Position numbers and translations under genes: made by a program. A stretch of DNA of 64,000 nt from Blastomyces gilchristii SLH14081 (lineage: Eukaryota > Ascomycota > Eurotiomycetes > Onygenales > Ajellomycetaceae). The notes beneath the pieces were generated by a model. The model was not told where the DNA came from and made no database searches. It worked only from the letters and a program-made list of their open reading frames with translations. Positions 1-64,000 of this stretch are shown one piece after another (positions within the stretch are counted from its first letter, which is position 1; every line of letters starts with the position of its first letter). The stretch is taken from assembly GCF_000003855.2 (NCBI RefSeq), contig NW_003101682.1, positions 4,513,306-4,577,305 on the forward strand, given 5' to 3'.

Positions 1-105
1 GTTCCGGATTTAATGTGATTCCCTGCGGGGTTCGAACCCACACGCCTTGGGTTCCCACGCCAAGGCGCTACCGGGTGGCCGCATTAACCATACGGTCACT
101 GGGGC
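1..105 (-). mobile_element. tRNA-derived SINE, family S1 (cut by window edge)
   Basis: Read on the minus strand from 105 to 1, this is a tRNA-like head. It has a pol III A-box-like stretch (ATGGTTAATGCGG) and a B box (GGTTCGAACCCC). The same head starts the complete copies at 9887 and 41026. The body and tail lie outside the window, so its TSD cannot be tested. It is less decayed than its surroundings. It could be misread as a tRNA gene, but acceptor and anticodon stems do not pair convincingly. Confidence 0.8.
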
Positions 106-663
106 GAAGATATTAGTTGATCAATATAGAATAACTCATGATACTATACATACTTCTTCAATTAGAACACTCTCTCTCTGAACTGCTACTGACACTGACA
201 CTGATACCTCAGCTTCTTCTACACTGAATGAACTGTGACATATAATAGCTCAGGTGAATGAACTTCTTCAGACCCTCACTAAAGCAGTATAATAAGAAGT
301 GTCTCAATTTTCTTCAGAATTATGTATAAAGATTAACATCTCAGAATATTCAATTGATGACAATAACACTCTGTGATTCTGTGAACAATGTTGAGTCTCT
401 CAGTCTGAACCTCTACACACTCAGATAATACAAGAGATGCATGATTCATATATAACTGACTGTTCAGATTATGAATAACTGTATTAAATAATCTTCTGAG
501 AGTTCTACTGATCTGAGATATTAAACAGTATCATATACTTTGTCTGAAACTGTAACTGCTATTCTTCTATTATCTTATAAAAGAACTGGATAAAAGAACT
601 ACTGAAATCACTTAATATCTCTGATAGAATCTGATAAGATGTTATAATTCACTTCACTATTAA
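106..663 (+). pseudogene. Gypsy E: RNase H-integrase linker, zinc-binding region and start of integrase core
   Basis: Decayed pol of a Ty3/gypsy retrotransposon. With stops ignored, about 420-600 reads like the integrase N-terminal zinc-binding region (IQEMHDS..., then FYWSEI...). About 600-663 reads like the entry to the catalytic core (ISDRI, then INLSES), the usual 'PIPDRPW..DFITDLP' zone. The frame resumes at 2748 after the LINE insertion. Many TGA, TAA and TAG codons lie in frame. The segment before about 400 is assigned only by position as the linker between RNase H and integrase. Confidence 0.65.
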
Positions 664-677
664 TCTATCTGAGAGTA
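664..677. repeat. Target-site duplication of LINE L1 (pairs with 2734-2747)
   Basis: The 14-bp sequence TCTATCTGAGAGTA occurs exactly at 664-677 and 2734-2747, immediately outside the LINE. It shows a single target-primed insertion and an intact host on both sides. Confidence 0.93.
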
Positions 678-2733
678 TTATTATTATTATTATTCTTCAA
701 TTATAGATGTATGCAGTCAGAGACTATGACATCTACCTGTGAACCTTTAGTTCTCAGAGTTTGTCCTATATCTATAGAGTCAACTATTATACACTTATCA
801 ATTTCAGATATGCAAAATCAGAAAATTCCAGCTCAGAATACAAAAACTGTTTACAAATTGCAGTATTTCAACACCTTCTGATACTTTGAAATCATTTGAA
901 AATATCATGACAAAGGAAAAGAGAACATAGTCTTAAAGATAGACATATTAAATAGATAGATAGAAAAGAACAGAAAGAAACAAGTACAGTAAAAAGAGAC
1001 TATAACAAAATAAAATTATTAAAAGATAGTGTATAGCTGTTTTAAGAGACTATATCTAATCAATTTTCACCTCTTCATATTCAGATACTTCTGAATTGAG
1101 TCATTTTCTTGTAGCTGCTTGAGTTTCTGATAGAAAGTCTATTAAGTATTTAATTCCTGTCTCAGTTGAGAATAAGAACCTCATATTTAATTGATTTAAA
1201 TCATACTTCTTCTTTAATCTGACTCTGAGACTATTGTATAATGCACAATTTATTACAATATGCTCAGAATTTTCATTTGCATTGCAGAATGAGCACTCTG
1301 TTGAATTAAATCTATCATCAAATCTTTGTATATAGAATTTGAAATAACCATGTTCTAGATTTAGCTGAATTATGAATGAGAATATTTTCTTTTTGCATTT
1401 AATTGAACAACATTTTCACTTTGATTTTATCTCAAATCTTGAATAATGTATGCTCTTCATTTGTTTCTGTCAGCTTTCATTTCACTTGTTTAAACAAGAT
1501 TCTTTTATCTTTCTCTTTATGAAAGATCAAGACACTGTTTTTTGAATAGATCTACTTAATTCTAAACCCTTTTTTGCAGCTGAATCAGCCAATTCATTGT
1601 CATGAATATTCATATGAGCAGGAACTCAATGCAGATGAATTATCAGTTTTAATATTCTTCTCTTTTGAATTTTCAAAACAGAGTTTAAAATCAGTTCAAG
1701 ATTCATTTGATCATTATGTGTCTGACTATTTCTAAGTCTTTTTAAAGCAGCTTGACTATCAGAGAATATTCATGTCTCTTTCAAACTATTTCCTCTTTTA
1801 TGAGATTTTATTTCAATGAGTTTGAAAGCTTTCACTATTGCAAACAGTTCAGCATCAAAGACTTCAGATTCACAGCCTAAATTTCGGAAATCTGAGATAA
1901 AATTGATATTATCTTCAGTATAAGCAATGCCTGCATCTAATCTATTTCAATTCTCATTTTTTGAGCCATCTGAGTAAATCAGAATAGAGTCTTTTATATT
2001 AATTATAGAGATCTTCTTCAAATGCTGTTCATATTCTCTCTCTTTAGATACTTCACTTATTTGTAAGTCTATGAGAGATTTCAGCTTTTCTCTCCATAGA
2101 GATATCTTCTCATTCAGTAAGCTTGTGAGTGTATTTCAATGAGTTTGAAAGCTTTCACTATTGCAAACAGTTCAGCATCAAAGACTTCAGATTCACAGCC
2201 TAAATTTCGGAAATCTGAGATAAAATTGATATTATCTTCAGTATAAGCAATGCCTGCATCTAATCTATTTCAATTCTCATTTTTTAAGCCATCTGAGTAA
2301 ATCAGAATAGAGTCTTTTATATTAATTATAGAGATCTTCTTCAAATGCTGTTCATATTCTCTCTCTTTAGATACTTCACTTATTTGTAAGTCTATGAGAG
2401 ATTTCAGCTTTTCTCTTCAGAGAGATATCTTCTCATGATCAATTTTCTCAACATTTAATGAAGAAAATTGATTCTTAATAAGTGAACATAGTCTATACAG
2501 TTGAGAAGGCATTTTCTTTAAAGCATTATTCTCATTTCAATCAAGAAATCTATTTCAATCCAGTTCATTTCCTGAGTTAACTGGTGAAAATGAAGAAGAG
2601 ACTCTTTCTCTGATTATATGATTTGAGCTCATCTTCATGACTCTCAGAGCATAGTTCATACAGGTCTTTTCAAATCGAATAGCAGGAGGTGGAATTGAAG
2701 CTTCAATTTCCATTACTTTAATAGAAGATGATT
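678..2733 (-). mobile_element. LINE L1, Tad1-like, 5'-truncated
   Basis: A non-LTR retrotransposon inserted into the integrase of gypsy E. The 3' end is the (ATT)n tail at 678-696, the common LINE 3' UTR follows to about 1075, and then the decayed ORF2 C-terminus is read on the minus strand. Recognisable parts are the CCHC-like cysteine cluster near 1255-1320, the RNase H signature HMNIHDNELADSAAKK near 1570-1620, and the region between reverse transcriptase and RNase H to 2733. The 5' part (ORF1, endonuclease, most of RT) is missing, as expected from incomplete reverse transcription. Stops are mostly TGA at conserved Trp positions. An internal 305-bp duplication is listed separately. Confidence 0.92.
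1809..2436. repeat. 305-bp direct duplication inside LINE L1
   Basis: Positions 1809-2113 and 2132-2436 are almost identical. I see only a few differences, such as TTTTTGAGCC versus TTTTTAAGCC, and CCATAGAG versus TCAGAGAG near the end. They are separated by an 18-bp filler. Other LINE copies have this segment once. The near identity of two already mutated copies means the duplication followed most of the RIP-like decay. Confidence 0.9.
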
Positions 2734-2747
2734 TCTATCTGAGAGTA

Positions 2748-3740
2748 GAAGTTGTAAGAATATTCTGATTATCATTAACTGATTCAGCAAAGATGTAATA
2801 TTGAAATCTTGTGATAAGATGAATGCTGAACAAGTCACTGAAGCTTTTCTACAGAGTTCATTCTATCAAATATATTAATTACTGAGATCTATAGTATCAG
2901 ATCAGAGTCATCAATTTATGAGTACTTTTTGAACACGAATCTGTCAAGTTCTCAAGACTATATACTGTTTATTAACTGTCTATCATTCTGAGACTGATAG
3001 TATGTCAGAACAGATAATTCACACTGTAAAGAATTATCTTTATAAGTTCTGTAACTACTTATAAGATGATTAACATAATCTTCTTCTATACACACAGATT
3101 ACTATCAATGACTGAGATGCTATCTTAACAGATATAAGCTCATTCTTTCTTACATAGAGTTATCACATGAAAGTATTGAATCTTCTAGAAACTATGTATT
3201 TCACACTGAATCTCTGCAGTTTAATTCAGATTACTAATAATAGAGTAACAAAGCTCTGAGATATCTGTGACTGAGTAGAGATCTTCATGACAACTGTGCA
3301 ACAAGATTAAGAGAACTAAATCAATGTTCACTGAGATTCTGCTGAGCAATATAAGATAGAAGACTTGATATGATTGAATCTCAAGAATATACAGATTATA
3401 TATTCATCTTGTACACTGAATTACTGTTATATCAAGTATAAAGTGATAGAAGTTCTAGATAGTCATAACTACTGTCTTAACATATTATCAGAGATTCATG
3501 ATGTCTTTCACATGAGCTTGCTTCACTGCACTGTCACTGATTTGTTCTCTTCTCAACTGATTTCTGACTGACAGTTACCAGGAATCATAGAAGAAGATAA
3601 TGAACTTTAATGAGAGATTGAAAATATTCTTGATAAGAGACCCTGCAGCTGTGACTGATAATATCTTGTAAAATGAGTCAACTATAATTATCTGACCTGA
3701 ACTCTGTGTTCTGTGTTATTCAAGCTCACAATTCTTGACT
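2748..3740 (+). pseudogene. Gypsy E: integrase core, C-terminal domain and chromodomain
   Basis: Continuation of the integrase interrupted by L1. With stops ignored, 2755-3150 reads as the catalytic core: ILIIIN for the first Asp region, IVSDQ...QFMS for the second, and YHSETDSMSEQ around the Glu. Positions 3374-3571 are the longest open piece (65 aa). It holds the C-terminal region ending in IHDVFHMSLL, the usual 'IHPVFHVSLL' signature. About 3600-3725 reads as a chromodomain (EIENILDKR, then YLVK*VNY). Chromodomain integrases (chromoviruses) direct insertion to heterochromatin. Numerous stops make the gene dead. Confidence 0.85.
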
Positions 3741-3754
3741 GTTGAGAAATATGC

Positions 3755-4059
3755 ATGATCAGAGAAGAAAGGGGCTAATATAGCAGGCTGCGCCTGATCA
3801 ATCATATAGACTATTTCATTACACTTCACAGATTTCTATCAAAGCTCTGATTCCCTGTCGCTGATCCTCAGCTAAAAACCTACAGAATTCCTATTCTTTC
3901 ACCCCGAAGCTTCACTGTGTACATCACTGTATACACATATAAATATTCACTCTGATCACTGATTTCTGCACTTTCTCTTTTCTTTCCTTCTTTAATGTTT
4001 TTCACTTTGTATTATAAGACCTATATATTATATCAATCTATTCAGCGTAGGCCTCTTAC
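3755..4059 (+). other. Gypsy E polypurine tract and putative 3' LTR
   Basis: A purine run (GAGAAGAAAGGGG, about 3762-3774) follows the chromodomain, as expected for the plus-strand primer. The next 285 bp or so is less decayed and ends CTCTTACA near 4059. The LTR start and end are inferred; no second copy is in the window to confirm them. Confidence 0.45.
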
Positions 4060-4576
4060 AATCGTGTATAGTTACTCTGATGAGTGAGAGTGTCAGATCA
4101 CATAATCTGACTTACTAATTCTTTTATCATATAACTTTTCACAAGCTAGCACCTTTTAATCACACAAGCTTTACACCTTTCACATTTTAATATAAGTTTT
4201 TAAGTCACTCTGCTATTACTGCAGTCTCTACACTTTTATATCTATTATAAAAATAAAGAGATTAAAGTTGAAAATTTTCTAAATTACAAGAGTATTATTT
4301 AATCTGAATTTCCCAACTTTACTTACACTTTTGAGTGAAGATTTTGTGTTAATCTGAGATAGTTTAATACTTCTGAGATATTAGTAATATACAGCGTCAG
4401 TTTTCTTGAAAACATCTCTGCAACTACTGAAGTTATTAAGAAAAGAGCTTGAGTATATTAATACTGTTATAACTTGAAAGAAATTCAAAACCTTTCTACT
4501 GAATCAGATTAAAAATCAGTGCAATTATAACTTCACAGTATTTCAGCAGTTCAACTCATTGTATCAATGAAATAAT
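4060..4576. other. Unassigned AT-rich segment
   Basis: There is no coding pattern and no repeat copy elsewhere in the window that I can recognise. It may be host DNA flanking gypsy E or the interior of another decayed element. Confidence 0.4.
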
Positions 4577-5640
4577 GTATTATTATTATTCTTTAATTAT
4601 AAATATATACAGTCAGAGGCTATAATATCTATCTGAGAACTTTCAGTTCTCAGAGTTATTCTAGTATCTATACAGTCAATTATACATTTATGAATTCCAG
4701 ACATGCAATACTTAGAAAATTTCAGCTTAGAATATAAAAATTATTTACAAATTGCAGTATTTTTAACATCTTTTAAAACTCTGAAATCATTTAAAAGATA
4801 TAACAATAAAGAAAAGAGCCTTGAAAATAGACTTGTTTAAAATATAAATAGAAATAAAAGAAATAACCAGGCATCAGAAACAAAAGAATAATAAAAGAAA
4901 ATTATTTAAAAAATATATATAGCTGTTTAAACAGAACATATCTCAGACTGCTCTAGCTTTTCACCCTTATTAAATTCTGAATTTAGTTCATTTCTTCTAG
5001 CTACTTGTTTCTGATAGAAAATGTATAAAGTATTTACTTTCTGTCTGAGTGAAAAATACAAATTTTATGTTTTATTGATTTAAATGATACTTCTTGAATT
5101 TTATTATATAATACATAGTGCATTAAATTATACTCATAATTTTCATTAGAAGTGCAGCATAGAAACTTCTTTTTATTAAATCTGTTATTAAATCTTTGCA
5201 TATAAAATTTGAAATATTCATGTTCAACTTTCAGCTGAATTATAGATGAGAATATTTTCTTTTTCTCTTTTATTAAACAAGATTTTCACGAAGGTTTTGT
5301 TTCAAATATTGAATAATATACACTGTTTTTGATTTGTTCAGTTTTAATTTCACTTTTTTAAACAAGAGTCTTTTGTCTTTCTCTTTATAAAAAATCAGAA
5401 TACAGTTTTTTGAATAGAAATGATTAGTTACAAATCTTTTTCTGCAGCTAAATCAGTAATTGCATTACTATAAATATTCATATAAGAAGAAACTTAGTAT
5501 AGATGACTTTCTATTTTTGTTTTTTTATACGGTCAGCGATGGAGTCAAAATGCTCGTATGATCGAGGGCTTTTCAATGAATCTATCAGCGGGTTCTTATT
5601 CGAAAGATTGAGCGAGTTCGTGGTGAAGCGGTTCGGATTC
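4577..5640 (-). mobile_element. LINE L2: 3' end joined to the LINE 5' tip
   Basis: On the minus strand the 3' end is the TTATTATTATT tail at 4577, then 3' UTR, C-terminal cysteine cluster and RNase H, to about 5525. The sequence then jumps to about 108 bp (5527-5635) that match 25613-25719, the 5' extremity of the full-length LINE L4, in the same orientation. The middle (about 6.6 kb) is absent, so this is an internally deleted or template-switched derivative. The 5' tip differs from L4 at nine positions, all C-to-T or G-to-A type. No clear TSD is visible. The 87-aa frame at 5503-5766 runs across the junction into the LTR and is not a gene. Confidence 0.8.
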
Positions 5641-5667
5641 TTGATATCATTAATGTTGTTTATTACC

Positions 5668-5835
5668 TATATAGACTGGAGTTCGCGACTACTATTCACA
5701 ACTCAGCTTGAATGCTATTATACATTTGACCTCTACATTTTATCTTTCTACTATGAATACTTCTAGTAGTTAACAGTACATATCATGCTAAGCTGCAAAC
5801 ACCTGAATAATTGCCTGCGAGCACTCATTCTTACA
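5668..5835 (+). repeat. LTR a of gypsy A (5'-truncated)
   Basis: Matches the right two thirds of the 257-bp gypsy A LTR, ending TTATTC-type TTCTTACA. It belongs to the subtype with GTTAACAG and ATTTTATC, shared with LTRs d and f. The left third is missing beside L2. Confidence 0.85.
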
Positions 5836-8203
5836 GATGATGAGTTTCTACTGAGATGAACAGTTCACAATATATGCAAAAAGAAGAAGAAATCATACTA
5901 TTATTAAAGCTCAACAATAAAGAAAAATAAAGATCAGACTGTGAATACAATTTAGTAATCAATAAAGAAAAAATAAAGAAAACTCACATTTATATTCTTA
6001 TTACTTATAACACTTCACTCTCTCACAACTATCAATTTCTCTTTTCAAAGAAACAGAGAGTATCTTGCCTGATATAAGTAATTATTACATTTGATATAAA
6101 GATCACTGAAAATACACAGACTTCAAGAGAGTCAGATATCAAAGTATATATAATTATAACAGAACCTTGAGAGCTGATTATCTATACATATTATCAGATA
6201 TCTCTTACAAAGCTGTATTCACTCTATCAGTTATACTGAAGTATTCAGCTTGAAAATCATTAAAATATGAAGAAAGAGCTCATCTACTCAGATCAACTTC
6301 TGTTATAAATTTACAGTATTTGTATTATCTTAATTACTCAGATTTTATGATTACTCAGAAACATATCTCTCATTAATGTCAGAATTTCAGAAATTCACAG
6401 TAATGTAAGAATTATTAATAGAGAATCTAGGCATATTTACATATATCTGATCAGAGACAGTGCAGGTAGAAGAGAAGTAATCATCAATCTACATAGCAGA
6501 AGAGAGTACTGATAGCACTGAGAGCTTTGCAGAAACTGTTAGCTGTAATTTACAAGAAATTACTTTTAAGAAGACTTACAGTAAGGAGTAGACTGACCGT
6601 GTGACTGAGTCTGAGATCAGAATCAGAATATTTGATAGTCTTATTATCGATTTAATTGATCTCATTACACAGTTTTAAGATTAGATAGTAGTCTTATACT
6701 GTCACAGTGAGACTTACTGTCTACTCTTATTACATTTTTCAAATGAGATCATGATTTCCACTTCTCAATTCAAATTTATTTTATAGCTTTAAATGACTTT
6801 AAATCTCATTTGAGTATTATTAAAAAGCATTACATTTTAAAAAATTAATACTAGTCTAAAAAAAACCTTAAAAAATCTAAAAATAGTTACTTTATATCAA
6901 GAATGAGACTAAATGACATTAAATGAGATCACTTACTTATTTTTTCCAAGTTATAGTCTCATTTTGAGATCTGATAAATAGTCACTTTGCATGTTTTTTT
7001 AATGCTTAGTCTTAGCGGGATTCATGTCAACAAATGTATATGACCAGATCAAATGAGATCAAACGTAAAACTCATGGTCTTAGCGGTCAGTCTAGTAAAG
7101 AGTGAGACTATGCTGCTGATAGTTAAAGACTGATCTGAAGAAGACACAGAGTTAATTACTGATCTGAAGATTAAGTGTAATAACAGAGCCGAAGAGGCTG
7201 AAAATACTATGGCAGATAATAATGTCTCCGTATCGTCAATCAGTAGAAAGTGATTAGAGATATTACAGAGATACTCATGAGAAGCTCAGTAGTAGTCAGA
7301 TATTATTTATAAAGATATTGAAATTGAAAAATTTTTAATTCTTGAGAAGTTCTTAAATTAATATACAGATATTACTAGATACACACTCTCTCTGTCATTT
7401 AAGTGAAAACACTTTGTGAATGAATGAAGATACTTACACATTATAAGAATAAAAGCTATTATAGAAAAAGAGAAAAGAAGATAAGATTCTATGAACAGAT
7501 CTGAGATATTTATACTACTTTGAGAAGATCTGTTTACAATATAAGTAATTCTGCAGAAGAGCTAGATTACTCTGATAAATAATAAGTAATTATAAATCAT
7601 AGATCTGAATCTTTCTAAGTGATTATAAAGACAAATTGCAGATGATAATCATCTTAATTCTATAAGTGTACAGACTTGATGATAGAATGAAAATTTTCAT
7701 ATAACTTTACAATGTCAAAGAATGACAATTTGTAAGAATGAGTGAAAGATCAATTCATGAATACTTCTGTTTAATGAGAGTAATCTTATAAAATGTAATT
7801 CATTATATGAGATGAATCTGTGTGACAGTCATATAAGAATCTCATAGAAAAATGATTAAAGATCAACTGAAACTCTTCAGATTAAAAGATATGAGATAAA
7901 TTTATCTGATAATTATATAAAAATCTCATGAAAATGATTGAGAGTTAGCTGAAACTCTTCTATATAAAAGATGTGAGATAAATCTATATAATAGTCAGAG
8001 AAGAATCTGTAGATTATAAAGAACTTTATAAAATAAGAAACTAAGTTACAGACTCTTTTCTCTTTATAATAGCAAGAGATTTTTCCTCACTAAGATTTTT
8101 TATAGATAAAAAGAGTTTTTAGTATCACTGTAGTACTGAGTCTGATTCTACAAAATCAGTTTGTGAAAGACTTCACAGATGAAGTCTTAGAGAGAGAAAA
8201 GTA
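5836..8203 (+). mobile_element. Gypsy A remnant A3, 3' internal part
   Basis: Homologous to the 3' internal part of gypsy A (reverse complement of about 44530-42656). It starts abruptly after LTR a, so primer site, gag and most of pol are deleted. It runs to LTR b and carries MITE X1 at 6589-7094. Positions 7430-8203 match 25740-26419 (TATAAGAATAAAAGCT onward). No open frame of useful length remains. The conserved tail just before the LTR (about 8040-8200) is shared by all copies. Confidence 0.85.
6589..7094 (+). mobile_element. MITE X1 (hAT-like, 8-bp TSD)
   Basis: A 506-bp element with imperfect terminal inverted repeats, starting TAGACTGACCG and ending CGGTCAGTCTA. It is flanked by GTAAGGAG (6581-6588) and GTAAAGAG (7095-7102), an 8-bp TSD with one G-to-A change. 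There is no coding capacity. Full-length relatives are at 31737 and 38195. An 8-bp TSD plus TAG-type termini suggests a non-autonomous hAT; no transposase source is visible. Confidence 0.88.
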
Positions 8204-8460
8204 TGTAAGAAATCTTACTTCTCACAGATTCTTTATTTCTATTTCTATCTTCTATATAATCAATAGAGTTGGCAGTTCTTGATTACATACAACTATATAG
8301 ACTGAAGTTCATGACTACTATTCATAACTCAGCTTGAATACTATTATACATTCAATCTCTACATTTATCTTTTTACTATGAATACTCCTAGTAGCTATCA
8401 GTACATATCATGTCAAGCTGTGAACATCGGAATAATCGCCTGCGAGCACTTATTCCTACA
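8204..8460 (+). repeat. LTR b of gypsy A
   Basis: A complete 257-bp LTR beginning TGTAAGAAATC and ending TTATTCCTACA. It is of the subtype with GCTATCAG and ATTTATC, shared with LTRs c and e and different from LTR a. Confidence 0.92.
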
Positions 8461-9886
8461 GTTTCAGATACTTCATTCTCCGTTATCTTCATAATTAAGC
8501 TAGTATATATAGTTAAATTCAACTCTGAATCTCTTTTTCCTCTGTGATCTGACTCACATATAAGTCTGCTGCTTTGAGACTACTCTTTACTATGTTATAT
8601 CTGCTGTCTGTGATATGATATTATACAGGCAGCTACCATCTCATTACTTATTAAAGGGTGATATTTACCTGATTTCTTCATTGCTTCTCATTCTTTTATT
8701 GTTATTATGAAAAGAGCAGAATAAGTAAGATTATCTAATTTATAAGTGTCTATGATTTCTCTTACTGTATAAGACTTTTCAATTGTAAGTCTCTTCTTTT
8801 TCAACACTGATAATAGTGCTGTTAATACTCATAATTCACTTAAGTCTTATATATTCATCTTCACAAGATATGAATCATTTATTAAGTTGTGTAAGATCTA
8901 TCTCTCTAATTCTTTCAACATGTATATTCTCAAAGCATGTAATTTAAGTATTTTATAAAGCTTAAATTATCTAGATTGAAACTTCTTAGAACTCTTATTA
9001 TGTATAAGAACTCATATTCTCATCTTGAGACTTGATTTCTTAACTAGTGAGTCTCATATTCTTTTTGATTGAATTGCTCAGGTCAGAAGTAACTTATTAG
9101 CTTTTACATGAGTATGACTGATCTCTTTTAATCTTGATTCTGTGACTACAATTGCTGCTTTCTTCCTCATTTTCTTCAAAGCATTATTCAGAATGCACAG
9201 ATGCAATTCATATAACAGATAAAATAATAAACATTTAAAGACTGCATACTGCTGAATTCATATAGTTAATAGCATCTCTCTGAGATATTTATCTCACAAT
9301 CTTATACGCTTGCTCACTAGATATTTTATCAGCATATTGCTTAGAATTTTATTCAAGTGTTTCATCTTTCTGTTCATCTGCAGATAATATAACATTGTTC
9401 TATAATATCTTATCTATAACTAGCTCATGAACTGCTTCACTACTTCTCTTACAAGGTTTGTATTATTATCAGTCTGAATTTCACACAGTATTTCATAGTT
9501 AATATAGAGCTCATTATATAAGAACTTTATTACTATCTTCTCATTTATCTCTGAAACTGCTTTCGCTACTGATCAGTTAGTAATATAGTCAATAGCAGTG
9601 ATTATTCAATAATTTTAATTTATTATTTATAATAATATGTTTATGAGATTCATCTCTCATCACTTGAACAGCTGTATTATACTTTTCACTTGATATTATA
9701 CTCTTTTATATTCTAATCCTTTCTTAGATTCTTTTATAAGCTGATAATTCAGATACTTATAAGTATATATCTGCATGTTCTTAGTCATGCTTGACTAGTA
9801 TACTCTTGATTTAAGTACACTCATGAGTTCAGAGTTTTCTAAGTGATTAAATTTCTTATATATATAAGTTACTAAGTTATATCTAA
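8461..9886 (-). pseudogene. Gypsy B integrase region
   Basis: Minus-strand decayed integrase of a second gypsy family. Conceptual reading with stops ignored gives MTKNMQIY near 9775 (zinc-domain end), ITAIDYITN near 9575 (first catalytic Asp) and QTDNNTNLV near 9460 (second Asp), in the expected order. Positions 8461-9350 should be the C-terminal region and 3' end, but I see no clear domain there. The left end is cut by LTR b of A3. Confidence 0.8.
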
Positions 9887-10265
9887 GCCCCGGTGACTGA
9901 ATGGTTAATGCGGCCACCTGGTAGTGCCTTGGCATGGGAAACCAAGATGTGTGAGTTCGAAACCCGCATGAAATACATTAAATCCGGAACTCAAGCACCT
10001 CAGGTTTCTGATAAATACAGAGATATACAAATCACTTTAACAAATCACTCTATGTTTCTGAAATGAAAAGTTATTATTATGTGTATTTAATTGTCAATTC
10101 TTTGTATTTTCTATATTCTTCTTATCTTGACATGGTCTCAACACCTGTATTTCCTTCTATATAATCAACACTTGACCTGTATTTAACATCATGCAAGGAC
10201 TCATCATAAGCTCCGCTTGCATGTAAGTATAATGAAAGAAGAATAATAATAATAATAATAATAAA
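9887..10265 (+). mobile_element. tRNA-derived SINE, family S1 (complete)
   Basis: About 379 bp. The tRNA-like head at 9887-9985 has an A-box-like region and a B box (GAGTTCGAAACCC). An unrelated body of about 270 bp follows, ending in an (AAT)n tail at 10243-10264. Flanks carry a 10-bp TSD TTATATCTAA (9877-9886 and 10267-10276). The last 20 bp or so before the tail (TATAATGAAAGAAG) resemble the LINE 3' end (TATAATTGAAGAA), suggesting mobilisation by the resident LINE. It sits between the RNase H and integrase parts of gypsy B. Confidence 0.9.
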
Positions 10266-11824
10266 CTTATATCTAAACAATTGCTTCAGATAGAGTTTTT
10301 ATATATCACAGATTACAGTAGAGTATAATATCATTTTTCAATTTTCTCAGCTTGAAGTTCAGAAGTATCTCTTCTACTCTCTTTATAAGATACTTATTAT
10401 CTAACACTTTGCTGTTTTTTAAGCAGAAGATTATGATATTCACTTATTCAGATTTCTTATATTGTCTCAGTATATTTAGTATGAACTTTTCTTGTATCTG
10501 GTTTACAGATCTCTCACTCATGAAATTAAGTCTATAACTGATTGCATCAGATATCACAGTGTTCAATTTCTTTCAGTATTTGATATAAAGATTGTATACT
10601 TAAAACTCTGAGATTCAATGTGCTAAATATTTGAAAGGCTTTATTATCAAGGCTTTTATAATCTGTAATTGCTGTTATCATATACCTGTTAATAATATAT
10701 TTATCTGACAGTGTCAGTGTGTGCTTGATTGTCAGTAATTTGTTTTTATACACTGAGTAATTGAGCTTAGCATCTGTTAATTTACTTTTATTGTATATTA
10801 TCAGATACAGCTTGCTATTCTTACTCATCTGTAGAAGAGTATCTCTGATAGCTGATTCAGATACATCTATCTTAATATGAAAAGATTGATTATAATCTGA
10901 TTGAATAAGTACTGAGAATATTATTACATACTTTCTCAGTATGAGAAAGGCCCCTTTACACACACTATTTCAGATGATTGAATAAAACTTCTTCTTTCAC
11001 AGATTTGCATTTATTTCTCTTAAGAGATCTGAGAGTGATGCAGCTATTTATGTGAAATCTTTGATAAACCTGCAGTAGTATGAGATTAACTCAAGAAACT
11101 GTTGTAAATAATATACATTTCTTAGTCACAGTTAATTAACTATGGCATTCAGCTTTTCTCAGATGAGATATATACAGTTATCACTTACTACATGTTTTAC
11201 AAACTCTATCTCTTTCATTTCAAATACACACTTGATTGATTTGATATAGAGCTTATACTCTTTCAGAGTTGTAACCACTTCATTGAGATGCTGCAGATAT
11301 TCATTATATAAGTTCAAAAAGACTAAGATGTTATTCAGATACATAAGATATGAGATTTTATTTTATTTATAAAGCATTATATTTATCATCATTTAAAAAA
11401 TAACAGACACATTTATCAGATTAAATAGTACTATTAGAAATTCAAACTTTCTTTATTACATATTAAATACTGTTTGAGATACTGATAGTTAATGTATATA
11501 AATCTGTCAATATTCTGAGAGAAGATCAATCTTTCATAAATATCAGATATTTCTGACTGTATTCAACTGTTATTAAATCTGTGATAGTGAGTCTCTATTC
11601 TTAATTATAAGCTTCTTAAGTGCTCAATAATCAATACATATCTGTCATTCCCTGCCTTTCTTTTTCATGAATAGAACTGAGAAACTCTGTGCACTTGATG
11701 AGAGTTATATAAGATTACATTTCAGAAGGTCTGTGATGTGACACTTCTATTATTTAAGATATATTAATAATAGAGAGTATGCATTTAGTTGACTAATTTC
11801 ACATTTATCATGTTAATCTCATGT
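10266..11824 (-). pseudogene. Gypsy B reverse transcriptase and RNase H
   Basis: Minus-strand decayed pol. Near 11700 FMKKKGRE then ICIDY corresponds to the RT 'FVKKKDG..R.CVDYR' motif. Positions 11344-11159 contain MYLNNILVFLN (active-site YLDDILVFS with Asp changed to Asn) and CVFEMKEIEFVKHVVS. Positions 10963-10547 (138 aa open) contain the RNase H signatures DVSESAIRDTLLQ and KLTDAKLNYSVYKNKLLTIKHTL. LTR c breaks it at 11825. Its upstream gag half is at 39805-42398 in inverted position. Confidence 0.88.
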
Positions 11825-12081
11825 TGTAAGAAATCCCGCTTCTCACGGATTCTTTACCTCTATTTCTATCTCTCGCGTAACTAATAGAGTTAGCGGCCCT
11901 TGACTACACACAACTATATAGAGTGAAGTTTGCAACTACTATTCACAACTCAGCTTGAATACTATTATATATTTAATCTCTATATTTATCTTTCTACTGT
12001 GAATACTGCTTGTAGCTATTAATACATATCATGTCAAGCTGCAAATATCTGAATAATTGTCTGTGAGTACTTATTCTTACA
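11825..12081 (+). repeat. LTR c of gypsy A (5' LTR of copy A-I)
   Basis: A 257-bp LTR, TGTAAGAAATC...TTATTCTTACA, with 8-bp terminal inverted repeats. The left flank is CATGT (11820-11824). Its reverse complement ACATG lies next to LTR e at 42394-42398, not at the right end of this element. Subtype ATTTATC like b and e. The adjoining TTTCAAGCTC at 12082 is also next to LTR f and marks the primer-site side. Confidence 0.93.
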
Positions 12082-13500
12082 TTTCAAGCTCTGTCAGTCA
12101 GCAACTATCTATTATAACTGAAAGAACTAGAAACTTATATACTTCAATCTCTGTGAACTCTACTGCAGACACTCAGAAGCAGTTATCTGAATTATGAATA
12201 ATGTCTATAAAAGAAGTCTCAGAGAACTTATTAATTACTTATAGAACATTATTCTCTATATCTGTAACAGAAGAATTCTCTGAATCTATAAATGAAGTAA
12301 TCTTAGTAAAGAATATTCTTGAGCTTCTCTTACAGAATTAAACTATTTTTCTATAAGAAATACTTACTGTCTGTAAACACTCTTGAACTCAGTCTCTAGA
12401 CATGATTTTCAGAGATACTTATGAACTAAGAAGAAACTTTCTTAAGCTGTGACTGCTTAAGACTATCTATTAAATCATAATTTATAAAAGCTTTTACAAG
12501 TTTGTATTTAAAATTGACTTATAAGCTCAGCTGTGTGATATAAAAGATGAAAAAGCTATTATCTATATAATAACAGATCTCTACTACACAGAAGTCAAGA
12601 ATTGACTGAATTATTTAAAAAATAATTATGAGAGATTCTGCAGATCTGTTCTTAAGATCTATTTAGAGAATAAGTTAAGAAACTCTGTAAGCTGAATAGA
12701 GAATATGTGAAATACAATCATCAATATTAGAAACAGAGATAAGAAATCTCATAAAGACTACTTACAGTACTTTGTAAAATTATAACATGAATTAGAATCT
12801 GTGAAAATAGAGCTCTGAAACAAGATCTGAATAATGATATTTATAAAAAGACTGAATAAAGATATATAAAATAAGCTCATTGAGTAAGACTTTAAACTCT
12901 TAACTCTGAAGAAACTGATAACTCTTACTTATCACTTACAAATCACTGTGAGAATCACAGATCTGTAGAGAGTGAATTACTGATCAGCTTCACAAGAGTT
13001 AGAATAACAGAGATCAGACTTACTGAGAAAAGATAATAAGATATAGAGAGATTTATATCTAACTACTAAGTAAAGAGAGAGCTTTATAAGCTTCTATAAA
13101 TAGAGTGTATAACAGAGAGATTAAGAAAAAAAGTCTCTATTTCATCTATTTCAAATCAGAATATCTTTACATAAACTATTTAAATAAATTAAAATAGAAA
13201 TTTAAGAAGTTATAGACAGAGTCAGTAATAGCCTTCTTAAGAGTCTTAAAGCTGATATCTGAATCTATTACTTCTTAAATGAAAATGTATACTTATAAGA
13301 AGAGATTACACTACAGTACTGCTATTCTGTAAGTATGAAAAGTATTGATAAACTCAGAATCTCAGGTCACTGTAGAGTCTCTAAAGCTTACAGAGTGAAT
13401 AAGTTAAGTGATGAAAACTGAGAATCTGCTCTTATAATAAGCAGAATATAAGAACTCAGATCTAAGAACTGAGAGACTTACAAGAATCATCTTTGAATTG
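12082..13500 (+). pseudogene. Gypsy A (copy A-I) leader and gag region
   Basis: Lies between the primer-site side of LTR c and the protease/RT region, so gag is inferred from position. It is homologous, inverted, to about 55400-56813 of the other gypsy A. The reading frame is densely interrupted, and I could not identify a zinc knuckle with confidence. Confidence 0.6.
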
Positions 13501-15523
13501 CAAGATCTCTTCAGAACTTGAAGAAGATTTACAGAAACTGTGATTATCACAGACATCACAGATAACATATACTTAAGACTTATATCACTTTAAAGATATA
13601 ATTCATACATAACTGTCTATAAGTCAGGTTTATACTTCTGATCAGTGTTAATAGACTTACTTATAAAGATAGAATCAGTTAATGCTGTAAAGTTAATTAG
13701 AGAAGATAAGCTTATCTATATAATAACTTTATAAATATCTGAGAACTTCACAGTTATAAAATCTGAGCTTCAGATATCAGAGAAATACTGAGATGTTACA
13801 GAGATATTCAGTTCAGCTAAGACAGCTAAGCTTTCATCTTACTATGAGAAGAATCTGATAATAGATCTAATAGAAGAGTAGAAACTCTTCTAGAAATTAA
13901 TCTATAAGCTCTCTCATTATAAGGCAGAAGCACTGTGAGCTTATATAAAGAAGAATATAAAGAATAACTTTATCTGATCTTCACAGATCTCTGCAGAAGC
14001 CTCTGTGATATTTATAAAGAAGAAGAATAAAGATCTCAGATTATATATAAACTACTACAATCTGAACTTCAAGACTATGAAGAGTCACTATTCTCTATCT
14101 CTGATTGAGAATGTAATTAACTGTTCTGTGAAAGCTGTCATATTCATATAACTGAATATAATTAATATATATACATAACTGTGAATACAGTCTGAAAATT
14201 AATGAAAGACTGTCTTTAGAACTGCACTGAGATTATTTAAATATCTAGTAATATCTTTTGATTTGACTAATACTCTTATAGTATTTCAGTCTTTTATCAA
14301 TAAAATACTTTATATATATCTGACTATTTTTATTATAATATATCTGAATGATGTAATGATGTATCTTTTAAAGAAGAAAGAACATACTGAGCATGTACAA
14401 ACTGTGTTAAAGGTCTTAGAAAAGACAGAACTGTATATTAAGCTTATAAAGTGCAACTTCATTACTCACTGAATTATTTTTCTAGAATATGTAATCACTG
14501 CAGATAATATTCAGATGAAATCTTTATATATTAAGACTATTCTATCATAACTGAAGCTAACTAGAATTCATAAGATTTAGATTTTTCTAAGCTTTGTGAA
14601 TTTCTATAGATGATTTATTCTTGTATTTATAAGAAACTTCTTAACTCTTACAGATATATTAAAGAGTGAAAATGAGAAGAAGTCATCTTATAAATAATGA
14701 AAAGATTGTTAAGAAGAGAGAGCTGTGAGAACTTTCTTATCTCAGAAGCTCACAGAGTTTTTATAAGATTAAAATAGATATTTATAGATATAGTAATACT
14801 ATTTTACTTTGATTTCTTACTCTTAATCAGATTAAAGACAGATATCTTCTTCTTTATAATTTCAGAAATAGTCTTATAACTACAGTTAAATAAGAACTGA
14901 GTTTCAGTGATCTTTTTCTTATAGAAGATATAACTCACAGAGATTAACTATAACATTTATAATCAGAAGCTTCTTATAATAGGGAAATTCTTTGAATATT
15001 AATATTACTACTTTAAGAACCTTATAAAAGTAATTATTATTGAAACTGATTATATCAGTTTATAATAGTTTACTTTAATTAATAAACTCTTATAATAGCA
15101 GATTTACTGAGCTCAGAAACTGAGTGAGTTCTGATTCAAGATAGAGTATATTAAAAGAACTAAGAACTCAGTAGACAGACTCTCTCACAGATCTGACTAT
15201 ATTAAGAAGATCAGAATAATAGACATAGAGAGACTAGAGAAGATAGAAAATCTTTACAAGATACTTAGACTGAGTGTTATAAAGAGATTAACTGAAGAGT
15301 CTTTTAATTCTCTATAAGAGAAGAGAGAAGATAGAGAAAAGAAGTCTGTATAACTACTCTCTATAACACTGAGAGTTAACATTCTGAGAATCTCTGTAAA
15401 TATTCTTGAGAAGAGTATCTATAATCTGAAGAGTTTGTAGACTTTAAGAAGTATCATAGAAGATCTAGTATAAAAAGAAACAGAGTATAAGTCTTTATAA
15501 GATCTTCTATTCAGATTATCAGA
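13501..15523 (+). pseudogene. Gypsy A (copy A-I) protease, reverse transcriptase, RNase H
   Basis: Plus-strand pol. RT motifs with stops ignored: VIFIKKKNKDLRLYINY near 14010-14060, the active-site region IYLNDVMMYL near 14339-14366, and ELYIKLIKCNF near 14430. The open piece 14263-14472 covers the palm. RNase H begins near 14830 (KTDIFFFIISEI for the 'TDASD..IGAVL' motif), and a linker like 'FKIEYIKRTKNSVDRLSHR' lies near 15130-15190. It is interrupted at 15524 by chimera 1 and resumes at 17428. The stretch before 13860 is probably protease, by position. Confidence 0.82.
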
Positions 15524-15535
15524 ACTGTAACTGAA

Positions 15536-17415
15536 CTCAGCGTGGCTCAGTTGATAAGACTGGTAATCAAGGCCGCACACATTAGAGGTGCGTGGGTTCG
15601 AATCTCACTGCTGACACCTGTCACTTCTTACCTATGAAAGCTCTCATGTAATAGAGGCTGAGTCTAATTAGTAAGGCTTGATGCAGGGTAGAACTCTCTA
15701 CTGCAAGTCAAGTCACTAGTTAAGCAAGATTCTGCAAACACTCATCAGGGCTGATATAGAGTGTCAATGTCTCACTATTCTACTATACATCTGTCAAGAT
15801 TCTAATGATATAGAGTCAAGCCTAATGTAGTGATTATACACTACTTAAGCAAGTCTCTAACTAGAACTGTCATCAGAGCCTAGCTTTCTCTTAAATACAG
15901 AGAATGATTTTGAAAATCATCTGACTAGCAGGTCTAGATACATATCTAGGCCCTAGGCAGGATATTCTGATAGGCTAGAGCCTGCAAGCTCCCTGCTAAG
16001 CCCTAATACTGGCAGAGAGAACTGCAGTCATCAAGTCTATGATTAGTTCCTAACACAGGGCAAGGCCACAACAGCTGATTGATAGGCCTATGAACATCTA
16101 ATGAGGCCGAGATCAGCAACTGAAAGCTTGGTGTGTACATTATCAAGAAAGTGATGACAGTCACTAACTAACATCTCTGAAAATTAGTGACTGGTCTGAG
16201 AGGACAGACACAGTGATTGATTAATTATAGAGGATTAAATGTAATTAGCTTAAGATGCATTCTGCGGGTAGATAGCGCCCGTAGTCTCATAAAAGAGGAA
16301 ATAGTTTGAAAGAGACATGAATATTCTCTGATAGTCAAGCTGCTTTAAAAAGACTTAGAAATAGTCAGATTCATAATGATTAAATAAATCTTGAACTGAT
16401 CTTAAACTCTGTTTTAAAAATTCAAAAGAGAAGAATATCAAAGCTGATAATTCATCTACACTAAGTTCCTGCTCATATGAATATTCATAACAATGAATTG
16501 ACTGATTCAGCTGTAAAAAAGAGTGCAGAATTAAGCAGATCTATTTAAAAAGTTATATTCTGATCTTTTATAAAGAGAAAAATAAAAGAATCTTATTTAG
16601 ATAAGTGAAATAAAAGCTGACAGAAATAAAAGAAGAGTATACATTATTCAAGATTTGAAATAAAACTCAAGTGAAAATCTTGTTCAATTAAATGTAAAAA
16701 GAAAATATTCTCATCTATAATACAGCTGAAATGAGAATATGGCTATTTCAAATCTTATATATAAAGATTTGATGATAGATTTAACTCAATAGAATGCTTA
16801 TTCTGCAATATAAATGAGAATTCTGAGTATATTATAATACACTGTGTGTTATACAATAGTCTCAGAGTCAGATTGAAAGAGAAGTATAATCTAAATCAAT
16901 TAAATATGAGATTCTTATTCTCAACTGAGACAGAAATTAAATATTTAATAGACTTTCTAACAGAAACTCAAGCAGCTATAAGAAAATGACTAAATTCAGA
17001 ATTATCTGAATATGAAGAGAAGAAAATCAATCAGATATAATCTGTTAAAACAGCTATATACTATCTTTTAATAATTTGTTTTGTTACAGTCTTTCTTTAC
17101 TTTATCTTTTTCTTTCAATTTCTTTCTGTCTATCTATTTAATGTGTCTATCTTTAAGACTGTGTTCTCTTTTCCTTTGTCATGATATTGTCAAATGATTT
17201 CAAAGTATCAGAAGATGTTAAAACACTGCAATTTGTAAACAGTTTTTGTATTCTGAGCTGAAATTTTCTGATTTTGCATATCTGAAATTGATGAATGTAT
17301 AATAGTTAACTTTACAGATATAGAAAAAACCCTGAGAACTAAAAGTTCTCAGGTAGATGTCATAGTCTCTGACTGCATACATCTATAATTGAAGAATAAT
17401 AATAATAATAATAAT
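15536..17415 (+). mobile_element. Chimera 1: SINE-like S2 body fused to a truncated LINE
   Basis: One insertion unit with a 12-bp TSD ACTGTAACTGAA (15524-15535 and 17416-17427). Positions 15536-16284 are the S2 body. It opens with a tRNA-type head: A box TGGCTCAGTTGATAAG, B box GGTTCGAATCTC near 15595. It ends ...CGCCCGTAG. From 16285 the sequence is the LINE 3' third: RNase H (NIHNNELTDSAVKK near 16480-16520), C-terminal Cys cluster, 3' UTR and (AAT)n tail. Because the TSD surrounds both parts, they inserted together. Confidence 0.9.
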
Positions 17416-17427
17416 ACTGTAACTGAA

Positions 17428-18055
17428 GAATGAATATACGCAGTATATTTAGAAACTGCTCACAGCAGAGATTAACTCTGCAGAAATAAAGAGTTAAAGA
17501 CACTTAACTAAACTCTTATAAAGAGAATGCTGAATTTATATATCTATAAATAAGTTTCTATGTATAGAACTTATTAAAAGGTAACATGACTCTTCTCTAG
17601 CAGATTATATTATAAACACTAGAACTTATAAATTACTTATAAGAAAATACTTCTGATTAAAGATATAAGAGCTTATGAAGAAGATAGTGAATTCTTATAC
17701 TATTTATCAGAATTCATGAATAGTGAAGTTCAGATTATATAATAAACTTACTTCTCTACTCATTCTACAGAAACATTGAAAATAGCTAGAAATAAACACA
17801 CTTATAAGTCTCTCTGAAAGTAAGAATATATATATTGTCTGTTTTAACAGTGTGCTGATAATAGTAGATCATGTTATCAAGATGACATATTTTATACTCA
17901 CTTATAAGAATTTAAAGTCAAAGAATTTAGCTTATATCTTCATTTATAATATGATTCAGTTATGTGAGTTATCTGTGAATATTATCTCAGAGAGAATTAA
18001 TCTTTACAGAGAAGTTCTGATGTGATCTGATAATTATACTGAAGATCTTATAAGA
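17428..18055 (+). pseudogene. Gypsy A (copy A-I) integrase N-terminal part
   Basis: Continuation of pol after chimera 1. About 17640-17680 reads LIKDIRAYEEDSEF, matching the helix after the integrase zinc site, and further decayed integrase follows. It ends at AGATCTTATAAGA (18043-18055), next to the 3' tail of LINE L4. The uninterrupted form of this site is visible near 52725 in the other gypsy A copy. Confidence 0.75.
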
Positions 18056-18431
18056 TTATTATTATTATTATTCTTCAATTATAGATGTATGCAGTCAGAG
18101 ACTATGACATCTACCTGAGAATCTTTAGTTCTCAGGGTTTTTCCTATATCTATAGAGTCAACTATTATACATTTATCAATTTCAAATATGCAAAATCAGA
18201 AAATTCCAGCTCAGAATACAAAAACTGTTTACAAATTGCAGTATTTCAACACCTTCTGATAGTTTGAAACCATTTGAAAATATTATGACAAAAGAAAAGA
18301 GAACATAGTCTTAAAGATAGACACATTAAATAGATAGAGAAAAGAACAGAAGGAAACAAGTACAGTAAAGAGAGACTATAATAAAACAAAATTATTAAAA
18401 GATGATGTATAGCTGTTTTAACAGACTATAT

Positions 18432-21400
18432 CTAGTCAATTTCCACTTCTTCATATTCAGATACTTCTGAATTCAGTCATTTTCTTGTAGCTGCTCTAGT
18501 TTCTGATAGAAAGTCTATTAAGTATTTAGTTCCTGTCTCAGTTGAGAATAAGAACCTCATATTTAATTGATTTAAATCATACTTTTTCTTTAATCTGACT
18601 CTGAGACTATTGTATAATGCACAATGCATTACAATACACTCAGGATTTTCATTCACATTGCAGAATGAGCACTCTGTTGAATCAAATCTATCATCAAATC
18701 TTTGTATATAAGATTTGAAATAATCATGTCCTAGTTTCAGCTGAATTATAGATGAGAATATTTTCTTTTTACATTTAATTAAACAAGATTTTCACTTTGG
18801 TTTTGTCTCAAATCTTGAATAATGTATACTCTTCTTTTGTTTCTGCCAGCTTTCATTCCACTTATTTAAACAAGATTCTTTTATCTTTCTCTTTATGAAA
18901 GACCAGGACACTGTTTTTTGAATAGATCTGCTTAATTCTGAACTCTTTTTTGCAGCTGAATCAGCCAATTCATTGCCATGAATATTCATATGAGCAGGAA
19001 CTCAATGCAGATGAATTATCAGTTTTAATGTTCTTCTCTTTTAAATTTTCAAAACAGAGTTTAAAATCAGTTCAAGATTCATTTGATCATTATGAATCTG
19101 ACTATTTCTAAGTCTTTTTAAAGCAGCTTGACTATCAGAGAATATTCATGCCTCTTTCAAATCATTTCCTCATTTATGAGATTTTATTTCAATGAGTTTG
19201 AAAGCTTTCACTATTGCAAATAGTTCAGCATCAAAGACTTCAGATTCACAGCCTAAATTTCAGAAATCTGAGATAAAATTAATATTATCTTCAGTATAAG
19301 CAATGCCTGCGCCTAATCTATTCAAATTCTCATTTTTTAAGTCATCTGAGTAGATCAGAATAGAGTCTTTTATATTAATTGTAGAGATCTTCTTCAAATG
19401 CTGTTCATATTCTCTCTCTTTATATAGTTCATTTATTTGTAAGTCTATGAGAGATTCCAGCTTTTCTCTTCAGAGAGATATCTTCTCATGATCAATTTTC
19501 TCAACATTTAATGAAGAAAATTGATTCTTAATAAGTGAACATAGTCTATACAGTTGAGAGGGCATTTTCTTTAAAGTATTATTGTCATTCCAATCAAGAA
19601 ATCTATTTCAATCCAGTTCATTTCCTGAGTTAACTGATGAAAATGAAGAAGAGACTCTTTCTCTGATTATATGATTTGAGCTCATCTTCATGACTCTCAG
19701 AGCATAGTTCATACAGGCCTTTTCAAATTGAATAGCAGGAGGTGGAATTGAAGCTTCAATTTTCATTGCTTTAATAGAAGATGACTTGAATGCTCCCAGA
19801 ATTCTTCTCAAAGCTCTGTTTTGTAGACTTTAAAAGAGTTCAGTGAAGTTTTCTTGATTATTCCATCAAACTTAAACTTCATAATCAGCTACTGAGGTAA
19901 TACAGGCTATGTATAACTGTCTTATAGCCTGAAAGAATAGACCTCTCTCAGTATTTGATAGTCTGATTATACTATTCAATAGTCTCTCTGTCTTGATGAT
20001 TCTTTGTTGAATATGATATTTAAAATTCAACTTGCAGTTTAATCATACTCCTAGTCATTTGACATTTAAACTGGGTTTAATCTCTTTATTCAAAAGAGTG
20101 AGACTTAGTTCTTTCTCATTAAATCTGGGAAAAAAGTGAATTAGCTCAGTTTTATTTATATCAAATTGCATTAGATTGATATCTGCTCTAACAAAGATTT
20201 TCTTTACTGCTTTCTCAATCACTTCTAAATTCTCTTTGATTGTCTTTGAACTGTAGAGTAGATCAATATCATCTACATAACTTGAAGATCTCACTATTCT
20301 CATCTCTCTATTCTTGAATAGATATGCAGTGTATATTGCAAATAAAACAGGTGAGATTGAAGATTCTTATAATACTTCTATTTTTATCTCAGTTTTATCT
20401 TGTTTTCTTCCATCAAAGAATAGTTGTATAATTCTTTTAGACATGAAACAATTGACTCATTTTATTAGAGAAAGTGACAGTTTTAACATCTTCAAAGTTT
20501 GAATCATCTTAGACTTTGACATATGATCAAATGCATCTTGTATATCAATAAAAACTGCAATTGAGACCAGGTCTTCATGCTTTGCTACTTGAATATCATG
20601 AATAACTGAGAGAACAGTATCAATTGCAGAACATTGTTTTCTACCTCTCATTTATTCATTAAATAGAAGAGAATTACTAATAGAGCTTATAAAAGATAAT
20701 CTAGTAGCTATTATCTTTTCTAGAATTTTTTCCAAACAGTTCAACAGAGATATTACTCTATATGACTTAGGAATTGAAGCCTTTCTATTAGGTTTTGCAA
20801 GGATTACTCCAGTAGCTTCTCTCCAGCATTCAGGATGATAATCATTTTTTAAGAGATTGAAAAAGAGCTCAAAATATTCATTCTTCAAGTAGAAATATGT
20901 GTTTTAAATAATTGAGTGATTAATTGAATCAGGCCCTGCAGCAGTTTTAATTGAACTTAAGAATATTACTGACTCTAGTTCATCATATATAAGCTCAGGC
21001 CATTCTCAGTTATTTTCATCAATATATTCATGAAATGACATATTCTCCTCTTCTAAATGTGATGAGTTTTGAAAGAGAATTCTCATAAAAGCTTAATATT
21101 TTTCCTCAAAAGAATTTGCTGTATATAATTCATTCTGAAATTCATATTCTAAGGTTGAAAGCTTTGCTACACTTCTTGTTTTAGTATAGTTAAAGGCTTT
21201 GAAAACTTCTTTTTCTTATGCTTCTTCAAGAAATTTGTTCCAGCAATCTGTTTTGACTTTTTTAATATCTGAAAAATATTCATTTTGAATAGCTTTGAAC
21301 TCTTCATCAGATATTAAGTGATTCTTTCAATCTCTCTTAGCAGTGACTAATTGCTTTCTTTTAGAAGTGATATTCTCATTTCATCAAGGTTTAGAATACT

Positions 21401-22376
21401 CAGAAGACTTTTTCTTTGAAATATTTTCTTCAATACTTGTTAGAAAAATAGATGTAATCAGCTTTACTCTATTCTCAAGCATTTCATTTGATATATCTTG
21501 ACTTTGATTTCAATAGAGCTCACTCTGTCTTTCAGATTTCAGCTATTTTACTCTTTCTTCAACTGCTTTTCAATCAGCTTTTTCAAAGTTATACTGATTA
21601 GAGAGAAGAGGATTTTCACTTCTTTGTTTTTCACTCAGTTCAATATTAAATTGAATAATCTCATGACCTGATTCTGAGGTTTCATTTGAATCAATAAATC
21701 AGTTTATAAGTCTTTTTTCAATTAGATTTTGTGACATGAAAGTTAGATCTATAATAGATTTCTGTTTCATGCCTTTTCTAAAGAATGTTTGTTGATCAGA
21801 CTTGTTAACTAAATCTATTAAATGCTCAAAAGTTAATTCAACCAGTTTATCTGCTCTTACTGCTCTTATACACTCTGAGTTTCATCAGAGATGATGTGTA
21901 TTGAAGTCTTCTGTAATTATAGAGTTTTTTAAGAGAGTTATATTCAAAAATTCTCTATCAATTGTCCAGGTATTGTTGTTTTCTTTCAATGATTTTTCAT
22001 TATAGATATTTATAAGTTGAATAGTATCAAACTCATTATCTTTATCTATAATGTCACTCACTAGAATGTCAGAGTCAGATATGATATCAAATCTCAGATT
22101 AAATTGATATCTTGATCTTTTTCTCTCATAGATTGCTACTCTTGATTTTATCTCAGATTTTTCTGAAAGAAAGTAGTAATAGCTTGAATGAGAAATGATG
22201 TACTTTTACTCAGTATCAAAGTTTGATTCTTGAAGAAGTACAAAGTTAACTTTTTATTCAAATACAATCTGAAGACAAGAATAAATGCAATTTGAGTTTC
22301 TATTCACATTGTTTTGAATAAATGTGATTTTTGAAGAGTTTTTAAACTTTTTTTGTTGTTTTTATTGTACATTCAT
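18432..22376 (-). pseudogene. L4 ORF2: endonuclease, reverse transcriptase, RNase H
   Basis: Decayed pol-like protein of about 1,300 codons that nicks DNA and copies LINE RNA. The chosen start is the ATG at 22376, matched by an open frame in L6. APE endonuclease: ITFIQNNVNRN (about 22320), LLQES (22225) and EDFNTHHLW (about 21890). RT: RGRKQCSAIDTVLSVIHDIQ (20650), VFIDIQDAFDH (20545), active site YVDDIDLLYSS (about 20275). RNase H: SDDLKN (19345), FDAELFAIVKAF-type region (19215), FSDSQAALKRL (19135), HMNIHGNELADSAAKK (18990). C-terminal Cys cluster CSFCNVNENPEHIVMHC near 18665. It is broken by many stops, mainly TGA at Trp. Confidence 0.92.
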
Positions 22377-22405
22377 ACTAAAAGAGAGTGAAGATATAGT
22401 AGAAT

Positions 22406-24004
22406 CTAATCACTATCACCAGATAGTAGATTATAACTATTTTGAAAAGCAGGAATCTCAACTGCTTGCATTCTATCTAGTTTATCATCAGAGTCATTTC
22501 TCAATTCTCTAATCTTAACAGATGTTTGAGAATTCAAATTCTGTTTATATTTAGCTGAAGAATTGAAGTTTGAAGACCTAGATTGTTGAGAGTTTCTTCT
22601 TTTTAAGCTTGCAGTTGTGAATTTACTGGCTTGACTTTTCTCTTCAGTTTTAGATTCACTTTGAGCTTCATCTTTTCTCCAGTTCTTCTGAGTTCTTGGA
22701 GTAAATACACATTCTTTTGAGCTAGATGCATGTTTTTCTTTGCAATTGAAGCACTTAAGCAGAGTATATTAACATATTTCACCTCTTTTTGAGCATGTTT
22801 CATATTTATACTCACTAGTTTTGTGATCTCTAGCACAGAATGCGCATTTCAAGTCTCTGAAACAAGAGATTGCAAAGTGTTCATATCTTTGACAGTTTGA
22901 ACACTGTGTTTGAGCTTTGAGATTCATTCTTGAATCTTTGTATTCATGAACTCTCATTTTCAAACCTGCTACTCTTACTTCAGAGATTCTTGACTGTTCA
23001 AGTGTTTTTATATACACTAGAACAGAGGCATTTCTTCTGCTCTGTCTGAACTCAATTGAATTAAGTCATACAGGCTCTTTTCTCAGTTGAATAGAATTGT
23101 ATTCTTCTAATTCATTTTTGAGAAGCAGCATTCCTTCCTCACAGTCAAAAATTTCAACTGGAATATCATGAAGAATGAATTTGTCTCACTTTTCATCTCT
23201 TTCAGATAGAATTGTTGTATTCAGTAGAGATTCTATTGCTGATTTTCAGAGATTCTCATTCTGAATGAGGAATTCTGCACTGAATTCAGGCATTGTAGTC
23301 AAAATAATAGAGTTTCCAAAGAAAGATGGCTCAATTGAAGCTATGACTGGTTTTTGAACTTCAATATCAGTCATTAACTGAGAAAAGAACTGCTGGTTAA
23401 TTTCATTTCTAATTCTGAAGATAAGATTTGAGTTTAGCTTGTTTTTTTGCAAGCTCTTCTGATTTGAGACTTTGAGAATAAGTCTTCTGTTTCTGAAGAT
23501 TTGAAAGTTCTTTTCTTTTTGCATTTCTTTTTTTTCCTTTCTATGAACAGAGGTCTGAGAAATATTCTTCTCAGTTTTCTCAGAATTTTGAGCAGATTTT
23601 GAACTAGCAGGTTTGAAGACAGCAGATTCTGCTACTTGAGCATATGTTTTTTTCTGATTTGAAGAAGAAGATGAAGAAGTAGAAGATGAAAAAGAGTCAG
23701 TGACTGTACTGGAAGATTTCAATGTTTTTTGAATTGTGTTTGAAATTCCAAGTTTGAACTTGATCACTTCTTGTAGTTGTCTAGCCTGAGCATGAAGAAT
23801 AAACAGAACTTCTTCATTCTCCTCACTCAGACACTGTTTTCTAAGAATTTTGCTTGCTTTTTCCAGTTTCTGTATTTCAAGAACTTGTTGTTTCTCTATT
23901 TCTTCCTTCTTTCTTCTCTTTAGAATTTCAATCTCAGGAACAGCATCTGGGAAAACATCTTTTTCCACATCAACTGAGTGTACTCTTAAACTCATTTTAC
24001 TCAC
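22406..24004 (-). pseudogene. L4 ORF1: gag-like nucleic-acid-binding protein
   Basis: The open N-terminus 24004-23246 (252 aa) has a charged coiled-coil-like helix (about residues 30-80), a Ser run (about 100-115), KTYAQVAESA as in Tad/CgT1-type ORF1 proteins, and a basic stretch followed by a predicted RNA-binding fold. After frame breaks, 23017-22769 carries zinc knuckles (CSNCQRYEHFAISC, then CAFCARDHKTSEYKYETC). The C-terminus ends near 22406 in a frame still open in the copy at 46149-46394. ORF1 packages LINE RNA; this copy is inactive. Confidence 0.88.
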
Positions 24005-24008
24005 TGAA

Positions 24009-24190
24009 TGAAAAGTTGGTCAGACTGTTTCAATTGAGAGATTTATCAGTCTATTTTCAAATGAAAAGTTGGTCAGACTGTTTCAATTGAGAGGTTTATT
24101 AATCTATTTTCAAATGAAAAGTTGGTCAGACTGTTTCAGTTGAGAGATTTATTAGTCTATTTTCAATTGAAAAGTTGGTCAGACTATTTC
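24009..24190 (-). repeat. 53-bp tandem repeat directly upstream of L4 ORF1
   Basis: Three full units (24009-24061, 24062-24114, 24115-24167) plus about 23 bp of a fourth. Each begins TGAAAAGTTGGTCAGACT. Units differ by one to four changes. They lie within 5 bp of the ORF1 start codon, so they belong to the LINE 5' UTR. Confidence 0.93.
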
Positions 24191-25029
24191 AAAAGAAGAA
24201 TGAAAGACTTTTGTGTATAAAACACCTGATTTTTTTCACACTAGTTCAGTAACTAGGTTAGATTTTTGAAGAGAATCTAATAAACTAAAAGTGATTTTTA
24301 AGATAAATTAATAAAATCTTTACAAACTCTTTCTTGGGATACAGTGAGGAAAAGTATGATATCAATTGATAATAAATCAGATGATATGACAGTTTTTGAG
24401 AGAAAAACTGACAAAAAATAAGTCAAATTTTTGCAGAGAAATTGATTAAAACTATTCAATTTTATTCTGAATCATTCAATTCTCCTCACACAACAAGTGT
24501 GCAACTCAAATCAGTCAATAAAGAGTGTAAAAGAGAATTAAGTATTAATGAAAGCTCTTCAGTCACTGAAAAAGTAATTCTTACTTAAAAGAATATGAAA
24601 TTATGACAGAAAACAACTCTGTTTTTAATTCTTTGTAAGAATATTGTGTAAAACCCAGAGAAAAACACCTTACTTTTTCAAGAGAAGTAAAAAACTATTT
24701 CTAAGATCTTTTTTTTATTGCATTAACTGCTGCAGAAGAATGAGATAGAAACTGCTAAGATATACACTACTGTATACTCTCTATCAAGACTTTCCCTCTT
24801 CAGAGTCTTGATATTATAGAGAATATAAGTCTGTTTCTATATAATAATGTAAATATTGCCAGCGGGATGTAGAGGAACTGGTTATTTATATCTCAAAATA
24901 GAAGACTTTGTCAATGATTATATCAATATAGAGTTAATTCTCAAATTCAATAGAAACCTAGTATTGCTGTTCTCAATCTCTTGCAGAATCTATTGAATAT
25001 TGAGGTATTAAAACTAGATTTAATATATC
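24191..25029 (-). other. LINE L4 leader, AT-rich part
   Basis: Noncoding AT-rich stretch between the 53-bp repeats and the GC-rich 5' end. No gypsy A sequence is recognisable in it, and it lacks copies elsewhere in the window. Assigned to the LINE 5' UTR because the TSD partner lies beyond 25733; an unrelated insertion is possible. Confidence 0.5.
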
Positions 25030-25733
25030 TCACTGTGCAGGGATCAAAGGCTCAGTCAGACCTTGGGGTATACTGATTTTATAGTTGTTGTGTCTGCCGA
25101 TTATGTATCGAGTACAGTTGCTGAGGTATCTTTTTGTACTTTTCTGTCGGGGATGGGCCAGGTTGAGAGGGGTGGTACAAGGGTGAGACTTGGCGTTGAT
25201 GTCTAGATACGATACACTGAAGACAGACCGCGGAGGTTGCACTTCAGAAGTGGCTGTTGATTATGTGCTTGATATTATCGCCGAGGTATCTTTTTGTATT
25301 TTTCTGCCGGGGATGGGCCAGATTAGGAAGGGCGGTACGAGGGTGGGACTTGGCGTTGGTGTTTTGGAACATCAAAGGTGGGCAGGGTTTTCGCGGAGGT
25401 CGCTCCTCAGATATCTCCACAACTACAGATCGGAGATCTTCCAAAATCGAGAAGATTGGTGCATATGGCTAGGTCTATTCACCTTACAATTTGTATGGCA
25501 ATTTGGCCCGGGGTTGTGGTGTGGTAGGGGGGAATGGGGGATAGTCCCACACAGGAGTTTCGAACGACGTCTGGTTCACGTTTGGCTGGATAACTCCACC
25601 ACCACACGGGGTATGCGGTCGGCGATGGGGTCAAAATGCTCGTATGATCGAGGGCTTTTCGATGGATCTATCGGCGGGTTCTTATTCGAAAAATCGAGCG
25701 AGTTCGTGGTGGAGCGGTTGTCTGTATTTATGA
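25030..25733 (-). promoter_or_regulatory. GC-rich LINE 5' end with 160-bp repeats (putative promoter)
   Basis: About 700 bp rich in CpG and GG/CC, in sharp contrast with its surroundings. Two related units lie 160 bp apart, with ACTTGGCGTTG at 25188 and 25348 and GGGGATGGGCCAG in each. The last 108 bp recur at the 5' tip of L2, which fixes this as the LINE start. Internal promoters in repeated 5' monomers are known in other LINEs; the promoter role here is inferred. The 197-aa frame 25190-25783 runs out into gypsy A and resembles no protein I know, so I do not call it a gene. Confidence 0.6.
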
Positions 25734-25736
25734 CAC

Positions 25737-26419
25737 AGTTTATAAGAATAAAAGCTGTTACAGAAAAAGAAAAAAGAAGATAAAGTTTTATAAACAGATC
25801 TGGGATATTTATACTACTCTAGAGAGGTTTACTTACACTGTGAGTGATCTCATAGAACAGTCAGATCACTCTAGTAAATAAGAGTAATTATGAATCATAG
25901 ATCTGAATCTTTCTATATAACTATAAAGAGTGATTACAGACTGTGAATATCTTAATTCTATAATTCTACAGAGTTGATGAAAGAATGAAAAATTTCTCAC
26001 AATTCTACAGTGTCAAAGAACAATGATTTATAAGAATGAGTGAAAGATCAACTTGTAAATGCTTCTTCTTGATAGAGATGATCTCACAGAGAGTGATTCA
26101 TCTGTAAGATGAATCTGTGTGATGATCACTCAAGAATCTTGTGAAAATGATTGAGAGTCAATCAGAACTCTTCTATATGAAAGATGTGAGATGAATCTGT
26201 GTGATAGTCAGAGAAGAATCTGTAGATTATAAAGAATCTCACAGAATAAGAAACTAAGTGACAGACTCTTTTCTCTTCACAGTAATAAGAGATTTTTCCT
26301 CACTAAGATTTTTTATAGATGTGAAGAGTTTTTAGTGAGTATCACTGCAGTGCTAAGCTGATTCTATGAAGTCACTCAGTGAAAGGCTTCACAGATGAAG
26401 TCTTAGAGAGAGAGAGATA
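25737..26419 (+). mobile_element. Gypsy A (copy A-II) 3' terminal internal part
   Basis: Starts at AGTTTATAAGAATAAAAGC and matches 7440-8203 and, inverted, 42656-43425. It runs to LTR d. There is no coding frame. By TSD and LTR subtype it belongs with LTR f and the sequence at 50763-56813, not with LTR c. Confidence 0.88.
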
Positions 26420-26677
26420 TATTAGAAATCTCACTTCTTACAGATTCTTTATCTCTATTTCTATCTCTTGTGTAATCAATAGAGCTAGCGGCCCTTGGCT
26501 ACATACAACTATATAGTCTGGAGTTTGTAAATACTATTCACAACTCAGCTTGAATGCTATTATATATTTGATCTCTACATTTTATCTTCCTACTGTGAAT
26601 ACTTTTAGTAGTTAACAGTACATATCACGCCAAGCTGCAAACACCTGAATAATCGCCTGCGAGCACTTATTCTTACA
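26420..26677 (+). repeat. LTR d of gypsy A (3' LTR of copy A-II)
   Basis: A 258-bp LTR with the GTTAACAG and ATTTTATC subtype shared with f and a. The right flank TAAGA (26678-26682) is the reverse complement of TCTTA beside LTR f (58151-58155). Confidence 0.92.
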
Positions 26678-26818
26678 TAAGAGTAAACAGTAAGTCTCAC
26701 TGAGACAGTATAAGACTACTATCTAATGTTAAAACTATATAATGAGATTAGTTGAATTGATAATGAGAGCATCAAACATTCTGATCCCGGTTCCAGACAC
26801 AGTCACACGGTCAGTCTA
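26678..26818 (-). mobile_element. MITE X-II, 5' half
   Basis: Reverse complement of the first 140 bp or so of MITE X, from its terminal TAGACTGACCG at 26818 to the gypsy A insertion point. The outer flank is TACAGAGT (26819-26826), the reverse complement of ACTCTGTA at 58521-58528. The missing 3' half is at 58156-58520. Confidence 0.9.
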
Positions 26819-26826
26819 TACAGAGT

Positions 26827-28330
26827 TCACAAGATATCAGCTTATTATCATGAGATTATCTCTAAAAAACTTCTTTGAGAAAAATGAGAACTCTTAAGTG
26901 ATATTTCTTCCTCAATGTCTCTGACATGTAATGAGATAATCTCTACTAGGTGTCTCATAGCTTGCAATTTCTTTCTCAGCATTTTTCAAATGCTTAAGTG
27001 ATTTTCATGAATTCTCTGATAATGAATAATCTTCTTATTTAACAAGATATTGAAGCTTGCTATAATATATTCACTTATTCAATATTTTCTTCATAAGATA
27101 TTCAGTATCATTCTTGATCTCAATATTATTTGACTGAGGTGGCTCTGCTCTGAGATATTACTTATAGACCTTTAAATAGAAAATGTGAGAAGCAGGATGA
27201 ATTGATTTCAATTCTGAGAATAATTTCAACTCATATATTTGTTTACTCATTACTCTTATTACTGAGAAAGATTCTAGTCATCACTTACTGAGCTTCTTAT
27301 ACAGTCTTATTATCTTGATATTCTTTGCTGAAAGTAGTACTTGATTCTCTATCAAGAACTCATTGATAGATGTTTTTAATTATAGTATTTTATCTGCTGC
27401 TTCTGAGTGCAGTGAATACTTTTCATCATCTTCTTATAAATTTTATTTAAAAGTTTCAATCTCACTTTTACTTCTGATACTGAGAAGTACTCTATTCTCT
27501 GTACCTGTTTAATATTCTGACTGTCTATTTCTCTCTTTGAAATGTTGTCTGTGATGTCACTGAGTAATGAAGAATTATATTCATAATAAGTATAGAAAGA
27601 AGATACTTTTAAGATTGCATTCTTTACATTGTTATATATGAACTCAGCAGTCAGAAGATGTTTGAGTCAATCATGCTGATAATATAAATAGAATGCTTAA
27701 AGATGCTGTTCTAATGTCGGATTCTGATGTTTAGTCTGATCATCTGTCTGCAGATGAAATGCAGTGCTGAGAAGACATCTTATTATAAAATGATAGTAAA
27801 AAGCTGATCAGTATTTATTGATGAAGAGAGATTCTTAATCTGTTATCAATAATTTCAGAGCACTATGATCATGAATAATGATATCTAAAAACAGATGAGT
27901 TAATTCAGGGACTTTAATCTTTTTATAAATAGAGATATATTTTATTATCTTTGTGAAACAGTTGATAATGATCAAAATTGAGTTATATTCTTTGACTCTT
28001 GTTGACTTTGGCAGATCAACTATGAAATTCATTGATAGATTCTGTCATAAGCTCTTTGAAACAGAGAGTGATATCAACTCACTGTATTATTTATACTATA
28101 AGCTCTTTATTCTTTAATAGATATTACAAGTTTCATCATACTCTTTGACATCTGTCTGAAGCTTATCTCAAACATATTTATATTTTAGAAGCTTCTCAGT
28201 CTTCTCTAATCTGAAGTGTTCTGTATAATAATCATTATAATGAATTCTCAATAACTTGTGATACACTGTTCTGCCATAAGAGATGAAGACTGAATCATTC
28301 AGTAGTGAAAATTCATATTCTTCTAGTTAT
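26827..28330 (-). pseudogene. Gypsy C integrase and chromodomain
   Basis: Minus-strand decayed integrase. The open piece 28032-27835 holds NFIVDLPKSTRVKEYNSIL and, after two alpha-like stretches, KLLITD for the second catalytic Asp. About 27480-27300 is the C-terminal domain. About 27110-26850 reads as a chromodomain (MKKILNK, then KLQYLVK, then HLKNAEKEIAS). The 3' LTR is not recognisable. The element stops at MITE X-II, where the inferred inversion leaves its true downstream flank at 58529. Confidence 0.83.
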
Positions 28331-30190
28331 CAGTGACTTAATTCCTTAGTGATATCATCTCACTCAGAGTCTGTCTCTTTCAAGTTCAAACTAGATTCTT
28401 TCTTCTTCAACTTTTAAATTTATGCTGTAGTAGAGATATCTCTCTTCTATAATTTATTAATAAATTTCAAAAGTAGTTGAGTTGAAGAATTGTAGACTGT
28501 TTCATTCTTTGTTAATTCAATGATAGTAAGATATAATATAAGAAGCTTATGATCTTCAGTGTCACTTCTCTGTAAGAATCCGAGTTTTCTTTTATCTTCT
28601 ATACTGGGTCACACAGCTATCTTACTGATACTGTTTTCAAGCTTGAGAGAATCTCAATTCTCTGCAGCCAGCTTCATCTGCAGTGATGACAGAGATTCTT
28701 TTATAGAATTCTTCTTCACATTAATAATATTATAATCAGACTATTTAAACAGTATGTTGATGAAATTAAGCTGACCTGAACAGTATCAGATATAGAAATC
28801 ATACTTTGAAAGCAGCTCTACTCATCTTGCTTGATATTCTATCAAGCTCTTTGTTGTTAAGAAGTAATACAGATTTATATAATCAGTAAGAACTTACACT
28901 GAGTACTTACTATTCTGAAGATAATGTTGTCAGATCTTAAAGAATTTAACAATTACTAATATCTCTTAATCATGAGTATTATATCTTCTCTGCATAAGTG
29001 AAAACTTCTGAAAGAAGAAGATGACTGATCTTTATTTATAATGTCTTATAGACTCTGTGAAAAAGTCTTCTCTCACAGATATTTCATTATCTGTATTCTC
29101 AGAATTTATTATTCACTGATTCTTTTAATATTGAATGGTCTTCAGTATCAACTGTGAAAAGATTTCACAGATCTTGTTCTCAGATATATCAGTCTTATAC
29201 TGACTGAGTAAGTTGAAATTAAAGTGATTCAGTATTGTGATATCTGTAAAAGCTTGTTTCAATTCTGTAAATATCTGCACAGTGTCTTAAGTGAGAATAA
29301 ACAGTTCTGTTTTTCTGTCTTTCACACTTCTCTTTAACAGATCAGTAAGAAGAACAGTAATCTGTGAATATATATAGATAAATTATCTATAGAAATTTAC
29401 AAATTCTAGAAATATCTGCATCTTGTGATATATTTGCAGTGCTGGTCAGTTTTCAATGACAGAGACCTGACTTCTGTTCATTGAAATGCTGTTAATCTCA
29501 ATAATATAATCTAAGAAATCAATCTTCTATATGTAGAATGAGTATTTTTCAGTGTTTATATAGAGTTGATGCTGTCTTAAGTGACTCAATACTTCTCAAA
29601 CATGAATATCATGTTCTTTCTCTGTTTTAGAGAAGATTAGAATGTCATTCAAGCAAACTATACAGAAGACATTAACAAGGTCTTACAGTGTCTCATTTAT
29701 ATAGATCTGAAAGATGGCTGAAGTATTATAAAGATTAAAAGATAAAACAAGATATTCAAAATTACTGTATTTAATATAAAAAGCTGTTTTTTCAATATCA
29801 TCTTCATTAACTCTGATTCTATGATAGATATTCTGTATATCAATCTTTGAGAATATCTTTGCTTCAGATAATCAATCAATCATCTCATTAATTAACAGTA
29901 GTGAATAGTGATACTTAACTGTCATCTTATTGAGACCTCTGAAGTCTATGTATAGATGTAGTCTACTGTTCTTCTTAAGTAAAAATAGTATGAGTGTCTC
30001 TACTAAACTCTTTGATGAGTATATTCAGTTCTTTAATTATGCTTTCTCAAGATATTGGTGCAGAACATCTAATTTCTTTATAGATAAGTTATAAAGAGAT
30101 CTGTACAGTACTGTTTCATCATCTTCAAGATAAATCTTATTTCATATCTTAATATCAGAAAACTTCTCAACTTCTCTTTTCAAAAAGACA
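28331..30190 (-). pseudogene. Gypsy C reverse transcriptase and RNase H
   Basis: Minus-strand pol. RT: LRLHLYIDFR-type region near 29940, KIDIQNIYHRI-like region in 29879-29800, and the active-site region CLNDILIFS near 29655-29630 followed by HDIHV.EVLSHLRQHQLYI. RNase H motifs lie near 29230-28990, and the linker to integrase is near 28700-28400. All are crossed by stops in several frames. Confidence 0.8.
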
Positions 30191-31728
30191 TTCTTATAAT
30201 CTGTAAAGAGATGTTGTATATATCTGTCTTTAATAATAAATACTGCTGCCAATCTTACAGTGAGAGTGATGACTTCTTTATCTATTCTCAAGTCTCAGTG
30301 ATTCTTTCAATAAAACTCTTCAGATTTCTCTATTACTGTCTCTTCATTAGTGAGATAATACTGTCATGTCTGAGTAACTCAGTTAATAAGAGAATTATGA
30401 TCTCTTAATCACAGAAGATCTAGAATGATATTCTCATCTATGTTATTAACTGTATGAAGAAGCAGACTGCTCTTCTTGAAGATTTCTTCTAAGTCTGTGA
30501 TCACATACTTTGCTTCAATTATGTTAAAATGATGATATTTTATTTTCTTAGTAAATTTCATATGATCTGACAGATCTATCTTCTTTCAATTCTTCATTAA
30601 AGAAAAGAAATAGAATATGAAGTTGATATTTATCTCAGAGTCAAGTAAACATCTTATTAATATCTTCTCATTTGAGATATTTATTATGATTGTAATATAA
30701 ACTCAGAGATATGAGAATTATCAATTCTTTATTTCTTTCTCTTCTTTATCTTCTATGAATACATTTGTTAGAAGAGAAGTTAACTTTGAGAAAATATCTT
30801 CTCAGTTTCTTCTCTTCTTCAGCTTTCTATAATTATTAGCATAGTGATTATCAGCTTTACAGTTAAAATAGAGATTTTTATTCAATCTTTTTTAATATTT
30901 CTTTACAGTGAGTGAAGAATCAGAATATTTAAAATTCTTCTTTACTTTCTCTACACTGAAGCTGTTTTAGCATTATTTAGATTCTGTTATTAAGTACTTA
31001 GAAGAGATCTTATTAATCTTTTTCTCAGAGTATTGATTATTTAAATAGATCTGAGAAGCTAAGTTAATAAGCTCAGTATGATTAATTAATGAACTCTAAT
31101 ACTGTGATATTATTATTCATATCTTGTGAGTCAGCTTTATAGGATAAAGCTGTGTCTTTAATTAATTCAAATTATTAATTAATTTCTCTCAATATTCTTC
31201 AAATCTTATATTGAATTTGAAAGAATTCGCATTATCTTATTAATATAATGAGTTGAATCACTGTACTACTGTAAAGCTATGATTACAGAGATCTTTAATT
31301 TAATTCAGTAGAAAGTCTTTGAATTCTTTCTAAGTTATAATAGTATTGATATACTCAAGCTCTCTCTTCTTAGTAACTTAAGTAATCACATAGATGTCTT
31401 CAAGAAGGTTAACAGTGTATATTACTCATATCTTATGAGTATTAAACTGGCTTAGATTAAGACATAATTTCTGTTCCAGAATATGAATAAAGCGGTGAAA
31501 TTCAAATAATGTGTTTCTCTTATAACTCAGAGAATGTCTGATCTTAATCTCTCTATCTTTATAATAGATGTAGATGTGTAGAAGCCGCAGTGATAACAGA
31601 GCAGTTGAAAAGCTCATATCAAAGTATACAGTGAGTTCAGAAATCTCAGATTTCTATCAGAATAGAGATATACACACTCTAGAGAATGATGTGAAGTTTT
31701 CTTCAGAGAGTGAGATCAGATTAATCTC
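30191..31728 (-). pseudogene. Gypsy C gag and protease region
   Basis: The open piece 31617-31426 plus continuation reads FEFHRFIHI..., and near 31330-31200 'KEFKDFLLN*IKDL' then 'FNSLY', resembling gypsy capsid ('FKAFL...R'). Near 30840-30950 there are remnants of a nucleocapsid Cys/His region. The protease should be at about 30700-30250 by position; its Asp motif is not certain. Confidence 0.65.
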
Positions 31729-31736
31729 AATATAGA

Positions 31737-32242
31737 TAGACTGACTGTATGACCGTGTCTGGGACCAGGACCAGATTTTTTGATAGTTTCATTACCAATT
31801 CGACTGATCTCATTACACAGTTTTAAGATTAGATAGTAGTCTCATACTGTCCCAGTGGGACTTACTGTCTACTCTTGTCACATTTTCCAAATGGGACTAT
31901 GATTTTCACTTCTCAATTTAAATTATTTTTATTGCTTTAAATGACTTTAAATCTCATTTGAGCATTATCAAAAAGCGTTACTTTTTAAAAAATTAAAAAT
32001 AGTCTAAAAAAAACCTTAAAATATCTAAAAATAGTAACTTTATGCCAAGAATAGGACTAAATGAGACCAAATGGGACCACTTTCTCATTTTTTTCAAGTC
32101 ATGGTTCCATTTTAAGATCTGATATATAGTCACTTTACATGTTTTTTTGATAGCCAGTCCCAGCGGGATTCACGCCAAGAAATGTATGGGACCAGACCAA
32201 ATGGGACCAAATGTGAAATTCATGGTCCCGGCGGCCAGTCTA
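31737..32242 (+). mobile_element. MITE X2 (best preserved copy)
   Basis: 506 bp, TAGACTGACTG...GGCCAGTCTA, with a perfect 8-bp TSD AATATAGA (31729-31736 and 32243-32250). It retains GG/CC-rich subterminal motifs of the type AATGGGACCA in both halves (e.g. 31894, 32080, 32200), candidate transposase-binding sites. It lies just upstream of the gypsy C gag remnant. Confidence 0.92.
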
Positions 32243-32320
32243 AATATAGATACATGAGATCATATCAGTCTGTTAGAACTTAACTGATTCAAACTTATAA
32301 TCAGATTAAGTAATTCAAAT

Positions 32321-32862
32321 TGTAATATAATAAGACTGAAGTGATGACTAGTCAGTAGTATTATATAGAGATAGTTGATTGAGAAGTTATATAAGTGAGC
32401 TTGACTATCTTACTTGAATAGTGCGCTTATAAGCTACAGAGTTATTATAAGAATATCACAGATATATTACTTAGTATACTAAGAAGATTGTATAAGAAAC
32501 ACAGTAACTCTTATATATATTTCAGTCTCAGAAAATGAATTGCTGACTTCTTTGATAAGAAGTCAGTATATAGTTATTCTATCTAGACAATGAGCAGATA
32601 CTATTCTCTCATTTCATGAGTGAGAATAGTCAGAGTGATATCTCAGCAGTGTCTTACTATTATGAAAGAGTAATCTGCTGACCTTATATAGAAGTGAGGT
32701 TCTCATATTCATCAATCAGATCTTCCTATAATATATCTGAATGATGTCATAGAGTGATTGGAAACCGGTTCAAACAGCCTGCGGGATGGATGAAATCATC
32801 CGCAGGGAAGCGATGGGCCGTGTGGAACCGCAACGCGGCCTTGGCGCGGCCGGGGGCGTGAA
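32321..32862 (+). repeat. LTR-D fragment with an unmutated GC-rich end
   Basis: Homologous, inverted, to about 60240-60782 (LTR of gypsy D). It starts TGTAATATAATAAG against TGTAACGTGACAGG there. Up to about 32755 it is decayed. From 32756 to 32862 it is GC-rich and apparently unmutated, whereas the same part of the other copy (about 60245-60350) is heavily mutated. It ends where LINE L5 begins. Confidence 0.75.
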
Positions 32863-33192
32863 AGTAATAGTCTCTCTTTACTGTACTTATTCCTTTCTGT
32901 TCTTTTCTATCTATCTATTTAATGTGTCTATCTTTAAGACTATGTTCTCTTTTCCTTTGTCATGATATTTTCAAATGATTTCAAAGTATCAGAAGGTGTT
33001 GAAATACTGCAATTTGTAAACAGTTTTTATATTCTAGGCTGGAATTTTCTGTTTTTGCATATCTCAAATTAGTAAATGTATACTAGTTGACTCTATAGAT
33101 ATAGGAAAAACCCTGAGAACTAAAAGTTCTCAGGTAAATGTTATAGTCTCTGACTGCATACATCTATAATTGAAGAATAATAATAATAATAA
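32863..33192 (+). mobile_element. LINE L5, 3' UTR fragment
   Basis: Only the last 330 bp or so of the LINE, from TCTCTCTTTACTG to the (AAT)n tail at 33175-33192. It begins at almost the same LINE position as the LINE part of chimera 3. No TSD is found between the 5' junction and the flank CGATTAGAAG. Confidence 0.85.
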
Positions 33193-34158
33193 CGATTAGA
33201 AGAAGAAACAATCAAGAACCTAGTAATTATAAAGTATGAAATTATCAAACAGTTTAATATATTTGATCACAGTATATCAAAGAAGTGTAGTTTTTATAAG
33301 AAAGTGAAGAATAAAGTTGTAACTAAATGTATTTAGTTATTTTATAACTATTATTAATAATTATTATCAAATTCTGATTATATAAGTAATTATTAAATGA
33401 ACTGAATAAGACTGAATTTAATCTTCGGTCTCAGTCTTATAATATTATTCTAATTTTTGAAGAATGATTATCTTTTAATGTTTATTCTGAGAAATTACTC
33501 TCATTTTACTATTCAGAAATTAAATCTAGTTATTTTGAACATCATTTCTGAAAAAAATAGTTTATTTTCAAAATCTTTTAATACTCAGTTCTGATCTGAT
33601 AAGACTCATATTAAGAAATGTATAAAATTAGATTAAATGAGATTAAATGTGAAATTCATAATTCTGTCAGTCAGTCTAGCTATAATTATCATCTCAAACT
33701 GCTCAGAAGATTTGAATACAAATAAACACTAATTAGATCTCTGATTTACAAAAGAATGATGACGTTCTCTTTATCAGTGTGATTTGAAAGAACATCCGGC
33801 CGCAGGATAATAATGCGGCCGCTTCCGAATACGCGTACTAATGTAAGAAGGCCCTAGCGGCGACTAATTAATTTATATATCAGAAGCCGGTGTATGTCTA
33901 TAATCTCACTCACTTAAGTAACCTTTGAATCATATCAGATAGCATGTATAAAAACTGATAAGAAGTGCAGACTTCTTCAGAGCATGATAATTTCATCTAC
34001 AATGTGATTTATAGTTATTATATCAGAGTGATTCTAAAATGCCTCAGAATAAAAGTGTATAAAGAAGTAATAACTAGAAGAGTATTTAATTAAAGCTACT
34101 CTGCTTGTTTGAGAAAAACTTCACTCTTATATACATGTCATATATGTGAACATGATGA
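33193..34158. other. Mixed decayed sequence with MITE end and GC patch
   Basis: There is no gene. Positions 33597-33678 match the 3' terminal 80 bp of MITE X, ending GTCAGTCAGTCTA. The remainder before it is too diverged to align by eye. Positions 33793-33880 form a small GC-rich patch (two GCGGCCGC-like stretches, one exact) in otherwise decayed DNA. Positions 33880-34158 are probably gypsy sequence flanking L6. Confidence 0.5.
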
Positions 34159-34539
34159 GATGTCAGAAAGATTATTATTATTATTATTCTTTTATTATAG
34201 ATGTATGCAGTCAGAGACTATGATATCTATCTGAAAACTTATAGTTGTCAGAGTTTTTCTAGTATCTGTAAGGCTAAATATTATACATTTGTCAATTTCA
34301 GATATGCAAAATTAGAAAATTCCAGCTCAGAATTCAAAAACCTCTTATAAATTACAGCATTTTTAAAATCTTCTGATACTTTTGAAACCATTTGAAAAGT
34401 AACATGACATAGGAAAAGAAACAAAGTCTTAAAGATAGACACAGTAGATGGAAAAAAAAGAAAAAAAAGAAACTGTAAGAAAAGACAATAACAAAATAAA
34501 CATGTTTTAAAGAGAGTGTATAGCTGTTTTAACAGACTA

Positions 34540-37500
34540 TATCTAATCAATTTCCATCTCTTCATATTCAGACAGTTCTGAATTCAGTCATTGGCTTATA
34601 GCTGTTTGAGTTTCTGATAGAAAATCTATTAGATATTTAATTTGTATCTTAGTTGAGAATAAGAATCTCATATTTATTTGATATATATCATACTTCTCTT
34701 TCAATCTGACTCTCGGATCAATGTATCATGCACAGTGTATTATAATATACTCAGAATTCTTAGTTAAATTACAGAATAAGCATTTTGTTGAATCAAACCT
34801 GTTATCAAATCTTTGAATATAAGATTTGAAATAGTCATGTTCTAGTTTGAGCTGAATTATAGATGAAAATGTTTTCTTTTTACATTTTATTGAACAACAT
34901 TTTCACTGAGGTTTTATTTTAAATCTTAAATAATGTATACTCTTCTTTTGATTTTACCAGCTTTCAGTTCACTTATTTAAGTAAGATTCTTTTCTCTTTC
35001 TCTTTATGAAAGATCAGAACACTGTTTTTTCAATAGACATGCTTATTTCTTAACTCTTTTTTACAGCTAGATCTGTCATTTCATTGTCATAGATATTCAG
35101 AAGCACAGAAACTCAGTGTAGATAAATTATTAATTTTGACTTTCTTCTCTTTTGAATTCTTATAACAAAATTCAAAATCAGTTCAAGATTCATTTGATTA
35201 TTATGAATCTGACTATTTCTCAGTCTTTTTAAAGCCGCTTGACTATCAGAGAATATTCATACCTCTTTTAAACTAGTTTTCCTTTTATGTGATTTTATCT
35301 CAATAGGTTTGAAAGCTTTCACTATTGTAAATAATTCAGCATTAAAAACCTCAGATTCACTTTCTATATTTCATGACTCTGAGATAAAATTGATATTATC
35401 TTCAGTATAAGCAATACCTGTAGCTAGTTTATTGAAATTCTCATTTTTGAAGTTATCTAAATAAATCAGAATTGAGTCTTTTATCTTGATTACAGAAATT
35501 CTTTTTAAACACTGTTTACATTCTTTCTCTTTAAATAGATTACTTATTTGTAAATCTATGAGAGATTGTAACTTTTCTCTTCAGAGAGATATTCTTTCAT
35601 GTTCAATTTTTTCAACATTTAAGAAGAAAAATTAATTCTTAATTATTAAACATAGCTTGTATACTTGAGAGAGTATTTTCTTTGAGAAATTATTTTCATT
35701 TCAATCAAGATATATATTCTAATTCAGTTTATTATCTGAGTTGATTGATGAAACTGAAGAGGAGACTCTTTCTCTGATTATATGACATGAGCTTATTTTT
35801 ATAACTCTGAGAGTATAGTTTATACAGGCCTTTTCAATTCTAATAGCAGGTGAAGGAATTAATACTTCAATTTTCATTGCTTTAGTAGAAGATGATTTGA
35901 ATGCTTCTAGAATTCTTCTCAAAGCTCTGTTTTACAGACTTTGAACAAGTTCAGTGAAATTTTTTTAAATATTTCAGTAGACTTGATCTTCATAATCAGG
36001 TACTGAAGTGATACAGGCTATGTATAACTGTCTCATAGCCTGACAGAATAGTTCTCTCTCTGTATTTAATAGTCTAATTATGTTATTCAATAGTCTTTCT
36101 GCTTTAATAGTTCTTTATTGAACATGATATTTTAAATTCAACTTGAAGTTTAATCATACTCTCAGTCATTTGACATTCAAACTGCGTTTAATCTCTTTAT
36201 TCAAGAGAGTTAGACTTACTTTGTTCACATTGAATCTGGGATAAAAGTGACTTAACTCAGTTTTATTAATATTAAATTGAATTTCATTGACATCTGCTCT
36301 GAGAAAGATTTCTTTTGTCACTTTTTCAATGACTTTTAAATTCTCTTTAATTGTTTGTGAACTGTAGACTAGATTAATATCATCTACATAGCTTAAAGAT
36401 CTCATTATTTTTATCTCTCTATTCTTGAATAGATATGCAGTGTATATTACAAATAAAACAGTTGAGATTGAAGACCTCTGTAATACTTCTATTTTTATCT
36501 CAGTTTTATCTTGTTTCATTTCATCAAAAAATAATTGAATAATTCTTTTAGACATGAAATAATTAACTCATTTTATTAGAGAAACTGGTAGTCTTAACAT
36601 TCTCAAAGTTTGAATCACCTTTGACTTTGAAACATGATCAAATGCATCTTTTCTATCAATAAAAACTGCTGTTGAGACCAGACCTTCATTCTTTGCTATT
36701 TGAATATTATGAACAACTGAAAGATCAGTGTCAATTGCAGAACATTTTCTTCTACCTCTCATTTATTCATTATACAGCAGTGAATCATTAATAGAGATTA
36801 TAAAAGATACTATAGTAGCTATTATCTTTTCTAAAACCTTGCTTAGAGAGTTCAATAGAGATATTACTCTGTATGACTTAGAAATGAAAGTTTTTCTATT
36901 AGATTTTATAAGAACTACTTCACTGGCTTCTCTTCAGCATTCAGAATGCTATTCATTCTTAAAGACATTGAAAAAGAGCTCAAAGTATTCATTTCTCAAG
37001 TATGAATATGAATTTTGAATGATCAAAGAATTAATTGAATGAATGTCTGCAGCAGTTTTAATTGAACTAAGGAATATAGCTGACTCTAATTTATCTTGTG
37101 AAAGCTTAGATTATTTCCAGACATTCTTATTATCATTATCTTCATTGAATGAAAAATTCTCTTCTTCTGCATCTGATGAATTTTGGAAGACAATTCTTAT
37201 AAAAGCTTGACATTTTTCGTAAAAAGAGTTTGCTGTTTACAATTCATTCTGAAATTCATATTCTAGAGTTGAAAGCTTTGCTACACTTCTTATTTTAGTA
37301 TAGTTAAAAGCTTTAAAGGTTTCTTTTTCATATGTCTCTTCAAGAAACTTGTTTCAATAGTCTGTTTTAGCTTTTTTAATATCTGAAAAATATTCATTTC
37401 TGATAGCTTTGCACTCTTCATCAGATATTAAGCTGTTCTTTCAATCTCTTTTAGCAGTGACTAGTTCTTTTCTTTTAAAAGAGAAATTCTTATTCCACTA

Positions 37501-39003
37501 TAATTTAGAGTATTCAGAAGACCTTTTCTTTGAAATGTTTTCTCTAACACTTGTCAAAAAATAGATGTAATCAGATTTGCTCTATTTTCAAGTCTTTCAT
37601 TTGAGATATCTTGACTCAGGTTTCAATCAAGCTCACTCTGTTTTTCAGATTTCAGCAGTTCTATATTTTCTTCAACTGCATTTTAATCACCTTTCGCAAA
37701 GTTATATTGATTAAAGAGAAGAGGTTTTTCACTCATTTCTCTCTCACTCAGTTCAATATTAAATTGAATAAGTTCATGTTCTGATTCTGATGTCTCACTT
37801 GAATCAATAAATTAGTTAATAAGTCTTTTTTCAATTAGATTCTGTGATATGAAGATTAAATCTATTATACACTTCTGTTTCATGCCTTTTCTAAAGAACA
37901 TTTGTTGATAAGACTTGTTAACTAAATCTATTGAATGCTTAAAAGTTCATTCAATTAGTTTCTCTGCTCTTACTGCTCTTCTGCATTCTGAAATCTATCA
38001 GAGGTGATGTGCATTGAAATCTCCTACAATTATAGAGTTTTTGAATGAAGTTATGTTTAAAAAAACTCTCTTAATTATTCAGGTATTATTATTGTGTTTC
38101 AATCACTTTTCATTATAGATATTTATAAGTTGTATAGTATCAAACTTATTCTGTTTATCTATAATGTCACTCACTAGAATATCAGAGTGAGATATAGACT
38201 GGCCGCTCCGATCATGAATTTCATGTTTGATCTCATTTGATCTGATCTCATACATTTCTTGACGTGAATCCTGCTGGGACTAATCATTAAAAAAACACAT
38301 AAAGTGACTATGTATCAGACCTCAAAATGAGACCATGACTTAGAAAACATAAGAAAGTGGTCTCATTTGATCTCATTTAGTGTCATTGTTAGCATAAAGT
38401 TACTATTTTTAGACATTTTAAGGTTTTTTTTAGACTATTTTTAATTTTTTGAAAAGTACCACTTTTTCGCAACACTGAAATGAGATTTAAAGTCATTTAA
38501 AACAATAAAAATAATTTAAATTGAGAAGTGAAAATCATGGTCTCATTTGAAAAGTGTGATAAGAGTAGACAGTAAGTCTCACTGAAACAGTATGAGACTA
38601 CTATCTAATCTTAAAACAGTGTAATGGGATCAGTCAAATTGGTAATGAGATTATCAAATATTCTGATCCTGGTCTCAGACACGGTCACACGGTCAGTCTA
38701 GTCAGATATAATATTAAATCTCAGATTACACTGATATCTGAATCTTTTCCTTTTATAAATGACTACTGTTGATTTTACCTCAGATCTTTCAGGTAAAAAG
38801 TAGTTATAGCTTGAATGAGAGATAATGTACTTCTGCTCAGCATCAAAATTTGATTCCTGAATAAGAATAAAATTCACTTTTTGTTCAAATTCAATTTGAA
38901 GACAAGAATAAATACAATTCGAATTTCTATTCACATTGTTTTGAATGAATGTGATTTTTGAAGAGTTTTTAAACTTTTTTTGTTGTTTTTGTTGTATATT
39001 CAT
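34540..39003 (-). pseudogene. L6 ORF2 (interrupted by MITE X3)
   Basis: Same domain order as L4 ORF2. The open N-terminus 39003-38709 begins MNIQQKQQKKFKNSSKITF and holds FILIQESNFDAEQKY (endonuclease Glu). RT: RGRRKCSAIDTDLSVVHNIQ at 36762, VFIDRKDAFDHVS, and the active site YVDDINLVYSS at about 36400-36370 within a 129-aa open piece. RNase H and the C-terminal Cys region lie towards 34750. The 67-aa piece 35922-35719 is the segment between RT and RNase H. X3 interrupts the endonuclease part. Confidence 0.9.
38195..38700 (-). mobile_element. MITE X3
   Basis: 506 bp, opposite in orientation to X1 and X2, TAGACTGGCCG...CGGTCAGTCTA. The TSD is GTGAGATA (38187-38194) and GTCAGATA (38701-38708). 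The empty site GTCAGATA is visible in L4 near 22073-22080, confirming insertion into a LINE. Confidence 0.92.
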
Positions 39004-39034
39004 ACTAAAAGAAGGTAGAGATTAAATACAATCT

Positions 39035-39792
39035 AATTACTATCATCAGAGTGTAGATTATAACTATTTTTAAAAACAGGAACTTTAACTGCTTTCATTC
39101 TTTCTAATTTGTCAGTGGAATTATTTCTCAATTCTCTAATCTTTACAGATGTCTGAGGATTCATGTTTTGTTTATTTTTAACAGGAGAATTTGAGTTTGA
39201 AGACTTAGATGGTTGAGAATTTCTTCTTTTTGAGCTTGCAGATTTAGTTTCATTTAGTTGAACTTGAACTTCTTCTTTTCTCTACTTCTTTTGTATTTTT
39301 GAAGCAAAAGAACATTCTTTTGAACTAGAAACATGTTTCTCTCTGAGGTTAGAGCATTTGAGCAGAGTATGTTGGCATATATTAGCTCTTTTTACGCATA
39401 TTTCACATTTATCCTCTCTAGCTTTGTGATTGTCTGCACAGATTTCGCATTTTAAGTCTCTGAAACTGAAAACTACAAAGTATTCATACTTTTGAAAGTT
39501 AGAGCACTGTGTTTGAAGTTTGACATTCACTCTTGTACTTTTGTATTCATGAACTCTCATTTTCAAACCTGCTACTCTTGCTTCAGAAATCTTTGCCTGT
39601 TCAAGTGTTTTTATATCTACAAGAACTGATGCTTTTCTTCTGTTTTATCTAAACTGAATAGAGATTAATCATACTGGTTCTTTTCTGAGCTGAATTGAGT
39701 TGTATTCTTCTAATTCATTTGTCAAAAATAGCATTCCTTCTTCACAATTAAAGATTTCAACTGGAATATCATGAAGAATAAATTTTCCTCAT
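39035..39792 (-). pseudogene. L6 ORF1 C-terminal part
   Basis: The zinc-knuckle region is open at 39566-39282 (CSNFQKYEYFVVFSF, CEICADNHKAREDKCEIC, ICQHTLLKC). The N-terminal half is lost to 5' truncation at 39792. The first knuckle has lost its second Cys (CSNF). Confidence 0.88.
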
Positions 39793-39804
39793 GATGTGAG
39801 AAAG

Positions 39805-42398
39805 AGCATGATAATAATAAATACTAATTTAAAGAAGTCTACTCTCCACTCAGAAGAATACAAGAAGAGTAGTTACTATCAGAGTCATATAATGAAAACA
39901 GAAGTTATAGAATAATAGATACTGTATAATTCATAAAGAATCTTCTGAAATGAATATTTTCTCTAGTTAATATAAACAACACTCTTCTCTGCTATCTGAA
40001 TCAGAAGATATGCAGAATATCTCAGAAGATTTACTTAAAGTAGTAAGAAAAACCGCTGAGGTTACAGAACTAAAAGTGAAGCTCTGTATATATACAAGAA
40101 TTCTAAATGAAATTAAAGTCTAATGTATACAGTGACCGACTGAAGCAGAAGTTAAGTAATAATTAGTATTCATCATAGATCAAGTATTTACTATGAAGAG
40201 CTTCACTGATATCATTATCATTATTAATAAGAAAAGAGATAACTAGGTTATAGATTCATAGTAAGAGATTGAATACTTATACAGACGGATAATTACATCA
40301 AATCTGAAGATCTTATTATAATTATTCACAGTCTTTTCAGAAGTGTATGTATCATCTGAGACTGTTATATTTAATAAGAATTCAAATATAAGTTATATTA
40401 AGTCAGATAATCTGCTAGAGCTATCAAGCTTTAATAGTAACTGAAAGAATAATACTGTAATTATCTGACTAAGTTAAATGAAATCATGTTATTATATTAA
40501 GTATGAACTCACAGATAAACAAGTTAATAAAATTTCAACAAGTCTTAAAATCTGCAGTATTTCTACACAGAAAAGCAAAGTCATTATAAATGATAGATGA
40601 AAAGATAAATCTCACAGATCAGAAGCAGTATTCATTCTTATAAACATGAAATAAGTTTTTCAAATGAATCTTACACAACTTTTAGAAAGTAAATATATGA
40701 GATAAGTGTTATAAACACTTTACTGAGTGTAAATAAGTAAGTGATCTTATATCATACTTCACACACTACAGCTTATACTACCTTGTATTAAATAAAGAGC
40801 TTTTATCATGTTTTTATTCATAAATCTTTATCCATAATCTTACATATGAGTTAAGAGTGAAATGAAAATACTTAAGCTTATAATCAGATACAGTGAAAGA
40901 GAAATATAATATTCTTATTATATGAGATCAAGTGAGTTCACTGTGATAGAAAATACTGTAATCAAGTATATCTCAGCAGAGAATGAGTGATCAGACTTTT
41001 ATAATACAAGTTACATACTTAGATAGCCCCGGTGACCGAATGGTTAATGCGGCCACTCAGTAGCGCCTTGGCGTGGGAAACCAAGGCATGTGGGTTCGAA
41101 ACCCGCAGGGAATACATTTTATCCGGAACTCAAGCACCGCAGGTTTCTAATAAATACAGAGATATACAAATCGCTTCAACAAATCACTCTATGTTTCTGG
41201 AATGAAAAGTTATTATCACATGTATTTAATTATTACTCCTTTGTATTTTCTATGTTCTTGTTATCTTGACATGATCTCAACACCTGTATTTCCTTCTGTA
41301 TAACTAACACTTGATCTGTATTTAACATCACACAATGACTCATCATAAGCTTCACTTGTATATGAGTATAATGAAAGAATAATAATAATAATAATAATAA
41401 TGTACTTAGATACAATGAATCTAGATTTGAATATTATTATTAAAGCACTGAATTCTCTGAAAAAGAAATTCTCTAAGTGAAAATCTTAATATTATGAGTA
41501 TTAAGCTAGCTTTAACTGCAAATGCTACAATCATGATATAAAAGATTACACATAGTATACATAATCAAGAGAAGCAAGAGAGTGAAAAAACTAGCAGAAT
41601 CAATGAGCTTAAAGACACTCACTGATATTCTATGAAAAGTCTTTAAAGTTTAAGAAATATCTGTATTAGATGACTCTCTGAATTCTGTAAATATTAAGAG
41701 AAAGCAGACTCTTAAATAAGATACAGATGAGAATAAAGAAGCAGATACTTATATCAATATCTTAAGATCTGAAATGTTAATGAATAGAGATCACTTGTGT
41801 AATAATTAAGAGATAGCTGCAAAAGTATTAGCTGATATAAAAGCTTCTACATAATATATTAATGATTATATAATTTGAAAGCTGCAAGAGATCTGTTCAC
41901 TGAAGACTTCTCAATGTATAAGAGTATCTGATAATTGATATTTAGTTTCACCTGCGAGAATAAGAGTTCTCTTGCACTTTGAAGAATGACCTTGCTATAT
42001 CTGAGTGTGAGAGCTGCAGAATATGAAATATGACCTTATTCTTAAACTTCATTAATGTCAAAAGCTCAATCTGCAGATTCAATGATGTATATATCATATG
42101 AGATTGACTTATAGAAAGAAAATGGTTTAAATAATTCTACAAACTGATATGAGAAGAACATTTCATGTCTCTAATATAGAAGAGTTAAATCTGCGTATAC
42201 ATTAATAAGCAAAGAGAATGATTTACAAGATCTCATTCAAAAGTATTGTGTATATCATATAAGATCTAAAAGAGAAGAAAACTAAGATAAAGAATATATA
42301 AGAGAATAAGTGTATGAAGAAACTTCTAGAGAAGTATGAAAAGATCTTCTGAACAGATTTTTCAGTGACATTACTGATGAAACAAGAATTCATACATG
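39805..42398 (+). pseudogene. Gypsy B gag and protease side (with SINE inserted)
   Basis: Plus-strand decayed sequence with no long frame. It ends at LTR e with flank ACATG, and the reverse complement of that flank precedes LTR c at 11820-11824. If the segment is turned round it joins the minus-strand gypsy B RT at 11824 in the correct gag-to-pol order. A possible Cys/His cluster occurs near 40700. Function is assigned mainly from this continuity. Confidence 0.6.
41026..41402 (+). mobile_element. tRNA-derived SINE, family S1 (complete)
   Basis: About 377 bp, starting GCCCCGGTGACCGAATGG, with B box GGTTCGAAACCC near 41094 and (AAT)n tail 41379-41402. The TSD is TACTTAGATA (41016-41025 and 41403-41412). 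Its head is less mutated than the copy at 9887. Confidence 0.92.
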
Positions 42399-42655
42399 TG
42401 TAAGAATAAGTGCTCGCAGGCGATTATTCAAGTGTTTGGAACTTGATGTGATATGTACTGATAGCTACTGGAATTATTCATAGTAGAAAGATAAATGTAG
42501 AGATCAAATGTATAATAGTATTCAAGCTGAGTTATGAATAGTAGTCATGAACTTCAGTCTATATAGTTATGTGTAGTCAAGAGCTGCTAACTCAATTGAT
42601 TACATAAGAGATAGAAATAGAGATAAAGAATCTATGAGAAGTGAGATTTCTTACA
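42399..42655 (-). repeat. LTR e of gypsy A (3' LTR of copy A-I)
   Basis: A 257-bp LTR, TGTAAGAATAAG...GATTTCTTACA as written on plus, in the opposite coding orientation to c and d. Subtype like b and c. The left flank is ACATG. Confidence 0.93.
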
Positions 42656-45403
42656 TACTTTTCTCTCTCTAAGACTTCATCTGTGAAGTCTTTCACTGAA
42701 TGATTTCATAGAATCAGGCTCAGCACTGCAGTAATACTTGCTAAAAACTCTTCATATCTATAAAAAGAATCTCAGTGAGGAAAAATCACTTGTCATTATA
42801 AAGAAAAAAGAGTCTGTCACTCAGTTTCTTATTCTGTAAGATTTTTTATAATCTGCAGATCTTTCTCTAACTATTATACAGATTTATCTCACATCTTTTA
42901 TATAGAAGAGTTTCAGTTAACTCTCAATCATTTCTGTGAGATTTTTATATAATTATCACACAGATTTATTCTGTATCTTTTAATCTGAAGAGTTTCAGTT
43001 AATCTTCAATCATTTTTCTATGAGATGCTTGTGTGACTGTCACACAGATTTATCTCACAGATGAATCACTTTCTATGAGATCATTCTTATCAAAGAGAAG
43101 TATTTATAAGTTAATCTTTCACTCCTTCTTATAAATCATTATTCTTTGACACTGTAAAGTTATAAGAAATTTCTCATTGTTTTATTAACTCTGTAGAATT
43201 GTAGAATTAAGATGTCTGCAGTCTGCAATTACTCTTTATAGTTATATAGAAAGATTCAGATCTATGATTCATAATTATTCTTTATTTACTAGAGTGATCT
43301 GAATCTTTCATAGAATCACTCATAGTATAAATAAACTTCTCTAGAGTAGTATAAATATCTCAGATCTATTCACAGAATCTTATCTTCTTTTCTCTTTTTC
43401 TGTAACAGCTCTCATTCTTATAAACTGTGAGTATCTTCATTTATCTGTGAAGTGTTTTCACTCAGATGATAGAGAAAGAGTGTTTCTGATAATATCTGTA
43501 TATTAATTCAAGAACTTCTTGAGAAGAAAAAAAAAAATTCAATTTTAATATCTTTATGAATAATATCTGATCATTACTGAGCTTCTTATAAGTGTCTCTG
43601 CAACATCTCTGATTACTCTCTACTGATTGATTAAGTAGAGATATTATTATCTGTAACAGTGTTTTATTCTCTTCAGCTCTGTTACTATATTCTATCTTTA
43701 AGTCAGCAGTCAACTCTGTGCCTTTCTCAGGCCAGTTTCTGACTTCTAGTGATGCAGTTCTGTTCTTTACTGTAAGTCTTGCTATAAGTAATTTCTTACA
43801 GACTCTAGTTATCAGTTTCTGCAAAGCTCTCAGTGCTGTCAGTGCTCTCTACAGCTCTGCAGATCTATGACTATTCTCTCTCTACTCACATGATCTCTGA
43901 TCAGATATATGCAAATATATCTAAGTTCTCTATTAATAGTTCTCACACTGCAGCACATTTCTGCAATCTCATTATTAATCAGAGATGAGTTTCTGAATAT
44001 CTGTAAAAGTCAGGTAATTAAAATAATATAAATGCTATGAATTCATGACAGAAGTTAATCTGAATAGATGAGCTCTCTCTTCATATTTAAGTGCTTTCTA
44101 AGCTGAATACTTCAGCATAACTGAGAGAGCAGATACAGCTTTGTAAGAGATATCTGATAATATATGTAGATAATCAGCTCTCAAGACTCTGCTGTAACTG
44201 TATATACTCTGATATTCAGCTCTCTTAAAGTCTGTGCATTTGCAGTAGTCTTTGTATTAAATATAATAATTATCTATATTATAGATATAATACTCTCTGC
44301 TTCTTTACAGAGAAGAATTGATAGTTATAAGAAGATTGAATATCACAGATGTTAAGAATCTGAGTATGAATGATCTTTATTTTTTCTTTATTTTTTCTTT
44401 GTTAATCTCTAAATTGTGTTCACAGTCTTATTTTTATTTTTCTTTATTTTTAGCTTTAATAATAATATGATTTCTTCTTCTCTTTATATACACTGCAGAC
44501 TATTCATCTCAGTAGAAACTCATTATCTTTATAGACTAGAGTTTACAAATAACAGTATTAATATCTTTATTATAATCAGGTTATTAGTGAAGACTGTACT
44601 ATTCTGACTTATTACAATTTATAATATAGAAGTCATGTCTCAGCTTCTGCAGATGTCTTATCTATCTGAATAACTCTTAAGATAACTTATTCATTTTATC
44701 AGAATACTCTTATTACTGAACCTTGAATCAGAGCTTATAATCTCACTTCTCTGAGTTAATAATTTCTTTAATCTGATATTCTCTTTCACTTTCTAGTACT
44801 TTATAAACAGAGTGATACATCACAGAATTCTCTTTTAAGAATTTCTTACATTCACAGAGTAAAGAGATATGAAAAATATTATATATCTATAACTTAGATA
44901 ACAGTTTCAATCTATAGAACTGTGAATTAACTTTCTTTATAATCTTATAAGACTCTGTCTATAAGAGATTCAGCTTCTTACTAGATCTCTGTATAATAAT
45001 ATTTTTCAGACTCAGTCAGACTCTATCATCTTTCTTAAAACTCTTTATAATATACTTAGAGTTATAGTATCTCTTCTGATACTCTTAAGTCTTTCTTAAG
45101 TATTTACAGACTTTCTTCTGAATATTCTGAATTCTCTCAGTCTGTTCACAGATATTATCACACTCTATAGTATACTCTCACAGATTTATGAAGATTATTC
45201 CCAGATAAGTCTTAGTAAACATCTCAAAGAGAGTTTTATCTGTACTGATATACTTTAAGTTATTATATATAAACTCTGTAAATAATAATCAATACACTTA
45301 GTTATTCTGATTATAATTGATAAAGTACTGCAGATACTGTTTTAATATACTTATCAGATATTCTATCTAATCATCTATCTATTGATAAAAAGCTGTGCTT
45401 ACA
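42656..45403 (-). pseudogene. Gypsy A (copy A-I) integrase C-terminal and 3' part
   Basis: Minus-strand sequence. About 45250-44940 gives integrase C-terminal text such as EQTERIQNIQKKV, EYQKRYYNSKYI and KKDDRV.LSLKNI (RNA-like and SH3-like region before the 3' end). The open piece 43824-43462 (120 aa, starting MQKLITRVCKKLL) lies further downstream and has no recognised domain. It is co-linear with 50763-52735, which is the same part of the other copy. Confidence 0.8.
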
Positions 45404-46429
45404 TCTTATAAGATCTGCCAGCGTGGCCCAGTTGATAAGACTGGTAACCAAGGCCGCACACATTAGAGGTGCGTGGGTTCGAATCCCACCACTAGCACCT
45501 GTCACTTCTTACCCATGAAAGCCCTCATGTAATAGAGGCTGAGCCTAATTAGTAAGACTTGGTGTGGGGTAGAACTCTCTACTGCAAGCCAAGCCACTAG
45601 TTAAGTGAGATCCTGTGAACACCCATCAGGGCCGGCATGAGATGCTAATATCCCACTATTCTACTGTGCACCCGTCAAGGTTCTAATGATATAGAGTCAA
45701 GCCTAATGTAGTGATTATACATTACTTAAGCAAGTCTCTAACTAGGGCTGTCATCAGAGCCTAGCTCCCCCTCAAATACAGAGAATGATTTTGAAAACTA
45801 CTTAACTAGCAGGTCTAGACATGCATCTAGGCCCTAGGCAGGGCACCCTGATAGGCTAGAGCCTGCAAGCTCCCTGCCAAGCCCTAATACTGGCAGAGAG
45901 GACTGCAGTCATCAAGCCTATGATTAGTCTCTAACACAGGGTGAGGTCATGACAGCTGATTGATAGGCCTATGAGCATCTAATGAGACTGAGATCAGCAA
46001 CCGGAAGCTTGGTGTGTACACCACCAAGTGGGCGGTGGCAGCCACTAACTAACATCCCTGGAAATTAGTGGCTGGCCTGAGAGGACAGATGTGGTGATCA
46101 GTTAATTATAGAGGGTTAAATGTAATTAGCTTAAGGTGCATTCTGCGGGTGGCTAGCGCCTGTAGTCAAGCCAGTAAATTCACAACTGCAAGCTCAAAAA
46201 GAAGAAACTCTCAACTATCTAGATCTTCAAACTTCAATTCTCCAGCTAAATGTAAACAGAATTTGAATCCTCAAACACCTGTTAAGATTAGAGAATTGAG
46301 AAATGACTCTGATAATAAACTAGATAGAATGCAAGCAGTTAAGATTCCTGCTTTTCAAAATAGTTATAATCTACTATCTGATGATAGTAATTAGATTCTA
46401 CTATATCTTTACTCTCTTTTAGTATGAAT

Positions 46430-49400
46430 ATACAACAAAAACAATAAAAAAAGTTTAAAAACTCTTTAAAAATCACATTTATTCAAAACAATGTAAATAG
46501 AAACTCAAATTGTATTTATTCTTGTCTTTAGATGACATTTGAATAAAAAGTTAACTTTGTACTTCTTCAAGAATCAAACTTTGATACTGAGTAAAAGTAC
46601 ATCATTTCTTATTCAAGCTATTACTACTTTCTTTCTGAAAAATCTGAGATAAAATCAAGAGTAGCAATCTATGAGAGAAAAAGATCAAGATATTAATTTA
46701 ATCTGAGATTTGATATCATATCTGACTCTGACATTCTAGTGGGTGACATTATAGATAAAGATAATGAGTTTGATACTATTCAACTTATAAATATCTATAA
46801 TGAAAAATCATTGAAAGAAAACAATAATACCTGAATAATTGATAGAGGATTTTTAAATATAACTTTCTTAAAAAACTCTATAATTGCAGAAGACTTCAAT
46901 GCACATTATCTCTGATGAAACTCAGAGTGCACAAGAGCAGTAAGAGTAGATAAACTGGTTGAATGAACTTTTGAGTATTCAATAGATTTAGTTAACAAGT
47001 CTGATCAATAAACATTCTTTAGAAAAGATATGAAACAGAAATCTATTATAGATCTAACTTTCATATCACAAAATCTAATTGAAAAAAGACTTATAAACTG
47101 ATTTATTGATTCAAATGAAACCTCAGAATCAGGTCATGAAATCATTCAATTTGATATTGAACTGAGTGAAAAATAAAGAAGTGAAAATCCTCTTCTCTCT
47201 AATCAGTATAACTTTGAAAAAGCTGATTGAAAAGTAGTTGAAGAAAGAGTAAAACAGCTGAAATCTGAAAGACAGAGTGAGCTCTATTGAAATCAAAGTC
47301 AAGATATATCAAATGAAATGCTTGAGAATAGAGTAAAGCTGATTACATCTATTCTTCTAACAAGTATTGAAGAAAATATTTCAAAGAAAAAGTCTTCTGA
47401 GTATTTCAAACCTTGATGAAATGAGAATATCACTTCTAAAAGAAAGCAATTAGTCACTGCTAAGAGAGATTGAAAGAATCACTTAATATCTGATGAAGAG
47501 TTCAAAGCTNNNNNNNNNNNNNNNNNNNNNNNNNNNNNNNNNNNNNNNNNNNNNNNNNNNNNNNNNNNNNNNNNNNNNNNNNNNNNNNNNNNNNNNNNNN
47601 NNNNNNNNNNNNNNNNNNNNNNNNNNNNNNNNNNNNNNNNNNNNNNNNNNNNNNNNNNNNNNNNNNNNNNNNNNNNNNNNNNNNNNNNNNNNNNNNNNNN
47701 NNNNNNNNNNNNNNNNNNNNNNNNNNNNNNNNNNNNNNNNNNNNNNNNNNNNNNNNNNNNNNNNNNNNNNNNNNNNNNNNNNNNNNNNNNNNNNNNNNNN
47801 NNNNNNNNNNNNNNNNNNNNNNNNNNNNNNNNNNNNNNNNNNNNNNNNNNNNNNNNNNNNNNNNNNNNGCCTGATTCAATTAATTACTTAATTATTTAAA
47901 ACACATATTTCTACTTGAAGAATGAATATTTTGAGCTCTTTTTCAATCTCTTAAAAAATGATTATCATTCTGAATGCTGGAGAGAAGCTACTGAAGTAAT
48001 CCTTACAAAACCTAATAGAAAGACTTCAATTCCTAAGTCATATAGAGTAATATCTCTGTTGAACTGTTTGAAAAAAATTCTAGAAAAGATAATAGCTACT
48101 AGATTATCTTTTATAAGCTCTATTAGTGATTCTCTTCTATTTAATGAATAAATGAGAGATAGAAAACAATGTTCTGCAATTGATACTGTTCTCTCAGTTA
48201 TTCATGATATTCAAGTAGCAAAGCATGAAGGCCTGGTCTCAACTGCAGTTTTTATTGATATAAAAGATGCATTTGATCATGTGTCAAAGTCTAAGATAAT
48301 TCAAACTTTGAAGATGTTAAAACTGTCACTTTCTCTAATAAAATGAGTCAATTGTTTCATATCTAAAAGAATTATATAACTATTCTTTGATGGAAGAAAA
48401 CAAGATAAAACTGAGATAAAAATAGAAGTATCACAAGAATCTTCAATCTCACCTGTTTTATTTGCAATATACACTGTATATCTATTCAAGAATAGAGAGA
48501 TGAAAATAGTGAGATCTCTAAGTTATATAGATGATATTAGTCAACTCTACAGTTCAAAGACAATCAAAGAGAATTTAGAAGTGATTGAGAAAGCAGTAAA
48601 GAAAATCTTTGTTAGAGCAGATATAAATCTAATTCAATTTGATATGAATAAAACTGAGTTAATTCACTTTTTTTCCAGATTTAATAAGAAAGAACTAAGT
48701 CTAACTCTTTTGAATAAAGAGATTAAACCCGGTTTAAATGTCAAATGACTAGAAGTATGGTTAAACTCCAAGTTGAATTTTAAATATCATATTCAACAAA
48801 GAATCATCAAGGCAGAGACACTACTGAATAGTATAATCAGACTATCAAATACTGAGAGAGGTCTATCCTTTCAGACTATGAGACAGTTATACATAGCCTG
48901 TATTATCTCAGTAGCTGATTATGAAGTTCAAGTTTAATGAAATAATCAAGAAAACTTCACTGAACTCTTTCAAAGTCTACAAAACAGAGCTTTGAGAAGA
49001 ATTCTGAGAGCATTCAAGTCATCTTCTATTAAAGCAATGGAAATTGAAGCTTCAATTCCACCTCCTGCTATTTGATTTGAAAAGGCCTGTATGAACTATG
49101 CACTGAGAGTCATGAAGATGAGCTCAAATCATATAATCAGAGAAAGAGTCTCTTCTTCATTTCCATCAGTTAACTCAGGAAATGAACTGGATTGAAATAG
49201 ATTTCTTGATTGAAATGAGAATAATACTTTAAAAGAAAATGCCCTCTCAACTGTATAGACTATGTTCACTTATTAAGAATCAATTTTCATCATTAAATGT
49301 TGAGAAAATTGATCATGAGAAGATATCTCTCTGAAGAGAAAAGCTGAAATCTCTCATAGACTTACAAATAAGTGAACTATCTAAAGAGAGAGAATATGAA

Positions 49401-50375
49401 CAGCATTTGAAGAAGATCTCTACAATTAATATAAAAGACTCTATTCTGATCTACTCAGATGACTTAAAAAATGAGAATTTGAATAGATTAGGCGCAGGCA
49501 TTGCTTATACTGAAGATAATATTAATTTTATCTCAGATTTCTGGAATTTAGGCTGTGAATCTGAAGTCTTTGATGCTGAACTATTTGTAATAGTGAAAGC
49601 TTTCAAACTCATTGAAATAAAATCTCATAAAAGAGGAAATGATTTAAAAGAGGTATGAATATTCTCTGATAGTCAAGCTGCTTTAAAAAGACTTAGAAAT
49701 AGTCAGATTCATAATGATCAAATGAATCTTGAACTGATTTTAAACTCTGTTTTGAAAATTCAAATGAGAAGAATATCAAAACTGATAATTCATCTGTATT
49801 GAGTTCCTGCTCATATGAATATTCATGACAATGAATTGGCTGATTCAGCTGCAAAAAAGGGTTCAGAATTAAGCAGATCTATTCAAAAAACAGTGTTCTG
49901 ATCTTTCATAAAGAGAAAGATAAAAGAATCTTGTTTAAACAAGTGAAATGAAAGCTGGCAGAAACAAAAGAAGAGTATACATTATTCAAGATTTGAGACA
50001 AAATCAAAGTGGAAATCTTGTTTAATTAAATGTAAAAAGAAAATATTCTCATCTATAATTCAGCTGAAACTAGGACATGGTTATTTCAAATCTTATATAC
50101 AAAGATTTGATGATAGATTTGATTCAACAGAGTGCTCATTCTGCAATGTGAATGAAAATCCTGAGCATATTGTAATGCATTGTGTATTATACAATAGTCT
50201 CAGAGTCAGATTAAAGAAAAAGTATGATTTAAATCAATTAAATATGAGGTTCTAATTCTCAACTGAGACAGGAACTAAATACTTAATAGACTTTCTATCA
50301 GAAACTAGAGTAGCTACAAGAAAATGACTGAATTCAGAAGTATCTGAGTATGAAGAAGTGGAAATTGACTAGATA
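46430..50375 (+). pseudogene. L7 ORF2 (contains the assembly gap)
   Basis: Same protein as L4 ORF2 and, by eye, about 97-98% identical in DNA on both sides of the gap, sharing many stops. Endonuclease: ITFIQNNVNRNSN at 46480. RT: MRDRKQCSAIDTVLSVIHDI at 48152, VFIDIKDAFDHVS, active site YIDDISQLYSS at 48522. RNase H: SDDLKNENL at 49460 and the NIHDNELADSAAKK region at 49825. The C-terminal Cys cluster lies near 50135. There are multiple TGA at Trp. Confidence 0.9.
47510..47868. other. Assembly gap (359 N)
   Basis: The undetermined run lies within L7 ORF2 between the endonuclease and RT. The homologous interval in L4 (about 20935-21290) is 356 bp, so the gap size is close to the real missing length. 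The two open frames across it are artefacts. Confidence 0.98.
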
Positions 50376-50762
50376 TAGTCTGTTAAAACAGCTATACATC
50401 ATCTTTTAATAATTTTGTTTTGTTATAGTCTCTGTTTACTGTACTTGTTTCCTTCTGTTCTTTTCTCTATCTATTTAATATATCTATCTTTAAGACTATA
50501 TTCTCTTTTCTTTTGTCATAATATTTTCAAATGATTTCAAACTATCAGAAGGTGTTGAAATACTGCAATTTGTAAACAGTTTTTGTATTCTGAGCTGGAA
50601 TTTTCTGATTTTGCATATTTGAAATTGATAAATGTATAATAGTTGACTCTATAGATATAGGAAAAACCCTGAGAACTAAAGATTCTCAGGTAGATGTCAT
50701 AGTCTCTGACTGCATACATCTATAATTGAAGAATAATAATAATAATAATATTCTTATAAACT

Positions 50763-53700
50763 ATAAGTATTCTTATTCATCTGTGAAGTGTTTTCACTCA
50801 GATGATAGAGAGAGAGTATTTCTAACAATATCTGTATATTGATTCAAGAACTTCTCAAGAATAAAAATTTTGTAATTTTAATATCTTTATAAATAATATC
50901 TGACTGTTACTAAGCTTCTTGTAAGTGTCTCTGCAACTTCTCTGATTACTTTTTACTAGCTGATGAAGCAGAGACATCACTGCTCATAACAGTGTCTTCA
51001 TTCTTCTCAGCCCTGTCACTGCACCTGATTCTTGAGTCAGTGATCAATCTCATGCCTCTTTCAGATCAGTCTCTGGCTTCAAGCAGTGCAGTCTCTCTCT
51101 TTGCTATAACTGTTCTTATAAGTAATTTCTTACAGACTCTAGCTGACAGTTCTTGCAAAGCTTCTAGTGTTATCAGTGTCTTCTACAGCTCTTCAGGTCT
51201 ACAATCACTCTCTCCCTGTCTGCACAATCTCTGACCAGGTATATATGAATATGTCTAGGTTTTCTATCAATAGTTCTCACACTGCGGTGCATTTCTGCAA
51301 TCTCATTGTCAATGAGAGATGAGTCTCTGAGTATCTATAAAATCTGAGTAATCAAGGCAATGTAAATATCATGAATTTGTGATGAGAGTTAATCTGAGCA
51401 GATGAGCTCTCTCTTCACATCTCAATTGTTTCTGAGCTGAATACTTCAGCATAACTGAGAAAGTGAACACAGTTTTGTAAGAAGTATCTAATCACACACA
51501 CAGACAGTCAGTTCTCAAGACTCTGCTACAACTGTGCACACTCTGATATCTAGCTTTTCTAAAGTCTGTGCATTTCTGATAATCTTCATATCAAATATAA
51601 TAATTATCTGTATTACAGATATAATACTCTCTACTTCTTTGAAGAGAGAAGTTGATAGTTGTGAAGGAATTGAGTATCACAGATATTGAGAATATGAGTT
51701 GAAATTTTCTTTGTTTTTTCTTTATTAGTCTCTAAATTGTGTTCACAGCCCTGTTTTTATTTTCTTATTTTTTAGCTTTAATAAGAGCATGATTTCTTCT
51801 TCTCTTGCATATACTGTGGCCTGTTCATCTCAGTAGAAACTCATCATCTTGTAGACTAGAACTTATAAATAATAGTGTTAATATCTTTATTATAACTAGA
51901 TTCTTAGTGAAGACTGTTTCATTTTGACTTATCAGAATTCATAATATAGAAGTCATGTCTCAGCTGCTACAGATATCTTATCTGCTTAAATAATTCTTAA
52001 GTGAACTCATTCATCTTGTCAGAATACTCTTATCACTGAATCTTGAATCAGAGCTCATGATCTCACTTCTCTGAGTCAATAATCTCTTTAATCTGATATT
52101 CTCTTTCACTCTCTAGTGCTTTATAGACAGAGTGATGAGTCACAGAGTTCTCTTCTAAGAATTTCTTATATTTATAAAGTAAAGAGACATGAAAAACATT
52201 GTATATCTATAACTCAGATAACAGTTTCAATCTGTAGAACTATAAACTAACTTTCTTCATAATCTTATAAAACTCTATCTGTAAGAGATTCAGCTTCTTG
52301 CTAGATCTCTGTGTAATAATATTTTCTAGACTCAGTCAGACTCTATCATCTTTCTTGAAACTCTTTATAATATGCTTAAAGTCATAGTATCTCTTCTGAT
52401 ATTCTTGAGTCTTTCTCAAGAATTCACAGGCTTTCTTCTGAATCTTCTGAATTCTCTCAGCCTGTTCATGAGCATTACCACACTCTATAGTGTACTCTCA
52501 TAGATTCATCAAGATCATCTGTGAATGAGTCTCAGTAAGTATCTCAAAGAGGGTTTTATCTGTGCTGCTATGCTTTGAGTTGTTATATATAAACTCTGTA
52601 AATGATAATCAATACACTCAGTCATTCTGATTATAATTAATAAAGTACTACAGATACTGTTTCAATATACTCATCAGATGTTCTGTCTGATCATCTATCT
52701 ATTAATAAAAAGCTGTGCTTAGATATTATAAGATCTTCAGTATAGTTATCAGATCAGATCAGAACTCTTCTACAAAGATTAATTATCTATCTGAGATAAT
52801 GTTTACAGATAATTCATATAATCAGATTACATTACAGATGAAGATATAAGTCAAATTCTTTGACTTTAAGTTCTTATAAATGAATATAAAGTGTGTCATC
52901 TTAATGAAGTAATTCACTATCATGAGCACACTGTTAAAGCAGGCATTATATATATTCTTACTTTTAGAGAGACTTATAAGAGCATTTATTTCTAGCTGTT
53001 TTCAAGGTTCTTATGAAATGAGTAATGAAGTAAGTTCTTCATATAATCTGAACTATACTATCTGTGAATTCTGATAAATAGTATAAGAATTCACTATCTT
53101 TTTCATAAGTTCTTATATCTTCAATCAGAAGTATTTTCTTATAAGTAACTCATGAGTTCTAGTATCTGTAAAATGACCTGCTAGAGAAGAGTCATAATAC
53201 CTTTTAATAAGTTCTATCTATAGAAACTCATTTATAAGTATATAAATTCAGCTCTCTCTTTGCAAGAGATTATTTAAGTCTCTTTAATTCTTTATTTCTA
53301 CAGAATTGATTCCTGCTGTGAGCAGTTTCTAAATATACTGAGTATATTCATTCTTCAGTTGCAGTTCAGACAATCTGAATAGAAGATTTTATAAAGACTT
53401 ATACTCTGTTTTTTCTTACATCAGGTCTTTCACAGTACTTCTTAAAGTTTATAAATTCTTCAGATTATAGATACTCTCTTCAAGAATTCTCACAGAGATT
53501 CTCAGAGTGTTAACTCTCAGTGTTATAGAGAGTAGTTGTATAGTCTTCTTCTCTCTCTTCTTTCTCTTCTCTTACAGAGGATTGAGATACTCTTCAGTCA
53601 ATCTCTTTGTAACACTCAGTCTGAGCATTCTGTGAAGCTTTTCTGTCTTCTCTAATCTCTCTATATCTGTCATTCTGGTCTTCTTAATATAGTCTGATCT

Positions 53701-56700
53701 GTAAGAGAGTCTGTCTGCTGAGTTCTTAGTTTTCTTAATATATTCTATCTTGAATCAGAACTCACTCAGTCTCTGAGCTCAGTGAATCTGCTGCTGTGAG
53801 AGTTTTCTGATTGAAGTAAACTATTGTAAGCTGTCATGATCAGTTCTAATAGTAATTACTGTTACAAGGTTCTCAAAGTAGTGATATCAGTGATGAAAGA
53901 ATTTCACTATTATAAGAAGCTTCTGATTATAAATGTTATAGTTGATCTCTATGAGTTACATCTTCTGTGAGAAAAAGATTACTGAAACTCAGTTCTCATT
54001 TAACTGTAGTTATAAGACTATTTCTGAAATTATAAAGAAGAAGACATCTGTCTTCAATCTGATTAAGAGTAAGAGATCAAAGTGAAATAGTATTACTATG
54101 TCTGTGAATATCTGTTTCAATCTTATAAAGACTCTGTGAGCTTCTGAGATAAGAAAGTTCTTACAGTTCTCTCTTCTCAATAATCTTTTCATTCTCTGTT
54201 TATAGAATAACTTCTTCTTATTCTCACTCTTCAGTATGTCTGTAAGAGCTAAGAAGATTCTTATGAATATAAAGATAAATCATCTATAGAAATTCACAAA
54301 GCTCAGAAAGATCTGAATCTCATGAATACTAGTTAACTTCAGTCATGATAGAATAGTCTCAATCTGTGAAGATTTCATCTGAATATCATCTACAGTGATT
54401 ACATATTCTAGAAAATTAATCTAATAAGCACTGAAGTTGCACTTTATAAGCTTAATATACAGTTCTGTCTCATCTAAGGTCTTCAACACACTTCATACAT
54501 GCTCAGTGTGTTCTTTCTTCTTTATAGAGTACATCATCACATTATTCAGATATATTATTATGAAGATATTCAGATATGTATGAAGTGTTTTATTAATGAA
54601 AGACTGAAATACTGCAGAGATATTAGTCAGATCAAAAGACATTACTAGATATTTAAATAATGTCAATATAGTTTTAAAGACAGTCTTTCATTCATTCTTA
54701 GACTGTATTTACAGCTGAGTATATACATTGATCATATTCAGTTATATGAATATGACAGCTCTCATGAGACAGTTGATTACATTCTCAATCAGAGACAGGA
54801 AATAGTGACTCTTTATTATCTTAGAGTTCAGATTACAGTAGTTTATATATAATCTGAGATCTTCATTCTTCTTCTTTATAAATATCACAGAGGCTTTTAC
54901 AGAGATCTGTGAAGATTGAATGAAGTCATTCTTTAGATTCTTCTTTACATAGGTCTGCAAGACCTCTGTCTCATAATAAAAGAGCTTATAGATTGATTCT
55001 CAGAAGAGTTTCTACTCTTCTATCAAATCTATTATCAGATTCTTCTCACAGTGAGAAGAAAGCTCAGCTGTCTTTGCTGAGCTGAATATCTCTGTGAGAT
55101 CTCAGTATTTCTCTGATATCTGAAGCTCAGTTTTTATAACTGCAAGATTCTCAGATACTTATAAAGTTATTATATAGATAAACTTATCTTCACTAATTAA
55201 CTCTACAGTATTAACTGATTCTATCTCTATAAGTAAGTCTATCAACACTGATCAGAAGTATAAACCTGACTTGTGAACAGCTATGTACAGATTATATCTT
55301 TAAAGTTATACAAGTCTCAAGTACATGTTATCTGTGATATCTATGATGATCACAGTTTCTGCAAATCTTCTTCAGATTTCAGAGAGATCTTGCAATTCAA
55401 AGATAGTTCTTATAAGTCTTTTAACTCTCATATCTGAGTTCTCATGCCCTGCTTATTATAAGAGTAGATTCTCAGTTTTCATCATTCAGCTTATTTACTT
55501 TATGAGCTTTAGAAACACTACAGTGACCTGAGATTCTAAGTTCATTAATACTTTTCATACTTGTGAGATAGTAGTACTGCAGCACAGTCTCTCTCTATGA
55601 GTAAGCATTTTTATTAAGAAAGCAACAGATTCAGGTATCAGCTTCAAGACTCTTAAGAAGGCTGTTGCTGACTCTGTCTGTGACTCTTCAAATTCCTATT
55701 TTGATTTATTCAGATAGTTTATATGAAGATGTTCTGATTGAGAACAGATAAAGCAGAGTCTCTTTTTCTTAATCTCTCTGTTATACACTCTGTTTATAAG
55801 AGCTTATAAAGCTCTTTCTCTCTGCTCAGCAGTCAGATATAAATCTCTCTGTGTCTTATCATATTTTTCTAACAAATCTGTTCTCTGTTGTTCTGACTCT
55901 TGCACAATCAGTTAATAATTCACTCTTTATAAGTCTGTGACTCTCACAGTGATCTGTAAGCAGTGAATAAGAGTTATCAGTTTCTTCAGAGTTAAGAACT
56001 TAGAGTCTTACTTAATGAGCTTATTCTGCATATCTTTATTCAGCTTCTTTATAAATATTATTATTCAGGTCTTGTTTCAGAACCCTGTTTTCACAGATCT
56101 CAATTCATATCATAATTTCATGAAATGCTGTGAGTAGTCTTTATTAGATTTCTCACCTCTTTTTCTAATATTGATGATTGCAGCTCAGATATTCTCTATT
56201 CAGTTTGTAAAGTCTCTCAATTTATTCTCTAGATAGATTTTAAGAACAGATCAGTGAGATCTCTTATAATCATTCTTTAAATAATTCAGCCAGTTCTTGA
56301 CTTCAGTGTAATAGAGATCTGTTATTATATAGATAACAGCTTCTTCATCTTTTATATTACACAGCTGAGCTTGTGAGTCAATTTCAAATACAAACTTATA
56401 AAAGCTTTTATAGATTGTGATTTGATAAGTGATCTTAAGTAATCATAACTTAAGAAAGTTTCTTTTTAATTTATAAGTATCTCTGAAGATCATGTCTAGA
56501 AACTCAGTTCAAAAGTATTTATAAGCAGTAAGTATTTCTTATAGAAAAATAGCTTAATTCTGTGAAAGATGCTCAAGAATGTTCTTCACTGAGATTGATT
56601 TATTTGTAAGTTCAGAGAGTTTCTCTGTCACAGATGTAGAGAATAATATTCTGTAAGTGATTGATAAGTTCTCTGAGACTTCTTTTACAGAGATTATTCA

Positions 56701-56813
56701 TGATTCAGATAACTGCTTCTGAGTGTCTGCAGTAGAGTTTACAGAGGTTCAAGCATGCAAGTTTCTAGTTCTTTCAGTTATAATAAGTGATTGCTGACTG
56801 ACTGAGCTTGAAA
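50763..56813 (-). pseudogene. Gypsy A (copy A-II) gag-pol
   Basis: Minus-strand element read from the primer-site side of LTR f (56813) leftwards: leader and gag to about 55700, protease near 55350, then RT. The open piece 54960-54742 reads ASVIFIKKKNEDLRLYINY then YFLSLIENVI. RT active site near 54545, RNase H from about 54050 (KTDVFFFIISEIVL in 54192-54010), linker near 53750, integrase from about 53300 to 51900. It is co-linear with copy A-I but differs by many transitions. It contains an empty site for the LINE insertion near 52725. Confidence 0.85.
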
Positions 56814-58150
56814 TGTAAGAATAAGTGCTTACAGGTGATTATCCAGGTGTTTGCAGCTTGACATGATATGTACTGTTAACTACTAGAAGTATTTATAGGC
56901 CCGGTGGCGTAGTGGTTAACTACGCTACCATGGTGCCTCAATTAGCGGCCTTCCCCCCGGGGAATGAATGCCAAGAGAGGGCAGGTTCAAACCCTGCAAG
57001 AGCCATCTTAACCACAGCTTCCACTGTTAAGTCATAAAACAGTACTGAGGACCCCCGGGTGCACTATAGCAAATCATCATCAAGCTTAAGATGTTCATCC
57101 CAGGGGTTCCCAGGTGCTAATTCTCACTGATCTTAGAGTTAACAGCTTCTCAGATGCTTCAAGTTAGATCAGTACTAGAGTGATTGAGGTCTAGAGTGAC
57201 TGCAGAATAGTGAATCATTATCAAGCTTAACTGATCAGGTCTCATCTCCCTCACTCTAGACACTTACTTCTTAGAAATGAGATTTAAAAACTATCTGATT
57301 AGAACACTCTGAGCCTAGCAAGAACCTAGGTGAGATGAGGCCTAGACACTCTTAATAGGTGATTAGTGTAAGCAAGATCATGACAGTCAATTGATAGGCT
57401 GAAATGCTGAGATTGACAGTCAGAAGATTAGAGACTTAACTAGAATTGAGTAGCTTTGATATTATTCTTAGTAAGAATCTCACTTATGAATAAGGTAGTT
57501 ACAGAAGCTAGCTGGGCAGTGACTCTTTGAAGAAAATGATAATTCCTGAAACAGGCCTGAGAGAACAGACACAGCAGTCAGTTATATAGAGTGTTAAAAT
57601 ATGTATATAGCTTAAGATGTAAACTGCAGAGATCTTGTTCTGTAGCTCTCTTTACTGTACTTGTTTTCTTCTATTCTTTTCTCCATCTATTTAATGTGTC
57701 TATCTTTAAGACTATATTCTCTTTTCTTTTGTCATAATATTTTCAAATGATTTCAAACTATCAGAAGGTGTTGAAATACTGCAATTTATAAACAGTTTTT
57801 ATATTCTGAGCTGGAATTTTCTGATTTTGCATATTTGAAATTGATAAATGTATAATAGTTGACTCTATAGATATAGGAAAAACTCTGAGAATTAAAGATT
57901 CTCAGGTAGATGTTATAGTCTCTGACTGCATACATCTATAATTGAAGAATAATAATAATAATAAGAAGTATTTATAATAGAAAGATAAAATGTAGAAGTT
58001 AAATGTATAATAGTATTCAAGCTGAGTTGTGAATAGTATTCGCGAACTCCAGACTATATAGTTATGTGTAGCCAAGAGCCGCTAGCTCTATTAGTTACGC
58101 GAGAGATAGGAATAGAAGTAAAGAATCCGCAAGAAGTGAGATTTCTTACA
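56814..58150 (-). repeat. LTR f of gypsy A, split by chimera 3
   Basis: LTR halves 56814-56897 and 57964-58150 form one gypsy A LTR when the insertion is removed. Subtype GTTAAC and ATTTTATC (as reverse complement), like d. The right flank TCTTA (58151-58155) pairs with TAAGA beside LTR d. Confidence 0.92.
56898..57963 (+). mobile_element. Chimera 3: S3 body fused to a LINE 3' end
   Basis: Inserted in LTR f with a perfect 13-bp TSD AGAAGTATTTATA (56885-56897 and 57964-57976). Positions 56898-57645 are the S3 body: a tRNA-type head distinct from S2 (A box TGGCGTAGTGG, B box GGTTCAAACCC near 56985) and a rest related to S2 (e.g. GGCCTGAGAG near 57552, CTTAAGATG near 57611), ending CTGTAG. From 57646 only the last 318 bp of the LINE follows, ending (AAT)n at 57948-57963. 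Confidence 0.93.
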
Positions 58151-58155
58151 TCTTA

Positions 58156-58520
58156 TCACATTTTTCAAGTGAGATCATGATTTTCACTTCTCAATTTAAA
58201 TTATTTTTATTGCTTTAAATGACTTTAAATCTCCTTTGTGTGTTATTAAAAAGTGTTACTTTTTAAAAAATTAAAAATAGTCTAAAAAGAACCTTAAAAT
58301 GTCTAAAAATAGTAACTTTATACTAAGAATGAGACTAAATGAAACCAAATAAGATCACTTTCTCATTCTTCTCAAGTCATGATTTCATTTTGAGATCTGA
58401 TATATAGTCACTTTGCATGTTGTTTTAATGACTAGTCCCAGCGGGATTCATGTCAAGAAATATATGAGATCAGATCAAATGAAATCAAATATGAAATTCA
58501 TAGTCTCAGCGGTCAGTCTA
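58156..58520 (+). mobile_element. MITE X-II, 3' half
   Basis: The last 365 bp or so of MITE X, to terminal GGTCAGTCTA, followed by ACTCTGTA (58521-58528). With 26678-26818 it makes one full-length X split by gypsy A at TCTTA. Confidence 0.92.
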
Positions 58521-58528
58521 ACTCTGTA

Positions 58529-59779
58529 GCACTCTTCTTCTATTTTCTCTTAAAGAGTTTTTAGAAGTTTAATAAGACTATTCAAGTGTAAAATTCCTGA
58601 AGCAATTAAGAGAAAGAAATATTTAAAATTCATAACATTAATATTATCAATGTGTGAACTGCTGCTATTCTAATAGAGCTACAGCTCACAGAAAAAGTAA
58701 AAAGAGGGATCAGAGTCTACTTATCAATAATCACATTCTTATCAAACTTATTCTTCACTGTTGAAGTCTTCAGCACTGATATCTTTATCTGTTAAGAAGT
58801 TAGCACTGCAGTACTGCAGAGAAGCATGCTGTAGAACAGTATAAGAGATACATGAAGTATTAACTTATACATTTGTAAAGTATCTCAGTTATCTGCTTCA
58901 ATTGAAGCAAGATTCTCTTCAATCAGTGATTAATCTCTATGAAACTTTTAACAGCAGTATCAGTTAATCTCTTCTTCTTGAGATCAGTCATTCTGAGGCG
59001 TTTTTTCATCTCAGAGATTCATGCTTTTATCTTCTTTTACAGTTGAGTAAGAGAGATCTCATCAGTTTTGATAGAATTTATTAACACTTGAAGCTCTGAG
59101 ATTCTCACTCTATACTGCTTAAGCATCTGAGCTTCTTGTGAGAACTGATATGACATCTTCTTATAGAATAGATAATACTTACAGAGAGATAGAAGTTATT
59201 ATTATAGATATAACAGAAATAACAGAAGTGAGAGAAGAAATGAATATATAAAATCCTCTCTTTCTTCAGCTGCTTAGTACAGTGTAAGCATGTGACAGTG
59301 TCAGTCAGAGATCATATCAGAGCCTTATCACAGAGAGAAGATAAAGAAATCACAGGATTCTGCAGACTCAATTCAGCAGTATTCTGAGCAGGGCTCAGAT
59401 GTGCTATGAAAGAGAAACTATAGATTGAACTTCTCTGAGTCACTGTTCTCAGAATCAAGCTCTCTCTGAGATTCTCTCTGAATGATCACACAGAGTCATA
59501 CATTACTGTGTTGATTAAGAGAGAGAGCAGTGTTGCAACAGTGACAGAGAGAGTAAGAAACAGATCAGATGCAGACAAATTAATCAGCAGAAGAGACAAC
59601 ACTTCACTGCAAGGCACAGCTACTATCATCATAGCTGCAAGAGATGCAGAAGGAGGAGGAGGCGTGATAATAGAAGCAGTGCTCCCGCGGCTCATTGACA
59701 CTGTCATCTTCATCTTCAACCTGGTTTTCTTAGCAGCCATGAAGGCTGCAGGCGCATTATGAAGACATTTATTACTCAC
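58529..59779 (-). pseudogene. Gypsy D gag-like region
   Basis: Minus strand. The best preserved piece, 59779-59486 (97 aa, starting MSNKCLHNAPAAFMAAKKTR), is Ala, Pro and Ser rich, as in many gypsy gag N-termini. The downstream decayed sequence near 59150-58880 reads as a charged helix (e.g. KQYRVRISELQVLI). It lies just downstream of an LTR, which supports gag. The plus-strand frame 59508-59762 is its shadow. The identification is moderate; no nucleocapsid is visible. Confidence 0.55.
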
Positions 59780-59904
59780 TAGAAAATATCAGAATAAGGC
59801 TCTTATTGTCTTTCAAGAATGATGATCTCATGCACTCACTATTACAGATAAGAGAGGGGAAGAAAAATGTGTCATGAGAGAGAAAGAATCTTTTTGAAAA
59901 ATCC

Positions 59905-60782
59905 TGTCACGACTGTTAATTTTGCTTCTAAAACACATCACTTATGCAGAGAGTTTCATATATAGAATAAAATATATTAAGAGATCTGCAAGTCACTTAT
60001 TAACTACATTTTTCATATTTTAATCAATATATAAGAAATTTACTTATCACATAGTTGATTTGAACAGAGATGAGAAAGAGAAGATCTATACAGTTAGCAG
60101 AGAAACTCATCTATTTCTTTATATTATATACAGTATATATGCTGTTAAATCAGTTGATAACTGTTACTATATAACAAAGATAATTTCTAATTCAGTAATC
60201 TTAAGAGGATTGGAACTATACTCTTAAAGAGAAGAGTATTGTTATATTCTCAGCTGTATCAAGACTCTGTTATAGTTTCACACAGCTTATTACTTCTCTG
60301 TGAATGATTTCATTCATTCTCTAAGTTATTAAAACTGGTTTTCAATCACTCTATGATATTATTTGAATATATTATAGAAAGATTTGATTAATGAATATAA
60401 GAATCTCACTTCTATATACAATTATCAGATTACTCTTTCATGACAGTGAGACACTGCTGAGATATTACTTCAGCTATTCTCACTCATGAAATGAGAGAAG
60501 AGTATCTGCTCATTATCTATATAGAATAGCTAGATACTGATATCTTATCAAAGAAGTCAGCAATTCATTTTCTGAGACTGAAATATATATGAGAGTTACT
60601 GCATTTCTCATACAATCTTCTTAGTATACTAAGTATTATATCTGTAATATTCTTATAATAACTCTGTAGCTCATGAGTTCACTATTCAAGTAAGATAGTC
60701 AAGTTCACTTATACAGCTTTTCAAACAACTATCTCTATGTGATGCCGCTGACTAGTCACTGCTTCGGTCCTGTCACGTTACA
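59905..60782 (-). repeat. LTR of gypsy D
   Basis: Read on minus from 60782: TGTAACGTGACAGG ... to CAGTCGTGACA at 59905, about 878 bp with TG...CA ends. GGATTTTTCAAAAAG follows and then the gag-like region from 59779. The right half matches the fragment at 32321-32862. The distal boundary is inferred from terminal motifs only. Confidence 0.65.
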
Positions 60783-63700
60783 ACAATAAAATAACATTAT
60801 TAAAAGATAGTGTATAGCTGTTTTAACAGACTATATCTAATCAATTTCCATCTCTTCATATTCAGATACTTCTGAATTCAATCATTTTCTTATAGCTGCT
60901 TGAGTTTCTGATAGAAAGTTTATTAAGTATTTAATACCTGTCTCAGTTGAGAATAAGAATCTCATATTTAATTGATATAGATCATACTTCTCTTTCAATG
61001 TGACTCTGAGACTATTGTATAATGCACAGTGCATTACAATATACTCAGGATTCTCATTTACATTGCAGAATGAGCATTCTATTGAATCGAATCTATCATC
61101 AAATCTTTGTATATAAGATTTGAAATAGCAATGTCCTAGTTTCAGCTGTATTATAGATGAGAATATTTTCTTTTTACATTTAATTGAACAAGATTTTCAC
61201 TTGGGTTTTGTTTCAAATCTTGAATAATATATACTCTTCTTTTGATTCTGCCAGCTTTCATTTCACTTATCTAAACAAGATTCTTTTATCTTTCTCTTTA
61301 TAAAAGATCAGAACATAATTTTTTGAATAGATCTGCTTAGTTCTGAACCTTTTTTTGCAGCTGAATCAGTCAATTCATTGTCATGAATATTCATATGAGC
61401 AGGGACTTAGTGCAGATGAAGTATCAGATTTGATATTATTCTCTTTTGAATTTTGAAAACAGAGTTTAAGATCAGTTCAAGATTCATTTAATCATTATAA
61501 ATCTGACTATTTCTAACTCTTTTTAAAGCAGCTTGACTATGAGAGAATATTCATATCTCTTTCTAACTATTTTCTCTTTTATAAGATTTTATTTCAATAA
61601 GTTTAAAAGCTTTTACTATTGCAAATAGTTCAGTGTCAAAGACTTCAGATTCACAGTCTAAATTTCAGAAATCTGAGATAAAATTAATATTATCTTCAGT
61701 ATAAGCAATGCCTGCGTCTAATCTATTCAAATTCTCATTTTTTGAGTCTTCTGAATAAATCAGAATAGAGTCTTTTATATTGATTATAGAAATTCTCTTC
61801 AAATGCTGTTCATATTCTTTCTCTTTGAATAGTTCACTTATTTGTAAGTCTATAAGAGATTCAAGCTTTTCTCTTCAGAGAGATAACTTCTCATGATCAA
61901 CTTTTTCAACATTTAAACAAGAAAATTGATTTTTAATCAGTGAGTATAGTCTGTACAGTGAAGAAGACATTTTCTTTGAAGAATTATATTCATTTCAATC
62001 AAGAAATTCATTTCAATTCAGTTCATTTTCAAAGTTAATTAATGAAAATGAAGAAGAGACTCTTTCTCTGATTATATGATTTGAGCTCATCTTTATAACT
62101 CTCAGAGCATAGTTCATACAGGCCTTTTTAAATCTAATAGCAGGAGAGAGAATTGAAGCTTCAATTTTCATTACTTTAATAGAAGATGATTTAAATGCTC
62201 TCAGAATTCTTCTCAAAGCTCTGTTTTACAGACTTTGAAAGAGATCAGTGAAATTTCCTTGATTATTCTATTAAACTTGAACTTCATAATCAGCTACTAA
62301 GATAATACAGACTATATATAACTATCTCATAGCTGGGAAGAACAGATCTCTCTCTGTATTTAATAGTCTGATAATGATGTTCAATAGTCTTTCTGTTTTG
62401 ACAGATCTTTGTTGGATATGATATTTGAACATTCAACTTGGAGTTTGAATCATACTTTCAATCAGTTGACATGTGAAACTGTGTTAATCTCTCTATTAAA
62501 AGAGTTAGGGATAGTTCTTTCTCATTGAATCTAGAAAAGAAATGACTTAACTCAGTTTTATTCATATTAAATTGAATTTGATTGATATCTACTCTAATAA
62601 AGATTTCCTTTACAGCTTTTTCAATCACTTTCAAATTCTCTTTGATATTTTTTAAGCTGTAGACTAGACTAATATCATCTATATAACTCAGAGATCACAC
62701 TATTTTCATATTTCTATCTTTGAATAGATATGCAGTGTATATTACAAATAAAATAAGTGAGATTGAAGATTCTTACAGTACTTCTATTTTTATCTCAGTC
62801 TTGTCTTATTTCATTTCATTAAAGAAAAGTTGTATGATTCTTTTAGACATAAAACAGCTAACTCATTTTATTAGAGAAAGTGATAGTTTTAACATCTTCA
62901 AAGTCTGAATTAAGTTTGACTTTGAAACATGATCAAATGCTTCTTTTATATCAATAAAAACTGCAGTTGAGACCAGATCTTCATACTTTGCTATTTGAAT
63001 ATCATAAATAACTGAGAGAACAGTGTCAATTACAGAATATTGTTTTCTATCTCTTATTTATTTACTGAATAAAAGAGAGTTATTAATAGTGCTTATATAA
63101 GATAGTTAAGTAGCTATTATCTTTTTCAAAATCTTTTCTAGACAGTTTAATACAGATATTACTCTATATAACTTAGAAATTGAAGTTTTTCTATTTGGTT
63201 TTGCAAGGATCACTTCAGTAACTTTTCTTCAGCATTCAGAATGATATTCATTTTTTAAGAGATTAAAAAAGAGCTCAAAATATTCATTCTTTAAGTAGAA
63301 GTATGTATTTTAAATAATTAAGTGATTGATTGAATCAAGCCCTGCAGCATTTTTAACTGAACTTGAGAAGATAGCTGACTCTAATTCATCTTGTGTAAGC
63401 TCAGACTATTCTCAGTCATTTTCATCAATATAGTTATGAAGTAATATATTCTCTTTCTCTGAATCTAAATCTGATGAGTTTTGAAAGAGAATTCTTATAA
63501 AAGCTTGATATTTTTTCTCAAAAGAATTTGCTGTATATGATTCATTCTGAAACTCATATTCTAAGACTGAAAGTTTTGCTATACTTCTTGTTTTAGTATA
63601 GTTGAAAGCTTTAAAAGCTTTCTTTTCTTATACTTCTTTAAGAAATTTGTTTCAGCAGTCTGTTTTAGCTCTTTTAATATCTGAAAAATATTCATTTCTG

Positions 63701-64000
63701 ACATCTTTGAACTCTTTATCAGATATTACATCATTCTTTCAATCTCTTCTTATATTAGCTAATTATTTTCTTTTGGATGTGATATTCTCATTTTATCAAG
63801 GTTTTGAATACTCAGAAGACTTTCTCTTTGAAATATTGTCTTTAACACTTGCTAGAATAATAGATGTAATGAGCTTCACTTCATTCTCAAGCATTTCATT
63901 TGAGATATCTTGATCAGAATTTCAATATATCTCACTCTGTCTTTCAGATTTTAATAGTTTTATGCTTTCTTCAACTGCCTTTCAGTCAGCTTTTTCAAAG
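60783..64000 (-). mobile_element. LINE L9, Tad1-like, cut by LTR D and window edge
   Basis: Starts within the LINE 3' UTR (tail and last 370 bp or so missing, replaced by LTR D). It continues on the minus strand through the C-terminal Cys cluster (near 61060), RNase H (DNELTDSAAKK near 61370-61340), the inter-domain region (62216-62013 open), RT (active-site region near 62690, DDISLVYS-like) and the endonuclease end at 64000. It shares TGA at the same Trp pair near 63793 as L4. LTR D appears to have inserted into it. Confidence 0.88.

Follow-up and report, generated by a model that had tools for sequence, protein, structure and literature searches.

Swapped target-site duplications and empty insertion sites strongly support an inverted segment with both breakpoints inside LINE copies in Blastomyces gilchristii SLH14081

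The window (the whole 64-kb stretch of DNA analyzed here) holds two related LINE copies, L4 and L7, in inverted orientation, with 96.6% identity across 4.6 kb and 147 differences. Their flanks pair crosswise only, which raises the question of whether the DNA between them still lies in the order in which the transposons inserted. A first-pass annotation had proposed an inversion between the two copies with the breakpoints inside them. The copies and their target-site duplications (TSDs), assigned to two insertions, LINE A and LINE B, are as follows.

18056–25736, minus strand: LINE copy L4, 3′ end with (ATT)n at the left; its part 22637–25736 is without a counterpart in L7
46164–50749, plus strand: LINE copy L7, 96.6% identical to L4 18056–22636
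18043–18055, plus strand: TSD of LINE A, copy 1, AGATCTTATAAGA
45404–45416, minus strand: TSD of LINE A, copy 2 (inverse)
25737–25749, plus strand: TSD of LINE B, copy 1, AGTTTATAAGAAT
50750–50762, minus strand: TSD of LINE B, copy 2 (inverse)

All protein matches of the LINE (28/28) were to Blastomyces. Within L4, weak matches to RVT_1 (20055–20366, 19.6 bits, cut-off 29.6) and Exo_endo_phos_2 (21885–22205, 16.2 bits, cut-off 27.4) lay in broken frames. The LINE 3′ tail is (ATT)n, and TSD length varies, being 14, 12, 15, 16, 14 and 8 bp in the six of 15 other copies that have a TSD.

The TSDs of both LINEs matched crosswise and inverted at 13/13 and 13/13 positions, as the first-pass annotation had claimed; the local pairs, compared in register, matched at 6/13 and 6/13. 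With a per-base match probability of 0.29 in this AT-rich window, the chance of a prespecified match is about 1e-7 for a 13-mer, 5e-5 for an 8-mer and 2e-3 for a 5-mer. The longest local string at both LINEs was 8 bp (TTATAAGA/TCTTATAA), which is weak because 103 of 2000 random pairs shared at least 8 bases. A palindromic 16-mer, AGATCTTATAAGATCT, said to contain the first pair, had no match in the window; the palindrome is confined to an inner core of 12 bases. The lack of a local TSD means little by itself, since a TSD of at least 12 bp was present in 2/6 other LINE copies of the window and one of at least 8 bp in 4/9 fetched LINE copies, and the remaining four and five copies, respectively, had none. 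The case for the inversion is therefore carried by the cross matches and the empty sites, not by the missing local TSDs.

The same crosswise pattern was found in the elements that enclose the LINEs, two copies (G1 and G2) of an element that keeps here its first-pass name, gypsy A.

11825–12081, plus strand: LTR c, 5′ LTR of gypsy A copy G2, CATGT ahead at 11820–11824
42399–42655, minus strand: LTR e, 3′ LTR of G2, ACATG ahead at 42394–42398
26423–26677, plus strand: LTR d, 3′ LTR of gypsy A copy G1, TAAGA behind at 26678–26682
57965–58150, minus strand: LTR f (part), 5′ LTR of G1, TCTTA behind at 58151–58155
42399–45416: uninterrupted gypsy A stretch of G2, spanning the LINE B target site at 43414–43426
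50750–53365: uninterrupted gypsy A stretch of G1, spanning the LINE A target site at about 52723–52736

The annotated cross TSDs of gypsy A held: CATGT at c is the inverse of ACATG at e (5/5), and TAAGA at d is the inverse of TCTTA at f (5/5), giving 5-bp TSDs in the restored pairing. LTRs c and e start with TG and close with CA (TGTAAGAAAT...CTTACA); LTR f starts with TGTAAGAAAT but is cut short, and LTR d is without its first bases. The further proposal that LTR subtypes pair c with e and d with f stood in part. The d-f pair is favored, with one transversion versus four to five in each of the other five pairs and with a one-base insertion common to d, f and a third LTR, x. The c-e pair is not, and overall identity supports neither pairing (182 common columns: c-e 0.857, d-f 0.857, c-d 0.868, c-f 0.868, d-e 0.868, e-f 0.846).

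A third level is formed by a MITE-like element, X-II, reported as split in two. Its outer TSDs, TACAGAGT and ACTCTGTA, matched crosswise at 8/8 positions, and one fetched locus (L002) is the X-II host without X-II.

26678–26818: one half of X-II, 8-bp TSD TACAGAGT at 26819–26826
58151–58520: other half of X-II, TSD ACTCTGTA at 58521–58528
6586–7094, 31737–32245 and 38192–38700: intact X copies

The most direct evidence came from uninterrupted versions of the insertion sites. For each of four nested insertion sites, all 40 of the 40 listed places elsewhere in the genome ran unbroken across the restored-order joint; for three present-order joints, used as negative controls, the count was 0/40 listed places each. 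The third occurrence of AGTTTATAAGAAT in the window, at 43414–43426, is the uninterrupted homologous target in the other gypsy A copy and strengthens the case for the inversion. The gag-pol of a host repeat (gypsy B) had also been described as contiguous after reversal; continuity of the host repeat was confirmed at both sites, and the sole host domain that we identified is an RNase H (10547–10969), which belongs to the host repeat and not to gypsy A. A pair of 430-bp repeats (9842–10272 and 40986–41411), now in the same orientation, was considered as an LTR pair that would contradict the inversion and was rejected. These repeats are taken as separate insertions, neutral as to orientation, because they have (AAT)n ends and a fetched host locus (L007) is without the second copy.

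Self-comparison of the window showed that the present order would require a 2-kb deletion at L4 and a reciprocal 2-kb duplication at L7. Together, the swapped TSDs, the restored joints and this implied deletion and duplication strongly support the conclusion that the middle part lies inverted with respect to the insertion order, with both breakpoints inside the inverted LINE copies. The inverted segment measures 23.5–32.7 kb, its size set by where the exchange point falls.

18056–50749, unstranded: inverted segment, widest possible, from self-comparison and restored joints
22637–46163: inverted segment, narrowest possible
18056–22636 and the matching part of 46164–50749: exchange-point intervals

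Homologous retrotransposon copies in inverted orientation, L4 and L7, thus stand at both ends of the segment, and we consider it likely that the inversion arose in the chromosome by recombination, rather than as a flip in the assembly. As a specific mechanism, we put at somewhat better than even the chance that one crossover between LINE copies of opposite orientation (non-allelic homologous recombination) inverted the 23.5–32.7 kb. Before such a crossover, LINE A with its 5′ module would have lain inside G2, and LINE B inside G1, itself inside X-II. If the flip is chromosomal and was one reciprocal event, a single crossover between LINE A and LINE B would have left both LINEs hybrid, the 3′ part in each coming from one insertion and the 5′ part from its partner. 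With such hybrids, swapped TSDs would be seen at each nested element around a breakpoint, so the three nesting levels count as outcomes of one exchange, not as three independent witnesses. We saw no host gene affected by the inversion in the window, where the sole stop-to-stop frame of at least 250 aa lies inside the LINE.

The inversion and the placement of its breakpoints in the LINEs, both claimed in the first-pass annotation, were upheld; a chromosomal event is likely, and the same pattern would arise if the wrong halves of the two LINEs had been joined in the assembly. In that event, the chromosome kept the ancestral order. Having passed through the 3′ part of LINE A, the shotgun assembly would have continued in the 5′ part of LINE B and so flipped the middle, and near-identical reads that collapsed into the first LINE would have left a gap in the second. 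We regard this as a serious competitor, with a probability somewhat short of one half, based in part on a gap that the first-pass annotation had missed within its breakpoint interval in L7.

47510–47868, unstranded: run of 359 N inside L7, where L4 has 356 bases (20935–21290)

This is the only N run in the window, and it falls in a stretch (L4 20919–21392, 474 bases) with no readable difference between L4 and L7, 356 bases of which are unreadable in L7. The 118 readable bases that adjoin the N run are free of differences, an equally long stretch being found in 8/465 copy pairs, L4-L7 included. Gaps also occur nearby, as 30 kb of neighboring sequence contained one N run of at least 6744 bases. 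No N runs were present in 36 fetched loci outside the window (L001–L038), a count that is biased and unusable as a rate because 29 of the 36 were chosen as unbroken LINE matches. The available text on the SLH14081 genome describes Sanger reads assembled with Arachne and 63% repeats (PMC4595289), consistent with a misassembly. Against one, L4 would also need a false join, yet it is gapless. Apart from the N run, L4 and L7 nowhere agree without a difference for more than 214 bases, so that reads of several hundred bases would mostly discriminate the copies; the gapless L4 and the 147 differences thus indicate that shotgun reads could separate L4 from L7 over most of the interval. In addition, the fosmid and two plasmid libraries described for the project could bridge an element of 5–8 kb (PMC4595289). 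The optical map described in the same text was made with BsiWI, and the window has no BsiWI site; the published map could therefore not show the orientation of the segment.

A chromosomal inversion also invites the idea that the inverted LINE copies are a standing flip point, with both orientations segregating among Blastomyces isolates and recurring despite the 3.4% divergence of the copies. We consider this unlikely. The differences between L4 and L7 are mostly of the C-to-T type, and suppression of recombination between repeats is an expected effect of such changes.

Aligning L4 and L7 to find the point of exchange, as the first-pass annotation had proposed, gave no detectable switch point (change-point permutation p 0.34) when the pair was compared with 29 other full-range LINE copies. 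At 78/145 substituted sites both states were present in at least four of the 29 copies, and the differences were mostly transitions haphazardly common to various copies. At all 19 of the 19 transversion sites, one state was absent from all 29 other copies, and so no subfamily signal comes from those sites. A gene-conversion tract in the L4-L7 pair was considered and rejected, as its boundary had been picked post hoc and the lowest 600-base window ranked 102nd of 465 pairs. The 3′ 1.68 kb of the pair is relatively similar, with as low a ratio in 6/464 other pairs. Because the exchange point cannot be placed within the 4.6 kb, a more complex history, with at least two exchanges or with break repair by template switching within the LINEs, would look identical in its end state. 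We think such a history highly improbable, since the halves are exactly reciprocal, there is no extra loss or gain at the flanks examined, and one crossover suffices.

That the present order is original, with L4 and L7 in situ between 8-bp TSDs and the cross matches due to coincidence or a preferred target, is barely conceivable: the local 8-bp string at both LINEs and a fetched LINE copy (L012) that likewise has just 8 bp would agree with it, but so short a string is weak evidence, and the reading is refuted by the empty-site counts, present versus restored, and by exact cross matches at prespecified places (two of 13 bp, two of 5 bp and one of 8 bp).

The 5′ side of L7 has a peculiarity of its own.

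45417–46166, plus strand: module of about 749 bp at the 5′ side of L7, of the same family as 15538–16286

In 8/8 fetched module loci, including the copy at 15538 in the window, this non-LINE module abuts the LINE directly, and the LINE position of the junction varies. The chimera at 15538–17413, the one chimera checked with its local ends in view, has a local 12-bp TSD around the whole unit; the L7 chimera has its 13-bp TSD crosswise only.

A real inversion would be a clear LINE-mediated one, located in the transposon-filled part of a Blastomyces genome. Were the flip one of the assembly, the test with TSDs and empty sites would serve to uncover hidden mis-joins in transposon-filled genomes. 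The record kept by nested insertions, as swapped TSDs and as empty sites in the same genome, suffices to detect an inversion and bound its breakpoints from a single repeat-filled sequence, with no second genome. Of ten papers matched by our search of the Blastomyces retrotransposon and inversion literature, none of the eight whose titles were listed is by its title on this inversion. The whole word "inversion" in the singular does not occur in the available text of PMC4595289, nor do words beginning with "inversion" in that of PMC11540331; PMC5852033 names inversions four times.

Recombination of retrotransposons in inverted orientation is itself an already known mechanism. The available text of a comparison of human and chimpanzee (Lee et al. 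2008, PMC2603318) describes retrotransposon recombination-mediated inversion (RRMI), in which the inverted copies are L1 or Alu, and our case resembles it in that the inversion lies between two retrotransposon copies, the breakpoints are within them and the amount of DNA is unaltered. It differs in that RRMI was seen by comparing two genomes and involves L1 or Alu, whereas here a fungal LINE is involved and the evidence for the inversion consists of nested TSDs together with empty sites, all within a single genome assembly. The fusion of non-LINE sequence to a LINE in L7 and in the 8/8 fetched module loci is like the chimeric LINE retrogenes (WEIRD/MGL) described in Magnaporthe grisea (Gogvadze et al. 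2007, PMC2104539), a likeness drawn from the description, not from sequence, that concerns the 5′ part of L7 and not the inversion. In Mycosphaerella fijiensis, LTR retrotransposons with unequal target repeats (125 elements; Santana et al. 2012, PMC3562529) pointed to ectopic recombination, and there too differing target repeats around one element were taken as a sign of recombination. The available text of that study does not identify the recombination partners, whereas for the inversion in the window we could name the two partners, the orientation and the segment.

The segment between L4 and L7, two inverted copies of one LINE, is inverted with respect to the original insertion order of its elements. 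The window, which lies on a contig of 8.17 Mb (genome 74.8 Mb, 75 contigs), is composed of nested transposon sequence with an AT content of about 70%, and CpG is scarce in it (observed/expected 0.16; CpC and GpG at 0.37 and 0.44 of expectation). All 28 protein matches to the longest LINE frame were from Blastomyces, the top match being a B. dermatitidis ER-3 protein with 96% identity. The features concerned, with the LINE copies as delimited by self-comparison, were:

18056-25736, minus strand, LINE copy L4
46164-50749, plus strand, LINE copy L7
45417-46166, module of about 749 bp on the 5' side of L7, same family as 15538-16286
15538-16286, 45417-46166 and fetched loci L001-L008, dispersed copies of this module
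47510-47868, run of Ns inside L7, the only one in the window

L4 and L7 are opposed in orientation, and 18056-22636 of L4 is the counterpart of L7 at 96.6% identity. The copies have 147 differences across 4.2 kb; 126 of the 145 substitutions are transitions, and 113 of these affect a C that is followed, on either strand, by A (73) or by C (40), a pattern we take to resemble repeat-induced point mutation.

The first-pass annotation had claimed that the LINE target-site duplications (TSDs) fail locally and match in inverted sense across the window. This was borne out: local pairing gave 6/13 bases in register, a longest string of 8 bp and no good TSD, whereas crosswise, inverted pairing gave 13/13 at both LINEs. 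The swaps described for the enclosing elements were also recovered, as CATGT/CATGT and TAAGA/TAAGA at the two gypsy-A hosts and ACTCTGTA/ACTCTGTA at the halves of X-II, a MITE-like element, agree in cross pairing only. Three other X copies had local 8-bp TSDs (7/8, 8/8 and 7/8). Other LINE copies in the window had a local TSD in two of six cases (14 and 12 bp) and no clear one in four. Among nine fetched copies, those whose L4 alignment ended within the fetched flank, four had a TSD (15, 16, 14 and 8 bp) and five, among them L011, which stops at LTR-like sequence, had none. Given this mixed control, 13 bases is an ordinary TSD length here, and an absent local TSD by itself proves little.

Because hosts and guests are members of repeat families, the original continuity could be traced elsewhere. 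Within the window, gypsy-A is unbroken across the target of LINE B at 42399-45416 and across that of LINE A at 50750-53365 (LINE A and LINE B being the two insertions before the proposed exchange). Locus L002, on another contig, is the X-II host lacking X-II; its positions 3-1273 align with 28089-26819 in reverse, and its positions 1265-1497 with 58520-58742. When 320-bp joins of flanks were searched genome-wide and the best 40 places scored per search, which does not give rates over all copies, the restored-order joins (middle segment flipped back) for the G2 gypsy-A site, X-II, LINE B and LINE A were each spanned at 40/40, all outside the window. For present-order joins, a place counted as spanning if its match extended 30 bases or more to both sides of the joint, and the 40 included the two flanks in the window itself; the join of 11824 to 26819, that of the L4 flanks and that of the L7 flanks were each spanned at 0 of the best 40. 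The present order also implies that 2 kb was lost at L4 and the same 2 kb gained at L7.

The exchange points fall within the interval shared by L4 and L7, as had been proposed, and the inverted length is therefore 23.5 to 32.7 kb. The earlier description of an inversion of about 23-33 kb recorded at three nesting levels holds for order and length; the levels are not independent events, since one exchange swaps every nested element enclosing it.

The module beside L7 begins with what we read from its sequence as a putative tRNA-like stretch, in which ARAGORN found no tRNA. At least 40 copies cover at least 727 of its 749 bases, and in all eight fetched loci its 3' end is joined directly to the LINE, each at another LINE position, as expected from template switching during LINE reverse transcription. 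Other composite sequences were observed. The LINE copy at 60785-64000 (region 60260-64000) has the final 325 bases of its 3' end replaced by a 524-bp sequence that recurs at 32320-32843, ahead of a separate LINE 3' end at 32864-33192 (region 32320-33192). LTR f, part of the 5' LTR of the gypsy-A copy G1, holds an insert of about 1070 bp (56894-57964), possibly another chimera, comprising about 750 bp unmatched within the window followed by the LINE's last 319 bp. Within the LINE copy at 677-2734, a 313-bp segment is duplicated in direct orientation (1801-2113 and 2124-2436, 98% identical). A 430-bp dispersed repeat, perhaps a SINE-like element, occurs at 9842-10272 and 40986-41411 with (AAT)n like the LINE tail near one end; L007 is host sequence without one of the two.

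A real chromosomal inversion and an assembly error would yield an identical pattern. We lean modestly towards the former; that the segment was instead flipped during assembly is a serious possibility, of somewhat less than even probability. In favour of a flip during assembly, the window's only N run lies inside L7, where L4 and L7 differ at no readable base over 474 L4 bases (118 readable in L7), and identity as long around this place occurred in 8 of 465 copy pairs, L4-L7 included. The run, which could be a scaffold gap or could reflect masking, is 359 bases against 356 in L4, a length expected under either reading. Bases 1-6744 of L041 (G000:C1:4590000-4599999), about 13 kb past the window's right end, are an N run of at least 6744 bases; as this neighbouring stretch is gapped too, it is not very remarkable that a gap falls inside a long repeat. 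Against a flip, L4 is gapless and the 147 differences over 4.2 kb separate it from L7. The published SLH14081 genome description (75.35 Mb, 100 scaffolds, Sanger reads, Arachne assembly; PMC4595289) also lists fosmid and plasmid libraries, which counts against a flip if the assembly is the same.

If real, the chromosomal exchange would postdate both LINE insertions and every other event placed in order here; no new mechanism is required by any result. In a fungus, unequal target repeats have been taken as ectopic recombination (PMC3562529). Recombination between inverted retrotransposons is established (RRMI, PMC2603318); inverted copies recombine in that system, and we propose that L4 and L7 did likewise.
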